Shown here piece after piece: positions 1 through 64,000 of a stretch of 64,000 nucleotides of DNA. Under the pieces are notes generated by a model, which was not told where the DNA came from, did no database searches, and worked only from the letters and a program-made list of their open reading frames with translations. The stretch comes from Planctomycetota bacterium (GTDB lineage: Bacteria; Planctomycetota; Planctomycetia; Pirellulales; Pirellulaceae): assembly GCA_016872775.1 (NCBI GenBank), contig VGZA01000016.1:1-64000 (forward strand). The letters run 5' to 3'. The stretch's first letter is position 1, and the number at the start of each line of letters is the position of its first letter. The position numbers were made by a program, and so were the translations under genes.

Positions 1-1
1 G

Positions 2-2671
2 GCGATGCACCCCTCCCCCACTTTGAATATTATTGCCGGCTGGCGCAGTCCGATCACGGCCCAGGTCGGCATCGCGGCCAAGGTGCAGCACGCGCACCCG
101 GAATGCGGAAACGGAGTGACGTGGGTGTTGGAAGTGCGCCGGGGCAACACGCGCCAGCAGCTTGCAGCGGGGGTTTCGCACGGCGCGCAAGTGATTTCGA
201 TCGGACCGTTCGAAAATACTCCGATTCGAAACGGAGACCTGGTCTCGCTGATAATCGGACCAAGAGACGGGAATCATGGCTGCGACTTGACCGCGGTCGA
301 TTTGACCATCGTCGCGGGCGAACGAAAGTGGGATCTGGCGGGCGACGTTTCTCCAGATATCCTGGCCGGGAATCCGCATGCCGATTCCCAAGGAAACCCG
401 GATGTATGGCACTTCTTCACGGAACCCGTGGCGGGGGCCACCGGGCAGGTTATTCCGCCGGGGTCGCTGCTCGCCAAATGGCAGGCGGGCACCGCGGAGG
501 CCCGCGTGGAACTGGCCCGTCAACTGCAACAGCTTGTACTCTCGCGCGATCCGCTGCCGGCCGATTCCCCCGACGGCATTCTTCGCCGGCAGATTACTTC
601 CCTCGGTGGTCCCCTGCTCTCCCACTTGCGGCGCCGGTCATCGACGGGGGAACGCGACAACAAGACGAAACAGTCTGGTTCCGATCCGATGGCCGAATTC
701 GGACTGCCGCCGGAGATTTTTGGGACGATTCCAAAATCGACAGATCGTTCCGCGAGCGACGACACTCTGCCCGCGGCGACGGGGATCAACATTGACAGCA
801 TTTGCGTTCGCGCACCTTCGATCATTGAACTGCGCTTGCCGGCCGACCTGGTTGCCGGGGCGGAGTTCGTCGCCGCATGTGGGCTGCATCCGCAATTTGG
901 ACGCGAGGGAAGTGTGCAGCTGCAGGTCGCGACCTCGAGACCGGAGCGGGCGCCCGAACTGGTTCCCGCACTGGCGTCCGAATCCAACGTCGGTGGCGCA
1001 TGGACATCCAACAACCGGCGTCTGGTCTTGGCCTCGCCCATTCTCACCGAGGAAGGCACGGCGGCACGCCGCAGATTCGCGGCGGCGTTTGATGAATTTC
1101 GAGCGTTGTTTCCGATCGCCCTCTGTTACACCAAGATTGTTCCGGTCGACGAAGTCGTCACGTTGACGCTGTTCTACCGGGAGGACGACGCGCTGCGACG
1201 TCTGATGTTGAGTGACTCGGAATCGGAACAGCTGGACCGGCTTTGGGACGAGCTTCACTTTGTCAGCAATGACGCTCTGACATTGGTTGACGCCTTCCAG
1301 CAATTGATGGAGTATGCGACGCAGGATGCCGATCCCAAGGTATTTGAACCGATGCGCCAGCCGATCCTGGATCGGGCGTCGGCGCACCGCAAACGGCTGG
1401 TCGAGGCGGAGCCGAGGCAGCTCGATGCCGTGATTCGACTTGCCGGGCGCGCTTTCCGTAGGCCGCTGTCCGAGCGCGAAGAGCGCGAACTGCGGACGCT
1501 GTACGCCGATTTGCGACGCCAGGAGCTGGTGCACGACGACGCGCTGCGATTGACGCTCGCTCGGGTTCTTGTCGCGCCTGCGTTCCTGTACCGCGTCGAA
1601 CAGCCAGCAGCAGGTGATCAGGCGACTGCCGTTTCCGATTTCGAGCTGGCGAGCCGGCTGAGTTACTTTACCTGGTCATCCTTACCTGACGACGAACTGC
1701 TGCATGTGGCGGCAGAAGGCCGGCTTAGAGATCCGGACGAACTGGTGCGCCAGTTGCATCGCCTGTTGCGCGACCCCAAATCGCGCCGACTGGCGATCGA
1801 ATTCGCCTGCCAGTGGCTGCAAATCTACAACTTTGATCAACTCGATGAAAAAAGCGAACGCCATTTCCCGTCGTTCGCCGGTCTGCGGTCCGCGATGTAC
1901 GAGGAGTCCATTCAGTTCTGCGCAAATCTGTTTCAAAATGACCGATCGATCCTGGACCTGTTGGATGCCGATTATGTTTTTGTGAACGAAGCGTTGGCGA
2001 GCCATTATGGGCTGGAGGGAGTCCAAGGGATCGGATGGCAACGGGTCGACGGAGTGCGTGCGAAAGGCCGAGGTGGTATTCTCGGAATGGCCGCGACCCT
2101 TGCCAAACAATCGGGTGCGTCGCGCACCAGCCCGATTCTGCGGGGAAACTGGATCAGCGAAGTACTGTTAGGCGAGAAGTTGCCGAAGCCGCCCAAGGGC
2201 GTGCCGCCGCTTCCCGATGATGAAGCGGCAACCGAGGGGTTGACCGTGCGGCAATTGGTCGAACGGCACAGCAGTGAGCCTAAGTGCATCGTCTGCCATC
2301 AGCGGATCGATCCGCTCGGATTCGCTCTGGAAGAATTCGACGCCATCGGCAAACGGCGGGAAAAGGACTTGGGGGATCGGCCGATCGACGCGACAACCCG
2401 GCTGATGGACGGAACACCGCTGGAGGGGGCACAGGGACTACGCGGGTATCTCAGCCAAACGCGGCGTTCCGCCTTTGTTCGGCAATTCTCTAGGAAACTG
2501 TTAGGATATGCTCTGGGGCGGGCGGTCCAGCTGTCCGACGAACCGCTTCTGGAGGAAATGGAACGGAAACTCGCCGACAACGACTACCGTGTCGTCCCCT
2601 TGCTGGAGATGATTGTTTCCAGCTCGCAATTCCGACAGATCCGTGGTCGTGCCGCGACGCAAACGGATTAA
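2..2671 (+). CDS. DUF1592/DUF1588/DUF1585 planctomycete cytochrome-type protein, 5' partial
   Basis: The frame is open to the left edge and the first ATG (5) opens inside what looks like a beta-sandwich domain, so the N-terminus is probably missing. Full-length relatives normally begin with a signal peptide, a planctomycete cytochrome c domain and DUF1587. Counting from position 5, DUF1595 is near residues 472-540 (AFRRPLSEREERELR), DUF1592 near 544-670, DUF1588 near 688-750 (SGASRTSPILRGNW), a CIVCH c-type haem motif near 760, and DUF1585 at the C-terminus (FSRKLLGYALGR). Family knowledge predicts an exported c-type cytochrome of unknown reaction. The DUF1552 gene follows after 56 bases, which is the usual pairing, so I infer that the two products work together. 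The family call is secure; the function is unknown. Confidence 0.9.
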   Translation, partial: AMHPSPTLNIIAGWRSPITAQVGIAAKVQHAHPECGNGVTWVLEVRRGNTRQQLAAGVSHGAQVISIGPFENTPIRNGDLVSLIIGPRDGNHGCDLTAVDLTIVAGERKWDLAGDVSPDILAGNPHADSQGNPDVWHFFTEPVAGATGQVIPPGSLLAKWQAGTAEARVELARQLQQLVLSRDPLPADSPDGILRRQITSLGGPLLSHLRRRSSTGERDNKTKQSGSDPMAEFGLPPEIFGTIPKSTDRSASDDTLPAATGINIDSICVRAPSIIELRLPADLVAGAEFVAACGLHPQFGREGSVQLQVATSRPERAPELVPALASESNVGGAWTSNNRRLVLASPILTEEGTAARRRFAAAFDEFRALFPIALCYTKIVPVDEVVTLTLFYREDDALRRLMLSDSESEQLDRLWDELHFVSNDALTLVDAFQQLMEYATQDADPKVFEPMRQPILDRASAHRKRLVEAEPRQLDAVIRLAGRAFRRPLSEREERELRTLYADLRRQELVHDDALRLTLARVLVAPAFLYRVEQPAAGDQATAVSDFELASRLSYFTWSSLPDDELLHVAAEGRLRDPDELVRQLHRLLRDPKSRRLAIEFACQWLQIYNFDQLDEKSERHFPSFAGLRSAMYEESIQFCANLFQNDRSILDLLDADYVFVNEALASHYGLEGVQGIGWQRVDGVRAKGRGGILGMAATLAKQSGASRTSPILRGNWISEVLLGEKLPKPPKGVPPLPDDEAATEGLTVRQLVERHSSEPKCIVCHQRIDPLGFALEEFDAIGKRREKDLGDRPIDATTRLMDGTPLEGAQGLRGYLSQTRRSAFVRQFSRKLLGYALGRAVQLSDEPLLEEMERKLADNDYRVVPLLEMIVSSSQFRQIRGRAATQTD

Positions 2672-2727
2672 GACGGTGATCATTCGAATCGCAAGAAGAA
2701 CACGATCCTAGCCGAGGAGCGAAGAAG

Positions 2728-4032
2728 ATGAACGCATATCAATTTGATCGCCGAGCAATGTTGCGAGGGCTTGGTGTCAGCATGGCTTTGCCCTGGATGG
2801 AGTCGCTGCCTGTCTGGGGCGACACGGCGGTTCGAGCCGGATCGAGCAGCGAAGCGCCAGTCAGGCTCGCGGTCTTATTCGCCGGGAACGGATTTCACGG
2901 TCGCGAGTGGTGGGCGAAAGGGACCGGCGCAGGAATGGAACTGGGGCAGGTTCTGTCACCCTTATCGGAGCTGCGGGAAAAGCTGCTGTTCATTCGCGGC
3001 TTGTACAACGAGCAAGCGTTGAAGGGGAACATTCACAGTTCGCAGACGGGCAATCTGCTCTCGGGAGCGCCGCTGGCCTCTGGAGGGGAGATTCGCTCCG
3101 GTACCAGTGTCGACCAGCTTATGGCCCAGACTTATGGTCGTTCCACCAAGGTTCCCAGCCTGGTACTGGGTTGCGAACCGGCCAATCCTTCGGTCCACAA
3201 AAACTACTCGATGCTCTACAGCTCACATATCTCCTGGAGCTCACCGACCACTCCCACGCCGCTTGAGTTGTATCCGGCCCTGGCGTTTGACCGGTTGTTC
3301 AAGGACGAGGTTCAGCGGGGTGACAAGAGTGTGCTCGACGCGGTGCTGTCTGACGCCGGCGACTTGCGTCGGCAGATCAGCGCGGCCGATCAGCGCAAAC
3401 TCGACGAGTATCTCGATTCGGTGCGCGAGGTCGAACTGCGAATCGAGCAGGCGGGCAAGAAAGGCGAACTGCAGGGCTGGCGTCCCACACTCGAAAAGCC
3501 CGACCAGCCGCGGCCTCCCGAGGGCATTCCGCAGAACATCGCCGACCATATGCGTTTGATGTGCGACATTCTCGTGCTGGGCTTTCAAACCGACAGCACG
3601 CGGATCACGACGTTGAAGCTCAACAACGACCACTCGTCGCTCCGATTTCCGCATCTGGGCGTCGACTATATGATTCATCACCTGCTTTCCCATTCGGATA
3701 CCGCGGACTGGCTGAAGGTGAATCAGTTCTTTGTCGAACAGCTGGCATACATCGCCAGGAAACTGGATTCGATCCAGGAAGGTGAACGCACCGCGCTCGA
3801 CAATTCGATGCTGCTTTTCTGTTCCAGCATGATGACGGGAGCCCACGATGCCACCCAGCTACCGGTAGTCCTGATGGGGCGAGGTGGCGGGCGAATCGAG
3901 ACTGGCAAGGTTCTCGATTATCGCGACAAGCCCAACCGGCAGCTGTGCCGGCTCTATCTCTCGATGATGGACAAGATGGGATTGCGGCTCAACTCGTTTG
4001 GTGACGCAACCGAACCGCTGGACGCGATCTGA
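2728..4032 (+). CDS. DUF1552 family exported protein
   Basis: This 434-residue protein begins with a twin-arginine-like leader (RRAMLRGLGVSMALPW), typical of DUF1552 proteins. The start is supported by AGGAG at 2715-2719, eight bases ahead of the ATG. Family features in the body include the VLFAGNGFH segment early on and a late MMTGAHDATQLPVVLMG segment. DUF1552 proteins are regularly encoded next to DUF1592/DUF1588/DUF1585 cytochrome proteins, as here. They appear analogous to the DUF1501 partners of DUF1549/DUF1553 proteins. No reaction is established. The gene overlaps the next one by one base (TGATG), so translation is probably coupled. Confidence 0.9.
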   Translation: MNAYQFDRRAMLRGLGVSMALPWMESLPVWGDTAVRAGSSSEAPVRLAVLFAGNGFHGREWWAKGTGAGMELGQVLSPLSELREKLLFIRGLYNEQALKGNIHSSQTGNLLSGAPLASGGEIRSGTSVDQLMAQTYGRSTKVPSLVLGCEPANPSVHKNYSMLYSSHISWSSPTTPTPLELYPALAFDRLFKDEVQRGDKSVLDAVLSDAGDLRRQISAADQRKLDEYLDSVREVELRIEQAGKKGELQGWRPTLEKPDQPRPPEGIPQNIADHMRLMCDILVLGFQTDSTRITTLKLNNDHSSLRFPHLGVDYMIHHLLSHSDTADWLKVNQFFVEQLAYIARKLDSIQEGERTALDNSMLLFCSSMMTGAHDATQLPVVLMGRGGGRIETGKVLDYRDKPNRQLCRLYLSMMDKMGLRLNSFGDATEPLDAI

Positions 4033-6098
4033 TGATGTCGGCTCGCGATCGAGATGCCCGGTTTGGTTTGCGGCGCTCGGCGGTTGTCCTGGCACTGCTG
4101 GTGATTGTCGCCGTACATGCCGCGTCCCATCGCAATGCGTCGGGCGGTGAACTCTGGGAACCGGACTTGATGATCCGCATCCCCAGGGTTGGCGGCGTGC
4201 AAGTCAGCCCCGACGGTACGCGGGCTGCGTGCACGGTCCGCCGAGCCGTACTGGAGGGCGACAAGAGCCAATACCTGACACAGATTCACCTGGTTGACTG
4301 CGCGACACTTGCTCGTCGCCAGTTGACCCGGGGTGACACGTCGTGTGACGAGCCGCAGTGGTCTCCCGATGGCCAGTGGCTGTCATTTCTCTCGAGTCGG
4401 GGTGGTAAGCGGGGAGTCTGGCTTATCCGACCGGACGGAGGGGAGGCGGCACTCTTGACGGACCATGGCACCGATGTGAGCGGTTACCGTTGGTCGCCTG
4501 ACGGACGGTCGCTGGCATTTATCGCCACCGAACCGCTCACCGCCGACCAGGAGGCGCGCCAGCGTCGTCGCGACGATGCTCGTATCGCAGGCGAGGAACT
4601 GAGAAACGCGCGGTTGTACGTGGTGCCGGTGACTGATCCGCCGCAGCCGCAGCGCGACGCGCGCGTATTGACCCCGGCGGATCGGAGTGTGCAGGTCGAG
4701 TCGGGACGCGCGGGGAAAGTCGCGTTCGATTGGTCACCGGACGGAAAAGCGATCGCCTTTTCCCACACGGTGACTGCGAGTCCCGATGCATTTGGAAGCG
4801 CTGACATCTCGGTGGTACACCTCGACGACGGCAGGATTGAGGAGCTGGTGGCAACCGCCGCGGCCGAGTCGGCTCCGCTGTATTCGCCGGACGGGGGTTT
4901 CGTTGCGTTCACGTCGAGCGACATCCCGCCTTCCTGGGCCGGTTCGCGGCGCGTCCGTGTGATTTCGCTTGCCGATTTTTCCGTCAGGGAGCTGGCCGAC
5001 ACCCAGGACGGCTATGGTCGATACTCCGACCTGATCGGATGGTCGGCCGATGGCGCGAGCATTTATTTTTGTGAAGCGCACGGCGCGACGCTGCGCATCA
5101 TGGAATTGCCGCTGATGGGAACTCCGGTCGCGATCAGCACCGCCGACGGAATGTCGCTCAGCGGCGTGACGATGAACGCGCGCCGTACGCACTTCGGCTG
5201 GAGTTGGGAATCGTTCGACCATCTGAACGAGGCATACGTTTCCCCGGTGGGGAAATTCGCACCGACCGTGGTCAGCCGCATGGCGGAGGAGTTAAGGCTG
5301 CCCGAACTGGGCAGATCGGAGATGGTCCGCTGGAAGTCGACCGACGGCCTGGAAATTGAGGGTGTCTTGACGCTGCCAGTGGGATACCGCGACGGGGCTC
5401 GCGTCCCGCTGCTGGTGATTGTGCATGGGGGACCCATGGGAGTCTTTACCCGAACGTTCGACGGCACGGCGGGGCCCTATCCGGTGGCCGCATTCGCGTC
5501 GCGCGGTTATGCGATGCTGCGCGCGAACGTCCGTGGCAGCAGCGGATACGGCCGCAAGTTCCGTTACGCGAACTACGGCGACTGGGGCGGCGGCGATTAT
5601 CGCGACTTGATATCCGGTGTCGAACATCTGATCAAAAGTGGCATCGCCGACCCCGATCGCCTGGGGATCATGGGGTGGAGTTACGGCGGCTATATCACCG
5701 CCTGGACCATCACGCAGACCAGCAGGTTCCGGGCCGCCTCGGTCGGCGCTGGTGTGACGAACCTCACGAGTTTCACCGGTACCGCGGACATTCCGGGATT
5801 CCTGCCCGATTATTTTGGGGACGAGCATTGGAATCGGGATGAGCCGTACCGCGAACGGTCCCCGATCCGGCATGTTCGAGGCGTCGCGACGCCGACGCTG
5901 ATCCAGCATGGCGAGCGGGACCTACGCGTACCGCTGTCCCAGGGCGAGGAACTCTATAACGCGCTGAAGCGGCAAGGCTGCCCGACCGTGATGGTGATTT
6001 ATCCGCGGTCACCGCACAGCATCGAGGAACCGCGCCTGCTGCTCGATTGCATGCGACGCAATCTCGACTGGTTTGCGACTCATCTCGACCAGCCTTGA
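4032..6098 (+). CDS. S9-family prolyl oligopeptidase / acylaminoacyl peptidase, probably exported
   Basis: A 688-residue serine peptidase with the two-part S9 architecture. An N-terminal beta-propeller built of WSPDG-type (TolB-like/PD40) repeats spans about residues 40-380. A C-terminal alpha/beta hydrolase follows from about residue 430. The catalytic triad is visible: Ser550 in GWSYGG, Asp630 in GERDLRVP and His662 in SPHS. A hydrophobic stretch after RRSAVV near residues 17-33 looks like a signal peptide or anchor. The reaction is hydrolysis of short peptides, removing dipeptides or acyl-amino acids. Overlap with the DUF1552 stop implies co-translation with the cytochrome pair, but any functional link is inference. 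Confidence 0.92.
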   Translation: MMSARDRDARFGLRRSAVVLALLVIVAVHAASHRNASGGELWEPDLMIRIPRVGGVQVSPDGTRAACTVRRAVLEGDKSQYLTQIHLVDCATLARRQLTRGDTSCDEPQWSPDGQWLSFLSSRGGKRGVWLIRPDGGEAALLTDHGTDVSGYRWSPDGRSLAFIATEPLTADQEARQRRRDDARIAGEELRNARLYVVPVTDPPQPQRDARVLTPADRSVQVESGRAGKVAFDWSPDGKAIAFSHTVTASPDAFGSADISVVHLDDGRIEELVATAAAESAPLYSPDGGFVAFTSSDIPPSWAGSRRVRVISLADFSVRELADTQDGYGRYSDLIGWSADGASIYFCEAHGATLRIMELPLMGTPVAISTADGMSLSGVTMNARRTHFGWSWESFDHLNEAYVSPVGKFAPTVVSRMAEELRLPELGRSEMVRWKSTDGLEIEGVLTLPVGYRDGARVPLLVIVHGGPMGVFTRTFDGTAGPYPVAAFASRGYAMLRANVRGSSGYGRKFRYANYGDWGGGDYRDLISGVEHLIKSGIADPDRLGIMGWSYGGYITAWTITQTSRFRAASVGAGVTNLTSFTGTADIPGFLPDYFGDEHWNRDEPYRERSPIRHVRGVATPTLIQHGERDLRVPLSQGEELYNALKRQGCPTVMVIYPRSPHSIEEPRLLLDCMRRNLDWFATHLDQP

Positions 6099-6330
6099 TG
6101 TCGAAACCTATCGACGGTCACTGCGGGAACCGCGGATTGCTGTCGATGAACGATCAATGCGATTCGGATGTTCGTCAGGTGCGGCGTGACTGGTATCGCC
6201 CGAAGCACGCGCATAGCCGCTACACTTCCACACGCCGGCGCGATGCTGCAGATCGAGAGCCGGCCGGGTCGATAGCCTAGTTTGTTGCCCGTGGTCTTCC
6301 GCTTCCATCCTCCCGACGCCAAGAGCTGCT

Positions 6331-7242
6331 ATGCCATCACGACGTGACGACTACGCCGACGAACTTGAATTGGAACGATCTACACGTTCGCGCAAACCGG
6401 CATCCTCGGTACAAACGCCCCTCGAAACCTACCTCCGCGAAATCAACGAAACAGCCCTGCTGTCGGCCGCGGACGAACACGAGCTGGCGGATCGCATCGC
6501 GGCCGGCGACGTCCATGCCCGGGATCGGATGGTGCGAGCCAACTTGAGGCTAGTGGTCAACATCGCCCGTGGCTACACCGGCAAGGGGCTCGGCCTGCAG
6601 GACCTGATTGAGGAAGGGAACCTGGGTCTGCTGCGGGCGGTGGAAGGCTTCGATCCGAACATGGGAACCCGCTTCAGCACCTATGCCAGTTACTGGATCA
6701 AGCAGTCGATCAAGCGGGCGCTGATCAATTCGGCCAAGACGATTCGTATTCCGGCATACATGGTGGAATTGTTGTCGAAATGGCGGCGAGCCAGCGCGCG
6801 ACTCACGGAGGAGCTGGGAAGGACGCCGACTCCCGAAGAGATCGCCAGGGTCTTGGGACTCGCCAAGAAGAAGTTGCCGATTATCAAGAAGGCGATCCGG
6901 ATCTATAACTCCATGCCGCAGTCCGACCAGGCGGACGCCGGATGGTCGCTGGGCGAGATCGTCATGGACGAGCGGCTGAAAAATCCGGAACAGGAGCTGG
7001 TCGAGCACGACATTCTGAAGCATGTGCTGGAAATGATCCGCACCATGGACACGCGGGAAGCCACGGTGCTCAAAATGCGATTTGGCCTGGAAGATTACGC
7101 GCCGCACACGCTCAAGGAGATCGGTGAGGAGTTAGGATTGACTCGCGAACGGGTCCGGCAAATCGAAGCGGAAGCGCTTGGCAAGCTTGCTTCCGGCCTG
7201 GACGATCCGCTCGATCTGAACGCGCTCAGTTTGGCCCGCTGA
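6331..7242 (+). CDS. RNA polymerase sigma factor, sigma-70 family (RpoD-like, without region 1.1)
   Basis: This 303-residue protein contains sigma regions 1.2 to 4.2 in order. Region 1.2 begins near residue 30 (PLETYLREINE). Region 2 is near 65-135, with NLRLVVNIA, DLIEEGNLGLLRAVEGFD and FSTYASYWIKQSI for core binding, -10 recognition and melting. Region 3 is near 140-200. Region 4 ends in LGLTRERVRQIEAEALGKL, the -35 recognition helix. The acidic N-terminal region 1.1 of housekeeping RpoD is missing and the protein is short, so it looks like a group 2 factor or one of several planctomycete RpoD-type paralogues. It appears to be a single-gene unit. Its regulon cannot be deduced from this window. 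Confidence 0.95.
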   Translation: MPSRRDDYADELELERSTRSRKPASSVQTPLETYLREINETALLSAADEHELADRIAAGDVHARDRMVRANLRLVVNIARGYTGKGLGLQDLIEEGNLGLLRAVEGFDPNMGTRFSTYASYWIKQSIKRALINSAKTIRIPAYMVELLSKWRRASARLTEELGRTPTPEEIARVLGLAKKKLPIIKKAIRIYNSMPQSDQADAGWSLGEIVMDERLKNPEQELVEHDILKHVLEMIRTMDTREATVLKMRFGLEDYAPHTLKEIGEELGLTRERVRQIEAEALGKLASGLDDPLDLNALSLAR

Positions 7243-7397
7243 TTTACCGGGCAATCCTGAAGATCGAGTAGCGCCGCGGTGGGCCGCAATCACCGATTCC
7301 TTTCGCAAACCGGTCAGCGGGCCTAGAATGGGTGCGTGGCGGTGCCGCCGTGCGGCGGTGGCGATCCAGCGATGGCAAACGGGATCTATTTGCAGTG

Positions 7398-7928
7398 ATG
7401 GCGGTCAAAATCTGTGGGCTTGCCCTGTTTGCGGCGGGAGGCGAGGGTGTCGATGGGTTTCTCGGCACGCGCGGTTCCATCATGCTGGACGTCGTCTTTC
7501 TGGCGATGTTCACCGTCGTGCCCGCGCTGTTATTCAGCGCTTACCTGGCCAAAGTAAAACGGCGATTTACGGCGCACAAAACGATACAGCTCGCGCTGGG
7601 GATCGTGCTGCTGCTGGCAGTTGCGGCTTTCGAAGTCGACATGCAACTGATCACCGACTGGCGGTTGCGGGCACGACCATCCCCCTATTTTCGTGTTGAC
7701 GCATGGAACACGGTTCTGACAAGCCTGGTTGTACACCTGACATTCGCGGTTCCGACGTTGTTTCTCTGGGTCCTGGTCATCGTTCAGGCTCTGCGAAAGT
7801 TCCCGAATCCGCCGCGGCCGAACGCGTACAGTCCCAGCCACAAGAAGGTCGCCTGGGCGGCGACCCTGGGAATGGTCGGCACCGCACTCACCGGCTGGGT
7901 CTTTTACTGGCTGGCATTTGTGGCTTGA
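7398..7928 (+). CDS. DUF420 family integral membrane protein
   Basis: A small membrane protein with about four hydrophobic helices: around MLDVVFLAMFTVVPALLFS, LALGIVLLLAVAAF, SLVVHLTFAVPTLFLWVLVIV and the C-terminal GMVGTALTGWVFYW. Histidines sit next to the helices (AHKTIQ, VHLTF, HKKVAW), as in DUF420 proteins, which are related to cytochrome oxidase-associated CtaG/YozB-type membrane proteins. The start is uncertain. ATG 7398 is chosen, but the frame is open to 7332 and ATG 7482 is possible, and none has a good ribosome site. The biochemical role is unknown; the histidines suggest haem or metal handling, which is inference. Confidence 0.75.
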   Translation: MAVKICGLALFAAGGEGVDGFLGTRGSIMLDVVFLAMFTVVPALLFSAYLAKVKRRFTAHKTIQLALGIVLLLAVAAFEVDMQLITDWRLRARPSPYFRVDAWNTVLTSLVVHLTFAVPTLFLWVLVIVQALRKFPNPPRPNAYSPSHKKVAWAATLGMVGTALTGWVFYWLAFVA

Positions 7929-7996
7929 GGTTGCTGGTGGGGCGACGTCGATCAATAATGGATACCGTCGAGTGGTCTAGTGAGTGTGGGTGAACG

Positions 7997-9106
7997 ATGA
8001 TGGTGGAAATCCGACAGGTCGGAAAGCGAAGTTGGCGGGAGCAGCCCGGGGCAGGCAAGGGGCAGTACCGTAGCGACACGGTCGCGTTCTGGGACCGGAG
8101 TCGTTGGTTGCGTCGCTCGATCGCTATGCTGCTGGCACTTGCGGCGGTGTCGCTAACGATCGTTCCGTCGAACGCGCAGCAAAAGTCGCAACGCAAGCGG
8201 GTCGCCGCGCCCCAATGGGACAAAAAAGAGGTGCGGAGAATCTTCTTTGAAAACGCTTTCGACGGCACCGTTTTGATCGGCGAGCGTCCGGCGGAATTTG
8301 GTGCCGGCGGCAAACCGAACGGCAGTAAAGTCGCCGGCAGTGGCTCCAGCGGCGGGACCAGAAACCAGGACGCTTCTGTCGGCGACGGTGCTGGGGCGAC
8401 GGAATCGGGTTGGGCGTCGAGGATCGATGGTTCGGTAATCGAGGACGAGGTCAAAGCGGTTCGGATCGAGGTGGATGAATGCGTCACCAACCCCACCGAC
8501 TTTGCCGGGCGAGGATACAAGCTGGCTCGGATGCACTTCACGACGCTGGCAATGCTGTTTGGCATCGCCTCGGAATATGATGGAAATGTGCGATGGAAGT
8601 CGGATGCCCCGTCGGCCCGCGACGCTTTCGCGCGCGCGGCAGCCAATGCCAAGGCGGGCGGCAACGCGCAAGTCTACGCCGAAGCCAAGGCCCGCAAACA
8701 GGATCTGCAGGCGTTGATCGGCGGTGAGGGATTCGCGAACAAAACGAATGCGGAAGCGAAAACGGTCTGGGGACAGACATGCGATCGGCTGCCGCTGATG
8801 CAGCGTCTGGAGTTGTCACAGTCAATGCGCATGCAGCCGTGGACGGCCGACAAGGCCGGTTTCAAAGCGAACAAGGAAAGCCTGTTGCACGAAGCGCAAA
8901 TCGTCGCCGCGATTGGCGAAGTCCTGTCGCGCGAGGGCATGGCCGACGCCGATGCGGACGAATACACGGCGTTCTGCCACTCCCTGAAAAAAGGGGCCCT
9001 GGATGTGCTCGAAGCAATCAAACTGGACAATGATGATCTTGCCAGGAAGGCGGTGGGAGATATCAATCTGAGCTGCGACAAATGTCACGGCTCGTATCGA
9101 AACTGA
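7997..9106 (+). CDS. Exported class-II (cytochrome c'-like) c-type cytochrome
   Basis: A 369-residue protein with a long N-terminus and a hydrophobic export segment near residues 42-58 (MLLALAAVSLTIVPSNAQ), so the true start may lie downstream of ATG 7997. A low-complexity Gly/Ser linker follows near residues 95-135. The single haem motif is at the extreme C-terminus: Cys360, Cys363 and His364 in CDKCHGSYR. A C-terminal CxxCH followed by a Tyr/Arg pair and preceded by helices is the layout of cytochrome c' and cytochrome c556, so I call it class II. It probably acts in periplasmic electron transfer or gas binding. The stop codon overlaps the ribosome site of the FHA gene that follows. Confidence 0.7.
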   Translation: MMVEIRQVGKRSWREQPGAGKGQYRSDTVAFWDRSRWLRRSIAMLLALAAVSLTIVPSNAQQKSQRKRVAAPQWDKKEVRRIFFENAFDGTVLIGERPAEFGAGGKPNGSKVAGSGSSGGTRNQDASVGDGAGATESGWASRIDGSVIEDEVKAVRIEVDECVTNPTDFAGRGYKLARMHFTTLAMLFGIASEYDGNVRWKSDAPSARDAFARAAANAKAGGNAQVYAEAKARKQDLQALIGGEGFANKTNAEAKTVWGQTCDRLPLMQRLELSQSMRMQPWTADKAGFKANKESLLHEAQIVAAIGEVLSREGMADADADEYTAFCHSLKKGALDVLEAIKLDNDDLARKAVGDINLSCDKCHGSYRN

Positions 9107-9110
9107 GGAG
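9105..9110 (+). promoter_or_regulatory. Shine-Dalgarno site fixing the GTG start of the FHA gene
   Basis: GAGGAG overlaps the TGA stop of the cytochrome gene (9104-9106) and lies seven bases before GTG 9118. No comparable site precedes the in-frame ATG at 9082, which is inside the cytochrome gene. The layout suggests translational coupling. Confidence 0.65.
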
Positions 9111-9117
9111 CCATTCG

Positions 9118-10080
9118 GTGCAGGCCAAGTTAACGGTCGTGGGCGGTACACACGCCGGCAAGTCGATTCGACCCAAGTTGCCGGCCGTGTTTGGGCGAGG
9201 TCAAGGCGCGACGGTCAAACTGCCGTATGCTCTCGTCAGCCGTCAGCATTGTGAGATCCGCGCCGAGGGCGACCGACTATTTGTGCGCGACCTTGGCTCG
9301 ACCAATGGCACCCTGGTCGACAATCAAAAAATCACCGAAACCGAGTTGCGTTCGGGCTGTACGCTTACGGTCGGAACGGTGACGTTTTCTGTCGAAGCGC
9401 TGGAGTCCCCCAAAGCCGATCCCAAGGGCCGTTTCAGGGTAAACGACGCACGCGGGTCGAAGCGCGGAAAGCGAACCGACAGTCAATCGTCCAGCGACCG
9501 CCATGGGCGTTTGGCGAAGCCGCGTCCAGCAGCACCAGCATCCTCCGACCAATCGGCGGCGCCAACGCCCACAATCGACTTTGCGGCCGTTGCCCCTTCC
9601 GTGGAAGCGGACGCCGACCATCAGCAATCGGATCCGTCGGTCGTACTGCATACCGTCGCCGACAGTTCCATTTCTTCCGATTCGATCCTGTTGAATCCCG
9701 ACAAGTACCTTCCGCCACCCGCAGCAGCGCCGCCGTCGATCCCCCTGCCGTCGCCGTACGCAACGCCGCCGACTTCCCGAACTGTGCCGGTTGCTTCCGT
9801 TCCCGGGCAAACGGGAGCGGCCGCGCCCGTCGCGAAACTGGCAACGATTGTCGGTACGGCCGCGCCGGTGGCGGCTCGTGTCGCAGTTCCCGTGACTTCT
9901 GCGAACGTCAACATCAGATCGGTGGGCAGCCCGGCGATGCCTGCTCCAACCGCAGGCCCCGCGGCCAATGCCAATCCATTATGGCCACCGAACATGCCTG
10001 GCACGGACGCGGAAACCACCGCCAAGCCTGACGACGACGATGACGGTCTGTCGGAGTTCCTGAAGTCACTCCATCGCTGA
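9118..10080 (+). CDS. FHA domain protein with disordered Pro/Ala-rich tail
   Basis: An N-terminal FHA (phosphothreonine-binding) domain covers about residues 1-95. It has the conserved motifs FGRG, SRQHCEI and LGSTNGTLVD. The rest, to residue 320, is rich in Pro, Ala and Ser with an acidic DDDDD cluster near the C-terminus and is probably disordered. FHA domains bind phosphothreonine on partner proteins and often act with Pkn-type Ser/Thr kinases; one such kinase is at 28.9 kb but is not linked in an operon. GTG 9118 is preferred over ATG 9082 because of the GAGGAG site. The gene converges with, and overlaps by 15 bases, the DUF6580 gene. Confidence 0.85.
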   Translation: MQAKLTVVGGTHAGKSIRPKLPAVFGRGQGATVKLPYALVSRQHCEIRAEGDRLFVRDLGSTNGTLVDNQKITETELRSGCTLTVGTVTFSVEALESPKADPKGRFRVNDARGSKRGKRTDSQSSSDRHGRLAKPRPAAPASSDQSAAPTPTIDFAAVAPSVEADADHQQSDPSVVLHTVADSSISSDSILLNPDKYLPPPAAAPPSIPLPSPYATPPTSRTVPVASVPGQTGAAAPVAKLATIVGTAAPVAARVAVPVTSANVNIRSVGSPAMPAPTAGPAANANPLWPPNMPGTDAETTAKPDDDDDGLSEFLKSLHR

Positions 10081-10746
10081 CAATACCGCCGCTCTGTTCG
10101 TCGGCGAATCAGTGCCTGCGGTGGAACGGGATCGCCACTGCATCCAAGCGGCATGCGTCCCAAACGTCGCGCACGCGAAGAAAAGGTCACCGCCAAGCGT
10201 GTATCGGAAAAACGGAAGTGCGTTTACGTAGCAACGGGCCAGCCCCGACAGAGAGCGATCGTAATGCGTGGAAAGGATCCAGCATGCAAAATTCGTGACC
10301 AGGAAGAAGGCGAACGACCCGGCCAGCGAGCAAACCAGCAAGCCAGCGAAAGCCGAACCCAGGCGGAACCGGTCGCCGCTCCTGTGGGAAAACGCGCGCC
10401 GTAAAAATGGGCCGGCGAACACGGGTGCGGCCAGCATCAGATAAACGACGGCCATCAACCGTGGGTCATATCCGCCCAGGATCAGGTCGGATAGCCCCAT
10501 TACCAGGAACGGGACCGCCAATGCCGCCGCGGTTCGCCCCGATCGTGCCGACAACCAGAGTCCGGTCGTATCCGGCTGACCTGTGCCGCACCGCCGGACT
10601 GCAAAGTAATAGCCGGCAAACATACCGAGTGCGGCGACCGGCTTGAAGTTGGGCAGTTCGCGGAATTCGATACGCGCGGCGACTCCCAGCGCTACAAGCA
10701 TCGCCCAGACCGAAAGATCCATTAGCGGCAAACGGTTGCTCTTCAT
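10066..10746 (-). CDS. DUF6580 family putative membrane transport protein
   Basis: A 226-residue polytopic membrane protein with about six hydrophobic segments. Near the N-terminus is the family-like motif LPNFKPVAALGMFAGYYF, followed by a conserved-looking MGLSDLILGGYDPRL loop. DUF6580 proteins resemble substrate-binding (S) components of ECF vitamin transporters. ATG 10746 is chosen because residues upstream of it are not hydrophobic and read through the intergenic region. It lies 58 bases downstream of the DUF4430 gene, in the same direction, so the two probably form an operon. The substrate is unknown. Confidence 0.75.
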   Translation of the reverse strand: MKSNRLPLMDLSVWAMLVALGVAARIEFRELPNFKPVAALGMFAGYYFAVRRCGTGQPDTTGLWLSARSGRTAAALAVPFLVMGLSDLILGGYDPRLMAVVYLMLAAPVFAGPFLRRAFSHRSGDRFRLGSAFAGLLVCSLAGSFAFFLVTNFACWILSTHYDRSLSGLARCYVNALPFFRYTLGGDLFFACATFGTHAAWMQWRSRSTAGTDSPTNRAAVLSAME

Positions 10747-10804
10747 GAAATTCACAGTCGACTCCTGGCACGGGATCCACAATGCGCAACGCGGTAGCCG
10801 AATT

Positions 10805-11212
10805 CTACTTATATTCCGAGAACTTCCACAAGACGACGTCGCCGGCTTCGAGCGGATAGATTGCAAAACTGCGATCTCCCAGCTTGTCGTTGACGCGGAA
10901 GATCCAATTGCGACCGGTCCCTTCGTTTTTCAGATCATCGATTTTGGTCAGAAAGCATGTTGCGCCCGATCCTTGGGACTCATAGCGGATTCCGCGAGGA
11001 TGACGTTGCGCCAGCTTCAGCAGGTCCTCCACCGTCATTTTTTCCTTCCAGTCCAATGCCACAAATCGCTTTTCGAAACCGTCGCCATAGTCGATGGTCA
11101 GGCGAACTGTTGGCTTGGAAGCGGCCGGCTGGTCGACCTCCGCGGAGCGAGCGGACGAAATCAAGAGGAGTGCGAACAGCAAGCAAGCCAGGCTGGACAA
11201 TCGGCGATCCAT
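10805..11212 (-). CDS. Exported DUF4430 domain protein
   Basis: A 135-residue protein with an N-terminal signal peptide (LACLLFALLLISSARSA) followed by one DUF4430 domain. This fold is related to the C-terminal beta-domain of the cobalamin carriers intrinsic factor and transcobalamin. Visible features are LTIDYGDG, TVEDLLKLA, the central FLTKIDDL and WIFRVNDK strands, and the final DVVLWKFSEY. ATG 11212 gives a clean signal peptide; the frame is open to 11278 without a good site. The downstream DUF6580 membrane protein makes a binding-protein/permease relationship plausible but unproven. Confidence 0.75.
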   Translation of the reverse strand: MDRRLSSLACLLFALLLISSARSAEVDQPAASKPTVRLTIDYGDGFEKRFVALDWKEKMTVEDLLKLAQRHPRGIRYESQGSGATCFLTKIDDLKNEGTGRNWIFRVNDKLGDRSFAIYPLEAGDVVLWKFSEYK

Positions 11213-11435
11213 AAGCGGAACTTTCCGTGGCGAGGAGTCGTTGGGCCGGAATGAGGCCCGGGATGCGGAGGATTTCAATCGGTAGGCTCACGATACTCTG
11301 CGGAGCTTGCCGTTGCCAGGGCGGGAGGAGGAGCCAGACCGAGCCACCTATACCGACCCGGCCGTTAGCTGATAGCATTCCTGCTGTCGGCTGCCTTGCT
11401 ACCTGCTGCTTGAATGACGCAAAGGATCGTCGCCA

Positions 11436-13577
11436 ATGGCATCGCCATCTTTGACCCTCTCTTTCCCCCGCGCGGATCTGGCGCAGATTACTTTCGACAC
11501 ACCCGGCAAGAGTGCGAACATCCTGTCCTCATCGGTTCTGGACGAACTGGATGCGATTCTGGACGGTCTGGCGGCGAATACGCAGCTTGCCGGGCTGATC
11601 TTTGTTTCGGGTAAGCCGGGAGTATTCATCGCCGGCGCCGACTTACGGGAATTTGTCGCCGCCATGCCGACGATTACGGAAGCGGAGACGTACCGATTAT
11701 GTCGACGGGGGCAGCAGCTGTTCGCTCGACTCAGCCAGGTTCCCTTTGTGACCGTCGCGGCCATCGGAGGGACTTGCCTGGGAGGTGGCGCGGAGCTGGC
11801 TTGTTGGTGCGACCGTCGCGTGATGAGTACGCACGATCGCTGCGAGTTGGGATTGCCGGAAGTGAAGCTGGGCTTGATTCCGGGATGGGGCGGCACGGCA
11901 CGCGTGCCGCGGATCGCGGGACTTGCGAATGCGATCGAACTGATCACCGGCGGAGAGCCCCTGGATGCTCGTTCCGCATACCAGTGGGGACTGGCCGACG
12001 ATCTGGTGCCTGCCGAGCGCCTAATGGCGGCGGCGCAGCGGATGGTTGACGACGAGAAGTCGTCGGGGAAATTCCTGCGCGACCGCGAGCGATGGAGTCG
12101 ACCGATCGCGATCGATGCGACAGAACTTGCCTATCTGTCGGCGGCCGCATCGGCGACGATACAACAGCAAACCAAGGGGGCCTATCCGGCTCCGATCGCG
12201 GCCTTGGAACTGATGATCGAGGCATCCTCCGATCCACTCGAGACCGCCTGTGACAAGGAAGCGCAGCGGATGTCGACGCTGTTTGGGTCGCCGGTGAACA
12301 AGGCGTTGTTGAACGTCTTCTTCCTCAACGATCGTATCAAGCGAGACAGCGGCATCGCCGGAACGGAGACTGCGCCGAGAACGATTTCCCACGTCGGGAT
12401 CATCGGTGCCGGGATCATGGGTAGCGGTATTGCGGCGGCGCACGTCAAACGGGGCGTCGCCACACGTTTGACCGATGCCGACAAGAACGCTCTTGCCAAA
12501 GGCGATCGGGCCATCTTTGACGAAGTCGCGTACAACAGGAAAGCCAAAGGGCCTGATCTGCAGAAGGCGCTGCAAGCGACGCCGCTGCTGCAATGCACCC
12601 AGGATCTCATGGAACTCGCGCATTGCGACCTGGTAGTGGAAGCGGTCGTTGAAAATGCCGACGTGAAGCGCCAGGTCTATTCCAGACTGGAGCCATTACT
12701 TGGCGAAAACGGGCTGCTGGCCTCAAACACTTCCACGATTCCGATTAGCAGTCTGGCGAACGGATTGAAACGTCCCGATCGCTTCTGCGGCCTGCACTTC
12801 TTCAATCCGGTGCGGCGGATGCAGCTGGTCGAGGTGATTCGCGGGCGTGAAACGAGCGACGAGACCGTGGCGACGTTGGTGGCGCACGCAAAACGGATCG
12901 GCAAGCTGCCCATCGTCGTGCGCGACGGACCGGGCTTCCTGGTCAACCGCCTGTTGAGTCCGTACATGAACGAAGCGCTGCACCTGTTGACCGAGGGGAT
13001 TGAACTCCGGGAGATCGATCGCGCTGCCAGGTGGTTCGGGATGCCGATGGGCCCAATCGCACTCTACGATATGGTCGGGATCGATACCGCATTCTACGCG
13101 GGACGCACGATGTGGGAAGCGTTTCCCGATCGCGTGATCGCGTCACCGATCCTCCCGGCGTTGATCCGGAAACAACGGCTGGGACAGAAATCGGGAAAAG
13201 GCTTCTATTCGTACCAGAACCGCAAAGGTGTGCCGCAGTCCGACCCGGAAATGTCGCAACTGCTGGAACCCTACTGCCAGCCGACACGCACCCTGCCGCG
13301 CGAAACGCTGGTCGATCGCCTGATCCTGCCGATGTTGCTGGAAGCGACTCGCGCGCTTTCCGAAGCGGTTGTACGCGATCCGCGCGACGTCGATTTCGGA
13401 CTGATCTTCGGACTAGGTTTCCCGGCCTACCGCGGCGGCCTGCTGTTCGACCTGGACAAAGAAGGTCCGCGGCGGATTCTGGAACGGCTGCGGCCCTATG
13501 AAGCACTGGGAAGTCGATTTCAGCCAACATCGTACTTGCGTCAGTTAGCCGATCGCGACCAGCGGTTTTATCAGTGA
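11436..13577 (+). CDS. fadJ: Fatty-acid oxidation multifunctional alpha subunit (enoyl-CoA hydratase / 3-hydroxyacyl-CoA dehydrogenase)
   Basis: This 713-residue protein has the FadB/FadJ architecture. An N-terminal crotonase domain spans about residues 1-190, with FIAGADLREF and GGTCLGGGAELACW forming the oxyanion hole and LPEVKLGLIPGWGG carrying a catalytic glutamate. An NAD-binding 3-hydroxyacyl-CoA dehydrogenase domain follows from about residue 319 (GIIGAGIMGSGIA), then the C-terminal dehydrogenase domains (HFFNPVRRMQLVEV, DGPGFLVNRLL). It hydrates trans-2-enoyl-CoA and oxidises the 3-hydroxyacyl-CoA in the cytoplasm. The thiolase gene starts ten bases after the stop, so the two form a fadJI/fadBA-type operon. 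Whether it acts aerobically (FadB) or anaerobically (FadJ) cannot be decided. Confidence 0.93.
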   Translation: MASPSLTLSFPRADLAQITFDTPGKSANILSSSVLDELDAILDGLAANTQLAGLIFVSGKPGVFIAGADLREFVAAMPTITEAETYRLCRRGQQLFARLSQVPFVTVAAIGGTCLGGGAELACWCDRRVMSTHDRCELGLPEVKLGLIPGWGGTARVPRIAGLANAIELITGGEPLDARSAYQWGLADDLVPAERLMAAAQRMVDDEKSSGKFLRDRERWSRPIAIDATELAYLSAAASATIQQQTKGAYPAPIAALELMIEASSDPLETACDKEAQRMSTLFGSPVNKALLNVFFLNDRIKRDSGIAGTETAPRTISHVGIIGAGIMGSGIAAAHVKRGVATRLTDADKNALAKGDRAIFDEVAYNRKAKGPDLQKALQATPLLQCTQDLMELAHCDLVVEAVVENADVKRQVYSRLEPLLGENGLLASNTSTIPISSLANGLKRPDRFCGLHFFNPVRRMQLVEVIRGRETSDETVATLVAHAKRIGKLPIVVRDGPGFLVNRLLSPYMNEALHLLTEGIELREIDRAARWFGMPMGPIALYDMVGIDTAFYAGRTMWEAFPDRVIASPILPALIRKQRLGQKSGKGFYSYQNRKGVPQSDPEMSQLLEPYCQPTRTLPRETLVDRLILPMLLEATRALSEAVVRDPRDVDFGLIFGLGFPAYRGGLLFDLDKEGPRRILERLRPYEALGSRFQPTSYLRQLADRDQRFYQ

Positions 13578-13587
13578 GGTTGCAATC

Positions 13588-14745
13588 ATGGAACGAGCGG
13601 TAATCGTGGATGCGGTACGGACGGGAATCGGCCGCGCGCACAAGGACCGTGGGTATTTTCGCGATGTTCGCGGCGACGATCTGGCGGTGGCATCGGTTCG
13701 AGCATTGGTGGAACGGACGGGAATCGACCCCGCTGCGATCGAGGATCTGATTCTTGGCAACACCCAGCAGACATTGGAACACGGGCTGAATGCCGCGCGT
13801 ACGGTAGGGCTGATGGCAGGCGCGGCGATCACAACGGGCGGCGCGACGGTCAATCGGCTTTGCGGCTCCAGCCTGCAGGCGCTGCATCAAGCGGTTCACG
13901 CGATCATGGCGGGTGCCGAGGACATTCAGATCGCCGGCGGATTCGAGCATATGCATCACGTTCCGATGGACCATGGACTCGACCTGAACCCGCGTCTCTT
14001 TCATCGCACTTCGAAAGCCGCCCTGCATATGGGGGCGACTGCCGAATTTCTCGCGCAGTCCCTGGGGATCACTCGCCGCGAGCAGGACGAATTCGCACTG
14101 CGCAGCCATCAGCGGGCGTCGCAAGCGCGGGAAATGGGCGCGTTTGCCAAAGAGATCGTCGGGGTTCAGGGACGAGACGAGGAAGGGAATCTGTTCTGTG
14201 TGCGGCACGATCAGTGCATACGCGACGATGCAACTATCGACGCGTTGGCCGCACTCGAACCGGCATTCCTGCCGGGCATCGGAAGCGTGACCGCGGGAAA
14301 CAGTTCACCGTTGAACGACGGTGCCGCGGCGATGCTTGTCATGTCGGACTCGCGAGCCCGGGAATTGGGCCTGCGGCCACTCGTCCGCGTGCGTGCTACC
14401 GCCGTCTCCGGAATCGCGCCGGCAACGATGGGATTGGGACCGGTCCCCGCAACCGAGAAAGCGCTGCGACGCGCCGGAATGACGCTCAAGGATGTGGGAC
14501 GGATCGAGTTGAACGAGGCGTTCGCGGTGCAGGTTCTGGCGTGTCTGCGGGAACTGAAAGCCGATCCGGAACAGGTTAACGTACGAGGCGGATCGATCGC
14601 ACTCGGCCATCCGCTGGGCGCCAGCGGCGCCCGGATCATGACAACGCTCATCCATACCATGATCGATCAGGATGTCGAAGTCGGCCTGGCCACCATGTGT
14701 ATCGGATTGGGGCAGGGAATCGCGACAATTGTCGAGAGGGTCTGA
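13588..14745 (+). CDS. fadA: Acetyl-CoA C-acyltransferase (3-ketoacyl-CoA thiolase)
   Basis: A 385-residue thiolase. Active-site residues are visible: Cys92 in NRLCGSS (acyl-enzyme nucleophile), the NEAFA motif near residue 312, His in GHPLGASGAR near residue 340, and the C-terminal CIGLGQG with the second catalytic cysteine. The start is supported by GAGGT just upstream. It cleaves 3-ketoacyl-CoA with CoA to acetyl-CoA and a shortened acyl-CoA, completing the cycle begun by the preceding alpha subunit. The sequence is closer to FadA/FadI than to the biosynthetic AtoB type because of its pairing with the multifunctional subunit. The protein should be cytoplasmic and form an alpha2-beta2 complex. 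Confidence 0.93.
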   Translation: MERAVIVDAVRTGIGRAHKDRGYFRDVRGDDLAVASVRALVERTGIDPAAIEDLILGNTQQTLEHGLNAARTVGLMAGAAITTGGATVNRLCGSSLQALHQAVHAIMAGAEDIQIAGGFEHMHHVPMDHGLDLNPRLFHRTSKAALHMGATAEFLAQSLGITRREQDEFALRSHQRASQAREMGAFAKEIVGVQGRDEEGNLFCVRHDQCIRDDATIDALAALEPAFLPGIGSVTAGNSSPLNDGAAAMLVMSDSRARELGLRPLVRVRATAVSGIAPATMGLGPVPATEKALRRAGMTLKDVGRIELNEAFAVQVLACLRELKADPEQVNVRGGSIALGHPLGASGARIMTTLIHTMIDQDVEVGLATMCIGLGQGIATIVERV

Positions 14746-14837
14746 GGGCGGAAGGTCAATCCGGCGCCCCGTCGCCGGTCTACTTTCATTCCGCTGAAAA
14801 TCGGCAAAAATGGTCCCCAAGCAACCCTGGAGCATCT

Positions 14838-15173
14838 ATGACTGTTTTCAAGAAGATCATCGATCGTCAGATTCCGGCCGACATTGTCTTCGAGGATGCG
14901 GAATGCCTCGCGTTCCGCGACATTCAGCCGCAAGCGCCGACGCATCTGCTGGTGATTCCCAAACGGGAAATCCGTTCGCTGGCGGAATCGCAGCCGTCCG
15001 ACTCCGCTCTGCTCGGGCACCTCTTGCGCGTCGCCGCCGAGTTGGCGACCAGGCTGGGACTCGACAACGGCTATCGCGTCGTGATCAACACGGGTGCTGA
15101 CGGAGGCCAATCGGTCGATCATTTGCACCTGCACCTGTTGGGTGGTCGGCCGCTGCGATGGCCGCCAGGCTGA
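14838..15173 (+). CDS. HIT family protein (HinT-like purine nucleoside phosphoramidase)
   Basis: A 111-residue protein that matches the usual length of HinT. It contains the start FKKIIDRQIPADIVFED and, near the C-terminus, the histidine-triad motif HLHLHLLGG. The family hydrolyses AMP-lysine or AMP-morpholidate-type phosphoramidates in the cytoplasm. ATG 14838 is chosen because GGAG lies about seven bases before it and because homologues start at this point; the frame is open to 14697 with no family similarity. It follows the thiolase by 92 bases and could be co-transcribed with the beta-oxidation genes, but no functional link is implied. Confidence 0.9.
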   Translation: MTVFKKIIDRQIPADIVFEDAECLAFRDIQPQAPTHLLVIPKREIRSLAESQPSDSALLGHLLRVAAELATRLGLDNGYRVVINTGADGGQSVDHLHLHLLGGRPLRWPPG

Positions 15174-15298
15174 CGACGCGGGGACTGCCTCGTTTCACAC
15201 GGTGTCGCTTCGGAAATTGCCCACCCCACCATTCACTGCGTTTCCAGTTGTAATCGCTTCAAATCCAGCGGCGTCGGGCAACCACGCCATTCCCAACT

Positions 15299-16234
15299 AT
15301 GACGAATCCATTTCAAGGTGTGTGGCCGGCGATGTTGACTCCCCTGGACGACCAGGGAAGTCCGGCGCTGGGCGAGCTCGAAAAGCTGGTCGAACTGTTC
15401 ATCGAGCAGCAATTGGACGGCATCTACTTGCTCGGCTCGACCGGCCAAGGTCCGTTACTGTCGTTGGTGGATCGGCAGGCGGTTGCCGAGTGCGTGTTGC
15501 GAACCGCGTCGAGCCGAATTCCGGTGATGGTCCATGTCGGGGCAATCACCACCGATCAGGCGCTGCACCTGGCCGTACACGCCAAGCTTCACGGGGCCGC
15601 GGCAATTTCCAGCGTCTCTCCGATCTACTACAACCCGGGGGTCGACGCGATTTTTGAACATTATCGGCGGATCGGCACCGCGGGCGAACTTCCTTTTTTT
15701 GTCTATCACCTGAGTGCCGTGAACAATCTTCGGTTACGCGGAGGCGAATACGTCGATCGGCTGCTTCAGATCCCGAACGTGGCCGGGATGAAATTCACCG
15801 ACCACGACCTGTTTCAACTGGGCTTGCTATGCGGCTATGCGGGCGACCGCTTGCGGATTTTCAGCGGTGCCGACGAGCTGATCTGCCAGGCTGCGGTCAG
15901 CGGCGCGTGCGGCGCAATCGGGACCTTCTACAATATCTGGGGGCCGACTTGCCAGAATGTGCGCCGTGCCTTTGCCGCGGGCGCGATCGAGACCGGTACG
16001 CGGTTCATGCGGGTGTTTCAAAAGTCGATCGACGAAATCCTGAACTCCCACGGTATCTGGTCGTTTTTGCGCGCGGCGATGGAAATCAAGTATCACATTC
16101 ATCTAGGTCCCAGCCTTCCACCCCTGGGTACCGCGGATAGTCCTTGGCCGCGACGAACCGTCGAACGCATTCTGGAGGCGGTCGATCGGGCGGCCGATGA
16201 TGGGGATGCCGCCGAGAGTCATCCGGCCTCTTGA
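15299..16234 (+). CDS. DapA/NanA family class I aldolase or dehydratase
   Basis: A 311-residue TIM-barrel protein of the dihydrodipicolinate synthase/N-acetylneuraminate lyase family. Key residues are visible: the substrate-binding GSTGQG motif near residues 47-52, Tyr136 in VYHLS and the Schiff-base Lys165 in GMKFTDH. It lacks genomic partners for lysine synthesis and its C-terminal half is not obviously DapA. A sugar-acid lyase (N-acetylneuraminate, 2-keto-3-deoxygluconate or similar) is at least as likely as lysine synthesis. It stands alone, and its stop faces the Kelch-like gene 34 bases away. Confidence 0.88.
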   Translation: MTNPFQGVWPAMLTPLDDQGSPALGELEKLVELFIEQQLDGIYLLGSTGQGPLLSLVDRQAVAECVLRTASSRIPVMVHVGAITTDQALHLAVHAKLHGAAAISSVSPIYYNPGVDAIFEHYRRIGTAGELPFFVYHLSAVNNLRLRGGEYVDRLLQIPNVAGMKFTDHDLFQLGLLCGYAGDRLRIFSGADELICQAAVSGACGAIGTFYNIWGPTCQNVRRAFAAGAIETGTRFMRVFQKSIDEILNSHGIWSFLRAAMEIKYHIHLGPSLPPLGTADSPWPRRTVERILEAVDRAADDGDAAESHPAS

Positions 16235-16268
16235 TCGGTCGATGCCCGATCATCGACGCGCACTCGGT

Positions 16269-17345
16269 TCAGTTTTTCCTGCGAACCAGACGCCATACGT
16301 CGCTGGTCATGTTGTTCCCCGCCACGACCCACAGGCTGCCGTCGTGGACAAAAATGCTTGAGGCATGACGAGTCGCCCAGGGAGTTCCGGCCAGTTCGGT
16401 CCAATGCTCACCATCGGCCGAGTACCAGACATCCTTTCGATTTCCGCCGTCTTTGTGATAGCCTTCCAGAACCCAGAGGCGATCGTCGAACACCGCGACA
16501 TCGTGGTATTGCCGAGGATGCCAAGGGGCGTGCTCGGTGTGCTGTTTCCAGACGCGACCGTCGGCGGAACTCCAGACGTCGTTATAGAACAGTCGCATCG
16601 GCCGATTTACCGTGTCGTACGTTCCGCCGCCGAGAATCCAGATTTGATCTTGAAATACGGCACTGCCGCCAATCATGCCGCGCTGCGCCCAGGCAGGTTC
16701 CGTCAACGGTACCTGCGTCCAGTTCACGCCGTCAACCGAATTCCAGACGTCGCGATAAAACCGATCTTCGGCTTGAGCGAAAGGCGGGATCGTCTGGCCC
16801 CCGATCACCCAGATCTTTCCCTGGTGCGCGACGGTATAATGCAGCGCACGCGGACCCCAAGGTACCGGCTTGTCACGGTTCACGAGCGTCCATTGTTTGC
16901 CGTCGCTGGAATTCCAGACGTCGAAATGATAGTGACGTTGATTCACGTCGCCGCCGACGATCCAGAGCTTGTCCTGCAGCACGACGTACCCGGCCGTATG
17001 GCGGCCTTCCCAGTCGGCGTTAGCGTCAAAGGACGAATCCAGAAAGGTGTTGGGTTTGTCGAGTCGCCAGTTAAGGCCGTCGATGGAACTCCAGACTTCG
17101 TTGTTGCAGATCCGGGGAAAATGCACTTTGTCGCCGGGGTTCCAGCCGCCGAGAAAGTACATTCGCCCGCGCAGCACCAGTGCGCCAGCGCCGTCGCGAG
17201 GAGCGAATTCCGCTTTGGCGGTGACCAGTTTCCATTCGTACGGCGCTTCGTCGCCACACTCGGCAATGATCGGGATACAACATGCCGCCAGCAGAATCGC
17301 TGCCAGGGACGTTTTTTGCCACAGCCATTCGCACGTAACGGGCAT
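16269..17345 (-). CDS. Exported Kelch-like beta-propeller protein
   Basis: A 358-residue protein starting with a signal peptide (TSLAAILLAACCIPIIAEC). The body is a repeat of about 50-60 residues with the pattern DVWNSSDGKQW, DVWNSVDGVNW, DVWSSADGRVW, DVWYSADGEHW, alternating with LWIVGG or IWVIGG strands. This is a galactose-oxidase/Kelch-type propeller of about six blades without a recognisable catalytic centre. ATG 17345 is chosen because everything upstream lacks signal-peptide character and the frame there overlaps the divergent gene's leader. The role is unknown; an extracellular binding protein is the simplest guess. Confidence 0.8.
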   Translation of the reverse strand: MPVTCEWLWQKTSLAAILLAACCIPIIAECGDEAPYEWKLVTAKAEFAPRDGAGALVLRGRMYFLGGWNPGDKVHFPRICNNEVWSSIDGLNWRLDKPNTFLDSSFDANADWEGRHTAGYVVLQDKLWIVGGDVNQRHYHFDVWNSSDGKQWTLVNRDKPVPWGPRALHYTVAHQGKIWVIGGQTIPPFAQAEDRFYRDVWNSVDGVNWTQVPLTEPAWAQRGMIGGSAVFQDQIWILGGGTYDTVNRPMRLFYNDVWSSADGRVWKQHTEHAPWHPRQYHDVAVFDDRLWVLEGYHKDGGNRKDVWYSADGEHWTELAGTPWATRHASSIFVHDGSLWVVAGNNMTSDVWRLVRRKN

Positions 17346-17428
17346 CAGAATTACTCCACATCGGGTTTCCGTGTCGCGCCGATTGTAGCACAATACTCTC
17401 CGAATCCCAGCGTTCCAGGAGAACCCGC

Positions 17429-19729
17429 ATGTCTGCTTCCGTTCGCTCCCTTGCTGTCCGCGTCTGGTGGGCGTTGAGCCGACGGGTGACCGCTTCGCCC
17501 GTAGAGTCGATGACCGTATGGGCGGCGAGACTGACCGTCGCCCTGGCAACGTGTCTGGGGGCCGACACAACTCGCGCTGAATTCCGGGTTGGTGCCGCGA
17601 TCACCGATGCCACGCCCTTGTCTTTTCCGGTGCTGGTCAATGGCGGAATGACGGCAAATTCGGCCAACAAGGCGGTGACGCCGATCCATGCACGCTCGAT
17701 CGTGCTCGATGATGGAGTGGAGCGGATTGCCATCGTCGTTGTCGACAGTTGCATGATGCCGCGCGACCTGCTCGACGACGCCAAGCAACTTGCCTCGCAG
17801 CGCACTCGGTTACGTCCTGATCGGATCATGATTTCCGCGACCCACACGCATACGGCGCCTGCCTCGATGGGCTGCCTGGGAACCGATGCTGAAGCCGCGT
17901 ACGTTCCGTTCCTGCGCGAGAAACTGGCAGAATCGATTGCCGCGGCCGAGTCGCGATTGCAACCGGCGATTGTGGGATTTGGCGTGGGCAATGCAGCGCC
18001 ATACACCGCGCTGCGACGCTGGATCATCCGGCCGGACCGGTTGATCGCTGATCCGTTCGGCAACCTCACGGTGCGGGCCAACATGCATGCCGGCAGCAAC
18101 TGGGACAACGTTACGGGCGAGTCCGGCCCCGAAGATCCCGACCTCGCATTGCTCTACTTCCGCGCACCGGACGGCCGTCCCCTGGCGTTGCTGGCCAATT
18201 TTTCGATGCACTATTTCTCGGGAGTCGAGCCCTTGAACGCCGACTACTTCGGCATGTTTTGTCGGATCTTGCAGGAGCGACTAGGTGGTTCGGGCCTGCC
18301 GTCGCCCGCGTCGTCGCCCTCGTCGTCGCCCTTCGTCGCCATGATGTCCCACGGCTGCAGTGGCGACATCTGGCGCCGCGATTACACGCTTCCGGCTTCC
18401 GCGCATGCCGGCGAGCCAACGATCGAAGCGTATTCCCAGGGACTGGCGGCGATTGCGGAGTCAGTCATCGACAAAATGGAGTTCGATGCCAGTCCCTCGC
18501 TGGCGATGGCCGAACGGCGACTGCAAATGAACTATCGCGTTCCCGACAGCCAACGACTGGAATGGGCACGACGGATCATGGCGACGGTTGGCGAGCGACC
18601 GCCCCGGACGACGGAGGAGGTCTACGCGCGTGAGCAGATTCTGCTCCACGAGCGGAAGTCGACGGAAGTGGTTCTGCAGGCCATTCGCATCGGGCAGTTC
18701 GCGATTGCAACCACGCCGACTGAAACCTATGCGCTCACCGGGCTCAAGCTCAAATTGCAGAGTCCCTTGCCCAAAACGATGGTGATTGAGCTCGCGAACG
18801 GCGGCGACGGCTATATCCCGCCGCCGGAGCAGCATCACCTGGGCGGGTATAATACCTGGCCGGCGAGATCCGCAGGGCTCGAAGTGACGGCGGAACCGCG
18901 GATCACGCAGGCACTGCTGGAATCGCTGGAATCGGTCTCGTCGCACCCACGCCGCGTCTACCGGCCGCGGCCCGGCGCCGGTTCTGAATCGCTCTTGCGG
19001 CTCAAGCCGATCGCGTACTGGCGTCTGGATGAATTCCATGGGCCACGGGCGTACGACACGTCCGGGAACCGGCATGACGGGTTTTTCGAACCCGGGGTGG
19101 TGTTCTTTCTGGAAGGTCCACGCTCGGATCTGTTCGGCGGCGCGGCGGATGTCGCGACGACGGCAGGTCTCAATCGGGCCACCCATTTCGCTGGCGGCCG
19201 GCTGCATGCTCGCTTGCCAGGGTTGGCTGACGAGTACGCGATCTCGCTCTGGTTCTGGAACGGCATGCCCGCCGACGCTCGGGGTGTCTCGGGCTGGTTG
19301 GTGTCCAGGGATTTCGATCAGGGGCGCAGCCGCCATGGGGAACATTTTGGAGTGGGCGGCACCGAGAGTGACCCCGGCAAACTGATCTTTGAACGCGGCA
19401 ATGCGCCGGGATTGAAACCGATCGTCGGCCGGACCGTGATCGCGCGCTGGACCTGGAACCACCTGTTGATCGATCGCGATCGCGATCGGATACGGGTATT
19501 TCTCAACGGCGCGCCGACGCCCGAAATCGATCACGCCAGCGAGGGCGGATTTCCCGCCGATTTCGATCAACTGTTTGTGGGCGGCCGCAGCGATAATCAG
19601 AGCAACTGGGAAGGGCGCATCGACGAGGTGGCTGTCTTCCGTCGGTCGTTGACGAGCGAAGAACGGGCGTCCCTTCCGTCCCCGCTCCTGCCCAATTCCA
19701 ACTCCAACGCGAAAGACGAAAAAAAATGA
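17429..19729 (+). CDS. Neutral ceramidase-like hydrolase fused to a LamG domain
   Basis: A 766-residue protein. After a positively charged leader and hydrophobic segment (WAARLTVALATCLGA) comes a neutral/alkaline non-lysosomal ceramidase-like N-terminal domain. It has the metal-binding signature SATHTHTAPAS near residues 136-146, a later NFSMHYFSG histidine and SHGCSGD. From about residue 525 (LKPIAYWRLDE) to the C-terminus is a concanavalin A-like LamG domain, with FVGGRSDNQSNWEGRIDEVAVF at its end. The first part would cleave an amide in a lipid or another amide substrate; the second probably binds carbohydrate. AGGAG at 17417-17421 supports the start. The SDR gene overlaps the stop by four bases. 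Confidence 0.85.
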   Translation: MSASVRSLAVRVWWALSRRVTASPVESMTVWAARLTVALATCLGADTTRAEFRVGAAITDATPLSFPVLVNGGMTANSANKAVTPIHARSIVLDDGVERIAIVVVDSCMMPRDLLDDAKQLASQRTRLRPDRIMISATHTHTAPASMGCLGTDAEAAYVPFLREKLAESIAAAESRLQPAIVGFGVGNAAPYTALRRWIIRPDRLIADPFGNLTVRANMHAGSNWDNVTGESGPEDPDLALLYFRAPDGRPLALLANFSMHYFSGVEPLNADYFGMFCRILQERLGGSGLPSPASSPSSSPFVAMMSHGCSGDIWRRDYTLPASAHAGEPTIEAYSQGLAAIAESVIDKMEFDASPSLAMAERRLQMNYRVPDSQRLEWARRIMATVGERPPRTTEEVYAREQILLHERKSTEVVLQAIRIGQFAIATTPTETYALTGLKLKLQSPLPKTMVIELANGGDGYIPPPEQHHLGGYNTWPARSAGLEVTAEPRITQALLESLESVSSHPRRVYRPRPGAGSESLLRLKPIAYWRLDEFHGPRAYDTSGNRHDGFFEPGVVFFLEGPRSDLFGGAADVATTAGLNRATHFAGGRLHARLPGLADEYAISLWFWNGMPADARGVSGWLVSRDFDQGRSRHGEHFGVGGTESDPGKLIFERGNAPGLKPIVGRTVIARWTWNHLLIDRDRDRIRVFLNGAPTPEIDHASEGGFPADFDQLFVGGRSDNQSNWEGRIDEVAVFRRSLTSEERASLPSPLLPNSNSNAKDEKK

Positions 19730-20517
19730 GCATTCTTGAAAAATTCTCCCTGCGAGGCCGCGTGGCACTCGTTACCGCCGGTGCTGGGCCGTTGTTCGGC
19801 AGCAGTTTGTCGGAGGGGCTTGCCGGCGCAGGGGCAACCGTGATCACCGCGTCAAGATCGCTGGAGGCCAATGAGGCCTTTGCCGACGCGCTGCGCCGGC
19901 GCGGCTTTGACGCGCATGGGATGCAGTTCGACCAGTGCGACCTCGAATCGATTCACGCGTTGCACGACCAGATCATCGCCCGCTTTGGCCGCCTCGATGT
20001 GCTGGTGAACAGCGCCCTGGCTCGGGATGGCCACGCCGGCGGCGGGTTCATGGAACAGACCGCGGAACACGCGCGCCGCAGCGCGGAAGGCGATTTCGCG
20101 GGTCTATTTGAAATCTGCCGCGCCTTCCTGCCCGACATGATCCACGCCGGCCGCGGATCGATCATCAATATCTCCAGTATCTATGGCGTCGTCTCGAACG
20201 ATCCAAATCTCTACCTCGACACCGACATGAAACAGCCGCCGACCTACAACTTCGTCAAGGCGGGAATGATCAACTTCACGCGCTATCTTGCCTGTTACTA
20301 CGGCCGCCACGGTATCCGCGCGAACTGCATCAGTCCCGGCGGATACGCGAATAATCAACCGCCCCAATTCGTCCAACGTTATGAACAACGCGTGCCGATC
20401 GGCCGAATGCTCGGCCATGAAGATATCCAGGGTGCCGCCGTGTTCCTGGCGTCCGATGCGTCGGCTTATGTCACCGGAATCAACCTGATGGTCGACGGCG
20501 GATGGACCGCGCATTGA
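19726..20517 (+). CDS. Short-chain dehydrogenase/reductase (SDR)
   Basis: A 263-residue classical SDR with the Rossmann nucleotide-binding segment TAGAGPLFGSS near residues 17-27, a slightly unusual version of TGxxxGxG. The catalytic pair is Tyr174 and Lys178 (YNFVK), with the serine in INISSIYG, and the C-terminal substrate-loop motif SPGGY. The C-terminal GINLMVDGGW is typical of the fatty-acid/sugar alcohol SDR subgroup. The start codon overlaps the ceramidase-like stop (ATGA), so expression is coupled. Candidate substrates are sugars or alcohols released by neighbouring secreted hydrolases, but the SDR itself has no signal peptide and acts in the cytoplasm. Confidence 0.92.
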   Translation: MSILEKFSLRGRVALVTAGAGPLFGSSLSEGLAGAGATVITASRSLEANEAFADALRRRGFDAHGMQFDQCDLESIHALHDQIIARFGRLDVLVNSALARDGHAGGGFMEQTAEHARRSAEGDFAGLFEICRAFLPDMIHAGRGSIINISSIYGVVSNDPNLYLDTDMKQPPTYNFVKAGMINFTRYLACYYGRHGIRANCISPGGYANNQPPQFVQRYEQRVPIGRMLGHEDIQGAAVFLASDASAYVTGINLMVDGGWTAH

Positions 20518-20569
20518 ACCCCGCCGCGGCTCATCGCGCCAGCGGCAATTCGAAAATGAGGAATTACTC

Positions 20570-21550
20570 GTGTTGGTCAGAACTACATGCCACTTTGGTC
20601 CGCTGGTTTCACTGTTGATCTGCTGCGGACTGCTCAGCGCCGCCGTCGATGATCCCGCCGGGAATAATGCGGACCAGCGCAAATTGCTTGGTCGATGGGA
20701 TGTGACCGTTCACGGCAAAGACGGAAAGTACCCATCCTGGTTCGAATTTCGCTTGTCCGGCTACCGCACGCTGGTCGGAAGTTATGTCGGACAATTCGGA
20801 AGCGCTCGGCCGATCGCGAATGTCGAATACCATCGGGGCGTGATGCGGTTTTTGGTCCCGCCGCAATGGGAGCGCCGCTCTAAGGATGTTGTGTTCGAGG
20901 GAGAATGGGTCGGTGATGAGCTCCGTGGCCAGACAACCGACGACAAAGGTGAGGTCATCCGCTGGGAAGCGCGTCGAGCACCCGACTTGAAACGGGACGG
21001 GGAGCCATCCTGGGCCGAGGCCCAGCCACTTTTTAATGGCCGCGATCTGGAAGGCTGGCACGCGCGCAACCCGGCGGTTCGCAATGGCTGGACTGTCGAG
21101 GATGGCAAGCTGGTCAATCGTCAGCCCGGCAACGATCTGGTTTCGGAACGTCGATTCGGAGACTTCAAGCTGCACGCCGAGTTTCGCATTCCAAAGGGGA
21201 GCAACAGCGGGATTTACCTGCGAGGCAGGTATGAAGTGCAGATCGAAGACAACTTTGGCCGCGAGCCCGACAGTCACGAAGTTGGTGGCGTCTACGGATT
21301 TCTCACGCCGACCGACAATCCGTCGCGAGCGCCGGGCGAGTGGCAAAGCTACGACATCACGCTAGTGGGCCGCCGAGTCACCGTCGTTTTGAATGGCACT
21401 ACCATCATCCATCGGCAGATCATCCCCGGGATCACCGGCGGCGCACTCGACGGGGACGAAGGTGCAGCCGGCCCGATCATGATTCAGGGCGATCACGGCC
21501 CCATCGAGTTTCGATCGCTGACAATCACGCCCGCCATCGAGCGACCCTAG
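20570..21550 (+). CDS. Exported DUF1080 (3-keto-disaccharide hydrolase) protein with N-terminal beta domain
   Basis: A 326-residue protein beginning at a GTG supported by GAGGA at 20558-20562. A signal peptide (SLLICCGLLSA) is followed by a roughly 100-residue beta-rich domain near residues 37-140 (LLGRWDVTV, FEGEWVGDEL). The DUF1080 domain spans about 150-325, with the hallmark LFNGRDLEGWHARNP, SNSGIYLRGRYEVQIED and GPIMIQGDHGPIEFRSL. DUF1080 (PF06439) includes hydrolases of 3-keto-glycosides and adopts a concanavalin-like fold. It probably belongs to the same transcript as the preceding ceramidase-like and SDR genes. Substrate specificity is not visible. Confidence 0.9.
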   Translation: MLVRTTCHFGPLVSLLICCGLLSAAVDDPAGNNADQRKLLGRWDVTVHGKDGKYPSWFEFRLSGYRTLVGSYVGQFGSARPIANVEYHRGVMRFLVPPQWERRSKDVVFEGEWVGDELRGQTTDDKGEVIRWEARRAPDLKRDGEPSWAEAQPLFNGRDLEGWHARNPAVRNGWTVEDGKLVNRQPGNDLVSERRFGDFKLHAEFRIPKGSNSGIYLRGRYEVQIEDNFGREPDSHEVGGVYGFLTPTDNPSRAPGEWQSYDITLVGRRVTVVLNGTTIIHRQIIPGITGGALDGDEGAAGPIMIQGDHGPIEFRSLTITPAIERP

Positions 21551-21565
21551 AGATGTTCCCGGTCC

Positions 21566-21642
21566 CCGCGGCCAAAACTTCCTCCGCGGCACCCCGCTAC
21601 CTCCGCGGTAAGATCTTCACCGCGGTAATCTCTTCGCCGCGG
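21566..21642. repeat. Five CCGCGG boxes at 17-19 base intervals between convergent genes
   Basis: CCGCGG occurs at 21566, 21584, 21603, 21620 and 21637, spaced by 18, 19, 17 and 17 bases. The bases between are only loosely similar, with some TAATCTCTTC-like runs. The last two copies lie inside the 3' end of the minus-strand LamG gene. It looks like a decayed short tandem repeat. Confidence 0.6.
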
Positions 21643-22570
21643 TTTCAGCGACGCCACGCTGGAGTGCGAACAGTTGTGCAATCTCCGCCGAGGAAAGAGC
21701 CCGACTAAACAGAGCCAAATCATCCATGCGGCCGATGTAGCCGAGCCCGAGCATTACGGCGGCGCCCTGCGGATCCCAGGTGAATGTCTGTGTGCGAGCC
21801 AAGATTTCGCCGGCCGATTTCCCGTCGAGATACAACGTCGCCAGGCCGTCCGGCTTGTCGGTATTGAACCGCGCGAAAGTGAATGCCACATGCGTCCATT
21901 TGCCCGCGGCAAAGGGCGGTTTATCGACCGCGCACAGTGGTTTTTCGGCAAACGGAATGTCCTCGAATTTGCGCCCCTTCGGGTTCCAGACCGGCTTATC
22001 AGCATAGACTCCCAGCCGGAAAGGAATTCCCTGGGGCCGCTTTTCAAATTCCACAAAGAACGCGGCGTCGTCCCACTGTTTCGAGGTCACCTGCAGCGGG
22101 TCGCAGAATCCCTCGGGCAAGTCGCCGGCGGGATCGGTGCTCAACCAGAACGAAACAGTGCCCGACGTTCCGGCATCGTTCCGAGTTCCGGCGGCGAATC
22201 GAGGGAAATTGCCTTCGGCCTTGTAGAAGACCATCGGCCCGGTACTTTTTTTGAACCGCAGCGCGCCGCCGTATCGGCCCCCCTTATCTTCCCAGGTTAC
22301 TTCGCCGCCCGGCGGCAGACCTTTCACGGCCGTTGCCCGCTCGGACATCGACCGGGCCGTCCAGATTTCTCGATCACCGCGCGCCAGGTCGGCGATTGGC
22401 TCGCGATCAAACGACGCATGGAATGTCAGCGATTGCCCAAGCGCTTCCAGGGAGGGAGCTTCCGCGTGCAACAAGGAAGTTGCGATCAGAACGACGGCTA
22501 TGGCAAGACCGCCGTTCCGAATTGGGCTTACGGCAAATGCGCGCTGTGAACAGGTCCCACGTCGACGCAT
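21617..22570 (-). CDS. Exported LamG/concanavalin A-like protein
   Basis: A 317-residue protein with a signal peptide (GGLAIAVVLIATSLLHAEA) and a single long concanavalin A-like (LamG/laminin_G_3) domain. Typical landmarks are LTFHASFDREPIADLARGD at the start, GTVSFWLSTDP in the middle, WTHVAFTFARFN and LYLDGKSAGE, and the closing IGRMDDLALFSRALSSAEI. Such domains bind glycans or serve as structural modules; no catalytic domain is attached. ATG 22570 is chosen; the longer frame would need TTG 22600. It lies 68 bases downstream of the DUF1501 gene on the same strand, so it could be a late member of that operon. Confidence 0.85.
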   Translation of the reverse strand: MRRRGTCSQRAFAVSPIRNGGLAIAVVLIATSLLHAEAPSLEALGQSLTFHASFDREPIADLARGDREIWTARSMSERATAVKGLPPGGEVTWEDKGGRYGGALRFKKSTGPMVFYKAEGNFPRFAAGTRNDAGTSGTVSFWLSTDPAGDLPEGFCDPLQVTSKQWDDAAFFVEFEKRPQGIPFRLGVYADKPVWNPKGRKFEDIPFAEKPLCAVDKPPFAAGKWTHVAFTFARFNTDKPDGLATLYLDGKSAGEILARTQTFTWDPQGAAVMLGLGYIGRMDDLALFSRALSSAEIAQLFALQRGVAETAAKRLPR

Positions 22571-22638
22571 GGCAAGTTGACTCCGCCGCGTGTTGGGCAA
22601 ATTGGGTACTGGGGCGTTGAGACGTTCGGACAGGCACT

Positions 22639-24093
22639 TCAGGCGATCAATTCAGCGATCGGTCGACCATGGTCGACGACCGGCGTCGGGCGACCATTGA
22701 AGTCCTTGATGAAAGTGTTTGCCGCGTCGATTCCGAGGTGGTGATAGATCGTGGCCAGAAAGTCGCCCGCTGAGCAGATGCGTTCGATCGGATCTTCACC
22801 CCGCTTATCGGTCGCTCCGACACACCGGCCGGTGGCAATGCCTCCGCCCGCCCAGAGATTGGAAAAGGCCCGCGGCCAATGATCTCGGCCAGGTTGGACG
22901 GTTCCGGCCGGCGCGCTGGCGTTTCCTTCGCCGGTGCTCGGTGAGTACTCGATCTTTGGAGTACGACCGAATTCGCCCGTGACGACCACCAGGACGCGTT
23001 TATCCAAACCACGTTCGACGACGTCTTCTATCAGCGCCGATACGGCCTGATCGTAGGCCTGGGCGCGGAACCGCAACGCGTCGAAGACATGTTGGTTCAC
23101 GGCATGGTCATCCCAGTTTCCGACGCGGCCGCACAACGGGCCGCTCAGGCTCGTCGTGAGCACCTCGACGCCGGCTTCGATCAATCGTCGAGCCATCAAT
23201 AACTGCTGGCCCCAGGCATTGCGACCGTAGCGGTCCCGCGTTCGCGGATCCTCTTGCGACAAGTCAAACGCCTCACGCGTCTTCGGGCTGGTCATCAGCT
23301 TGAGCGCCTGCGATTCGAACTGGTCGAGTGCTCCAAGTTCGCCCTGGCGGTCAAAAGCCCGCTCCAGACTGTCCAGCCGTTGTCGCAGCGTCGTGCGACG
23401 ATCGAGCCGGCCGACTTCCCGCTGATCCGAGATCCCGATATTCGGCACGCTGAACGTCGGAGCATTGGGGTCGCCATTCACCGTGAACGGCGAATAGGCA
23501 TCGCCCAGATAGGCCGGTCCGTTGTATTCCAAAGGCGGATTGATGCCGGTGTACAACGGCAACGGGTTGGTACGGGGTCCGGACTGGGAACGCAGGAAAT
23601 TGGTTACCGTCATCCAATCGGGAAATCGGGGCTTCGGCTTATCGCGCGTATCAGGATCACCGGAGAGCATCTGCATCGAACCGGCCGGATGACCGCCGGC
23701 CGTTTGCCGCATCGAGCGCAGCACCGTGAATTTTTCGGCGATCCGAGCTTGCATCGGCAACAGTTCGGAGAAATGCATGCCGGGAACCTGGGTGGCGATC
23801 GTGGAAAACGGCCCCCGGTAATCGCTGGTGGCGTCCGGTTTGGGATCATAGGTATCGATATGTGAGCAACCACCCGGCTTCCAAACCATGATCACCGCGG
23901 TCTTTTCCGCCACGGGCTGGCCGGCACTGTTGGCCGACTCCGCAGCCATGGTCCGCAACCGCAACATGCCGGGCAGGCTCAGGCTTGCGAATCCGGCGAG
24001 TCCCAGTTGCAGAAAGGTCCGTCGGCCATTCGATCCGAAGGGGCGAGGACCCCGGCAACGATCGGAACAGTGGACATGCTTCGAGTCGTTCAT
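22639..24093 (-). CDS. DUF1501 family Tat-exported protein
   Basis: A 484-residue DUF1501 protein. Its twin-arginine leader (NGRRTFLQLGLAGFASLSL) predicts Tat export. Family landmarks are KTAVIMVWKPGGCSHIDTYDPKP, the segment GMHFSELLPMQ, GGHPAGSMQMLSG, and near the C-terminus VVTGEFGRTPK followed by a histidine (GRDHWPRAFS). The fold is alkaline-phosphatase-like according to family knowledge, but no substrate is known. ATG 24093 overlaps the PPC gene stop (ATGA) and matches the usual family start; the frame is open to 24477 inside the neighbour. The cytochrome partner, DUF1549/DUF1553, lies two genes upstream in the same operon. Confidence 0.93.
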   Translation of the reverse strand: MNDSKHVHCSDRCRGPRPFGSNGRRTFLQLGLAGFASLSLPGMLRLRTMAAESANSAGQPVAEKTAVIMVWKPGGCSHIDTYDPKPDATSDYRGPFSTIATQVPGMHFSELLPMQARIAEKFTVLRSMRQTAGGHPAGSMQMLSGDPDTRDKPKPRFPDWMTVTNFLRSQSGPRTNPLPLYTGINPPLEYNGPAYLGDAYSPFTVNGDPNAPTFSVPNIGISDQREVGRLDRRTTLRQRLDSLERAFDRQGELGALDQFESQALKLMTSPKTREAFDLSQEDPRTRDRYGRNAWGQQLLMARRLIEAGVEVLTTSLSGPLCGRVGNWDDHAVNQHVFDALRFRAQAYDQAVSALIEDVVERGLDKRVLVVVTGEFGRTPKIEYSPSTGEGNASAPAGTVQPGRDHWPRAFSNLWAGGGIATGRCVGATDKRGEDPIERICSAGDFLATIYHHLGIDAANTFIKDFNGRPTPVVDHGRPIAELIA

Positions 24094-26195
24094 TTTGACT
24101 CCGCTGGCTTTACTCGGATGTTGATCGGCTCCGACACTATGATATCGACAGTATCCTGGGGCGGCGACATGTTCGTCGGCGATTCCGGACCGGGTCGATA
24201 CTTGGCAACCGCACTGCCGTAGAATGCGATCAGGTAATCGCCCGGCGGGGTCTTGAGTGCAGCCAGGTCGAGCACCGCTTCGGATCGGTCGGCGGGAATC
24301 GAGACATCGAATCGCGGCACCTGTTCGAACCCGGGGCCAAAAGTCCGCAACTGCAACACGGACCCGGAAAACTCGCTGCGGCGGGTATGAAGCAGCGGGA
24401 TCGTCAACTTCGAACCGACCGTCGCCTCGTACACATTCTTCTCGGCGGGCGAGATCGTCAGTGGTGCAAGTTCCCATCGAGTTACGGAAACAGGCAGATT
24501 CCGCACCAAACGCGGTGCAGGGATCTCCCCCCAGGCGTCCGGGATCGGCCAGGCCATCTCCGCCATCCGGACCGGATGGGTCCGCGGTACCCCTTCAATT
24601 GTTGCTCGTCCCGTAAACGAAACATTTCCCCACGAGGGGCTGGCGTCCTGGTCAGCCGAGACAATCACGATCCCGCGCGACTGCCCGGCGGGGATCTTGA
24701 ATCCGTGCGCGGTTACGCCCGGTGGAAGGCCGTCCATCGCCAGTTCGATCTCGCCGTCGAATCCATCCCGACGCATGGCCACGACTTCCAGGGCAACGGT
24801 TGTTCCCGCCCGCAGCGCGAGCGGCTTGGAGACGGCGTTGCGATCACCGTTGCGCAATTCAAAATGCAACCGCCAGGCGGTCAGCGCAAAGTCCGGTGCC
24901 GCCTTGCGAATGCAAAGCCGGTAGACATTGCGCTCGTCATTGCGTGTGCCACCAAACAGATCGCTCACACGCAGCTGGTAAACGCCATCCTCCTTGATTT
25001 CCAGTTTTCCCAGCAGGTCGGATGAACCGCCATCGTAGGGCGGTCCATCGTAGGAATACCCATTACTCGAGGGCTTGATCGGGGCGGGGATGTCATTAAA
25101 TTCCGCGACATCGACCCACTGCTCCGCCGCGCCTTCGCCCGTACGTTTCTGCACGAGCACCGAAGCATCGGTCGGGCGGCCTAGACGTTCGGAAGCGATT
25201 TCAATCCACCACACATCTCCCTTAGCGCCAAGGAACTCATACCGATCGACGTCGGCGGCGGGAAAGAACGTGCCGGCGAGGTCGCAGGGCAGCTGGATTT
25301 TCTGTGCCTGCTCGGGCTGTTGGTTTGGTTCGATCTCCGCCAAAGGCGCCACAGCCGCGACCCCCTCCGGCGGCCAGGAAAATGTATTGACAGCCTGCGT
25401 CGACGGGAAAATCGGGATCCGTTCACTCGCGGATAGTTCCCGCAGTGAGAGTCGATAAAAACAGGACGGACCACCTTTGAACGTCAGGTCGTGGACTTTG
25501 ATCAGATGCCGGCCGTCGACCGTCGCGGTGAAATCGATCGATCCCCCGCGTCGCTCCGCGATCAGGTCTTTTCCCGCGCCGTCGGCGACGATTAGCACAG
25601 CATCGAGTTTGGAATCGATGCCACGCGCCGCGCAGTGAATCAGATACCGTTGACCTTGCCGCGCCTGGAATACGTAATAGTCGACCGACTTGTTGGTGAG
25701 CACAGCGCTGCAGACCGAATTGACCGGCAACTCGCAGGCGGCGTCCAGCCGCGTGTTGGCGGAGGGAGGCACGACCTGCGGCAGCGCACCCACGGAGAAA
25801 ACACGCGAAGACGAGATCCCAAGCCGGGCCAGGACCCGCGCTTCGTAAAGGCCGGACGGACAATCGGCGGCAATCTTGACTCGATAGACATTAGGAACCG
25901 CCTTACCTTCCGCGTCGAGCTTGCGAGTCGCCGTCAGGCCGGAATGATCAAACAACAGATCCGCCGCTTCTTCGAGATGTTCGCCGCTGATCGTTACGTC
26001 GACTTCCGTACCGATCTGACCACCGCTGGGAGTGGTCGTGAGCAGTCGCGGCAGCGGCAGTCCGACCGACTGGGCGCTGCATGTCCGAGTGCCGATCGAG
26101 AACGCCGCGGCGGCCACCATCGCGGCGACTGCAGCCCGTACGGAGAAGGCAGCGGGCGGAATTCCGCCCAAAGTGTATCGTCGAGAATCGTTCAT
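24090..26195 (-). CDS. Exported PPC-domain protein of the planctomycete cytochrome operon
   Basis: A 701-residue secreted protein with a signal peptide ending near SIGTRTCSAQ. An Ig/IPT-like domain spans about residues 45-135 (LLTTTPSGGQIGTEVDVTISG). Two PPC-type (bacterial pre-peptidase C-terminal) beta-sandwiches follow: one near 150-255 (VDYYVFQARQGQRYLIHC) and one near 300-430 (VDRYEFLGAKGDVWWIEI). The rest is beta-rich Ig-like domains. No enzymatic residues are recognised. It sits between the DUF1549/DUF1553 gene (12 bases) and DUF1501 (ATGA overlap), which implies a stoichiometric partnership. The 38.9-42.0 kb gene is a longer paralogue with an added coiled coil. Confidence 0.85.
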   Translation of the reverse strand: MNDSRRYTLGGIPPAAFSVRAAVAAMVAAAAFSIGTRTCSAQSVGLPLPRLLTTTPSGGQIGTEVDVTISGEHLEEAADLLFDHSGLTATRKLDAEGKAVPNVYRVKIAADCPSGLYEARVLARLGISSSRVFSVGALPQVVPPSANTRLDAACELPVNSVCSAVLTNKSVDYYVFQARQGQRYLIHCAARGIDSKLDAVLIVADGAGKDLIAERRGGSIDFTATVDGRHLIKVHDLTFKGGPSCFYRLSLRELSASERIPIFPSTQAVNTFSWPPEGVAAVAPLAEIEPNQQPEQAQKIQLPCDLAGTFFPAADVDRYEFLGAKGDVWWIEIASERLGRPTDASVLVQKRTGEGAAEQWVDVAEFNDIPAPIKPSSNGYSYDGPPYDGGSSDLLGKLEIKEDGVYQLRVSDLFGGTRNDERNVYRLCIRKAAPDFALTAWRLHFELRNGDRNAVSKPLALRAGTTVALEVVAMRRDGFDGEIELAMDGLPPGVTAHGFKIPAGQSRGIVIVSADQDASPSWGNVSFTGRATIEGVPRTHPVRMAEMAWPIPDAWGEIPAPRLVRNLPVSVTRWELAPLTISPAEKNVYEATVGSKLTIPLLHTRRSEFSGSVLQLRTFGPGFEQVPRFDVSIPADRSEAVLDLAALKTPPGDYLIAFYGSAVAKYRPGPESPTNMSPPQDTVDIIVSEPINIRVKPAESK

Positions 26196-26207
26196 CGTTG
26201 TCGCGGC

Positions 26208-28553
26208 CTAATGGTTAAAAAGGAATTCCTTGGTGTTGATCAGCGCCCAGATCAGGTCCTGGAAGTTCTCGGTGGCGGCGGCGGCCGGATCGAGCGGTTT
26301 TGCGGCGGCGTCGAGGCGTGTTTCGGAAAGATAATCCAGGGCAACCTTGAGTTCGTCCGCGCGCGGATCTCGGCTGTACGCGGCACGATACAGTTCTTCG
26401 ATTCTCCGCTCGACCGGCAGTTCCGACTTCGCCAGTCGATCGGCGCGACCGCCGGCCGTCGTCAGTTTCGACTTGATGTCCGCCGCATTCATGATATGCA
26501 AGCTCTGCGCGAGGCTCGACGACTGTACCCGCTCGCACTCGCAGACACTTTCATTCTCCGGCCGGCCGAAGACTTTCAGGAATGGCGACGCGTTGTTGTA
26601 ACTGTTGTCTGGAAGCGCGATCGCCCGCGTTCCGATCGGCAGATTTGGAAAATCGGTCCTCGCACCGGACAGGTCGTCGATCGCGTCGAGCAGGACTTCG
26701 GCCGGCAAACGACGTGGATAAAAACGAGAATAGTTCTGCTGGTCGGCGAGGTTCGACGGAAGCGGCGCCGAACTCAGCTGGTAAGTGCTGGAACTGGCGA
26801 TCACGCGTATCAATGCCTTGAGATCAAATCGGCTGTCGACGAAGTGGCGTTCCAGAGCCGCAAGCAGTTCAGGATTGGTCGGTGGATTCGTGTCGCGAAT
26901 GTCGTCTTCCGGTTCGATCAGCCCGCGCCGGAGAAAGTGCTTCCAATAGCGATTCACCAACGCTTTGGCAAAAAATGGATTCTCCGGACGGTTCATCCAG
27001 TCGGCGAGCTTTAAACGTGGATCGTCGTCGGCCGCGATCGGCGGCACGGTCTCGCTCATGGCGGCCGGCTTGAGCAACCGCCCGGTCTTGACGTTCGTGG
27101 CCCCCGCAATGCCCCGCTTGTGAAAGATCAACTCCTCGCCACGCGTCGAGGTTGGCTTGCGACCAACCTGACTGAAAAACGCGGCCATCCCGTAATAGTC
27201 GTCCTGACTCCAACGTTCGAACGGATGATGGTGGCACTGAGCGCACTGCAAACGAACGCCGAGGAACAATTGGGCGACATCTTCCAATTGCTGCTTGGGA
27301 TCTTTGACACGCTTGTACCACGCCACCGGCGGGTTGCCGATGACGGTCCCCGACGCGGCGAGCAGCTCGCGTACAAACTGATCGTAACGCTTGTTGGCTA
27401 ACAGGCCGTCCCGGACCCAGGAATAAAAGGCGAAGTTCGAGGTGATATCGCTGACATCATCGCGCCGATTCTTCAATAGGGCGGTCCACTTGTTGGCGAA
27501 ATAGTCGGCATATTCGGGGCTGTCCAGCAGTTGGTCAATGACCCGCTCGCGTTTCCGCGGGTCGTTGTTGGCATGAAAGGAAGCGGCTTCATCGAGCGTC
27601 GGCAGTCGACCCGCGATATCCAAAGTGACTCGCCGCAGGAACGTGGCGTCGTCGCAGACCGGCGACGGGGAAATTCCCAGTTCACGCAGATTGGCCAACG
27701 CGAGTTCATCGACAAAGTTTCGAACCGGCAGGGAGATTTCCGCTTTGGGACCCAGCGGGATCGACGCATTAAACACCGCCACTTTTCCCTGGAAGCGAAC
27801 CATGATCGCCACTTTGCCGGGGATGTCGAGCATCTTGGCGTAGCCGGCCTCATCGACTTCGGCCATGCTCTTGTCATTCGATTCGTATTGCGCGAGCGTG
27901 GTCACGTCCCGCTCGCTCCCGTCAGCATACCGGGCGATCGCCTTGATCTGCCGCTGCTGGCCGCTCGCGAGCGATGTGCGGGGCGGATCGACTGCCAGTG
28001 CGACCAGCGCCGGCGCGGAGTCGCCGTCGTTGGCCGTCCCCTGTTGGATCCAGTCGCGCAACGTCGCATACCCAGGACTGTCGGGAGACAGTCGCAAGCC
28101 GCCTCCGTGGGGCAAACGGCCGGACGCTTTGCGCAGCAGCAGACTCTGGTCGGGGGCCGCGGGGAACAGACGCCGCCCCCGGCCCTCTTTCACCAGATGC
28201 ACGTAATCGTCCTGGGGCTCGAATCCCAGCAAGGAAAGCTGGAAGCCGTTCTGACCGTTCCCCGCCTTCGCGTGGCACGCTCCGGCGTTGCAGCCGGCTT
28301 TCGTGAGTATCGGCAATACGTCATTCGTGAAACTGATCAGACGCGGTGTCACCGGGGGCTGTGCCGCGGTGGCCTCGCCGTCACTGGCGAGCGCCATACG
28401 TGCACCAAGGACCAGTTCGCCGCCAACGATCGAAACGATCACAATGGAAAGACCGAGGACCCGGCTACGCGCAGCAAGTCGTACGCAAGCGGCCCCGCCT
28501 GCCCGCGAAGTGCGTCGTGGGAGGCACAATTTCGGTTCAGAGTTGAAGGACAT
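26208..28553 (-). CDS. DUF1549/DUF1553 planctomycete cytochrome-type protein
   Basis: This 781-residue exported protein contains, in order: a hydrophobic export segment near residues 32-52; a haem-like region with Cys88, Cys93 and His94 in GCNAGACH (CX4CH spacing); an Ig-like domain near 165-250 (KAIARYADGSERDVTTLA); DUF1549 near 260-460, ending in the canonical haem motif CAQCHHHPFERW; and DUF1553 near 515-775 (PFFAKALVNRYWKHF, FYPRRLPAEVLLDAID). Family knowledge predicts a c-type cytochrome-associated enzyme of unknown reaction. It heads an operon with the PPC and DUF1501 genes. A palindromic repeat ends 18 bases before its start codon. Confidence 0.92.
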   Translation of the reverse strand: MSFNSEPKLCLPRRTSRAGGAACVRLAARSRVLGLSIVIVSIVGGELVLGARMALASDGEATAAQPPVTPRLISFTNDVLPILTKAGCNAGACHAKAGNGQNGFQLSLLGFEPQDDYVHLVKEGRGRRLFPAAPDQSLLLRKASGRLPHGGGLRLSPDSPGYATLRDWIQQGTANDGDSAPALVALAVDPPRTSLASGQQRQIKAIARYADGSERDVTTLAQYESNDKSMAEVDEAGYAKMLDIPGKVAIMVRFQGKVAVFNASIPLGPKAEISLPVRNFVDELALANLRELGISPSPVCDDATFLRRVTLDIAGRLPTLDEAASFHANNDPRKRERVIDQLLDSPEYADYFANKWTALLKNRRDDVSDITSNFAFYSWVRDGLLANKRYDQFVRELLAASGTVIGNPPVAWYKRVKDPKQQLEDVAQLFLGVRLQCAQCHHHPFERWSQDDYYGMAAFFSQVGRKPTSTRGEELIFHKRGIAGATNVKTGRLLKPAAMSETVPPIAADDDPRLKLADWMNRPENPFFAKALVNRYWKHFLRRGLIEPEDDIRDTNPPTNPELLAALERHFVDSRFDLKALIRVIASSSTYQLSSAPLPSNLADQQNYSRFYPRRLPAEVLLDAIDDLSGARTDFPNLPIGTRAIALPDNSYNNASPFLKVFGRPENESVCECERVQSSSLAQSLHIMNAADIKSKLTTAGGRADRLAKSELPVERRIEELYRAAYSRDPRADELKVALDYLSETRLDAAAKPLDPAAAATENFQDLIWALINTKEFLFNH

Positions 28554-28571
28554 AGGCGGGTGGTCCAGTTC

Positions 28572-28626
28572 GTAGCTCGAAACTTGTTTCGAGAGAAACC
28601 GCAGTTCGAAACTTGTTACGAGCTAC
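28572..28626. repeat. Palindromic repeat, copy 1 (double hairpin)
   Basis: The arm GTAGCTCGAAAC is followed by a TT centre and its partial reverse complement GTTTCGAG. Nine bases further is a second, imperfect unit (AGTTCGAAAC, TT, GTTACGAGCTAC). The outermost eight bases GTAGCTCG (28572-28579) and CGAGCTAC (28619-28626) are complementary, so the whole block can fold as one long or two short hairpins. It ends 18 bases before the ATG of the minus-strand DUF1549 gene. Related copies are at 50267 and 59894. Confidence 0.85.
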
Positions 28627-28724
28627 GCCTCATTCTAATTGACGCGACCGCGTTGCGTCCACCCGAAGGCGTGCACACCGGAAACACCGGGATCGCGCTG
28701 TACTGGAACCGCGGGTGGAACGAA

Positions 28725-28898
28725 CTACCCAAACCGATACGCAATCTCGAATTCGCGCTTGGATGCGGGGCGAGTGAGCACCACCAGGGCCCAGATCCCC
28801 ATCGGCAGGCTCATTGGCAACCCGGCATTGATCGGAAGCAGCGCCGAGATTGCTCCGGCCGTCGCCAGCCAGTGCCATCGGCGACGCGGGATGAAGGC
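28725..28898 (-). pseudogene. C-terminal fragment of a membrane protein
   Basis: The minus-strand frame reads a plausible membrane-protein end: RRRWHWLATAGAISALLP, then LPMSLPMGIWALVVLTRP and KREFE before the stop at 28725. The GIWALVVL...P...F pattern resembles the last transmembrane helix seen in planctomycete kinase-associated membrane proteins; this is from memory and not searched. The frame continues into the kinase gene without membrane character, so the 5' part appears lost. It could also be a short real gene starting at an internal ATG. Confidence 0.4.
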
Positions 28899-28939
28899 GA
28901 CGGTCCCAGCCGGGCTTGTTCTTGTGTTACGATAGCGGC

Positions 28940-31120
28940 ATGCATCATGATGCCACCCAGCAACAGTCGCCCGATGATCAGCAGCGTGCACGCGAACTGA
29001 GCCTGACTCACGCTCGCCCTCCACTCGAGATTCCAGGCTACGAGATCCGCCGCTTCCTGGGCCACGGCGCTTACGGAGAAGTCTGGGTGGGAGTCGATCG
29101 CACCACCAACCGCCAGGTGGCGATCAAGTTTTACCTCCATCGCGGAGGTGTCGACTGGTCGCTGCTGTCCCGCGAGGTCGAAAAGCTGGTTTTTCTCTCT
29201 GCCGACCGTTACGTCGTCCAGCTGCTCGATGTCGGTTGGGACGCGGAACCGCCTTACTTTGTCATGGAGTTCATCGAGCATGGCTCGTTGAACGACCGCC
29301 TTCAGGCGCAAGGGACATTGCCGGTCGCCGAAGCGGTCAAGTTCTTCCGTGGGATCGCGATCGGACTGGCCCACGCACACGGCAAGGGCGTCCTGCACTG
29401 CGATCTGAAGCCGGCGAACATTCTGCTCGACGCCGACCTTCATCCGCGGCTGGCGGACTTCGGGCAGTCGCGACTGTCGCATGAACAATCACCGGCGCTC
29501 GGCACGCTGTTTTATATGGCTCCCGAACAGGCCGATCTGGACGCCGTGCCGGATGCTCGCTGGGATGTCTATGCGATTGGCTCGATTCTCTACTGCATGC
29601 TTACCGGGGAGCCACCGCACCGCACCGCCGCGTCGTGCCAGGAGCTGGAGGCCTGCGACGATCTTCCGAAACGACTGGCTTGCTACCGACGGATTCTGGA
29701 CAACGCGCCGCCGTTGCGAGCGCATCGCAGGCTGCCCGGCGTGGACCGCGCCTTGGCGGAGATCATCGAGCTATGCCTGGCAATCGATCCGCAGCGACGG
29801 TTCGGCAACATTCAATCGGTGCTGGATGCGCTGGAGGAGCGGGACGTCGCACGGGCGCGACGTCCGCTGCAGATTCTCGGGGTCGCAGTTCCGTTGCTGT
29901 TATTGCTGATCATGGGTCTGTTCGGCTGGCGGGGATACGAGCAGGCGGTTGCCAATACGGAGTTGCTTGCCCAGCAGCGGGCCCGCGAGAACAATCGCTT
30001 TGCGGCGGAACTGGCGGCCGAGCGCGTGGCGGGAGAGATTCAGCGGTATTTTGAAATCGCACGCGAAGAGGCCGACCAGCCCGAATTCCGGCAACTGCTG
30101 TACGACGTATTGGAAGCCGCTTCACTCGCTGACCTCAATAATCCGGCACTGAACCCCGAAGCGGCGGCCGCGCGGCGTGTTGCTTTTGATCAGGATTCCC
30201 AACGCCGCCTGCTGAACGACTACGTCGAGTCGCGGCTCCGCGGCTTTCGTGAAAGAATCAGGTTGCAGCGAACGGCTCCGAATTTCGCCAGCATGTTCGT
30301 CACCGACAAATTCGGGACGATGGTCGCCGCGGCTTACGACGAGGATGTTTCATCGCTGTCGATCGGACGCAATTGGGCTCACCGCAGCTACTTCCACGGA
30401 GGACCGATCGACCTGCCGCCCCTCGATCGTCCACGCCCCGACGTGACACATATTGAGGAAACTCATCTCTCCGCGGTCTTCAAGAGCTCCACCACCAGGC
30501 GGCAAAAAGTGGCGGTCTCGACTCCCGTCTATCGCGAAGAAATGGACGGCGACGTATTTGTCGGTGTGCTGGTCCTGACGATCAATCTGAGCGACCTGGA
30601 GTTCTTTCGCGAAACGCCGGGGCACGACCTGCAACGATTCACGGTGCTCGTGGACGGCCGGCGTGGACGCGACGGCCAGACTACCGACGATACCGGTCGG
30701 ATCCTGCAGCATCCTCTCCTGACGCGAACCTACAACACGCAGCGGTCGATCCCCGACGAACTGCTCGAGTATCGTGTCGATGCAGGCACGCTGCGGCAAT
30801 TGCTGGGCAATCACGGTGCGGGCGATTATCGCGATCCGTTCAGCCGCTTTCCGTCCGGCCAGGATTTTGGTCGAACCTGGATCGCCTCCGCGGCTCCGGT
30901 CTTGATTGCATCGGCGGAAAACAGCCTGGGCCGCGATACCGGCTTGATCGTCCTCGTCCAGGAAAGTTCGTCCGTCGTCGTCGACCCCGTCCGGCGACTC
31001 GCCTCGCGCCTGGCCCGCGAGGGACTCAGCGCCCTGGCAGTCGTCGCCACAGTCTCGATTGCACTATGGTATTTCGTTTCAAAATTTCTGGCCCCCGTCG
31101 CCGCCCGACAACAGGCCTGA
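28940..31120 (+). CDS. Transmembrane Ser/Thr protein kinase with periplasmic Cache-like sensor
   Basis: This protein has 726 residues from ATG 28940; ATG 28916 is also in frame. The N-terminal kinase domain spans about residues 28-295: glycine loop GHGAYGEV, ATP-binding Lys63 in VAIKFY, catalytic Asp155 in HCDLKPANILL, metal-binding Asp173 in ADFGQS, and MAPEQ. The catalytic loop has Cys where RD kinases have Arg, making this a non-RD kinase. A first membrane helix is near residues 316-335 (GVAVPLLLLLIMGLFGW). An extracytoplasmic region of about 350 residues resembles a dCache sensor (TDKFGTMVAAAY, ...GRNWAHRSYFHGG). A second helix is near 697-712, followed by a short tail. It probably senses a periplasmic signal and phosphorylates cytoplasmic proteins. 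Confidence 0.9.
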   Translation: MHHDATQQQSPDDQQRARELSLTHARPPLEIPGYEIRRFLGHGAYGEVWVGVDRTTNRQVAIKFYLHRGGVDWSLLSREVEKLVFLSADRYVVQLLDVGWDAEPPYFVMEFIEHGSLNDRLQAQGTLPVAEAVKFFRGIAIGLAHAHGKGVLHCDLKPANILLDADLHPRLADFGQSRLSHEQSPALGTLFYMAPEQADLDAVPDARWDVYAIGSILYCMLTGEPPHRTAASCQELEACDDLPKRLACYRRILDNAPPLRAHRRLPGVDRALAEIIELCLAIDPQRRFGNIQSVLDALEERDVARARRPLQILGVAVPLLLLLIMGLFGWRGYEQAVANTELLAQQRARENNRFAAELAAERVAGEIQRYFEIAREEADQPEFRQLLYDVLEAASLADLNNPALNPEAAAARRVAFDQDSQRRLLNDYVESRLRGFRERIRLQRTAPNFASMFVTDKFGTMVAAAYDEDVSSLSIGRNWAHRSYFHGGPIDLPPLDRPRPDVTHIEETHLSAVFKSSTTRRQKVAVSTPVYREEMDGDVFVGVLVLTINLSDLEFFRETPGHDLQRFTVLVDGRRGRDGQTTDDTGRILQHPLLTRTYNTQRSIPDELLEYRVDAGTLRQLLGNHGAGDYRDPFSRFPSGQDFGRTWIASAAPVLIASAENSLGRDTGLIVLVQESSSVVVDPVRRLASRLAREGLSALAVVATVSIALWYFVSKFLAPVAARQQA

Positions 31121-31508
31121 CCGTGACCGAGACTTCGCACCCGTGGCAGGGGCGTCCGTAAGCGTCCGGATTCGGCATGTCGTCGGAACTTCACGGCGCC
31201 GCATAGGCTGGCGGTGGCTCACGACACAAACGCCGGCCCGATCGTCACGATGCGTCGTCGTTTCGGTTTCGGTCTCGGCGACGTCGTTGGTATCGTTGGG
31301 CCGTAGCGCACGACCGAAGAACTCGGATGGGTGCTGGTAGAAACCAGGGAAAGCCGGAGTACCGGCTCGCCCTGGGCTCACTTAGGGCCGCCGCTTCGCG
31401 GCTAAGACCAAGATACCCAAACGTTTTTCGTTGACGAGGATCCAACGCCAGCGAACGAGGTTGCGAGACACGTTGGCGCGAATGATGCAAATGACATGGC
31501 CTGGAGAA
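31121..31508. other. Intergenic region between convergent kinase and MscS genes
   Basis: No coding pattern is convincing here. Two hairpins near 31344-31406 are the only clear structure. The remaining sequence is GC-rich and unremarkable. Confidence 0.5.
31344..31406. terminator. Two adjacent hairpins between convergent genes
   Basis: The first hairpin (31344-31375) pairs CCAGGG with CCCTGG and AGCCGG with CCGGCT around a four-base loop, with a 2x2 internal mismatch. The second (31381-31406) pairs CTTA-GCCGC with GCGGC-TAAG around CGCTTC, with a two-base bulge. The genes on both sides converge, so they fit bidirectional termination. No strong T-run follows either stem, so a REP-type element is an alternative. 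Confidence 0.45.
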
Positions 31509-32486
31509 CTACCCCGCTTTCGCTAGCGGTACCACGGTGGCCCCGCTCGCGGGCGCCGGTGTGGGCCGCGGATGAAAGCCATATTTGTCAAATCCAATTT
31601 TGATCGCTTCCAGCAGATTGGTGCGCACAATTCCGAAATCCTCGGAACGAACCCAGGGTTGGACGATCAGGCTGATCGCGTTGTCCCCCAACTGATCGAC
31701 CGCGACCACAGGCGGCGGCAGTTGCAGGATTCGCTCGTCCGAAAAGAGCAGGTCGACCAGGAACCGCTTGACCTCCCGCAGGTCATCGTCATAACCGCAC
31801 TTCACGACCAGATCCATTCGACGGACCTTCTCGTGCGAATGATTGACAATCGTCCCGCCCGTGATCGAACTGTTCGGGACGAAGATTGTGGAGTTATCGG
31901 CGGTCTTGAAAAGCGTACAGAAGATCTGGATCTCCTCGATGGTCCCGGTCGATCCGCCGGCCGTGACGCTATCGCCGACCTTAAACGGTTTGAACATGAT
32001 CAGCATCACGCCCGCTGCGAAATTGGCAAGCGACCCCTGCAGCGCGAAGCCAATGGCCAGGCCGGCGGCGGCGACCACGGCAGCAAACGAAGTCGTGTCG
32101 ATGCCGACGCGATTCAGCGCGGACAGCGCCACAAATGCCAGCATGGCCGCGTGGGTCAGGTGGCAGACGAAACGAACCAGGGTCTGATCGACCTGGGCCT
32201 GCGTCGCCAGCCGGCCGATCACGCGGGTCAGAAATCGAGCGACCCATCGGCCGACGATGAAGATCACGATCGCTTCGGTGGCATGCACCAGGAATTCGGC
32301 GCCTTTGGTCGTCAGGAATTCCACGCCGTGCTGCCACCAGCGGGAGAGATCGGAGACGTCCGCGAACCGTTCCGGAAGCAAGGACGGCAGATCGGTGGCG
32401 GCCGATTCCCGCGTCGACGGCGGGCCGTTGTCGGCAGCGAGAACCAGATTGGGTGAAAGCCCGAACAGATGCGACATTCCAGGCAT
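31509..32486 (-). CDS. MscS family small-conductance mechanosensitive channel
   Basis: A 325-residue protein with three transmembrane helices. TM1 is near residues 62-80 (ATEAIVIFIVGRWVARFL), TM2 near 100-120, and the pore helix TM3 near 125-155, with the Gly/Ala-rich AAGLAIGFALQGSLANFAAG typical of MscS. The cytoplasmic beta domain follows (FKPFKVGDSV...GTIEEI, VPNSSITGGTIVNHS), then the mixed alpha/beta domain. The channel opens under membrane tension and releases solutes during osmotic downshift. ATG 32486 gives a normal N-terminus; the longer frame overlaps the divergent gene's leader. It could include an N-terminal cleavable segment (FGLSPNLVLA). Confidence 0.93.
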   Translation of the reverse strand: MPGMSHLFGLSPNLVLAADNGPPSTRESAATDLPSLLPERFADVSDLSRWWQHGVEFLTTKGAEFLVHATEAIVIFIVGRWVARFLTRVIGRLATQAQVDQTLVRFVCHLTHAAMLAFVALSALNRVGIDTTSFAAVVAAAGLAIGFALQGSLANFAAGVMLIMFKPFKVGDSVTAGGSTGTIEEIQIFCTLFKTADNSTIFVPNSSITGGTIVNHSHEKVRRMDLVVKCGYDDDLREVKRFLVDLLFSDERILQLPPPVVAVDQLGDNAISLIVQPWVRSEDFGIVRTNLLEAIKIGFDKYGFHPRPTPAPASGATVVPLAKAG

Positions 32487-32631
32487 GGGCGGCTCCCGTG
32501 GGAAAATAAGGAGCGGGGAGTCTAGGCTGCACGCCGGGCCATGCCAAGAGAAAATGGATAAACGGGGAAACGCCGGGCTTGGAATCTCCCTGCCCGACAG
32601 GTATCTTCTCAGCCGCACAGGAGAAAAGGCA

Positions 32632-33936
32632 ATGCAGCACGATTCGAAGGTGGTTCAACAGTATCAGCGGGCCCGAGAATTCCTGGCGGGTGGAGTGTCC
32701 TCCTCAACGCGACTCAACCAGGCGGTTGGCCACGCGATGCTTTTCGCCAAAGCCGACGGCTGCCGGGTCTGGGATCTGGACGGTCGCGACTATTTCGACC
32801 TTTGTTGCAGCCACGGCGCGACACTGTTGGGGCATGGGGATGCGCGGGTGCGGGCCGCCGTCGAGTCCGCCTTGGATTGCGGCGCGCCGTGTTCGTACGA
32901 ATCGGAAATTCACGCGGAGTTGGCGCAGGAACTGTGCGAGTCGGTGCCGTGCCTGGACCTGGTTCGATTCACCGGGTCGGGTACGGAAGCAACCATGCAT
33001 TGCCTTCGGCTGGCTCGGGCTTACACCGGGCGGCAGAAATTCATCCGTTTCGAGGGCAATTTCCACGGCTATCATGATCAAGTGATGTTCAGCGGCGAAA
33101 CGCTGGGCGGACTCTGTCCAACACTGAAACCAATTTCCGCCGGTGTCGCCGCCGGCCTGTCCGAACATATTGTCCAGGTGCCGTACAACAACCCGGAATT
33201 GCTCGAACTGGCGTTCCAGCGCTGGGGTGATCAGTTGGCGGCGGCGATCTGCGAACCGGTCTATTACAACGCCGGCTGCATCCTTCCCAGCCCCGAATTC
33301 ATGGCCACCCTGCGACGATGCACGGAACGCGCCGGGACATTGCTGATCTTCGACGAGGTTCTGAGCGCCTTCCGGATGGGGCCGGGTGGCGCCCAGGAGT
33401 ACCTGCGCGTAACGCCCGACCTGTGCACGCTGGGGAAGGCGGTCGGTGGAAGTTTTCCGTTAAGCGTTTTTGGCGGTCGGCGGGAGATCATGAACCGGCT
33501 GATGCCGACCGGCGACTGCCAGCACAGCGGCACATACAACGGCCATCCCGTGATGGTGGCGGCCGCCCTAGCCGCCGTCCGCACCTACCGCGCGGCGGGA
33601 TTTTACGAACATATCCGGGAGATCGCGGCCACTCTCTTCCCCGGGATCCGCGAACTTTTCAAGAAGCACAAGGTCGTCGGGCGTGTGCAAGGGCTTGGCG
33701 CTCGTTTCGGCATCTACTTCGGCGTCACCGACGAGGTCCGCAACTACCAGGACGCGCAGCAACATGATCGGGCGAAAATGCTCCGATTTATCGCGGCGGC
33801 AATTCAGCACGGCGTCTATTTTCACGACTACGGCGGAGCGGCCTGTCACCACGGATTCTGTGCGGCCATGACGCAGACCGACGTCGCCGCGGTCCTCCAA
33901 CGACTCGATCTTGCCCTCGCGCAGACGAATGCGTAA
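32632..33936 (+). CDS. Class III PLP aminotransferase, glutamate-1-semialdehyde aminomutase-like
   Basis: A 434-residue fold-type I PLP enzyme. Landmarks: VWDLDGRDYFDLCCSHGATLLGH near the N-terminus, FTGSGTEATMHCLRLARAYTG for phosphate binding, the IFDEVLSAFR aspartate pairing with the PLP nitrogen, and the Schiff-base Lys269 in TLGKAVGG. The sequence resembles HemL but has changes around the substrate region (EPVYYNAG). HemL-like paralogues outside haem operons often act on other amino substrates, so I do not assign hemL. AGGAG at 32619-32623 fixes ATG 32632; the frame upstream overlaps the divergent MscS gene. No neighbouring haem genes are present. Confidence 0.88.
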   Translation: MQHDSKVVQQYQRAREFLAGGVSSSTRLNQAVGHAMLFAKADGCRVWDLDGRDYFDLCCSHGATLLGHGDARVRAAVESALDCGAPCSYESEIHAELAQELCESVPCLDLVRFTGSGTEATMHCLRLARAYTGRQKFIRFEGNFHGYHDQVMFSGETLGGLCPTLKPISAGVAAGLSEHIVQVPYNNPELLELAFQRWGDQLAAAICEPVYYNAGCILPSPEFMATLRRCTERAGTLLIFDEVLSAFRMGPGGAQEYLRVTPDLCTLGKAVGGSFPLSVFGGRREIMNRLMPTGDCQHSGTYNGHPVMVAAALAAVRTYRAAGFYEHIREIAATLFPGIRELFKKHKVVGRVQGLGARFGIYFGVTDEVRNYQDAQQHDRAKMLRFIAAAIQHGVYFHDYGGAACHHGFCAAMTQTDVAAVLQRLDLALAQTNA

Positions 33937-33954
33937 CGCCCCGTTTGTCGCGGA

Positions 33955-36900
33955 TCACTTGCCAACGACGATCGTCCTCACGAGTTGGCCGGTGTTTCCG
34001 TTCCAGAGGAGCAGTGATCCGTCGGCCGTGCCCGCGACGAGCAGTTCCAGGTTGGGCGTGATGTCGACGGCGTGAATCCAGGCGTTCGCGCCGCTGAAGT
34101 TGCGGATATTGCCACCATTCGACGCAACGTGCATGCGCACCAGCCGATCGCCACAACTGGAAACGACATTATCGGAATCCCCGATAAATCGGACACCCGT
34201 GGCATGTTTGCCGAAGTTCGGGATGGTGACGCGCTGGTCGGCGGTTTCCGCGTCCCAGACCTTGAGCAGGTTGTCGGCGCCGGCAGACACCAGGGTCTGG
34301 CTGTCGCTCTTCCAGGCCACACTCATCACATAATTCGTGTGCCCCTCAAAACGGCGAAGCGGTTGCGCAGTGGCAGCATCAAAAGTTCGAACATACTTGT
34401 CGGCGCTTGCGGACGCGATCCGTTTGCCATCGGGGGAAAATCGGGCCGCATGCACGACGTCGTCGTGCGCTTGCGGGATCGACTGTACTCGGCTTCCATC
34501 GGCCACGTTAAAGACGTGGAGTTCGCCGTTACGGGAGGGCACACCGCTGCCAACGAGCAAGCGGGTTGAATCGGCGCTGAAGTCGACCGTCATCACGCGA
34601 TGCGAAATCAGGTCAGGCTTATCGATCGCGCCGACCGTTTTTTCCAGTTTCCAGGCAGGGTGCAGTTCCCAGACAACCGCGCTCTGATCGGTGGATACGG
34701 TGATCAGTTCGGAGGAACCGAGAAACCCGATCGCGCTCAGGGCCGCCTTGTGGCCGGCAAAGGCGGCGACGGCGATGCCGGTTTCCGCATCCCACAAGTG
34801 GGCGCTGGCGAAGTCGCCAGCGGACGCCAGGAAGCGTCCGTCGGCGGAGAAGGACAATGCGCGAACGGCCTGATCGGCTTCGTTGACCGAAGTGGTGGCG
34901 GCCTCGACGAGCTTTTTCAATTCCGCCAGGTTGGCTTCCGCTTGGGTTACCGCGGCACGCGCCACCGGCAGCCGGGCGTTCGCCTGTTCCAACTCCTTGG
35001 TGGCGATTCCGCTTTGCTGCATGGCGAGGCGCTGGGCGGCCTGCGAAGTGCGCACGGCGGCCAGCGCATCGTTGTACGGTTTCTGCGTGGTGGTTACTTT
35101 CTGAGCAGCCTCATTCGCCTGGTTGGCCATGGTCTGGGCGGCTTGCGTCGATGTCTGCACAGCGGTTTGCGCTGCCTGCAGCTTCTGTTGCGTCACCACC
35201 ACCAGTTGCGCTGCCTCGGCGGCGGCTTGCTTCAGAACGGCGTCGTTCGGCGCGGCGTTCGACGCGGTGGTGCGAAGGGCCGCCTTCTGCTGGGCGACCT
35301 GCAACTCCGCGTCCATGTCTTTCATCATCTGTTCGCTCGTCGATTTGGCAAGCTGCGCTTTGCGAGCCTCCGCGGAAGCGGCAATCGACACCTTTTCCGC
35401 CGCCAGCTTCTGATCCGCGGCCTGCGTGAGTGCCGTTTGCTTCTGCTGCAAATCGGTGTTAGCAGCCGTCAGGGCAGCCGTCGCCTTCTGGGCCGCGTCA
35501 GTTTTTGTTGGCACATCCTTTTCCGCGATATCGGCCTGCTGTTTCTGATAGTTCAATCGTTCATTGGCCGCCGCCTGCTGCTGGGTCAATCGAGCCAGCG
35601 AGTTCTTGCGGCGCATGTCGCCCCGCATCTCCACCAACTGCTGACCATTGACGTTCCAGAGTTTAATCGTGTGATTGTCGCTGGCACTGGCCAGCCGCTG
35701 CGCATCGCTCCGCACGGCAACCGCCGTTACCGGTCCGCCGTGCCCAAATTGAGCGATCGGCTGTCCGTTTTCGAGATTCCAGCGCCGGATCGTCGTGTCG
35801 GTGCTGCCTGAAAATACCTGGAGCGGAGAACCTGGAAACGCGGCCAGTCCGTTCACCGGCCCTGTATGGCCGGGGATCAACCTTGCGGCGCGCACCGAGG
35901 CGTACCAGATCCCGTCTGGCGCCAGTGAAACTACGACGTCACGCTCCGGCAACCAGGAAACCCACGAAACGGGTTGAACCTGGTGCGTGAAGCGTTGCAG
36001 GAGTTGGCCCGTCGCCACGTCCAACACCGCTTGAAACGGCTTGGCTCCAGCCACACTAATCAGTACCCGAGTATTGTCCGGGGAATAGGCGGCACTCAAC
36101 ACCGGCCCCGCGAGATTGGCGACCTGTTGTACGCCCAGACCGCCGCCGTTGACCTGCCAGAAGCGAACCGTGCCGTTTTCCGCTCCCGAGACGATCGCCT
36201 GCTCGTTCGCGGACAATCGAAAGGACGTCAGCGGCGCGCCGTGATTGGTTGTAAACGTCGCTTGCGCATTCTCCGTGTTGAAGCCACGAATCGATCCGTC
36301 ACGCGCGGCACAGAGCAGGTTCTGGCTGCCGCTCTGGAATTGCAATCCGACAATCGCCTGCTGATTTCCATCAAGGTGCCGCGCGAATACCAACGCCCGA
36401 TTCCAGGTTCTCCCCGCGCCGTCCGACCAGATCAGGCGGTCGGGTTGAGCGTCCCAGGCGATGAAGCTGCTAGGGAGATCCTCCAGCGATTCCTGGATCC
36501 GCGATTTTTCGATCTCCCAAACGATCGTCTCGGAAGACATATTGACCGCGGCACTGGACGCCAGCCGCTTGCCGTCGAACGAGAAATTCAACGACACAAC
36601 CGGACCTTGGTGCCCAGTCAACGTCTGTTGAATCTGGCCATTCGCGAGCAGCACGATTCGAATCAACTTGTCTTCCGACGCGACCGCGAGTCGTTGTGCG
36701 TCCGCCGACAAGCTCCAGCTGACGGTCGGCGACGGCAGCTCAATCGCTCTCACCTGCTGCCCGTCCGCGGGATTCCAGAAGCGTATCGTGCGGTCGGCCG
36801 AAATGGAGTACGGTTGGCCGGCAGCGATATATCCTGCCCCCAAAATCCGCCCCGCATGGCCCATACACTCTTTCTGCAACATTCCGTCGGCCATATTCCA

Positions 36901-38910
36901 GAGTCGGACTTTGTTGTCCGCTCCCGCCGCAACGACCTGTGCATAATCGGGGCTCAAAGCCACGGCGGTGAGCGGACTGCCGGCAGGTCCGAATTTCTTC
37001 GATTCCGGCGGCTGCGGGTTGTTCAACTCGAAGACGCGAACGGTCTGATCGTCACTGGCGGTCACCAGACGCTGGCCGTCGGGCGAGAATGCGACGGCGC
37101 GCACCGGGGCGTCGTGCCCCAACAGCGTGTGCATCAGCTGTCCGTTATCCAGGTTGCGAATCAATACGCCATGGCGCCCGCCGACGGTCCCCGCCACCGC
37201 GGCAATGCGCCGCTGAGGGTGCCAGGCACTCGTGATCACACCGCTGATCGCGTTCGGCTCGCACAACACTTTCGCCGGTTCGCCGAACAGATTCTTCCAG
37301 GTTGAAATCTCGCCTTTGTCACCGCCCGATGCAACCAGCTTCCCGTCGGCGGAAACGGCCAGAACGGTCACCGGATTCAATGACCCTCGCCAGCGCCGCA
37401 ACAAAGTCTGCTCCGGAATCTTCTGGACGCTCAGCATGCCATCCACCGAAGCGGTAAACAGCAAGGGTGGTTCGGTGGCCGATCCGCCGACCAGTTCCAG
37501 CGCTACTGGTGCCCCTTTGTCGAGCTTCCAGTCGGCAACCGTCGCCCACGCCGTCCGCCCGTTGTCCGCGGGGTTGCCGGCCGCGGCACCGGCCGCGTTG
37601 CCGGCGGCATTCGCAGCGCGCAACAGCCGTACCGTTCCCGTCGTATCCGCGACTGCAGCCCAGCTGCGATCGCGGCTGAGGGCCAACGACCGCGCATTGG
37701 CAATTCCATGCGTCCATTTTTCCGGAGCCGCGTCCGGGATCGCCCAGGTCCGAATCTGGTTGTCGGCACCGCCAGTGACCACGATCGGTGGTTGCCGTGG
37801 ATTTGCGGCCGGCGGCGAGACCTCGACGATTTCCAGAGCATTCAACGGCGAAGGAGATTCGATAAGACCGACGAGTGCTCCGTCCGCCACGCGCCAGCGA
37901 CGCAGCGTTTGATCGACGGATACCGAAAACAGGGTCGCGTTTTGCTCATCGAACTTGAGTCCCGTGACACGGTCGGTGTGTCCCGTAAGTGTCGCGGCGG
38001 GCTGGGACGTCTTCGAGTTCCAGACGCGAATCGTATTGTTCGGCCCCGAAGTCGCGATCCACTCGAGATTCGGACTCACGGCCAGCGCGGTGACCGGGCC
38101 CCCCACCGCCAATTGGGTTCGCTGCACGTCGCGCGGCCGGCGCCAGATCTTGGCTTCGCGGAAGCTGCCCGAGGCGAGCAGGTCACCCTCGACATTGAAC
38201 GCCAGCGATTCGACGAGGTCGCGGTGCGCAACTGGCTCGACGGCCGAGGGATCGTTGGACGCCAGGGCCGGGTCGCCCAGTTCGGCGACCCGCTGCCCGC
38301 TTGGTCCATGGTAGAGATAAAGACGATTACCACGGCTGGCGGCGACATATTGGCCATCGGATGTTACCGCTACGGTCAGGACCGGCGCGAACGACCGAGC
38401 GATCGCCTGCATCTGCCTTGGGGAGAGATTGGCGACACCGCCCGTGCCCTTCGCGCCTTGATCAATCCAGAGACGAATCAATCCCAGTTCTTCCGAACTG
38501 AGCGGTGGAGCGTTGACTTTGTTGCCGACCGGAGGCATGACCGGTTCGCCGGTATGGGAAGCGAGATTCAACAGCAGGCTTTGCGCGCCGTTTCCGGCGA
38601 CGATCGCCGGTCCGGAATCTCCGCCTTTTTTCATCGTGTCGGGCGATTCCAGGCTCAGCTCGCCATTCCGCTGGCTGGCGCTGTGGCAAGCCAGACAACT
38701 GCGCTGCAGAATCGGCAGGATGTCGCGCTCAAATACGACAGGTTCGGCGCGCTGTACCGCGGCGATCGGAATCGGCGCCGCCGGCGCATCGGGTGTGCCC
38801 AGCAGCAGCACGACGTGGACAATGAGGAGTATCAAAAAGCGACCGCATGTGGTTCCGCTGCTAAAGCGGGAGTGGATATTGCGGCTGTCTGTTGAGACCT
38901 TCACAGGCAT
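33955..38910 (-). CDS. Giant exported cytochrome c/WD40 protein with internal coiled coil
   Basis: A 1651-residue protein. A signal peptide (FLILLIVHVVLLLGTPDAPA) is followed by a planctomycete cytochrome c (PSCyt1) domain with Cys72, Cys75 and His76 in SCLACHSAS. WD40 repeats fill about residues 150-1095 (for example RVWNSKT, RRWRVAD, RLWNMAD, RFWNPAD, RRWNLEN, KLWNVNG). A long Ala/Gln-rich coiled coil spans about 1099-1350. Six or more further WD40 units follow to the C-terminus (HLWDAET, VVWELHP, KVWDAET, LLWNGNT). The coil shares the motifs PNDAxLK and QQKLQAAQ with the next gene upstream. It is the last gene of the four-gene operon. The role is unknown; a scaffold with electron-transfer capacity is inference. 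Confidence 0.9.
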   Translation of the reverse strand: MPVKVSTDSRNIHSRFSSGTTCGRFLILLIVHVVLLLGTPDAPAAPIPIAAVQRAEPVVFERDILPILQRSCLACHSASQRNGELSLESPDTMKKGGDSGPAIVAGNGAQSLLLNLASHTGEPVMPPVGNKVNAPPLSSEELGLIRLWIDQGAKGTGGVANLSPRQMQAIARSFAPVLTVAVTSDGQYVAASRGNRLYLYHGPSGQRVAELGDPALASNDPSAVEPVAHRDLVESLAFNVEGDLLASGSFREAKIWRRPRDVQRTQLAVGGPVTALAVSPNLEWIATSGPNNTIRVWNSKTSQPAATLTGHTDRVTGLKFDEQNATLFSVSVDQTLRRWRVADGALVGLIESPSPLNALEIVEVSPPAANPRQPPIVVTGGADNQIRTWAIPDAAPEKWTHGIANARSLALSRDRSWAAVADTTGTVRLLRAANAAGNAAGAAAGNPADNGRTAWATVADWKLDKGAPVALELVGGSATEPPLLFTASVDGMLSVQKIPEQTLLRRWRGSLNPVTVLAVSADGKLVASGGDKGEISTWKNLFGEPAKVLCEPNAISGVITSAWHPQRRIAAVAGTVGGRHGVLIRNLDNGQLMHTLLGHDAPVRAVAFSPDGQRLVTASDDQTVRVFELNNPQPPESKKFGPAGSPLTAVALSPDYAQVVAAGADNKVRLWNMADGMLQKECMGHAGRILGAGYIAAGQPYSISADRTIRFWNPADGQQVRAIELPSPTVSWSLSADAQRLAVASEDKLIRIVLLANGQIQQTLTGHQGPVVSLNFSFDGKRLASSAAVNMSSETIVWEIEKSRIQESLEDLPSSFIAWDAQPDRLIWSDGAGRTWNRALVFARHLDGNQQAIVGLQFQSGSQNLLCAARDGSIRGFNTENAQATFTTNHGAPLTSFRLSANEQAIVSGAENGTVRFWQVNGGGLGVQQVANLAGPVLSAAYSPDNTRVLISVAGAKPFQAVLDVATGQLLQRFTHQVQPVSWVSWLPERDVVVSLAPDGIWYASVRAARLIPGHTGPVNGLAAFPGSPLQVFSGSTDTTIRRWNLENGQPIAQFGHGGPVTAVAVRSDAQRLASASDNHTIKLWNVNGQQLVEMRGDMRRKNSLARLTQQQAAANERLNYQKQQADIAEKDVPTKTDAAQKATAALTAANTDLQQKQTALTQAADQKLAAEKVSIAASAEARKAQLAKSTSEQMMKDMDAELQVAQQKAALRTTASNAAPNDAVLKQAAAEAAQLVVVTQQKLQAAQTAVQTSTQAAQTMANQANEAAQKVTTTQKPYNDALAAVRTSQAAQRLAMQQSGIATKELEQANARLPVARAAVTQAEANLAELKKLVEAATTSVNEADQAVRALSFSADGRFLASAGDFASAHLWDAETGIAVAAFAGHKAALSAIGFLGSSELITVSTDQSAVVWELHPAWKLEKTVGAIDKPDLISHRVMTVDFSADSTRLLVGSGVPSRNGELHVFNVADGSRVQSIPQAHDDVVHAARFSPDGKRIASASADKYVRTFDAATAQPLRRFEGHTNYVMSVAWKSDSQTLVSAGADNLLKVWDAETADQRVTIPNFGKHATGVRFIGDSDNVVSSCGDRLVRMHVASNGGNIRNFSGANAWIHAVDITPNLELLVAGTADGSLLLWNGNTGQLVRTIVVGK

Positions 38911-38950
38911 GTCTCCGTTACTTCGTTCCGAACGTCAACTTGACCCCTGC

Positions 38951-41900
38951 CTACTTGGCGGCCGGTTCCACCTTCTCCACAGTCAGTGCGACCGTTTGAT
39001 CCAAGGTTAAACCTTGCCCGTTGAAGTTTATCGTCATGCGCACGATGACGTTATGGACGCCGGGCGTCGCGTTGGGTTGCGCCATCACGACCAGCTTGCC
39101 GTCCGCCTGATTAGCCGGCAGCGACACATTTGCGGCTTGCAGTCCGGCGACACCAGGCGGGAGCACCAATTGCGTGGTGACCTCAGCGGCAAACCCGTAG
39201 AGTCGCTCGACGCGAAACGGCAGATCGAGCATCGCACCTTGTTTGACGGTCAGTTTGTCGGGCGTGCCGCTGGCCTTTACCGGATACTCGGCGATCTTGA
39301 TGGTCAGCGGGGTCGACGGAAAATTAACGTTGTAACCGCGCATCGCCGATTGCTGCTGGAGTTGCTGTGCGCGTTGATCGGCACGTTGCTTTTCCTGTTG
39401 GGCGAGTTGCGTCAGTGCCTGGGCGTCCTGCTGATCCTTATCCGCCTTCTGTTTTGCTTCCTGCGCGAGTTTTTGTTTCGTGGTCGCTTCCGTCAATTTG
39501 GTATCGGCGACTTTGGCGGCGTCGGCGGCGGCCGTTGCCTTCTTGGTGGCCTCGGCGACTTCCTTCTGCTGGGCAACGACTTTCTCCTTCAACGCCGCGT
39601 CGTTCGGAGTGGCGGCCGACAGCTTCGTCGCCGCGGCCAGCGCTTCCATCGCCGCTTTTTGAGCAGTCGCCGTTGTGGCGGCAAGCTGGTCGGCCGTGGT
39701 TTTAGCTTGAGTGGCCGTCGCCATTTCGTTCGTCGACGTGGTCAGCGCCGTAGCCGCCTGCTGGGCTGCCTGTTGGGCCGCCTGCAGTTTCTGCTGCGTC
39801 TCAGTGACCGCCTTGGCGAGCTGATCCTGGCGCTCCTTGGCTTTCGCGGCCGACTCGGGATTGCGGCTGTAATTCACGCCTTGCGCCGACCCCGCCAGAT
39901 AAAACGTGTACGTTCCCGGCGGGGTGTTCGCCTGCAGCCGCAATTCGAAATCCCCCGCATTGTTGGTACCGATCGGGACCTGCGGCAATCCGATATTCGG
40001 CGGCAGTCCGATCGGGAATCCGGTGAGTGTTCCCGCCGCGCCGTCTTGTCGAGTCACCGTGTAGGGGATTTTCAAGACACCACCGCGCGCCGTCTCGATC
40101 ACTTTTCCATCTCCCAGAGTGACTTGCAGTCGCGCAATTTCATCGGCGGAAACGCTGACCGGAATAAAATCGACCAGCCGCGACCGCGTACTGGGGATTT
40201 CGCCAAAAGGCTGGGCGAATTGCAAAGCGTCGAGCGACATGCCGGCGCGCGCTACGCGGACCAGCTCTTTGCCCGCGACGGTCGACTTGCCCGTGATTTG
40301 CAATGCGCCGGTTCCCACCGCCGCCCCAGCATCCGCCGTGAGAATCAGGCTGGTGAAGTTGGCGGCCTGTCCGAGAGTTACTTCCGGTGCCGTGACGCCG
40401 GCCGGTAAACCGGCAGCGCTGATCGTGATCGGTCCGTCGAACCCGTCGCGCCGCGCCGCGATAACGCGAACAACCTCACGTCCTCCTTTGCGCATCAGGA
40501 TGGCGCCCGACACGTCCATAGGTACCGCAACGAGCCGAAAATCGGGCTCGGGCTTGCGAATCGACAGCCGATAGACCAGACACGGCTCGTTGTACAGCTG
40601 ACTGTATCCCTCCCGTACCAGAATGCGATAGGTTCCGTCCGCAGGCGCCGTGAAGCGATAGGCCGGATCGTAGCTGCGCTGGTCGAATTCGCGGCCGCCG
40701 TATCGCTGATCGACGTCATCGACGGTCGCCACGACCGTCACTTGTTCCTTTCCGTCCTCCTCGCGCGCGACGCGTTGAATGACCAGGGTCGGATCGGTGG
40801 GTAGCCCCAGGCGGTGGGACCAGACTTCGATCCAGTAAACGTCACCGGCCTTGGCGTCGAACGAATACCAGTCGTTGTCACGTTGAGGATAGAACTGACC
40901 AGCGACTTCGACAGGCGGCACCAGTTTCTGCGCCGTCTGCGGCGAGTTATTCTCTTGTTCCAAGACCACGGCTGCGGTCGCGGCGGTGACCAACACAGGA
41001 TTGGATGGCCCCTGAGGACCGGCGACTCGGTACTCGACGCCATCCAAAGCGAACTGGTAAGCGTCGAGGCGTTCGCTGAACGCCATACGCCCCAGAATAT
41101 CTCCCGGAATCGCGATGCGGACTTTCAATTGCTCCAGAGGGCGACCGCCGGATGAAAGTCCGGAAGGCTGACCGCCCGGAAGATTCAGTCCATAGACCGT
41201 GTACTCCTCATTCGATCCGGGCAATCCGGCGGGCGGAAAGACAAACGCGACGATCGGCCCGGCACCGACGGCGATCCGATAAGGATATTCGTTGCCGCCG
41301 CCATGAAACAACTCGCGAACCCGCAGCCGGTAGACACCCGCGGTCGGCAATGACGTCTCGATAAATGGATCCTTCGACCATCCAGGCTGGCTCGCGGCAA
41401 CGATCCGTCCATCGGGCGCGAAGAGCACCATCTGCAGATCGGCGCGCGAATCAATACGTCGTCCAAAGCCGTCAATCGTCAATCGCTGACCGGCTTGTCC
41501 CGCGAACTGGTACCAGTCCTGGTCCGCGCCGTTGGCAAACTGACCGTCGATCGTCACGGGAAGCTGGACTTCCTGCGCCTCCGCCCGATCGTTGTTCGGC
41601 TCTTTCTCCAAGGCGGTCGGCCAGGCGTGCACGATGAAGGTGCGAGGGTTCGACAAGCCATAGCGTCCCAGCGCCCGGACCGTATGGTGGCCGACGGGAA
41701 CATCCGGTTTGACCGATACCACAAACCGATTCTCCACCGGTTGCTTTCCCTGGTCAAACGGGCCGGGGTCAACCATCTTGCGGCTGGCGGCGATGCCTGG
41801 ATGGGAAAATTGCAATTGAACGACGTCATCCAGGTCAATTCCGAAAATCGTCAGCTCCAGTTCCGTTCCGGGAGCGGCTCCCGCCGGAAAAACCGCGTCG

Positions 41901-42004
41901 AGCCTCGTTGCGGGCAACTGGGCCAATCCGGCCCTAGGCCCGACGGCACCACCGACGATCAGCAGGGCTGCCCAAGCGATCCTTCGACCGTTCGAATTCA
42001 TCAT
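38951..42004 (-). CDS. Exported PPC-domain protein with C-terminal coiled coil
   Basis: A 1017-residue protein with a signal peptide (AALLIVGGAVGPRAGLAQ). The first part matches the 24.1-26.2 kb PPC protein: an Ig/IPT-like domain (LDAVFPAGAAPGTELELTIFG), a PPC sandwich near residues 140-235 (QDWYQFAGQAGQRLTIDGFG), a second near 365-480 (DNDWYSFDAKAGDVYWIEVW), and further Ig-like domains. An Ala/Gln/Lys-rich coiled coil occupies about 713-886 (QQKLQAAQQAAQQ, PNDAALKEKVVAQQ), followed by a final beta domain. AAGGAA precedes ATG 42004. The gene is the third of the operon, 60 bases after the DUF1549/DUF1553 gene and 40 before the cytochrome/WD40 gene. The coil is absent from the paralogue. Confidence 0.88.
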   Translation of the reverse strand: MMNSNGRRIAWAALLIVGGAVGPRAGLAQLPATRLDAVFPAGAAPGTELELTIFGIDLDDVVQLQFSHPGIAASRKMVDPGPFDQGKQPVENRFVVSVKPDVPVGHHTVRALGRYGLSNPRTFIVHAWPTALEKEPNNDRAEAQEVQLPVTIDGQFANGADQDWYQFAGQAGQRLTIDGFGRRIDSRADLQMVLFAPDGRIVAASQPGWSKDPFIETSLPTAGVYRLRVRELFHGGGNEYPYRIAVGAGPIVAFVFPPAGLPGSNEEYTVYGLNLPGGQPSGLSSGGRPLEQLKVRIAIPGDILGRMAFSERLDAYQFALDGVEYRVAGPQGPSNPVLVTAATAAVVLEQENNSPQTAQKLVPPVEVAGQFYPQRDNDWYSFDAKAGDVYWIEVWSHRLGLPTDPTLVIQRVAREEDGKEQVTVVATVDDVDQRYGGREFDQRSYDPAYRFTAPADGTYRILVREGYSQLYNEPCLVYRLSIRKPEPDFRLVAVPMDVSGAILMRKGGREVVRVIAARRDGFDGPITISAAGLPAGVTAPEVTLGQAANFTSLILTADAGAAVGTGALQITGKSTVAGKELVRVARAGMSLDALQFAQPFGEIPSTRSRLVDFIPVSVSADEIARLQVTLGDGKVIETARGGVLKIPYTVTRQDGAAGTLTGFPIGLPPNIGLPQVPIGTNNAGDFELRLQANTPPGTYTFYLAGSAQGVNYSRNPESAAKAKERQDQLAKAVTETQQKLQAAQQAAQQAATALTTSTNEMATATQAKTTADQLAATTATAQKAAMEALAAATKLSAATPNDAALKEKVVAQQKEVAEATKKATAAADAAKVADTKLTEATTKQKLAQEAKQKADKDQQDAQALTQLAQQEKQRADQRAQQLQQQSAMRGYNVNFPSTPLTIKIAEYPVKASGTPDKLTVKQGAMLDLPFRVERLYGFAAEVTTQLVLPPGVAGLQAANVSLPANQADGKLVVMAQPNATPGVHNVIVRMTINFNGQGLTLDQTVALTVEKVEPAAK

Positions 42005-42064
42005 GATCTTTTCCTTCCGTCACCTTGCCCCGGTTGATCGTCGGGTGCATTCACGCGGGCGCCG

Positions 42065-44569
42065 TTACCAGACAAACTGAAATTCCTTGGCGTTCAGAAT
42101 TGCCCAGAGCACATCTTCCCAGGCCTGTTGCTTGTTGGCAGCCTGGCTCAGATGCGTCCTCACCAGTTCCATCTCCGCGGCCGTGGGACGTCGAGCAAAA
42201 GCGCGGAGATAGAGTTCATCGACCAATTCGTCGATCGATCGTTTCTCCGCGCGTACGAATTGTGCTGCGAGTCCATTCCCGTTCTGTAGCCGTCCCTGAA
42301 CTTCCTGGGAATTGAGCAGGTGCAGAGATTGCGCGAGATTGGCTTCCGGATTGCGTTCGCATTCGCAGGCGCTCGATGCCTCCGGCTTTCCAAACACCGT
42401 CAGGAAATAGTTGTTAAAGCCGTTGTCGGGCAATTGCACGGCGGTCGTGCCCTGGGGCACGCCTCCGAAAGTCGCTGGCGTCGACAGCAGGCTGTTAATG
42501 GCGTCGTAGAAAACTTCCGCCGTCAGTCGCCGCGGATAGAAACTGGAAAAATTCTGGCGATCCAGCTTGTTCTCTTCCGTCGGTTCGGAACTCAGCTGAT
42601 ACGTCGATGACTTGCAGATCGTGCGTACCAGGTCTTTCATGTCGAAACGGCGTTCGAGAAAGTGACGAGTGATTGCGTCGAGCAATTCCGGGTTGGACGG
42701 CGGATTCGTGACCCGCAGGTCGTCCTCGGGGCTCACAATCCCCTGCCCCAGAAAGTGCTTCCAGTAGCGATTGACGAGTGCCCGCGCAAAGAACGGGTTG
42801 TCCGATGCCACCATCCAGTCGACGAGGTGCTGCCGGGCGTCCTCCCAGTTCGGCACGTTCAATGGCGAACCGCCGAGGGGCGTGGGTGGAACCGGTTTGC
42901 CGGTGCGGGGATTGGTCGCGGCGGGCGCTGTATCGCGGACGAAAACCATATCGGGCAGCCTCTGGTTCGGATCCGGATTGAATCGACTGTTCTTCAGCCC
43001 GACCTGGGTGAAGAAAGCCTCGAATCCGTAATAGTCCTGCTGGCTCCAGCGCTCGAACGGATGATGATGGCATTTGGCACACGCCAGGCGCATTCCCAGG
43101 AACAACTGGGCGGTGTCCTCCATCTGCAGTGACGAGGTGGTAACCTCCTTGTACCAGGCGACGGGCGGGTGCGACTCGGCGTCACCGGTCGCCGTCAGCA
43201 CGCTGCGAACAAACTGGTCGTATGGCAGGTTGCGATCCAGTGCGTTGCGGATCCAGCTGTGGAAGCGATAGGTGTAAACGTTGTCGTTGCCGTTGCGGCG
43301 TTTGTTACGCAGGACCGCGGCCCACTTGTTGGCGAAGTAATCGGCGTAGCCGGGACTATCGACCAGCCGATCGACCAGCCGATCCCGCTTCTGCGGGTCC
43401 TTGTCGTCGAGGAACGCCCGGGCTTCTTCGTAGGTCGGCAGGCTCCCGGTAATATCCAGTGTGACGCGCCGCAGGAACATCGCGTCGTCGCTCATAAGGG
43501 AGGGCGGAATTCCAAGTTGCCGCAATCGCTTCATCACCAGCTGGTCGATGAAGTTCTTTTCCGGCGGCGTTGCCGCGACGGGTAGTCCCTGGGGAATCAC
43601 CGCGCGGAACACGGCGACCTGTCCCTGGAAGCGAATCATGATTGCGGCATCGCCGGGCGTCTTGGCGACGGTGATGCGTCCCGAATTATCGGCAGCGGCC
43701 AGTTCGATCTGATTCGATTCAAACGATGCCAGTCGCGTGACATCGCGTGTGGAGCCGTCGCTGTAATGCCCGACGACGGAAAGCTGCTGGCGACCGTCGA
43801 AGTTCATCGCGCGCATTTCCGGTACCACCTGGATACGCTCGATGACCGGGTCCGACTCGCTGCCGTACGGCATTCCCTGCCGGATCCAACGCGCCAGCAG
43901 TTCCCATTCATACGAGCCGACCGTCATGCGGCGACCACCGCCGTGCGGCAGTTGGTTGGAGGGCTTGGCGAGCAAGAGACTGAATTCGGGATCTGCCGGA
44001 AAAACCCGCCGACCACGACTTTCATGGACCAGAAAGTCGTAATCCTCGTTGGGATAGAAGCCCAGCAGTGAGAGCTTGAACCCGTTCTGCCCATCCGACT
44101 TTCCGTGACAGCCACCGGCATTGCAGCCCAGTCGGGTAAAGATGGGGACCACTTCATTGACAAAATTGACGGGCAGATCCTCTCCGCACTTTTCAATCTT
44201 GAGCGACATCGTTGCGGTGCGACCGTCACTGGTGCGCGCCGTGACAACGGCGTCGCCGTCGCCCAGCGGCGTGGCGAGCCCCTCGGCCGAAACGGTCAGC
44301 AGGTTCGATTTGTCGACCGCATAGGAGACTTCGTGAGTCAGGTCGTGGCGTTGCCCGCTGGAATAGATGCCGGTGACAAGCAGTTGCCTCCGGGCATTAC
44401 GCCCTACCAGTACCGAGACGCCTCCGGGCTCGAATTCAACCGCGGTCAAACTGCCCCTCGGGCCAAGTCCGGGCCGATCGATTGCCAAGAGTTCCGCCGC
44501 AGCGGCGGTAAGCGACAAAACGGCACCCAAGGTCCCGAGGCGTAATACCGACAAACCGTTTGTTTTCAT
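42065..44569 (-). CDS. DUF1549/DUF1553 planctomycete cytochrome-type protein with bacterial Ig-like domains
   Basis: This 834-residue exported protein is a paralogue of the 26.2-28.6 kb gene. After a signal peptide (LGTLGAVLSLTAAAAELLA) it has a Big2-type Ig-like domain near residues 38-125 (LLVTGIYSSGQRHDLTHEV). The haem-like region holds Cys149, Cys154 and His155 in GCNAGGCHGK (CX4CH). A second Ig-like domain follows (LSVVGHYSDGSTRDVTRLA), then DUF1549 with the canonical CAKCHHHPFERW, and DUF1553 (PFFARALVNRYWKHF). The start at 44569 is set by AAGGAG at 44577-44582; the frame is open to 44632 but without that site. It lies 63 bases after the giant WD40 gene in the same operon. Confidence 0.92.
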   Translation of the reverse strand: MKTNGLSVLRLGTLGAVLSLTAAAAELLAIDRPGLGPRGSLTAVEFEPGGVSVLVGRNARRQLLVTGIYSSGQRHDLTHEVSYAVDKSNLLTVSAEGLATPLGDGDAVVTARTSDGRTATMSLKIEKCGEDLPVNFVNEVVPIFTRLGCNAGGCHGKSDGQNGFKLSLLGFYPNEDYDFLVHESRGRRVFPADPEFSLLLAKPSNQLPHGGGRRMTVGSYEWELLARWIRQGMPYGSESDPVIERIQVVPEMRAMNFDGRQQLSVVGHYSDGSTRDVTRLASFESNQIELAAADNSGRITVAKTPGDAAIMIRFQGQVAVFRAVIPQGLPVAATPPEKNFIDQLVMKRLRQLGIPPSLMSDDAMFLRRVTLDITGSLPTYEEARAFLDDKDPQKRDRLVDRLVDSPGYADYFANKWAAVLRNKRRNGNDNVYTYRFHSWIRNALDRNLPYDQFVRSVLTATGDAESHPPVAWYKEVTTSSLQMEDTAQLFLGMRLACAKCHHHPFERWSQQDYYGFEAFFTQVGLKNSRFNPDPNQRLPDMVFVRDTAPAATNPRTGKPVPPTPLGGSPLNVPNWEDARQHLVDWMVASDNPFFARALVNRYWKHFLGQGIVSPEDDLRVTNPPSNPELLDAITRHFLERRFDMKDLVRTICKSSTYQLSSEPTEENKLDRQNFSSFYPRRLTAEVFYDAINSLLSTPATFGGVPQGTTAVQLPDNGFNNYFLTVFGKPEASSACECERNPEANLAQSLHLLNSQEVQGRLQNGNGLAAQFVRAEKRSIDELVDELYLRAFARRPTAAEMELVRTHLSQAANKQQAWEDVLWAILNAKEFQFVW

Positions 44570-44632
44570 TCCGCGACTCCTTGCAAGGGACTGCCGAGCG
44601 ATCGGGCAATCCCGAATTTCAACTGCTGTCAT

Positions 44633-47600
44633 CTACCGTGCCGTTCCGGGCAATTCCACAACGCGCGCCATGCCATCTCCGTTCGCCAACACGACGCGCG
44701 CATCATCCGACTGGTAATAGGCGGTATTGCCGACGCGTCCGACACGCTCGGCAAACAGTGGTTTTCCATCCGCCAGGTTCCAGACTTTAAGGTTACCGGC
44801 GTAGCCGTACGACAGCAAACGAGTTCCGGTCGCATTGAAGCTCACGCAATGCACGAAGTCGTTGTGTCCTTCGAGAACCCGCTCCTCGGCGCCGCTGAGG
44901 ATATTCAGCAGGTGGATCTTGCGATCCGCGCCACCGACCGCCACGCTCTGGCCGTTAGGATGGACGGCGACCGCATACATCGTCTCGTCGAACGTGGCCA
45001 GCTGTTTGAGTTGCCGGCCGCCCGTAACATCCCACAATCGGATCGTGCGATCTCCCGCCGCCGACACCACCATCGATTCGTCTGGGGTGAAGGCGATCGC
45101 ATGCACGGCGGCGGTATGGCCCGTCAACTGGGCTCGCTGTTGGCCGGTCCGAACATCAAAAATGCGCAGCGTCTGATCCGTGCTTCCGGAGACGATCGTG
45201 TTACCGTCGCGACTCACGGCAACCGCGTAGACGGGTCCACCGTGGTCGAACCGGCGCACAAATGAGAGAGCAGCATACGCCCAGGAATTAACCTGGCCGT
45301 TCGGGTGAACGCTCCAGAGATTACGTCCGTCCTTGTCGAATCCGATTCGCGTGAACGGATGATCGTATTCGGTGCGCTGGTGGGGGATCAACTCGTTGCC
45401 GGGCTGCGGATTCTGCGGTGGCAGGGGTGGTCCGAAAAAGTACAGTGCCGAAACAGGCGGCCCTGCGGGCGCGGCGGCCGTAGCGGGCGAGGCAGGTGCG
45501 GCCGCGTCGCCGGTGGAGGGACCTACCGCGGTGGCGGCGGCGAGTCGCGTGCCGTCGGCGGTCCAGGCCAGTGCCTGGACCGGCGCGTCTGTTTTCATCG
45601 TCTGCAACAACTCGCCGTTGCCCACATTCCAGATCCGCAACTGGCCGTCCCCGTAGCCCACGGCAACCCGCTGGCTATCCGGGCGCATCGCCAGCGCGCG
45701 CGCGTCGTTGAGCCCCTCGCCCAGCGTATAACGGATCGTCACCTTGCGGACGATCTGCCCATCTGCCAGGAGATTGACCAGCGTCGCCTGACCGTCCGCG
45801 GTCAGCGTCGCCAATTGCGTGCCGCCGTTGTAAGCAATGACGTCCAGAAGTTCCTTGTCCGACATGCGGATGGTGCTGAGCGCGGCGAGCTTGCCGAACC
45901 GGATCGACTTGTCGGCGGACGCGGAAATGAGCGTGAGATTATCGCTGTGCCATCGCGCGGAAAGCGGGCCGGCTGCGTGGCCGACAAAAGACTGCAGCGG
46001 CTGATCGGCGAGGAAGTCCCAAGCGTCGACACGGCCATCGTCGCCGGCAATCGCCAACTTTTGTCCGTCGGCGGACAACGAGATGCTCAGCGGCACGGAT
46101 GGACGCACCATCGCACGGGATTGCTTGCCGTCCGCAAGGTTCCAGACGCGGACCGACTTGTCGCGCGAACAGCTGATCAGCGTCTGGCCATTGCCGGTCA
46201 CCAGCAGTTCGTGAATCTGATCGGTATGCCCGTCGAGGCTCCGTTCCAATTGCCCGTCGGCGAGTCGCACCTGCGCGATCCGCCCCTGGACCGTGCCGAT
46301 GAACGCGCGGGCGCCGTCCGCTGTCGCTGCGACCGCCGTGGCGGATGGAGCACCGCTTTCGCCCACACGCAGTAAGGCGCGATTCGCCAGCAGTCCCTGC
46401 GGCGCAGCGCCGAATGCTACGACCTGCCGCCCCTCCGCGCCGGTGACAATCCCGCGACTGACCATCGACGCGAAAGGAATCTCCTCGTTCACGCGGAACG
46501 GCTCCAAACCGAAAGCGCGCACGCGTTGCTGCGCGTCGCAAACCCAAACTTCCGTTCCGTCGCGCCCGAAAACCGCACTGCTGATTTGAGGCCCGAATGC
46601 GAACGGTCCGCGCATCGCTCCGTCGGCCAGCGACCAGACCACCGTATTGCCATCGGCGGCGGCAGCCAGTAATCGGCTACCGTCACGCTGGACGGCGAGT
46701 TGCTTGATGGGGCCGGCGGGCGAGGCCAACGGCGCGAGCCGCGTGCCATCGGCCTTCCAGCGTGAGATTGCCGGATTGCGCTGCGTGATGCCGACGACTG
46801 CGGCTTCGCCGGCTGTGGCATGTAATTGGAGAATCGGATCCGGTGTAGCATCGGTCGACACTTCGCCGACAAAGGAAAGCGCCGGCGTCCAGGTGCGCAG
46901 GCCCGCGTCCGCGCCACCGCTGACAATCGATCGGCCGCCGGCCCATGCCAGACACCGTTGCGGTTGAGCCTGCGTCATCCGTTCCGCGGCTTTTCCCGTC
47001 CGCAAGTCCCAGGTCGTCACAAAGCCGTCGTCCCCACAGGTGGCAAGTCGGGGTTCGCTGTTGCTGATCGCCAACCCGCGCGGGAGGGCGGTATGTAGCA
47101 GCTTCCATTTCGGCGCCACGTCCCCCCCGGCGCCGAGCATCGTGGCACTTTCCCAGACCGAAACAGTCTTGTCCTCACTGGCCGACGCAAAAAACTGACC
47201 GTCGGGACTGAAGCCAATATCGGTGATTTTGGCGGTACCCGCGGTGAGCGACCGAACCGGAGCGGTCTGTCCGATCCGGCCGTCGGCGATCGGCCAAAGC
47301 CGGATCAGTTTGCCCGAGCCGCTCGCCGCCAGCCATTTCCCATCGGCGGAAACCGCAAGGGCGACCGTGTCCGGGTCGGGCGCCGCGACCGCCTGATCCA
47401 CGGCGAGCGAATGCAGCGCCGACCGACCATCGCCGCGGCAAACCACGATCGAGCGACCATTGGCGTTCCAGACCGCGCCCTGAAGTGTCGTGGGGGCCTC
47501 ATCGATTTTCTCCAGCAGCCGGCCATCCAGCACCTGATAAACACGGATGCCGTCGCCGGCAGCAACCACGAATTTCTGTATGTCGCCGGAAAAGCTGGCT

Positions 47601-50233
47601 GCCGTCAGGTCGCTCGCCGCCGCCGGCACGCTCCATGGGTTGGCGCCGTCTGCCACATTCCAAAGCTTCACCACCCGATCCGCGCCGGCGGACAACAGCC
47701 GCGTACCGTCCGGACTTGCGTCCAACGTACGAACGGCTGCGCCGTGGGCCATCGCCCGCGTTGCGGCGCCGCTCGTCAGATCCCAAACGCGCACCGTCCC
47801 GTCATCCGCCGCGGAAAATCCCAAGGCACCCCGTACGACAAACGAGCGAACGATCCCTGTGTGGCCGGCGAGTTGGCGTGTTTCCTTCCCGTCGGCAACG
47901 GTCCACTGCCGAATCGGATTCTCGCTGGCACTGGTCCAGGCGACACTGGCATCGTCGGACAGTCCTACCGCCAGCACCGCGGCGGTATGCCCTTCGAGCT
48001 TCTTCAACTCGGCGCCCCCCGCTTCGAGATTCCAAACTCGCGCCGTCTTATCGGCCGAGCCAGTGATGACTCGAGTTCCAGCCCGATTGAATGCGATCGC
48101 CGACACCGCAGCCTCATGGCCACCAAGTGTCGCCAAGGTCTGCCCCGAATCGCGATCGCGTATCCAGACCACCGGCTTGCCCGCGGCAGTCCCCGCGATC
48201 GCCATGCGCTTGCCGTCCAGGGAACTCGCCGCCACCAGGTACGGAGCAGCGTCATTTGCCAGTTCCTTCACCGGTTCGATCAGGCTCCAGATGCGAACCG
48301 CCTGATCCTGCGAAATCGTCGCGATCCGTTTTCCATCCGGCAGGAAGGCCAGATCGTGGATCGCACCGGGTAAGGCCATGCGGCGCATGCGAATCACCCC
48401 GTCCGCGAGATTCCAGACCATGATCGGACCGGTTTCGCCTGCCGCCGCGACCAACGTGTTGTCGGGGCTGATGGCGACCGCTGTCACAGGTCCGAGCAGA
48501 TTCGTTTCCGGCAGCGCTCGCACCTGCTGACCGGTCGTCTGATCCCAGACACGCACCGTTTGATCCTGCGAGCCGGTAACGCTCCAGCGACCGTCGCTGG
48601 AAACGGCAATCGCGCGAATCGGCTGCGAATGGCCACTCGATAGTCGCGGCGGAACCAGGGGCAACTGCCAGCGCTTGATCGTCCCGTCCGCGCCAGCGGT
48701 CCAGAAGCAGGGTTGCGCTCGATCGTAGTCCATCGCCGTCACGGCGCCCGTATGAGCGAAGACCGACCCTTGAACAGCACCATCGGCCCCGTTCCAGAAC
48801 CAGACAACTCCGTCGGCATCGCCGCTGCAAAGCTGCTGATCGTCCGGACGAATCGCCAGTGCCGTGATCCCCTGCTGATGCTGCCCCATGTTCCGAACCG
48901 GCTGGCCTTGCGGGTTCCAAATCCGTACCGTCTTGTCGTCGCCAGCCGTCGCGAACCATTGCCCGCTCGCCGCGGAAACCGCTGCCCGAACCGGCATGCT
49001 ATGACCATTGACCGGCACGACTGGCGTCGGCAGCACCCACGTGCGATAGGTTCCGTCCTGTCCCGCCGTCAGCAGCTTCTGGTTGTCGGCGAGAATTGTC
49101 AGATCGCGAATCGGTCCGGTGTGGCCGGCCAGGGTGCCTCGATCAGCGCCGTCGGCAAAATTGAGCATGCGTACTCGGCCCACTTCGTCGGCCACCGCAA
49201 TTACTCCGCCGTTCGGAGCGATCGCCAACGCACTTGTCGCCTGCTCCTGCTTGGGAAACTCTCGCGCGATTTGGCCCGTGTTGCCATCGACCAGACGCAA
49301 CGACTTGTCCTCGGTGGCGACCACCGACATCAGTTGTCCCGGCACAAGCAGCTGGTCGCGGATCGGTGCGCCCACCACAATCTCTCGCGCGCCGACCGGC
49401 GGCAATTGCCAGATACGAAGGGTCCCATCGACGCCGGCCGACAGCAGGTTCTGGTTGTTGGGGTGAAAGAGCAACGCATCGATTCCGCCGGCATGCTGGC
49501 CCAGCGAGCCGACGGGCGTATCCAAAAACGGACTCCAAAGCAGAATCTGACCCTGGGTATCCGCCGTCGCGAACTGCGTCCCGTCGGCACGGTAGGCGAC
49601 CGCCCGAACCTCCGCCAGATGTCCGGCCCGGTTCGACGCCGTCGAACGGTCAAGCGGCGCGGGCTTGTCGCCCATCGCCGCAAGTTGCATCTGCAATCGA
49701 TTGCCGTCCCAGAGTCGAACCGCTTTGTCGACGCCACCCGTCACCAGAAATCGACCGTCCGGACTGAATACCAGCACCCCCGCGACCCCGTCGTGAGCGC
49801 CCAGTCGCAACGTCGGTACCGCCTGGGGAATATCCCAAACCCGCACCGTATTGTCCTGAGCGCCACTGACCAGCGTCCGACCGTCCTCGCTCAACGCCAG
49901 GCAATACACCGGTCCGGTGTGTCCGAGATATTGCCTCCGTTCGACCCCAGTCCGGGCATCCCAAAGCCGTAACGTCTCGTCGGCACTGCCAGTGACAACC
50001 TCGAGGCCCTTGCGCGTGAACCGAGCCATCAACACGTCTGAAAAATGACCGCGCAAGACGAGCGGCGATTGGGGCGTAAACGCCTGGCCGGCGACCGTCG
50101 AGGTCCTGCCGATTGCAACCGCCGCCAGCAGCAGAGCAAGCAGCGTCGGCAATCGTGACAACCGGCCCCCCACCAATCGACCGTCGCAGAATTCGGTTCG
50201 TCGCTCCGGTTCGAACCCACTTCGCTGTGGCAT
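44633..50233 (-). CDS. Giant exported WD40-repeat protein (1866 residues)
   Basis: After a basic leader and a signal peptide (LPTLLALLLAAVAIGRTSTVAGQ) the protein is WD40 repeat almost throughout. At least 30 terminal strands of the RLWD, RVWN, KLWN or MVWN type can be counted, enough for four or more seven-bladed propellers. A Pro/Ala-rich linker near residues 1545-1585 (AAAPAGPPVS, PLPPQNPQPG) separates the last propeller. GAGGAG lies five bases before ATG 50233 and a TATAAT promoter lies about 70 bases upstream. It is the first gene of the operon. WD40 propellers mediate protein contacts, so an extracytoplasmic scaffold for the downstream cytochrome proteins is plausible but unproven. Confidence 0.9.
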   Translation of the reverse strand: MPQRSGFEPERRTEFCDGRLVGGRLSRLPTLLALLLAAVAIGRTSTVAGQAFTPQSPLVLRGHFSDVLMARFTRKGLEVVTGSADETLRLWDARTGVERRQYLGHTGPVYCLALSEDGRTLVSGAQDNTVRVWDIPQAVPTLRLGAHDGVAGVLVFSPDGRFLVTGGVDKAVRLWDGNRLQMQLAAMGDKPAPLDRSTASNRAGHLAEVRAVAYRADGTQFATADTQGQILLWSPFLDTPVGSLGQHAGGIDALLFHPNNQNLLSAGVDGTLRIWQLPPVGAREIVVGAPIRDQLLVPGQLMSVVATEDKSLRLVDGNTGQIAREFPKQEQATSALAIAPNGGVIAVADEVGRVRMLNFADGADRGTLAGHTGPIRDLTILADNQKLLTAGQDGTYRTWVLPTPVVPVNGHSMPVRAAVSAASGQWFATAGDDKTVRIWNPQGQPVRNMGQHQQGITALAIRPDDQQLCSGDADGVVWFWNGADGAVQGSVFAHTGAVTAMDYDRAQPCFWTAGADGTIKRWQLPLVPPRLSSGHSQPIRAIAVSSDGRWSVTGSQDQTVRVWDQTTGQQVRALPETNLLGPVTAVAISPDNTLVAAAGETGPIMVWNLADGVIRMRRMALPGAIHDLAFLPDGKRIATISQDQAVRIWSLIEPVKELANDAAPYLVAASSLDGKRMAIAGTAAGKPVVWIRDRDSGQTLATLGGHEAAVSAIAFNRAGTRVITGSADKTARVWNLEAGGAELKKLEGHTAAVLAVGLSDDASVAWTSASENPIRQWTVADGKETRQLAGHTGIVRSFVVRGALGFSAADDGTVRVWDLTSGAATRAMAHGAAVRTLDASPDGTRLLSAGADRVVKLWNVADGANPWSVPAAASDLTAASFSGDIQKFVVAAGDGIRVYQVLDGRLLEKIDEAPTTLQGAVWNANGRSIVVCRGDGRSALHSLAVDQAVAAPDPDTVALAVSADGKWLAASGSGKLIRLWPIADGRIGQTAPVRSLTAGTAKITDIGFSPDGQFFASASEDKTVSVWESATMLGAGGDVAPKWKLLHTALPRGLAISNSEPRLATCGDDGFVTTWDLRTGKAAERMTQAQPQRCLAWAGGRSIVSGGADAGLRTWTPALSFVGEVSTDATPDPILQLHATAGEAAVVGITQRNPAISRWKADGTRLAPLASPAGPIKQLAVQRDGSRLLAAAADGNTVVWSLADGAMRGPFAFGPQISSAVFGRDGTEVWVCDAQQRVRAFGLEPFRVNEEIPFASMVSRGIVTGAEGRQVVAFGAAPQGLLANRALLRVGESGAPSATAVAATADGARAFIGTVQGRIAQVRLADGQLERSLDGHTDQIHELLVTGNGQTLISCSRDKSVRVWNLADGKQSRAMVRPSVPLSISLSADGQKLAIAGDDGRVDAWDFLADQPLQSFVGHAAGPLSARWHSDNLTLISASADKSIRFGKLAALSTIRMSDKELLDVIAYNGGTQLATLTADGQATLVNLLADGQIVRKVTIRYTLGEGLNDARALAMRPDSQRVAVGYGDGQLRIWNVGNGELLQTMKTDAPVQALAWTADGTRLAAATAVGPSTGDAAAPASPATAAAPAGPPVSALYFFGPPLPPQNPQPGNELIPHQRTEYDHPFTRIGFDKDGRNLWSVHPNGQVNSWAYAALSFVRRFDHGGPVYAVAVSRDGNTIVSGSTDQTLRIFDVRTGQQRAQLTGHTAAVHAIAFTPDESMVVSAAGDRTIRLWDVTGGRQLKQLATFDETMYAVAVHPNGQSVAVGGADRKIHLLNILSGAEERVLEGHNDFVHCVSFNATGTRLLSYGYAGNLKVWNLADGKPLFAERVGRVGNTAYYQSDDARVVLANGDGMARVVELPGTAR

Positions 50234-50266
50234 TACGTCTCCTCATAATCGAGTTCGGCCGGAAAG

Positions 50267-50288
50267 GTAGTTCGAAACAAGTTTCGAG
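50267..50288. repeat. Palindromic repeat, copy 2
   Basis: GTAGTTCGAAAC, AA centre, GTTTCGAG: the same palindrome as at 28572 and 59894, with one changed base in the left arm and the centre in the opposite orientation. It lies in the predicted 5' untranslated leader of the giant WD40 operon, 33 bases before the ATG and directly downstream of the predicted start of transcription. Confidence 0.8.
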
Positions 50289-50297
50289 TTTCCCCTG

Positions 50298-50325
50298 ATT
50301 ATATCAATCCTTGTGGATATGTCGA
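50298..50325 (-). promoter_or_regulatory. Predicted sigma-70 promoter of the WD40/cytochrome operon
   Basis: Read on the minus strand, TCGACA (50325-50320, five of six matches to TTGACA) is followed by a 16-base spacer and a perfect TATAAT (50303-50298). Transcription would begin near 50291, just ahead of palindrome copy 2, and reach GAGGAG and ATG 50233. It is the only TATAAT I noticed outside a gene in the window. Confidence 0.6.
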
Positions 50326-50383
50326 TCAATTGTCGTCGAATCCGGGCTTCGCATTGGTTGAACGAACGAGGGCGACAAAAGTA

Positions 50384-50479
50384 CGTTCCCCGTTCCCCGT
50401 TCCCCGTTCCCCGTTCCCCGTTCCCCGGTCCCCGTTCCCCGTTCCCCGTTCCCCGTTCCCCGTTCCCCGTTCCCCGTTC
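50384..50479. repeat. Heptamer minisatellite, 13 copies of CGTTCCC
   Basis: Thirteen contiguous copies run from 50384 to 50474. Only the seventh differs (CGGTCCC at 50426-50432), and a partial copy follows. The array sits 75 bases upstream of the SelA-like start codon. Reading frames through it give spurious repeated peptides on both strands. Low divergence suggests recent slippage. Confidence 0.95.
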
Positions 50480-50553
50480 TACAATGCGGCGGCGACACTG
50501 CGGTGGAGTTTGCGTTTCCTGCGTGTGGCGAGGCGAATTTTGCGGGGACGGCA

Positions 50554-51780
50554 ATGGATTCGACAAGCGGTGGGATGTCACGGCGCGGGCTGCTGAAGGC
50601 GGGAGCGGGCGGTACCGTGGGCGCGGTGTTTCTTGGGGAACTGGAGATGGAGGCCTTTGCGGCCCGTAGTTCCGTGTCCATTTATGAGCAACTCGGTGTT
50701 CAGCCGATCATCAACGCGGCGGGTACGATCACAGCCCTTGGCGGTTCGCTGATGCCGCCCGAAGTGATTGCGGCTTGGGTAGCGGCCGCGGAGGAATTCG
50801 TCGACCTGCTGGAACTTCAGGACCGGGTCGGTGAACGGATCGCGCAACGCATCGGCGTCGAGGCCGCGATGGTGACGACGGGAGCCGCGGGCGGAATCCT
50901 GCTGGGCACAGCGGCAGCGCTCACGTACCGCGACCGGAGTCTGATCGGCGGCTTGCCATTGCCGGCGGCGATGGGGATGGAAGTATTGCGGCAGCCTTCG
51001 CACCGTGCCTGTTATGACCATCAGGTAACGGCTTGCGGGGTGCGACTAGTGGACGTCGCAACTCGGGAAGAACTTGAACGGGCTATTTCGACGCGCACGG
51101 CAATGATGTTCTCGTACAATATTCACGAAGCGGAAAGTCAGATCTCGCGGCAAGAATGGCTGGATGTTGCGCGAGCCCGCGGGATTCCGACGCTGGTTGA
51201 CGCAGCCGCCGACGTGCCGCCCGTCGAGTCGCTGCGGAGTTTCAACGCGGCCGGATTTGACATGGTCGTCTTCAGTGGGGGAAAAGCACTTTGCGGACCG
51301 CAGGACGCCGGTCTGCTGTTGGGCCGCAAGGATCTGATCGACGCCGCCAAGCGGAATACCTCGCCGCATTGCGGCACCATCGGTCGCGCGCTGAAAGTCA
51401 GCAAGGAAGATCTGGTCGCGATGTGGGTCGCGGTCGAACGCTACCTGAAGTTCGACCACGAATCGCAACGAGGGGAACTGGAACAGCGAATGGAAATCCT
51501 GGAACAGGCACTGAACGACATCCCGACGGTCTCCACCCGCAGAATCGTGCCACCTCGAGCCAATCGATTCCCGCACCTGCTTCTGTTTTGGGACGAGCAG
51601 CGGTTGGGAGTCCGCTACCCGCAGATGAAGGAGCGATTGGCGGCAGGCAAGCCTTCCATTGCCACCGCCAGAGTGCACGGCACCGGCGAAGACGGTTTCT
51701 TGATTTCCGTTTTCACGCTCAAGCCGGGACAGGCGGAGATTGTCGCCGAGCGAATTCGGGCCATCCTGCTATCGCCGTAG
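50554..51780 (+). CDS. SelA-like PLP-dependent enzyme with Tat signal
   Basis: A 408-residue fold-type I PLP enzyme of the SelA/D-glucosaminate-6-phosphate ammonia-lyase group. It opens with MSRRGLLKAGAGGTVGAVFL eight residues in, a clear twin-arginine leader. Next come QPIINAAGTITALGG, VTTGAAGGILLG, VDAAADVPPVESL and the Schiff-base Lys244 in VFSGGKALCGPQ. Relatives without the leader are cytoplasmic enzymes acting on seryl-tRNA or amino sugar acids. Export of a PLP enzyme requires folding and cofactor loading before Tat transport. No selenium genes are nearby, so selA is not assigned. ATG 50554 is chosen because the leader begins there; the frame upstream reaches the heptamer repeat. Confidence 0.87.
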   Translation: MDSTSGGMSRRGLLKAGAGGTVGAVFLGELEMEAFAARSSVSIYEQLGVQPIINAAGTITALGGSLMPPEVIAAWVAAAEEFVDLLELQDRVGERIAQRIGVEAAMVTTGAAGGILLGTAAALTYRDRSLIGGLPLPAAMGMEVLRQPSHRACYDHQVTACGVRLVDVATREELERAISTRTAMMFSYNIHEAESQISRQEWLDVARARGIPTLVDAAADVPPVESLRSFNAAGFDMVVFSGGKALCGPQDAGLLLGRKDLIDAAKRNTSPHCGTIGRALKVSKEDLVAMWVAVERYLKFDHESQRGELEQRMEILEQALNDIPTVSTRRIVPPRANRFPHLLLFWDEQRLGVRYPQMKERLAAGKPSIATARVHGTGEDGFLISVFTLKPGQAEIVAERIRAILLSP

Positions 51781-51792
51781 TCGGACCTTGCT

Positions 51793-53190
51793 TTACTTCT
51801 TTCGTTCCCAGGTCTGTCCGCGTTTGTAGCGATTGGCCCGTTCGATATGTTCGTCGTCCTTGGTGAGCTGGATGACTTTGTCGAGCACCGCGTCGAATTC
51901 CGTTTTGTGCGGCTCGCGGACCTGGCGGTGGTGGGCCAGTTCGACGATGGTCTCGCAGGCCATTTGGCGGAATTCAGGTTGTTCGAGGTAGGGTCGCACA
52001 AAACGCATGGACTCGACGTCGTAGGCGGTACGCGTCCGTTGGATGACGGCGATTTTCTCCTCGTTACTGCGGGCCTCGGTCATCGCCTGCTTCATTCGCT
52101 CCAGCCGCTGTTGGTCGTTGCGGTTATCGCGGATTGCGGAGACTTTGACAAACGCCTGGAATGCCTGCCGTCGTTCGGCCGAATCGCTGGCCTTGCCGGC
52201 GATTTCCAGCAACGTGTCGGCGGGGCTGGCATCGGGCCATTTACCGAGCGCATCGATGCCGAACGCTCGACGGGCGGCATCGGTACCGGTGGCGATATCC
52301 GCGACAAAGCGGATCAGTCGCTTGCCGCCGACGCGTCCGACCAGCGACATCAGCTCGTCCCGTTTCTCGGGGTCGATTGTCCCGAGTGCCTGAATCAGTG
52401 CTTCCCCGCGTTGATCTTCGTTTTCAATGCGTTTGCAGACTTCGGCGATGTTCCGTTCGGCATTGTCCCGCTCGCCACCCTTGGCCGCTTTCAGCACTCC
52501 CGCCAGCAAGGCCGGCAACTGTTCGGGTCTACCGATCTGGCCGAGCGCGTTCATGGCACTGGTGCGCACCTGGGCGTCCTCATCGCCGGCTGCGGCGAGG
52601 ATGGCGGCGGATTCTTTAGTGGCTCGGCGGGCCGCAAGCACGTCGATCAATCTGCCGCGCACGTTGGAGGCCGCGTTCATCGATTCCGCGGCGATTTTTC
52701 CTGCGACCGATTCGCCCCGCATCCGAACCAACGCGGTCCGCGCTGCCTGCTGCTCCGCGGCGGAATTCGACGTCAATTCCCGAATCAACCGCGGCAGATC
52801 CGCCAGGTCGCTCAACTCGCCGAGCGCCAACAGCGCGGCGGATCGCACCGATTCGTCCTTGCTGTTCCCCAATCGCTCCAGGATCGCCGGTCGCGCGGCG
52901 GCGTCGCCTCGATCCCCCAAGGCGATGATCAACGCCGCTTGACCGGCGTCGTCGAGTTTGGGCAGCTGGGCGGCGAAAGCTTCTGTCTGCGCCGCGCCTC
53001 GTGCGGCCGTGCGAATGGTCTCCAATGCCGCGGCGCGAAACTCGCGGTCCGGATGGCCCAGCAGTTCGAAAATCCGCGGAACGAGTTGCTCACCAGGCCG
53101 CTTTGCAGCCGCTCCTTGTTGGTCGTTCCCAAAAATCGAGACGGCGGCCAATAACAGGAAACTCGCCATCCAACCTGAACATCGAAGCAT
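51793..53190 (-). CDS. Exported HEAT-repeat protein
   Basis: A 465-residue protein with a signal peptide (GWMASFLLLAAVSIFGN) and HEAT-like helical repeats across most of its length. Recognisable units are HPDREFRAAALETIRTAA, ESVRSAALLALGELSDLADLPRLI and DAQVRTSAMNALGQIG. The C-terminal part (EEKIAVIQRTRTAYDVESM, MACETIVELAHHRQVREP) is still helical. HEAT solenoids bind proteins; no catalytic motif is present. ATG 53190 gives the signal peptide. It lies 51 bases after a second HEAT gene, probably in one operon, and its stop faces the SelA-like gene 12 bases away. Confidence 0.85.
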   Translation of the reverse strand: MLRCSGWMASFLLLAAVSIFGNDQQGAAAKRPGEQLVPRIFELLGHPDREFRAAALETIRTAARGAAQTEAFAAQLPKLDDAGQAALIIALGDRGDAAARPAILERLGNSKDESVRSAALLALGELSDLADLPRLIRELTSNSAAEQQAARTALVRMRGESVAGKIAAESMNAASNVRGRLIDVLAARRATKESAAILAAAGDEDAQVRTSAMNALGQIGRPEQLPALLAGVLKAAKGGERDNAERNIAEVCKRIENEDQRGEALIQALGTIDPEKRDELMSLVGRVGGKRLIRFVADIATGTDAARRAFGIDALGKWPDASPADTLLEIAGKASDSAERRQAFQAFVKVSAIRDNRNDQQRLERMKQAMTEARSNEEKIAVIQRTRTAYDVESMRFVRPYLEQPEFRQMACETIVELAHHRQVREPHKTEFDAVLDKVIQLTKDDEHIERANRYKRGQTWERKK

Positions 53191-53241
53191 CTTCTCGCAC
53201 CTTCCAGATAAATGGTCGATCGACCTGTTCCTCGACAATTC

Positions 53242-53943
53242 CTAAGCCTTTGCGGCGCATGCCAGCAGACCGCGGGTTGCCGCGAGTCGGATCAGACGCG
53301 ATTGCTGGTCCCCAGCGAGCGACTGGTAGATTGCCGTGGCTGCGTCCGTCTGATTGGCTCGCAGCAGGGATTCGGCACAGCCCAGCAAGGCGTCAATCAG
53401 AGGGGCTTTCGCGCCATTCGTGGACCGGATGGCGGACTGCAATACCGCGGCCGCATCGCTTCCGCCGAGCATTCCGAGCGACAATGCTGCTGCCCGCGCC
53501 ACGGCCACATCGGCATCGTGCAACAGCGGCGCCAGCGCCGCGACTCCCGCGACGCCACCACGAGCCCCCATCGATGCGATCGCCCCGAGCTTCAACTTGC
53601 CGCGGAGACTGTTTGCGGCAGTCGCCAGCGCCGCGTCCGCTTCCGGCCCCGGTATCCGTTCCAGTGCGTGGCGCGCCAGGTGGGCGTTGGATTCGCTGGA
53701 CAACAAGGCTGCCAGCGACGGAACCGCGGCGCCGCTTCCGATCAGCGCCAGTTTTCTGCAGACATAGTCCTTCGCGTCGCGCGAAATATCGGTTGCCAAT
53801 GCCGCAATCAGCCGCGCCTCCAGGTCGCCGCGTACGGCGGTGTCCTTGTGCGCGGCCACGACTGCATCCTCAATCGCCTGCAGTTCACTAAGCGGCGTGC
53901 CAAAATCAAACTTTTTCAGTGCTTCAAAAGCCTGGTTGAGCAT
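53242..53943 (-). CDS. Small HEAT-repeat protein, cytoplasmic
   Basis: A 233-residue all-helical protein with HEAT-type units (ISRDAKDYVCRKLALIGSG, ADVAVARAAALSLGMLGG) and no signal peptide. GAGGA lies about nine bases before ATG 53943. It follows the Gfo/Idh/MocA gene by 98 bases and precedes the exported HEAT protein. Small HEAT proteins with the DYVCRKLALIG pattern are often encoded next to Gfo/Idh/MocA oxidoreductases in planctomycetes; that statement is from memory. The function is unknown. Confidence 0.82.
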   Translation of the reverse strand: MLNQAFEALKKFDFGTPLSELQAIEDAVVAAHKDTAVRGDLEARLIAALATDISRDAKDYVCRKLALIGSGAAVPSLAALLSSESNAHLARHALERIPGPEADAALATAANSLRGKLKLGAIASMGARGGVAGVAALAPLLHDADVAVARAAALSLGMLGGSDAAAVLQSAIRSTNGAKAPLIDALLGCAESLLRANQTDAATAIYQSLAGDQQSRLIRLAATRGLLACAAKA

Positions 53944-54041
53944 CGGACATTTCCTCGAGCGTGTACGGGATTGTTCCGTTTCACTTTGCGGCCAGATTTA
54001 TCGTCGCGAAATCGCGGCCGACGACGTCGAATCGATCACGA

Positions 54042-55316
54042 TCATAGCTGCCACGGTTCGCGCCGGCCCCGGTCCACCAGCCGATTTGCCTCGGCATCGT
54101 CCAAAAACTGCTGTGATGCGGTGTCCCATTTCAGTGACCGCTTCAGCTGATACGCAATATTGCCCAGGTGCGCCAGTACGCAGGTGTTCACCGCATATTC
54201 GATGTCGCGGAAAGGAGTCTCGCGGGTCTTCACGCAATGGACGAAGTCGCCATAAATCCCACCGGCTCCTCTGTAGGCGGGGACGGGCCTTGCCGGAAGC
54301 TGCTCGCCCGGCGTGCCGACGATCTGAAGGTTTTCGCTTTGCGGCTTGTTGTGGTGGATCGTCAATCCGTTCGGGTAAAGGTAATCGAGCCACCGGCCTT
54401 CGGCTTGGTCGTGGTAGACCACTTCGGTCGGCTGGAGGCTGCGGACGTCGCAGATAAACGTCGCGCCGCCGAAGTGATGCGCGCCCCAGTCGGTCATGCC
54501 GCCGCCCGAATAGTCACTGAATGACCGCCAGCTGTCGCCGTTAATTGAAAAGCTGCCGCTGCAGCGTTTGGAGTTGTAAGGCGCCCAGGCGGCCGGTCCG
54601 AGCCACATATCCCAGTCGATCTTTTCCCCCATCTCCTCCCGCCCCAGGTTGCACAGCTGCGGCAACGGACCAACATTGACGTTGATCGACTTGATCGCTC
54701 CCAACTCTCCGGCCCAGACGGGCTCGACAAATCGGCGATAATCCTCGAGCACCCGTTGGCTTCCTCCCGACACAACGCGACCGTAACGTCGCGCAGCCGC
54801 GATCATCAACGGTCCTTCACGCAACGTCAACGTTTCAGGCTTTTGACAATAGACATCCTTTCCGTTGCGACAGGCTTCGATCACCATGATCGCGTGCCAG
54901 TGGTCAGGCGTGGCGATATGCACCGCATCGAGATCAGGACGGGCCAACAGTTCCCGAAAATCGCTGTAAGCCCGGCAGTCCTTGGTCTTGTAGCGATCGT
55001 CGATCCGCGCCTTCGACTGCTCGCGGTTCGATACCCGCACATCGCAAGTGGCGACATATTGTATGTCGCCGCGCCCCAGGAACGCCTCCTGGTCGCCGCG
55101 CCCCATGTTGCCGATGCCGATGCCGCCCATCACGATGCGATCGCTGGCGGCGGGCCGATCGATACTTCCAAGTGCCGAGGAACTGATCACGTACGGCACG
55201 CCGAATGTTGCAACCGTCGCGGTTTTCAGAAATTGCCGGCGGCTGGAGCCCTGGCCGCTGTTAGCCGACGTGGCATGCTGACTTTTGCGAATCGATCCTG
55301 AACCTGGGAAAGCCAT
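54042..55316 (-). CDS. Tat-exported Gfo/Idh/MocA family oxidoreductase
   Basis: A 424-residue protein with a twin-arginine leader (SSRRQFLKTATVATFGVPY near residues 24-42). The NAD(P)-binding Rossmann motif is GGIGIGNMGRGDQ near residue 64. It has the conserved catalytic lysine region DVYCQKPETL, and HIATPDHWHA, GGMTDWGAHHFGGA and YGDFVHCVKTRETP, typical of the planctomycete periplasmic group. Relatives oxidise or isomerise sugars such as 3-keto-glycosides; periplasmic members resemble glucose-fructose oxidoreductase, which carries its cofactor through Tat. GAGGT precedes the ATG. It heads an operon with two HEAT-repeat genes. It may cooperate with DUF1080-type enzymes, as at 20.6 kb. Confidence 0.92.
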   Translation of the reverse strand: MAFPGSGSIRKSQHATSANSGQGSSRRQFLKTATVATFGVPYVISSSALGSIDRPAASDRIVMGGIGIGNMGRGDQEAFLGRGDIQYVATCDVRVSNREQSKARIDDRYKTKDCRAYSDFRELLARPDLDAVHIATPDHWHAIMVIEACRNGKDVYCQKPETLTLREGPLMIAAARRYGRVVSGGSQRVLEDYRRFVEPVWAGELGAIKSINVNVGPLPQLCNLGREEMGEKIDWDMWLGPAAWAPYNSKRCSGSFSINGDSWRSFSDYSGGGMTDWGAHHFGGATFICDVRSLQPTEVVYHDQAEGRWLDYLYPNGLTIHHNKPQSENLQIVGTPGEQLPARPVPAYRGAGGIYGDFVHCVKTRETPFRDIEYAVNTCVLAHLGNIAYQLKRSLKWDTASQQFLDDAEANRLVDRGRREPWQL

Positions 55317-55794
55317 AAACGACCTCGATTGTTGGAACCGTCACTCGATCTCAACGCAGGGTAATCCGTCGATCATACCGCATCTGTCGGTGCGGAACGA
55401 CGTGCGGCCGGGGCGCTATTATGTCATCAATACCCGCATAGTCTACGGAACGCTGGTGCAAACGGCAATTCGAAGAATGAATTACCAGGCCCGTCGCCAA
55501 GCGACAACGCGTGCGGCGAGGAGGAAGCGTAGGCCGATTCGATTCCTGCAATGCCAAGGAGGACGGCGGTCCTCAACTTGCGGTCTGCCTGGCGTACCTG
55601 CAGGCAATTCGGGATCGGGATCCGGCCGGGCTGCAATCGCGATTTTCACGCGGTTCGAAATATGATTTTTCCGGTGTTGACTTTGATTTGTGGCAGAATA
55701 AATACCCGGCCAGCGCAAATTGATTGCTGGAGAGGTTTCACGCGCGAGAGGGAAGCAACGTCTCTCGATCGTTGAAAAGCCGGTCATCGTCGCA
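55317..55794. other. 478-base region without a convincing gene
   Basis: It must contain the promoter of the Gfo/Idh/MocA gene at its left end. A 70-codon frame on the plus strand (55511-55723) ends in SKYDFSGVDFDLWQNKYP. Just inside it is a promoter-like TTGACT, 16 bases, TAAATA (55677-55704). Neither leads to a recognisable product. The region could hold a small gene or be decayed coding sequence. Confidence 0.4.
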
Positions 55795-56613
55795 TCAACC
55801 GGACGGTTTGCGGGGCTTCGCTTTCTTCTCGCGATATTCGGCCAGGATTTTTTCCGGGTCTTCGTTGAATGCGTCCCGGCAACCGGTGCAGCAAACGGGA
55901 TACGACTGACCCTTGTACGTCACCGTCATCGAGCCGAATCCGCCCGTCACGATGCACTCGGGGCCATTTGATCCCTGGCCGAAGCCACTGCCGACGCGCG
56001 TGAATCCGATTTCACAGAGCCGTTGGAATCGGCCTCCTGCCGCTTTGCGCTCCAGCAGCATGACCAGCCGATCGCCGCTCGCCACGGACCGTATCGAAAT
56101 CCGATGCGGGAGCGGTTCGGCGGCACCGTCGGCGATCAGCCGCAGTTGGCCATCTTCCGCCCTTTCTCCCACGTACTCGATTCGTTCCATCGTTTCCGTG
56201 TTGTCTTGTGGTCCGGCATTGGCGACTACTCTGAGCGCGAATTGACCGGGCGGATCCAGAGCGCGTAATTCTCCGGATGGGAAGTAGCGGGCCGACTCGC
56301 CTTGGAACGCAAGGGATGCCCCGTCGGCAGTGAACTTCCAGGCCCATTGTTGTTGTTCGGTCCAGGCTCCGTCGTTCGATCCGCGCTTGATCTGGCCGAC
56401 GCCTTTCCAGCTCCCGACCAGAAACTGAAGCGGCGTTAATTTGTCGCGCGCAGCGGCTCGCTGTTGTTCCGCTGTTTGTTTCGCCTGCTCCGTCGGCGGA
56501 GGAGCCGCGGCGATCAGCCGCGCCGCGACCGCAATCATCACCAGACCGGTCATCGCCAATAGAATCCCCCGGTCAATTCGTTTCCTTCGACGTTGCGATC
56601 GTACATGCGGCAT
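55795..56613 (-). CDS. Exported beta-barrel protein fused to a YHS/TRASH-like metal-binding tail
   Basis: A 272-residue protein with a membrane segment near residues 17-38 (ILLAMTGLVMIAVAARLIAA). A lipocalin-like or DUF1579-like beta domain spans about 60-205 (FLVGSWKGVGQIKRGS, AWKFTADGASLAFQGES). The last 55 residues form a compact cysteine unit: ECIVTGG, VTYKGQSYPVCCTGC, FNEDPEKILAEY. A GQxYxxCCxGC...F...P pattern is characteristic of YHS/TRASH domains, which bind heavy-metal ions or occur in copper proteins. The combination suggests a periplasmic metal sensor or binding protein. No regulator or transporter lies next to it. Confidence 0.65.
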   Translation of the reverse strand: MPHVRSQRRRKRIDRGILLAMTGLVMIAVAARLIAAAPPPTEQAKQTAEQQRAAARDKLTPLQFLVGSWKGVGQIKRGSNDGAWTEQQQWAWKFTADGASLAFQGESARYFPSGELRALDPPGQFALRVVANAGPQDNTETMERIEYVGERAEDGQLRLIADGAAEPLPHRISIRSVASGDRLVMLLERKAAGGRFQRLCEIGFTRVGSGFGQGSNGPECIVTGGFGSMTVTYKGQSYPVCCTGCRDAFNEDPEKILAEYREKKAKPRKPSG

Positions 56614-56678
56614 GACAATTTCCCCCCATTCCTTCGCGACCCGGATCCCTCCGCGATCCTATTCCCTCGCGGCCCGAC

Positions 56679-58082
56679 TCAAGGCATCGCTACCTGCACT
56701 TTACCCGTCAATCGCTCCGCCGGGAAGTTTGCCAGCACATAAGTATTTCTGCCGTCGTGGACCGTTACCGGCTGCCGCACGGCAGGGCCGCAGGCCCGAG
56801 AATGGTAATCGAGCGGCGACAATTCCAGCAGATGTTCGCCGGTCGGAAGTTCCAGGCGTACGACCTGGATCGTATCCGGCAGCAGGCTCCAGGATCGCGT
56901 ATCGGCATGTTCGGTCGCTTCGTACGCTACTCCCGCCAGATCGATGCCGAGTCCGATCAGCGAGCCTTTTTCGATGCCGGCGAGTTCCTTGGCGCCATAA
57001 ACGACGCCCTTTTTCAAGGTGCGGCGGGCCACGGCCATTCCCAGCACGTGATCGTGCATCGCCTCCGTTTGCGAAACCGCCATGCGGGTTACGTCCGTGA
57101 TCGGTTCCGTCGCGGCGATCCGCGCGCCGTTCACGCTGACTCCTATCCGCTGCACGTTATTCTGCCTCGGCACGACCTTGGGCACTTTGATCGGCGCTAA
57201 CGTCGGTGGAACGGTCTGCTTGCCCAACGCGCTGAAAATGCGGTCCGCGATCAGCATTGCCTGGCTGGACGGCACTTCGGCCACCTCGGTTTTCAAGGGG
57301 CCGCGCCCAACCAGCGCAAAAAGGTACACAACACCGTTTCCTCTTTCCGAATGATGACCTGTTTCCGCTCGTTGCAGGTCGAGTCGCCCCGAACGGAAGG
57401 TTGGCTGCCAGCTTACGACTCGGGCGTACGCGCGGGCGGCGTCGTCGTAGTCGCGGTGGGTCTGCTCGCGCAGGACACCGCGCAGGTAGGCGCCGACCGC
57501 CACTTGCTGATACAGCGCCTTGGGATTCTCGCCTTGAGCAGTCGCGGCGGCGTCGATGATCTGCTGTTGCTTGTCCATGATCTGCAGGGAATAAGCCTCG
57601 GCATCGGCGCCGCCCTGCATCAGATTGGCGAGCGCGAGAAATACCCGCACCAGCACGCGTTCGTAGTCCTCGCCCGCATAGTCCCGATGGGTGTCGTCTG
57701 TCAGAAGCGACAATCCGTCCTTCAACATGCTCTTCTCTTCGAGCACGTCGAATCGGTCGCGCGTTTCACGAAGCAGCTGCTCGGCCTCATGAGTTCGACC
57801 GGCCGAAAGCAAAACGATCGACTTCTCCAGATTGACCACGTCGCGGCTGGAATCATAGCCGCGTTCCGCCTTCGCAATCTCTGCCAACGCGGTATCGACG
57901 CTGCCGTTGTAGAACTGCCGACGGGCCACTTCCAGACGCTGCGTGTACGTGTGGCAACCGGAAACCCACGCGGCCCAACCTTGGACCATTGCCAGCAAAA
58001 TCACCTGCCGCAACGGGCCGCGCGGAAAACGTGTTTTCAGTTTTCCGTTCCCGCAACTCGGCATTCGGCACCGGCCCACCAT
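56679..58082 (-). CDS. COG3014-like lipoprotein, partner of the LpoB-like gene
   Basis: This protein has 467 residues from ATG 58082 and a lipoprotein signal with lipobox VSGC (Cys43). Helical TPR-like repeats cover about residues 60-230 (NGSVDTALAEIAKAERGYDS). A C-terminal beta-rich half contains DVTRMAVSQTEAMHDHVLG and GAKELAG. The layout resembles COG3014 lipoproteins, which in proteobacteria are encoded beside lpoB. The start is uncertain: ATG 58064 and 58136 are possible, but the latter overlaps the LpoB-like gene. It follows that gene by 22 bases. The role is unknown; envelope localisation and co-function with the LpoB-like protein are inferred. Confidence 0.7.
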   Translation of the reverse strand: MVGRCRMPSCGNGKLKTRFPRGPLRQVILLAMVQGWAAWVSGCHTYTQRLEVARRQFYNGSVDTALAEIAKAERGYDSSRDVVNLEKSIVLLSAGRTHEAEQLLRETRDRFDVLEEKSMLKDGLSLLTDDTHRDYAGEDYERVLVRVFLALANLMQGGADAEAYSLQIMDKQQQIIDAAATAQGENPKALYQQVAVGAYLRGVLREQTHRDYDDAARAYARVVSWQPTFRSGRLDLQRAETGHHSERGNGVVYLFALVGRGPLKTEVAEVPSSQAMLIADRIFSALGKQTVPPTLAPIKVPKVVPRQNNVQRIGVSVNGARIAATEPITDVTRMAVSQTEAMHDHVLGMAVARRTLKKGVVYGAKELAGIEKGSLIGLGIDLAGVAYEATEHADTRSWSLLPDTIQVVRLELPTGEHLLELSPLDYHSRACGPAVRQPVTVHDGRNTYVLANFPAERLTGKVQVAMP

Positions 58083-58104
58083 TTCCACCTGCCGCCGAAA
58101 TCCA

Positions 58105-58800
58105 CTACTTCGCGGAGAAAGGCCAATGCGTTGCACTCCAGCGACTGGCGCGGCTTTGATGGTACGCCTTGCTGATCATTGCAACCTGCTTGTCCGCTTT
58201 GCCGTCGCGTATGTCGACCAGTTCCAGGACCAACTGATAGTCACGCTGATAATCTTTGTTTTCTCGCGTTGTCAGCGATGTCACGGTGGCGAACAGCAGG
58301 TACTCGATCGGTTGTCCGTTCCGTTCCATCACCCCCACGAAGTTCCGCATGTGGGCCGGCATGAACAGATCGTCCGGGCGCAACCGCAGATCGCGCAGAC
58401 CTGCGTCGACGTATTGCCGGCTGATCGGCGCGAAACTCCCTGATTCGTGCAGCTTGGAATCGATGGCGTGGTAGATCGAATCCTTGATATCGCCCAATTC
58501 TTCCGAGCTCTTGTTCGTGACGCCCACAAAGCAAACTTGTTGACGGGGTGCAGGCAGTAGTTCGCCCTGCGCCGACGTCGACGGCTCACCGTTCGCAGGG
58601 TGCCGATCAAGTAATTTGCAGACCGCTTCCTCGACCAGCGGACGATACGTTTCCTGACCGGCCGCGTGACTGCCGATCATTTCCTTATCGCCGGGTTGGA
58701 TGACGCGCGCAAACTGGTTGCCGTTTTTGCAAGCATCGACAGTCATCAGGCTCGCTGTCAGCGCCGCCGCAATCATGACTCGTTGTATCAATTTGCGCAT
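58105..58800 (-). CDS. LpoB-like lipoprotein (penicillin-binding protein activator family)
   Basis: A 231-residue protein with a short lipoprotein signal (MRKLIQRVMIAAALTASLM, lipobox VDAC, Cys24). The body resembles the LpoB domain (PF13036): CFVGVTNKSSEELGDIKDSIYHAI, then YLLFATVTSLTTR and QLVLELVDIRDGK in the positions of LpoB strands. In enterobacteria LpoB activates the class A synthase PBP1b. AAGGAA lies before ATG 58800, whereas the longer frame to 58827 has no good site. The COG3014-like gene follows 22 bases downstream, the same order as in proteobacterial lpoB clusters. Whether it activates a peptidoglycan synthase in this organism is open. Confidence 0.72.
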   Translation of the reverse strand: MRKLIQRVMIAAALTASLMTVDACKNGNQFARVIQPGDKEMIGSHAAGQETYRPLVEEAVCKLLDRHPANGEPSTSAQGELLPAPRQQVCFVGVTNKSSEELGDIKDSIYHAIDSKLHESGSFAPISRQYVDAGLRDLRLRPDDLFMPAHMRNFVGVMERNGQPIEYLLFATVTSLTTRENKDYQRDYQLVLELVDIRDGKADKQVAMISKAYHQSRASRWSATHWPFSAK

Positions 58801-59027
58801 TCCAGTTCCTTCCGGATGCAGATGCAAGTTGGGGGCGGCGTCACTCCGAACAGTGACCGTCGACTCCCTCCTTGGAGCCTAACTTTATCATCGGTCGGGC
58901 CGGCCGCCAGGATCAGCGATCGGCCTGCTTCGGGACAGGGATGTTAACCCCGTTTACCCAGTCCGTCGAGATCAATCGCAGCAGATGTTAGCAGTCGCGC
59001 GGTGTTGCATGCATCGCATTCGAGCCA

Positions 59028-59876
59028 TCACCCCCGCCCCCATTCCCCATTCCCCGTTCCCCGCAACCCAATTCTGGCCGGCTTGGATACGGAGACAGGC
59101 GAGCCGTCGGCGAGCAGGATCGAGGCGGGGGGCGCGCAGAGGATCTCTCCAAAGGTGCCTCCGTACAGCGTATGAAAGTCGCCTTCCAGTTCACCTCGAC
59201 AATCCGACCAGGCCGTCCAGGACGGGTGCGTTACGCGGTATTCCACGGTGCCGCCATCCCGTTGCGGGCAATAGCCCCAGTAATGTTCGGCGATGAACTG
59301 ATTGAGCGAGCCTGGTTCGAGCGGTGTTGCGGCGCCGCGGGTGTGCAGGCTGATACGATAGTGGTTTGCCTTTTCGTTCCAACCATATTCCACCTGCTGT
59401 TCCTGCGGCGCGGGTGGAGACGGCACCGTGGGTGCCAGCGGAGTTCCTCCCGCGTTGCGACGATGCCACATCGGAAGGGCGACGTAGGGCTCGTTGTACC
59501 ACCAGCGGGCGACATGCGCGATGGCCCATTTCGGAACGATTTCCTTGATAAACGAGACCGCTCGCCGCACTTCGCCGCCGGTCTCGCGGCGGACGTAGAA
59601 ACGCAGATTCACTTCCGGAAAGTTGCGGTGGAACGGCACGGGGATCCCGAGCACGCGCGTGCGCAGGAACATGAAACCGACCAGGCTGACGTAGGTAATG
59701 CCCTCGTGAAAGTCGAGCGTTGTGCCTGCGGGCAGGTGCGGTTCCAGCAGCCGAGGCTCGACGGGAAAGTTAAACATCGCCAGCCACCGCCACTCGGCCG
59801 ACAGGAACCGGGTGGGTTCACTGGCCGTGGTCGCCGCCGTGTTTGCCGGTATGGGGCCGGTGTTGGAGTCATCCAT
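59028..59876 (-). CDS. DUF2071 family protein
   Basis: A 282-residue protein with the DUF2071 (YqjF-like) domain: RFLSAEWRWLAMFNFPVEP, HLPAGTTLDFHEGITYVSLV, RNFPEVNLRFYVR and FIKEIVPKWAIAHVARWWYNEPY. The fold is acetoacetate-decarboxylase-like by family knowledge, without a defined reaction. The last ten residues (RGTGNGEWGRG) are encoded by a three-copy version of the heptamer repeat seen at 50.4 kb, so the C-terminus may have been extended by repeat sequence. AAGGAG lies just before ATG 59876 and a palindromic repeat lies immediately upstream of it. The upstream gene on the strand is the cystathionine-type enzyme. Confidence 0.85.
   Translation of the reverse strand: MDDSNTGPIPANTAATTASEPTRFLSAEWRWLAMFNFPVEPRLLEPHLPAGTTLDFHEGITYVSLVGFMFLRTRVLGIPVPFHRNFPEVNLRFYVRRETGGEVRRAVSFIKEIVPKWAIAHVARWWYNEPYVALPMWHRRNAGGTPLAPTVPSPPAPQEQQVEYGWNEKANHYRISLHTRGAATPLEPGSLNQFIAEHYWGYCPQRDGGTVEYRVTHPSWTAWSDCRGELEGDFHTLYGGTFGEILCAPPASILLADGSPVSVSKPARIGLRGTGNGEWGRG
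59041..59061. repeat. Three-copy heptamer repeat inside the DUF2071 3' end
   Basis: CATTCCC, CATTCCC, CGTTCCC run in tandem and match the 50.4 kb heptamer with one changed base in two copies. The array is read through on the minus strand as the Gly-rich C-terminus of the DUF2071 protein. Confidence 0.8.
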
Positions 59877-59893
59877 GGTCCGTGCTCCTTTTC

Positions 59894-59936
59894 GTAGCTC
59901 GAAACTTGTTTCGAGCTACGTGCAGTTTCGAGCTAC
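59894..59936. repeat. Palindromic repeat, copy 3 (perfect) with an extra half-site
   Basis: A perfect 26-base palindrome (59894-59919) has arms GTAGCTCGAAAC and GTTTCGAGCTAC around TT. Another half-site GTTTCGAGCTAC lies at 59925-59936. Bases 59933-59935 of the half-site form the stop codon (TAG) of the upstream minus-strand gene. The palindrome ends 17 bases before the ATG of the DUF2071 gene, next to its AAGGAG site. Confidence 0.92.
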
Positions 59937-61096
59937 GCCGGTTGTTCGATTGCTTGCCGCAGGTCATCGCGCAGATCCTCGAAATCTTCCAATCCCACGG
60001 ACAGGCGAATCAGCCCGTCGGTGATGCCATGGGCGGCGCGGGCCTGTGGATCGTAGCTGGCGTGCGACATGGAGGCGGGTTGTTCGATCAGCGATTCCAC
60101 GGCGCCCAGGCTCACCGCCAGCTGGAACAGCTGTGTCGACTCGGCAATCCGCTTTGCCCGCGCGTAGTCTCCCTGAACTTCGAACGTCAGCATGGCGCCG
60201 AAGACACCATTCATCTGCCGGGCGGCCAGAAGGTGTCCCGGGTGTTCGGGGAGGCCGGGATAGAGCACTTGCTTGACTTGCGGAAGCCCGCGCAGGAATT
60301 CCGCCAGGCGCATCGCGGTCATTGACTGCTCTCGTACGCGGACGCTCAAAGTCTTGATCCCTCGCGTGATCAGGTAGGAATCCCAGGGAGCTTGAACGGC
60401 TCCGGTGGCGTTCTGGATGAAATAGAGCCGTTCGAAAAGTTCCTTGCTCTTTGCGACCAAAGCGCCGCCCAGAACATCGCTGTGGCCGCCAAAGTATTTG
60501 GTGGAGGAATGCATGACGATGTCGGCGCCGAGTTCCAACGGGCGCGTCGCGACGGGGGTGGCGAAGGTATTGTCGACGGCGACCAACGCGCCGGCGCGGT
60601 GCGCGATCTCGGCGCAGGCAGCGAGGTCGGTGATCGAGAGCCGAGGGTTGCCCGGCGATTCCAGCCAGACCAATCGAGTCCTCGGTTGCAGGGCGGCGGT
60701 CAATCGAGCCGGATCGGTCGTGCCGACCAGGGTGACCGTCAGTCCGGCCCGATCGCAGATCTTGTGCAGCAGCCGATACGTTCCGCCATAGATATCCGAT
60801 CCGGCGACGATATGATCGCCGTGGGAAAGCAGCATCGTGACGGCGTGGGTCGCCGCCATGCCGGAGGCCATGGCCAGGCCACCGTAGCCGCCCTCGAGCG
60901 ACGCGATGACGTTTTCCAGGTTTTTTCGCGTAGGGTTGCCGCTACGCGCATAGTCGAACTCGCCCCATTCGCCGGCCCCCGGCTGGACATAGGTGGAGGC
61001 GAGATAGATTGGCGGCACGACCGCGCCGGTTTGAGGATCGCGGGGGCTGCCGACATGAATCGATCGCGTTCGAAATCCGTGGTCAGCGTGGTTCAT
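59933..61096 (-). CDS. Cys/Met metabolism PLP enzyme (cystathionine gamma-lyase/synthase-like), copy A
   Basis: A 387-residue fold-type I PLP enzyme. Landmarks: the N-terminal PPIYLASTYVQPG, YARSGNPTRKNLENVIASLEGG, SGMAATHAVTMLL, VDNTFATPVATRPLELGADIVMHSSTKYFGGHSD with Schiff-base Lys200, and GVFGAMLTFEVQGD. It catalyses gamma- or beta-elimination or gamma-replacement on cystathionine-like substrates; the exact direction cannot be read. ATG 61096 overlaps the stop of the upstream paralogue (ATGA), so the two are co-translated; the frame is open to 61153 inside the neighbour. The stop codon is supplied by a palindromic repeat. Confidence 0.92.
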   Translation of the reverse strand: MNHADHGFRTRSIHVGSPRDPQTGAVVPPIYLASTYVQPGAGEWGEFDYARSGNPTRKNLENVIASLEGGYGGLAMASGMAATHAVTMLLSHGDHIVAGSDIYGGTYRLLHKICDRAGLTVTLVGTTDPARLTAALQPRTRLVWLESPGNPRLSITDLAACAEIAHRAGALVAVDNTFATPVATRPLELGADIVMHSSTKYFGGHSDVLGGALVAKSKELFERLYFIQNATGAVQAPWDSYLITRGIKTLSVRVREQSMTAMRLAEFLRGLPQVKQVLYPGLPEHPGHLLAARQMNGVFGAMLTFEVQGDYARAKRIAESTQLFQLAVSLGAVESLIEQPASMSHASYDPQARAAHGITDGLIRLSVGLEDFEDLRDDLRQAIEQPA

Positions 61097-62304
61097 TGTT
61101 CGAGCGCCTGTTTCAGGTCCGCGATCAGATCCTCGCAGTTTTCGATGCCGCACGACAGCCGAATCATGTTGTCATAGATCCCGAATCGCTGTCGGTCCTC
61201 CGCAGTACATTCGTAGTAACTCATGACCAGCGGTTGCTCGATCAGCGACTCGACGCCCCCCAGACTCGGACCGATCCGCGGGATCCGTACGGCATCGACG
61301 ATCTGTGCTGTCTGCTGCCAGTTCGCATCCTTTACGAGGAAAGTGATCAGGCCGCCGAATCCGCGCATGGTTTGCCGCGCCACTTCATGGTAGGGGTGGG
61401 AAGGCAGCCCCGGATAATAAACCCGCTCGACGCGCGGATGCGCAACAAGAAACTCCGCGATTTCCTGGCCGTTCGCGTTCTGGCGTTGCATGCGGAGCTC
61501 GAATGTCTTCAGCCCCCGTTCCAGCAGGAAAATGTTATGCGGGCTGTTGACGGCGCCGAGGATGCCACGGAGTTTCTTGACCGGTTCGAGCTTCTCCGCC
61601 GCTCCGACGATCACTCCCGCCAGCAGATCGTTATGTCCGGCGAGGTATTTAGTCGCCGAATGCAGTACATAGTCCACTCCGTATTCGAGCGGACGAACGT
61701 TGTACGGAGTTGCCAGCGTCGCGTCGATCAGTGTTTCCACGCCGCGCCGCTTGCCGATGGCCGCGAATCGCTCCAGATCGACGATACTCAAGTGCGGGTT
61801 CGTTGGGCTTTCGCTGATCAGCAGCTTCGTTTGCGGAGTCACCGCCGCATCCATCGCCTCGTAGTCGCACGTTTTGACCTGTCGGGTGACGACGCCGAAC
61901 CGGGAGAGGTGTTTGGCGCAGAACTCGCGGCTGCGGTGATAACACTCGTCGAAGAAAACGACCTCATCGCCGGAATTGAGTTTTGCCATCAATAGTCCGA
62001 CGATGGCGGCCATTCCGCTGGAATAGAGCAGCGCCAATTCGCCGCCTTCCAGCGCCGCCAGTTTCCGTTCAACCACTTTTTCCCCGGGGTTCCCGTACCG
62101 GCCATATTCCTCGCGAGGCTGTTTCTTTTCGATGAAATCGATCACCGCCTGGGTATCGGCGAACGTATACGTCGCGGCGCAGACGATCGGATCGGTGATG
62201 GAATCGCCGAGCTTGTGGCGGTCCTCACCGGCATGCACCGCCAACGTCGATGCACCCGGTTTCTGGGTCGGAGAAAGTGACTCCAATTGGCGGGGCGATT
62301 TCAT
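61093..62304 (-). CDS. Cys/Met metabolism PLP enzyme (cystathionine gamma-synthase/lyase-like), copy B
   Basis: A 403-residue paralogue of the next gene. Landmarks: TLAVHAGEDRHKLGDSITDP, YGRYGNPGEKVVERKLAALEGG, SGMAAIVGLLMAKLNSGDEV, ISESPTNPHLSIVDLE, and Lys219 in LHSATKYLAGHNDLLAG. GGGAG lies eight bases before ATG 62304, which decides the start; the frame continues to 62361. In two-gene transsulfuration systems one member makes cystathionine from an O-acylhomoserine and the other cleaves it; either assignment is possible here. The gene is the first of the pair, and the 348-base region upstream should contain its promoter. Confidence 0.92.
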   Translation of the reverse strand: MKSPRQLESLSPTQKPGASTLAVHAGEDRHKLGDSITDPIVCAATYTFADTQAVIDFIEKKQPREEYGRYGNPGEKVVERKLAALEGGELALLYSSGMAAIVGLLMAKLNSGDEVVFFDECYHRSREFCAKHLSRFGVVTRQVKTCDYEAMDAAVTPQTKLLISESPTNPHLSIVDLERFAAIGKRRGVETLIDATLATPYNVRPLEYGVDYVLHSATKYLAGHNDLLAGVIVGAAEKLEPVKKLRGILGAVNSPHNIFLLERGLKTFELRMQRQNANGQEIAEFLVAHPRVERVYYPGLPSHPYHEVARQTMRGFGGLITFLVKDANWQQTAQIVDAVRIPRIGPSLGGVESLIEQPLVMSYYECTAEDRQRFGIYDNMIRLSCGIENCEDLIADLKQALEQ

Positions 62305-62652
62305 ATTCGAGGCTCCCAGAATCCGATGACGCGTCGATTCCAATGCAGAAATTCGCGGCATCCGACCATGCGAGCCTGAAAATCGAGCTCGCTTGTCGCG
62401 GGCCCCTTTGGAGGTCGCCCTGCCGCCGAAAGCACCTTACCGCAGGCTTCGGACAGCGGCTTTCGGACGTTGGCTCTTTAGCAGTTAGGCTGCAAGCGGC
62501 CGCAAAACCCCTGACAGCCAACTATTCTAAATGCGGGTCGTTCGGGGCGAAAGTGGGTTTACCTCGCCTTCGTCAGCAACTTAAGATAGATGCCTGCGTA
62601 GATTCCCCACCCACCACCGGCCCTTTCCGCCCCCGGAGGCACTTTTCGAGCG
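62305..62652. other. Intergenic region between divergent PLP-enzyme and HEAT genes
   Basis: I see no coding sequence. An eight-base inverted repeat (CCGAAAGC at 62426-62433 with GCTTTCGG at 62459-62466) could form a hairpin in the leader of the PLP-enzyme transcript. A weak TAGAAT (62529-62524, minus strand) lacks a convincing -35 box. I could not match the leader to a SAM-I or SAM-II riboswitch. Confidence 0.45.
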
Positions 62653-63864
62653 ATGCAAGTCCTGGCAGCAATCATCACGATTTGGTCATCCGCACGGCGC
62701 CGCTCGTTGCGTCCGCGGGCCCGGCTGCGAATCCTGCTGTGCGGCCTCAGTCTCGCGATTGCCACTCCGGGGTTGGCTTCGGAGCCGGACGACTTGGAAA
62801 AACTCGTCGCTCAACTGGGCGACCAGCGATTCCTTGTCCGGCAAAAAGCGGCCGAACGGCTGGCACGTCTGGGACCCGTGGCACTGCCAGCGCTGCAGTC
62901 GGGTGGACGCAATGTCGATCGCGAAGTCCGTTATCAGTGCCAGCGACTGCTGGGAGCGATGCGCGACCAGGAGCAGACCCAGGAAATCGAGTCTTTCCTC
63001 AAGCGTTACGATCCAAGCCACCCCTATCGACTCGAAGGATGGACCAACGTCCGCGAACGGATCGGCGATAGTTCCGAAGCCCGCTCACTGTACGTCATGA
63101 TGCGCCAAGAGGAACGCGGTATTCTGGCGGCGCTGGACCGTGAACCGCAACATGTCACCGAAGCGCTGACGTTACGATTGCCGACCCTGGATCAACAGTT
63201 TCAGATGGCACCCCAGGAATCACCCATCGGTACCACCGCGACCTTGCTGCTCGTGCTCGGTGACGAACGATTCCGTTACCATGGAGCGGCCAGCATTCTG
63301 GCGATTAACCAGTGCCAGCAGGCGCAATTTCGGGCCGCGATCGGAGCCACGAGTCCGCAAAGTCCGTTGCGAAAAATCACGGGCAATTGGATGCGCCGCA
63401 ACGTCGACGATAGTCACGCGGTCAACGTGATCATGTTGGCGATGACACACGACTTCAAGGAAGGGTTGGTTCCGGCCGAGCGGCTGATGCGGCGCGGCAC
63501 GGTCCAGCCCTGGCTGCGACACTATGCGATCATGGCGACCGCGAAATTGGGGGATCCGGCCGAGCACGCGGGATGGCTTGAACCTCACCTCACCGACGCG
63601 ACTCAGTTTGTCGAGTGGACCGACGACAAAAAAGTCACTTACCGCACGCAGGTCCGCGATTCGGCGCTTGCCGGGCTGCTTTATCTGCACAAGCAGGACC
63701 CGCGCCTGTTCGGATTCGAACGCGCGGAGAAGGGCCTCAACAACGCGTTTAATCCAGGTGCTCTGGGATTCGAGAATGATCAGAAACGGGGCCAGGCCTT
63801 GGAAAAATGGCAGGCGTTTTCCCAGACGCGCGCGGCGGGGGAGGCCGCTCCCATGGCTCCCTGA
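62653..63864 (+). CDS. Exported HEAT-like repeat protein, frame continues after the stop
   Basis: A 403-residue protein with a positively charged leader and a signal segment (ILLCGLSLAIATPGLASEP). A HEAT-like unit follows near residues 50-100 (FLVRQKAAERLARLGPVALPAL, DREVRYQCQRLLGAM), then a long helical region with DDSHAVNVIMLAMTH and HYAIMATAKLGDPAEHAGWL. The frame ends at TGA 63862-63864 in a linker-like stretch (AAGEAAPMAP). Directly behind the TGA, in the same frame and with no possible start codon, lies TPR-type sequence (next entry). The protein may therefore be truncated relative to its ancestor. The function is unknown; an extracytoplasmic protein-binding solenoid is likely. Confidence 0.8.
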   Translation: MQVLAAIITIWSSARRRSLRPRARLRILLCGLSLAIATPGLASEPDDLEKLVAQLGDQRFLVRQKAAERLARLGPVALPALQSGGRNVDREVRYQCQRLLGAMRDQEQTQEIESFLKRYDPSHPYRLEGWTNVRERIGDSSEARSLYVMMRQEERGILAALDREPQHVTEALTLRLPTLDQQFQMAPQESPIGTTATLLLVLGDERFRYHGAASILAINQCQQAQFRAAIGATSPQSPLRKITGNWMRRNVDDSHAVNVIMLAMTHDFKEGLVPAERLMRRGTVQPWLRHYAIMATAKLGDPAEHAGWLEPHLTDATQFVEWTDDKKVTYRTQVRDSALAGLLYLHKQDPRLFGFERAEKGLNNAFNPGALGFENDQKRGQALEKWQAFSQTRAAGEAAPMAP

Positions 63865-64000
63865 GATGCCGCGTCGCGCGAAAAACGCTCGATCGCCAAT
63901 GCGCTTTACAACGAAGCATGCGTTTACACCAAGACTTCCAAGAATGAGGACGCTCTCAAGTCACTGGAAGAATCGGTCGAGCAAGGACTGGACGATCTGA
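63865..64000 (+). CDS. TPR-coding segment in frame behind a TGA, cut by the right edge
   Basis: Codons read on from the HEAT gene's TGA give IANALYNEACVYTKTSK and NEDALKSLEESVEQGLDDL, a good tetratricopeptide unit (two helices, Ala/Tyr positions, the typical ALxxLExxxxxGxDD end). No ATG, GTG, TTG or CTG occurs between the TGA and the first helix, so this cannot start a normal gene of its own. The other frames here look like shadows. It is most likely the C-terminal part of the HEAT gene, separated by a nonsense mutation, a readthrough stop or a sequence error. The window ends inside it. Confidence 0.6.

Follow-up and report, generated by a model that had tools for sequence, protein, structure and literature searches.

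What do four adjoining genes for exported WD40, DUF1549/DUF1553, PPC and cytochrome-WD40 proteins encode, and has a WD40 protein taken the place of DUF1501 among them? The genes lie in the window, the whole 64,000-nucleotide stretch of DNA that was analysed (Table 1). DUF1501 belongs to the alkaline-phosphatase-like superfamily, and the initial annotation had proposed a large extracytoplasmic redox assembly in which a WD40 scaffold replaces it. The assembly is a reasonable inference, but the replacement turned out to be mostly wrong. On balance we favour a five-part extracytoplasmic haem-bearing assembly, with four of its genes in cis and that for DUF1501 in trans.

Table 1. Features of the four-gene operon and their positions in the window
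Feature	Position	Strand	Basis
Four co-directional genes	33955-50233	-	ORFs, Pfam
Promoter-like site, TCGACA-16-TATAAT	50298..50325	-	11/12 matches, TG before second hexamer
Gene 1, exported WD40 protein without haem motif, 1866 aa, 33 or more blades recognised	44633..50233	-	ORF, Pfam, blade count
Gene 2, DUF1549/DUF1553 protein, two Big_2-type domains, two haem motifs, 834 aa	42065..44569	-	
First Big_2-type Ig domain of gene 2, residues 38-130	44180..44458	-	
Cryptic PSCyt1-like cytochrome c domain of gene 2, residues 130-240	43850..44182	-	hhalign
Second Big_2-type Ig domain of gene 2, residues 241-327	43589..43849	-	
DUF1549 (PSCyt2) domain of gene 2, CxxCH at residues 497-501	43001..43549	-	
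DUF1553 (PSD1) domain of gene 2, invariant CxC (C735, C737)	42152..42835	-	
Gene 3, PPC protein, 1017 aa, without haem motif	38951..42004	-	ORF, Pfam
Ala-rich helical (coiled-coil-like) insert of gene 3, residues 710-894	39323..39877	-	composition rule
Gene 4, PSCyt1 cytochrome and WD40 protein, 1651 aa, 23 or more blades recognised	33955..38910	-	
PSCyt1 domain of gene 4, CxxCH at residues 72-76, Met125 of MPP	38530..38697	-	
Ala-rich helical insert of gene 4, residues 1090-1359, between WD40 blades	34834..35643	-	composition rule

The ORFs were called by a simple script, and Pfam searches identified WD40 repeats in the products of genes 1 and 4, for which the blade counts are lower bounds, and a PPC domain in that of gene 3 (56 bits). 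Genes 2 and 3 are separated by 60 bases and genes 3 and 4 by 40, while the gap between genes 1 and 2 is 63 bases if gene 2 starts at the in-frame ATG at 44569, and 0 if it starts at the first ATG at 44632 (855 aa). The promoter-like site lies about 65 bases upstream of the first ORF; three such sites were observed in the region against a shuffled expectation of 3.0, so that only its position and quality speak for it. By eye, all four products have predicted N-terminal hydrophobic segments of the export type and none has a lipobox. A motif scan of the four proteins found one CxxCH and one CX4CH in gene 2, one CxxCH in gene 4, and none in the products of genes 1 and 3, three haem motifs in total. 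No DUF1501 gene lies inside or adjoining the four genes, the nearest being that of a sister operon (22639-28553), from which they are separated by a kinase gene and, as judged by eye, an aminotransferase-like ORF, both on the opposite strand. In these respects the initial annotation was sound: the gene order, the three gaps, the composition of the sister operon, the absence of DUF1501, the four export-type segments and the two products with haem motifs all stand, with the CX4CH motif of gene 2 added here. In the sister operon, too, a DUF1549/DUF1553 gene is followed by a PPC gene of the same family, and the DUF1549 protein there also has CX4CH and CxxCH, but the third place is taken by DUF1501, whereas the four-gene operon has the cytochrome-WD40 gene there and its DUF1501 is unlinked.

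The product of gene 2 exceeds the curated cut-offs of both PSCyt2 (DUF1549, PF07583; 168 bits), which contains the CxxCH, and PSD1 (DUF1553, PF07587; 152 bits), and also matches Big_2. The haem region in its N-terminal part had no Pfam match at E<=10 and falls outside PSCyt1 (PF07635), while hhalign aligned it with PSCyt1 at a probability of 98.9%, and later of 99.3% with controls at no more than 1.9%; it is therefore regarded as a divergent PSCyt1 relative. The CX4CH (residues 149-155) occurs in all 104 aligned rows and His209 in 99% of them. The domain is predicted to combine CX4CH with a His in place of the Met, and its haem is probably His/His-ligated, which brings the predicted haem sites of the operon products to three. 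Gene 4 is a member of PSCyt1 proper, with an N-terminal PF07635 match of 53.4 bits (cut-off 22), CxxCH and the distal Met of MPP. Met125 is present in 98% of 63 rows; CxxCH is conserved in these rows by construction, since it defines the class.

The PPC and cytochrome-WD40 proteins each contain a long helical insert, detected by a composition rule rather than a coiled-coil predictor. Such inserts were found in all 58 cytochrome-WD40 partners and in 51 of the 58 PPC partners. Their lengths do not correlate between the two proteins (rho 0.06, n=58), so that pairing judged by length was rejected. Inserts of the same operon were more alike than those of permuted partners (0/5000 permutations), but this test is confounded by composition and relatedness, a clear case being the genome's own paralogous locus C43 (L050), and the insert of the own partner ranks at median 16 among 51 only. 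A turn motif is present in 11/52 PPC and 10/52 cytochrome-WD40 inserts, against means of 2.1 and 3.3 and maxima of 8 and 10, respectively, in 200 shuffles, which makes a shared motif suggestive for the PPC inserts only. The inserts are not unique to these two families, since 4/12 DUF1549 paralogues without CX4CH in the same genome have one; three of the four other cytochrome-WD40 proteins of the genome lack it, as does the sister-operon PPC protein (701 aa).

We infer the assembly, an electron path within it and an action of DUF1501 in trans, as follows. The DUF1549/DUF1553 protein would be the redox centre, with the CX4CH haem in its cryptic domain and the CxxCH haem in DUF1549, and would exchange electrons, in one direction or the other, with the PSCyt1 haem, of the His/Met type, in the cytochrome-WD40 protein. 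The long helical inserts may hold the latter and the PPC protein together, the propellers would serve as scaffold, to which the extra WD40 protein would have been added in one clade, and DUF1501 would be a movable partner, working in trans in the window's lineage. A bolder formulation, still tentative and more doubtful than probable, is that of a new extracytoplasmic redox machine, in which a di-haem DUF1549/DUF1553 protein is clamped by the insert pair to a propeller-borne mono-haem cytochrome and served by a dedicated hydrolase-like DUF1501 partner, its parts scattering yet co-occurring across genomes. Our favoured guess at the role of the assembly is oxidative processing of polymers outside the cytoplasm.

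The same proteins could instead form a scaffold at the cell surface or an adhesin-like assembly, with haems that serve a structural or sensory role and do not carry electrons. Ig-like, PPC, WD40 and helical segments make up most of the mass, and the model of the whole gene 2 protein matched mainly Ig structures, the best PDB matches of its Ig domains being adhesins, S-layer and phage proteins. Quinohaemoprotein amine dehydrogenase, which has a di-haem subunit fold, a propeller subunit of its own and a cross-linked quinone subunit, matched (1jmx) in an Ig domain only, across 85 residues at Z 8.9, a score that unrelated Ig proteins share. The DUF1549/DUF1553 core, modelled alone with pLDDT 92.6 and pTM 0.92, had no Foldseek match at E<=0.001 (the best, at 0.11, was a phycobilisome protein) and reached Z of at most 5.5 in structure comparison, with phycobilisome linker domains as the best of the weak matches. 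A known enzyme fold was rejected for the core on account of these weak matches, which do not show a new fold either. However, Ig folds say little about function, and the near-invariant ligands CX4CH, His209 and Met125 are as expected of redox haems, so an assembly of this kind appears possible but rather unlikely. At the C-terminus of DUF1553 a match to DUF1800 (PF08811) of 19.5 bits, below the cut-off of 26.1, and several more weak matches in related genomes recall the DUF1800-DUF1501 gene pairs that occur in other bacteria; as profile-profile comparison gave only 27% probability over 41 columns, kinship of DUF1553 with DUF1800 is unproven.

Genes 2 and 4 match the PSCyt families far above the cut-offs, and nothing is known of the functions of PSCyt architectures according to the text of PMC5615132 available to us, which lists WD40 and Big_2 among the partners of PSCyt genes. 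The operon differs from PSCyt proteins in the fusion of PSCyt1 to WD40 repeats with an inserted helical segment and in the cryptic CX4CH cytochrome domain of its DUF1549 protein, and the three-gene set with an upstream WD40 gene is not among the PSCyt genes described in the accessible part of that paper. The available portion of PMC5587647 reports that DUF1501 is often a neighbour of WD40 genes in planctomycetes, and no description of this operon was recognised in the literature searched, including the accessible text of PMC5615132, PMC5587647, PMC8567305 and PMC2754498. The porin-multihaem conduits of Verrucomicrobia, in the account that we could consult in PMC5615132, resemble the operon in having exported c-type cytochromes beyond the cytoplasm, but carry eight haem motifs in one protein, as opposed to three over two proteins, and no porin occurs among the best Pfam families listed for the four products. 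For an electron conduit, three haem sites in proteins that total about 5,400 residues are sparse.

A PSCyt-type system that processes polysaccharides oxidatively, with DUF1501 as the hydrolase, would fit with the carbohydrate-binding modules carried with PSCyt genes and the sulfatases near them, as the available part of PMC5615132 describes, and with the co-occurrence of DUF1501 and the WD-type operon (see below). Sulfatase-like ORFs, scored by a sequence motif, were found in 3/100 neighbourhoods with unassigned ORFs but in only 2/64 core loci, and no carbohydrate-binding module is present among the Pfam hits listed (the best 25 families for the WD40 proteins). Unlikely as we consider it in this specific form, the polysaccharide reading narrows, rather than opposes, that of the five-part assembly.

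Gene order is conserved well beyond the window. Among 115 non-redundant loci, in which classes were assigned from phmmer hits to the window proteins and gene runs were allowed gaps of 600 bases (L030, 3.8 kb, lay outside the annotated loci), 64 loci from Planctomycetota and Verrucomicrobiota contain DUF1549, PPC and cytochrome-WD40 in the same order; 33 of the remaining 51 are cut by contig ends, and in several uncut loci DUF1549 occurs without the other two. The window has this core cassette, defined here as DUF1549, PPC with insert and PSCyt1-WD40, on one strand and in this order. A phylum-wide PPC search, with a strict threshold and at most four candidates scored per genome, gave at least 16/199, and the window's genome has 95 DUF1549 places and at least 127 DUF1501 places. 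Clustering was applied to the unassigned ORFs of all 115 loci, and the 22 widest clusters were inspected; the widest of these, present in 10, 7 and 6 loci, were named by eye and include an ABC-type ATPase and an HtrA-like protease, and their ORFs lie at varied distances and look unrelated.

The two giant WD40 proteins of the initial annotation are both present but are not equivalent: one is the common cytochrome-WD40 subunit and the other a clade-specific extra. Among the loci examined, WD40 at the gene 1 position is confined to one clade, and on a DUF1549 tree of 111 rows it requires 3 changes against 14.3 in shuffles. It was seen in 15 of the 20 rows of this clade, six of which had entered the first trees because they had WD40; those trees held core loci and the six so chosen, the 111-row tree every usable locus, and all were quick searches. 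The genes at this place change fast, as indicated by a wide range of sizes and by identical 407-aa copies in L055, located in a duplicated segment that includes 1,300 bases of exact identity, and this would fit with mere co-transcription without physical contact, the extra WD40 being a recently expanded repeat protein untied to cytochromes. Yet the three core genes remain linked in both phyla, and the upstream WD40 persists in most of its clade. The clade also holds L089, L090, L098 and L105, where the DUF1549 gene stands apart, with neither PPC nor WD40 neighbours. All four of these genomes keep, elsewhere, DUF1501 orthologues (74-76%) and long-type cytochrome-WD40 proteins (41-46%, one a fragment), and three keep WD-type PPC (45-51%), in one case interrupted by an in-frame stop, none being found in G258; this genome and that of L097 are drafts of untold completeness. 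Retention of the parts where the operon is dispersed goes beyond co-transcription alone, which we regard as decidedly unlikely to be the whole explanation.

DUF1501 is found in 18 of the 64 core runs and is absent from 46: 41 have neither it nor upstream WD40, 15 have DUF1501 only, 5 WD40 only and 3 both; in Verrucomicrobiota up to five DUF1501 genes lie in the run alongside the cytochrome-WD40 gene. Within the clade its position varies, namely between WD40 and DUF1549 (L056, L057), upstream (L061), downstream (L052, L055), convergently downstream (L051, L230) or upstream on the opposite strand (L095). The WD-type operon at L052/L093 is that of a laboratory planctomycete, strain SV_7m_r. The DUF1501 proteins of L051, L052, L055, L056, L057, L061 and L095 group together (SH-aLRT 98) in trees of which the second left out eight rows, seven on long branches or joined to such. 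The window's operon has no DUF1501 within it, but its genome retains the clade orthologue as an unlinked gene at C33, 79-80% identical to the linked DUF1501 of G008. Orthologues were detected in 9/9 and 7/8 clade genomes searched, that is, besides the window's genome, in 15/16. WD-type DUF1549 (>=1100 bits) and DUF1501 (>=70% identity) select the same nine of 60 genomes, with thresholds set after seeing the data, 28 and 16 candidates per genome scored and kinship ignored; ranked by bit score, the two lists share nine of their top ten genomes, the DUF1501 of G040 (698.7) exceeding that of G035 (692.4). Thus, DUF1501 left the operon but not the genome, and, as WD40 abuts DUF1549 where L056 and L057 have DUF1501 between them, its operon place was vacated in the window's lineage. 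That a WD40 protein took the place of DUF1501 in a DUF1501-free complex, as the absence of the gene in or beside the window operon, five loci with upstream WD40 and no DUF1501 in the same-strand run (L051, L053, L054, L092, L097) and the draft genome of L097 (G263; operon present, no orthologue at E<=1e-120) might suggest, is very improbable in view of the joint presence of both genes in L052, L055, L057 and the cut locus L056, the convergent DUF1501 next door in the genomes of L051 and L053, the core loci with neither gene and the orthologues kept across the clade.

The favoured five-part reading thus names one coherent set: three core genes, one clade-specific WD40 gene and one movable DUF1501 gene. 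It also specifies predicted ligands for three haem sites and proposes that the two helical inserts pair, which can be tested, and the genomes in which the operon is dispersed with most parts kept are a natural test of functional linkage. The locus counsels caution in inferring the loss of a subunit from a single operon, as DUF1501 had moved, not vanished.

The operon lies within contig 16 of a genome of 5.85 Mb (141 contigs, 99.9% estimated completeness). ORF calls on the window reproduced the four genes and intergenic gaps of the initial annotation, and Pfam confirmed its WD40, DUF1549, DUF1553 and PPC domains and found PSCyt1 at the N-terminus of the fourth product, the cytochrome-WD40 protein. 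The signal sequences, judged by eye, predict export of the products. The tandem array located upstream (table) is possibly a variable tract beside the promoter.

For comparison, 40 neighbourhoods of PPC matches were fetched from 60 related genomes, 39 of which were annotated, and named genomes were scanned with a DUF1549 alignment, the best 80 of 546 loci being kept. Removal of four duplicates left 115 loci from Planctomycetota and Verrucomicrobiota; L052 and L093 (L numbers denote neighbourhoods, G numbers genomes), both from Planctomycetes bacterium SV_7m_r, are one stretch. The genes for DUF1549, PPC and a CxxCH-bearing WD40 protein occur in this order in a single run in 64 of the 115 loci. 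Among the 51 others, contig ends truncate 33, and 18 are intact. Since the loci were gathered via PPC and DUF1549 searches, these counts represent the rate at which the partner genes occur with PPC and DUF1549, not cassette abundance. The operon is real and conserved. The window's genome encodes a second, plainer copy without the extra WD40 gene on contig 43 (L050), along with other DUF1549 loci that combine PPC, DUF1501 and cytochrome-WD40 in different ways. At one of these (L175, contig 34), DUF1501, PPC, DUF1549 and cytochrome-WD40 are all on one strand in a different order, and a helical segment of 414 residues is present in the cytochrome-WD40 protein.

Coordinates of individual features in the window, in other contigs and in compared loci
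Feature	Location	Description
DUF1501 orthologue of the window's genome	contig 33, 26106-27428	unlinked to operon
Sister operon	window, 22639-28553	DUF1549/DUF1553, PPC without insert, DUF1501
DUF1553 C-terminus	window, 42152-42835	sub-threshold matches to PSD2, DUF1800 and DUF4214
CGTTCCC tandem array	window, 50384-50479	7-base unit, 13.7 copies, 97% matches; between promoter-like site of operon and divergent SelA-like gene
WD40 gene pair	L055, 12778-18488	two identical 407-aa genes, 4,487 bases apart, in a duplication that includes 1,300 exactly matching bases in one stretch
Repeat-like gene	L105, 12427-19275; L098, 1959-3419	up to 2282 aa; replaces PPC after DUF1549
Di-haem cytochrome c peroxidase look-alike	L109, 5121-6302	start of the sequence judged by eye, with CxxCH; located after a DUF1549 gene without PPC and cytochrome-WD40 neighbours

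The extra WD40 gene marks a single lineage. In a 71-row DUF1549 tree, the 15 WD40-bearing rows require two changes versus a shuffled mean of 13.8, and in a 111-row tree of every usable locus three versus 14.3. In the latter they fall inside a 20-row clade (SH-aLRT 100), named members of which include Rhodopirellula and Rubripirellula MAGs. This clade also contains L061, where DUF1501 lies upstream and WD40 downstream, as well as four DUF1549 genes (L089, L090, L098 and L105) that have neither PPC nor WD40 next to them. The WD40 pair of L055 either arose very recently by expansion at the site of the upstream WD40 gene or is an artefact of assembly.

The proposal that a WD40 scaffold replaces the DUF1501 subunit was not borne out. 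Among the 64 core loci, 41 have neither gene in the run, 15 DUF1501 only, five the upstream WD40 only and three both, and the window's genome retains a DUF1501 orthologue on contig 33. This gene adjoins pyruvate-carboxylase-, GrpE- and DnaJ-like genes (named by eye) and is separated by about 4 kb from another DUF1549/DUF1501 pair on the same strand; the interval contains two genes, one of which has the opposite orientation. It is 79-80% identical to the G008 copy; the next own copy shows 63-66%, and further own copies 43% or less among the matches listed. The position of DUF1501 varies within the clade: it separates WD40 from DUF1549 in L056 and L057, lies upstream in L061 and downstream in the same orientation in L052 and L055, is convergent downstream in L051 and in G016 (L230), and in L095 is upstream but on the opposite strand. 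The DUF1501 proteins of all these loci except L230 form a single group (SH-aLRT 98); once those of G016, G017 and the window's genome are included, all ten rows fall on one side of a branch (SH-aLRT 89). The DUF1501 of the sister operon is placed far from this group, on a long branch.

WD-type DUF1549 proteins (1100 bits or more) are encoded by nine of 60 relatives, and the identical nine encode DUF1501 at an identity of at least 70%, with at most 28 and 16 candidates scored per genome. The chance of such agreement would be 7e-11 for 60 genomes or 8e-9 for the 37 of the same family, with both thresholds set after the data were seen and relatedness uncontrolled; ranked by bit score instead, G040 stands above G035. 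Close relatives of the PPC protein are present in G040, G046 and G058 (DUF1501 at 65-69%). In five of the nine genomes (G019, G021, G026, G035 and G036) DUF1501 is on the same strand in or beside the operon, in two (G008, G016) it is convergent, in the window's genome it is on another contig, and the short contigs of G017 do not reveal its linkage. Seven of eight further clade genomes have an orthologue (74-76%), which in G262 (L092) is likewise on a contig other than the operon's; a search of G263 (L097) at E<=1e-120 found none.

In L089, L090 and L105 the DUF1549 gene has other genes on either side, while L098 is cut upstream and shares its downstream neighbour with L105. The corresponding genomes, G256-G259, all encode DUF1501 orthologues (74-76%). 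Three have a long-type cytochrome-WD40 protein (41-44%), and G258 a 46% fragment; three have a WD-type PPC protein (45-51%; in-frame stop in G256), and G258 only a 34% paralogue. Each retained part is on its own contig number. Parts that are scattered yet retained are expected of a functional, not merely transcriptional, set. The DUF1549 proteins of L105 and L098, followed by the repeat-like gene, are close relatives of the window's, other parts being encoded elsewhere.

The cytochrome-WD40 protein contains CxxCH at residues 72-76 and Met125 (98% conservation over 63 rows). Two motifs are found in the DUF1549 protein: CX4CH at 149-155 and, within the DUF1549 domain, CxxCH at 497-501. Residues 130-240 of this protein matched no Pfam family; profile alignment to the PSCyt1 domain of the cytochrome-WD40 protein gave probabilities of 98.9% and 99.3%, versus 1.9% or less for controls (six column-shuffled, one reversed, two unrelated). 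Across 104 rows, Cys149, Cys154 and His155 are invariant and His209 is present in 99%. Because the MPP methionine has no counterpart in the alignment and His209, within PHGGG, falls three residues beyond that position, a His/His-ligated haem is predicted.

Helical inserts, identified by a composition rule as segments of 60 residues or more, occur at the compared loci in all 58 cytochrome-WD40 proteins and in 51 of their 58 PPC partners, versus 0/111 DUF1549, 0/67 DUF1501 and 2/17 haem-free WD40 proteins. A further 18 DUF1549 neighbourhoods from the window's genome show them in 0/9 PPC and 1/4 cytochrome-WD40 proteins, and in DUF1549 proteins in 0/12 with CX4CH and 4/12 without it. The insert thus marks the cassette, though it is not unique to it. 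The insert lengths of PPC and cytochrome-WD40 proteins show no correlation (rho 0.06). Inserts from the same operon are more similar to each other than permuted pairs are (0 of 5000 permutations), yet the own partner ranks at median 16 among 51. The L050 pair can be aligned well about a shared turn. These data support, but do not prove, pairing of the inserts.

The whole DUF1549 protein was modelled with pLDDT 78.9, and its two Ig domains match Big_2 structures well. The DUF1549/DUF1553 core modelled alone (pLDDT 92.6, pTM 0.92) matched no PDB chain at E<=0.001; its best VIA-align hit, a phycobilisome linker domain, has Z 5.5 over 65 residues, and sequence profiles point weakly in the same direction. 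The sub-threshold matches of the DUF1553 C-terminus (table) hint that DUF1501 partner families may share a helical module.

Published context (PMC5615132) favours polymer breakdown, but the Pfam families listed for the four proteins include no carbohydrate-binding module, and sulfatase-like ORFs are near only 2 of the 64 core loci. This kind of gene set is known, though uncharacterised, and the window's operon is a variant of it specific to one clade. Given exported, haem-bearing, propeller-rich products and helical inserts in two neighbouring subunits, the best explanation is that the four products would form one extracytoplasmic assembly, in which electrons may pass between the DUF1549 haems and the PSCyt1 haem, and DUF1501 would be a partner, encoded in trans in the window's genome.
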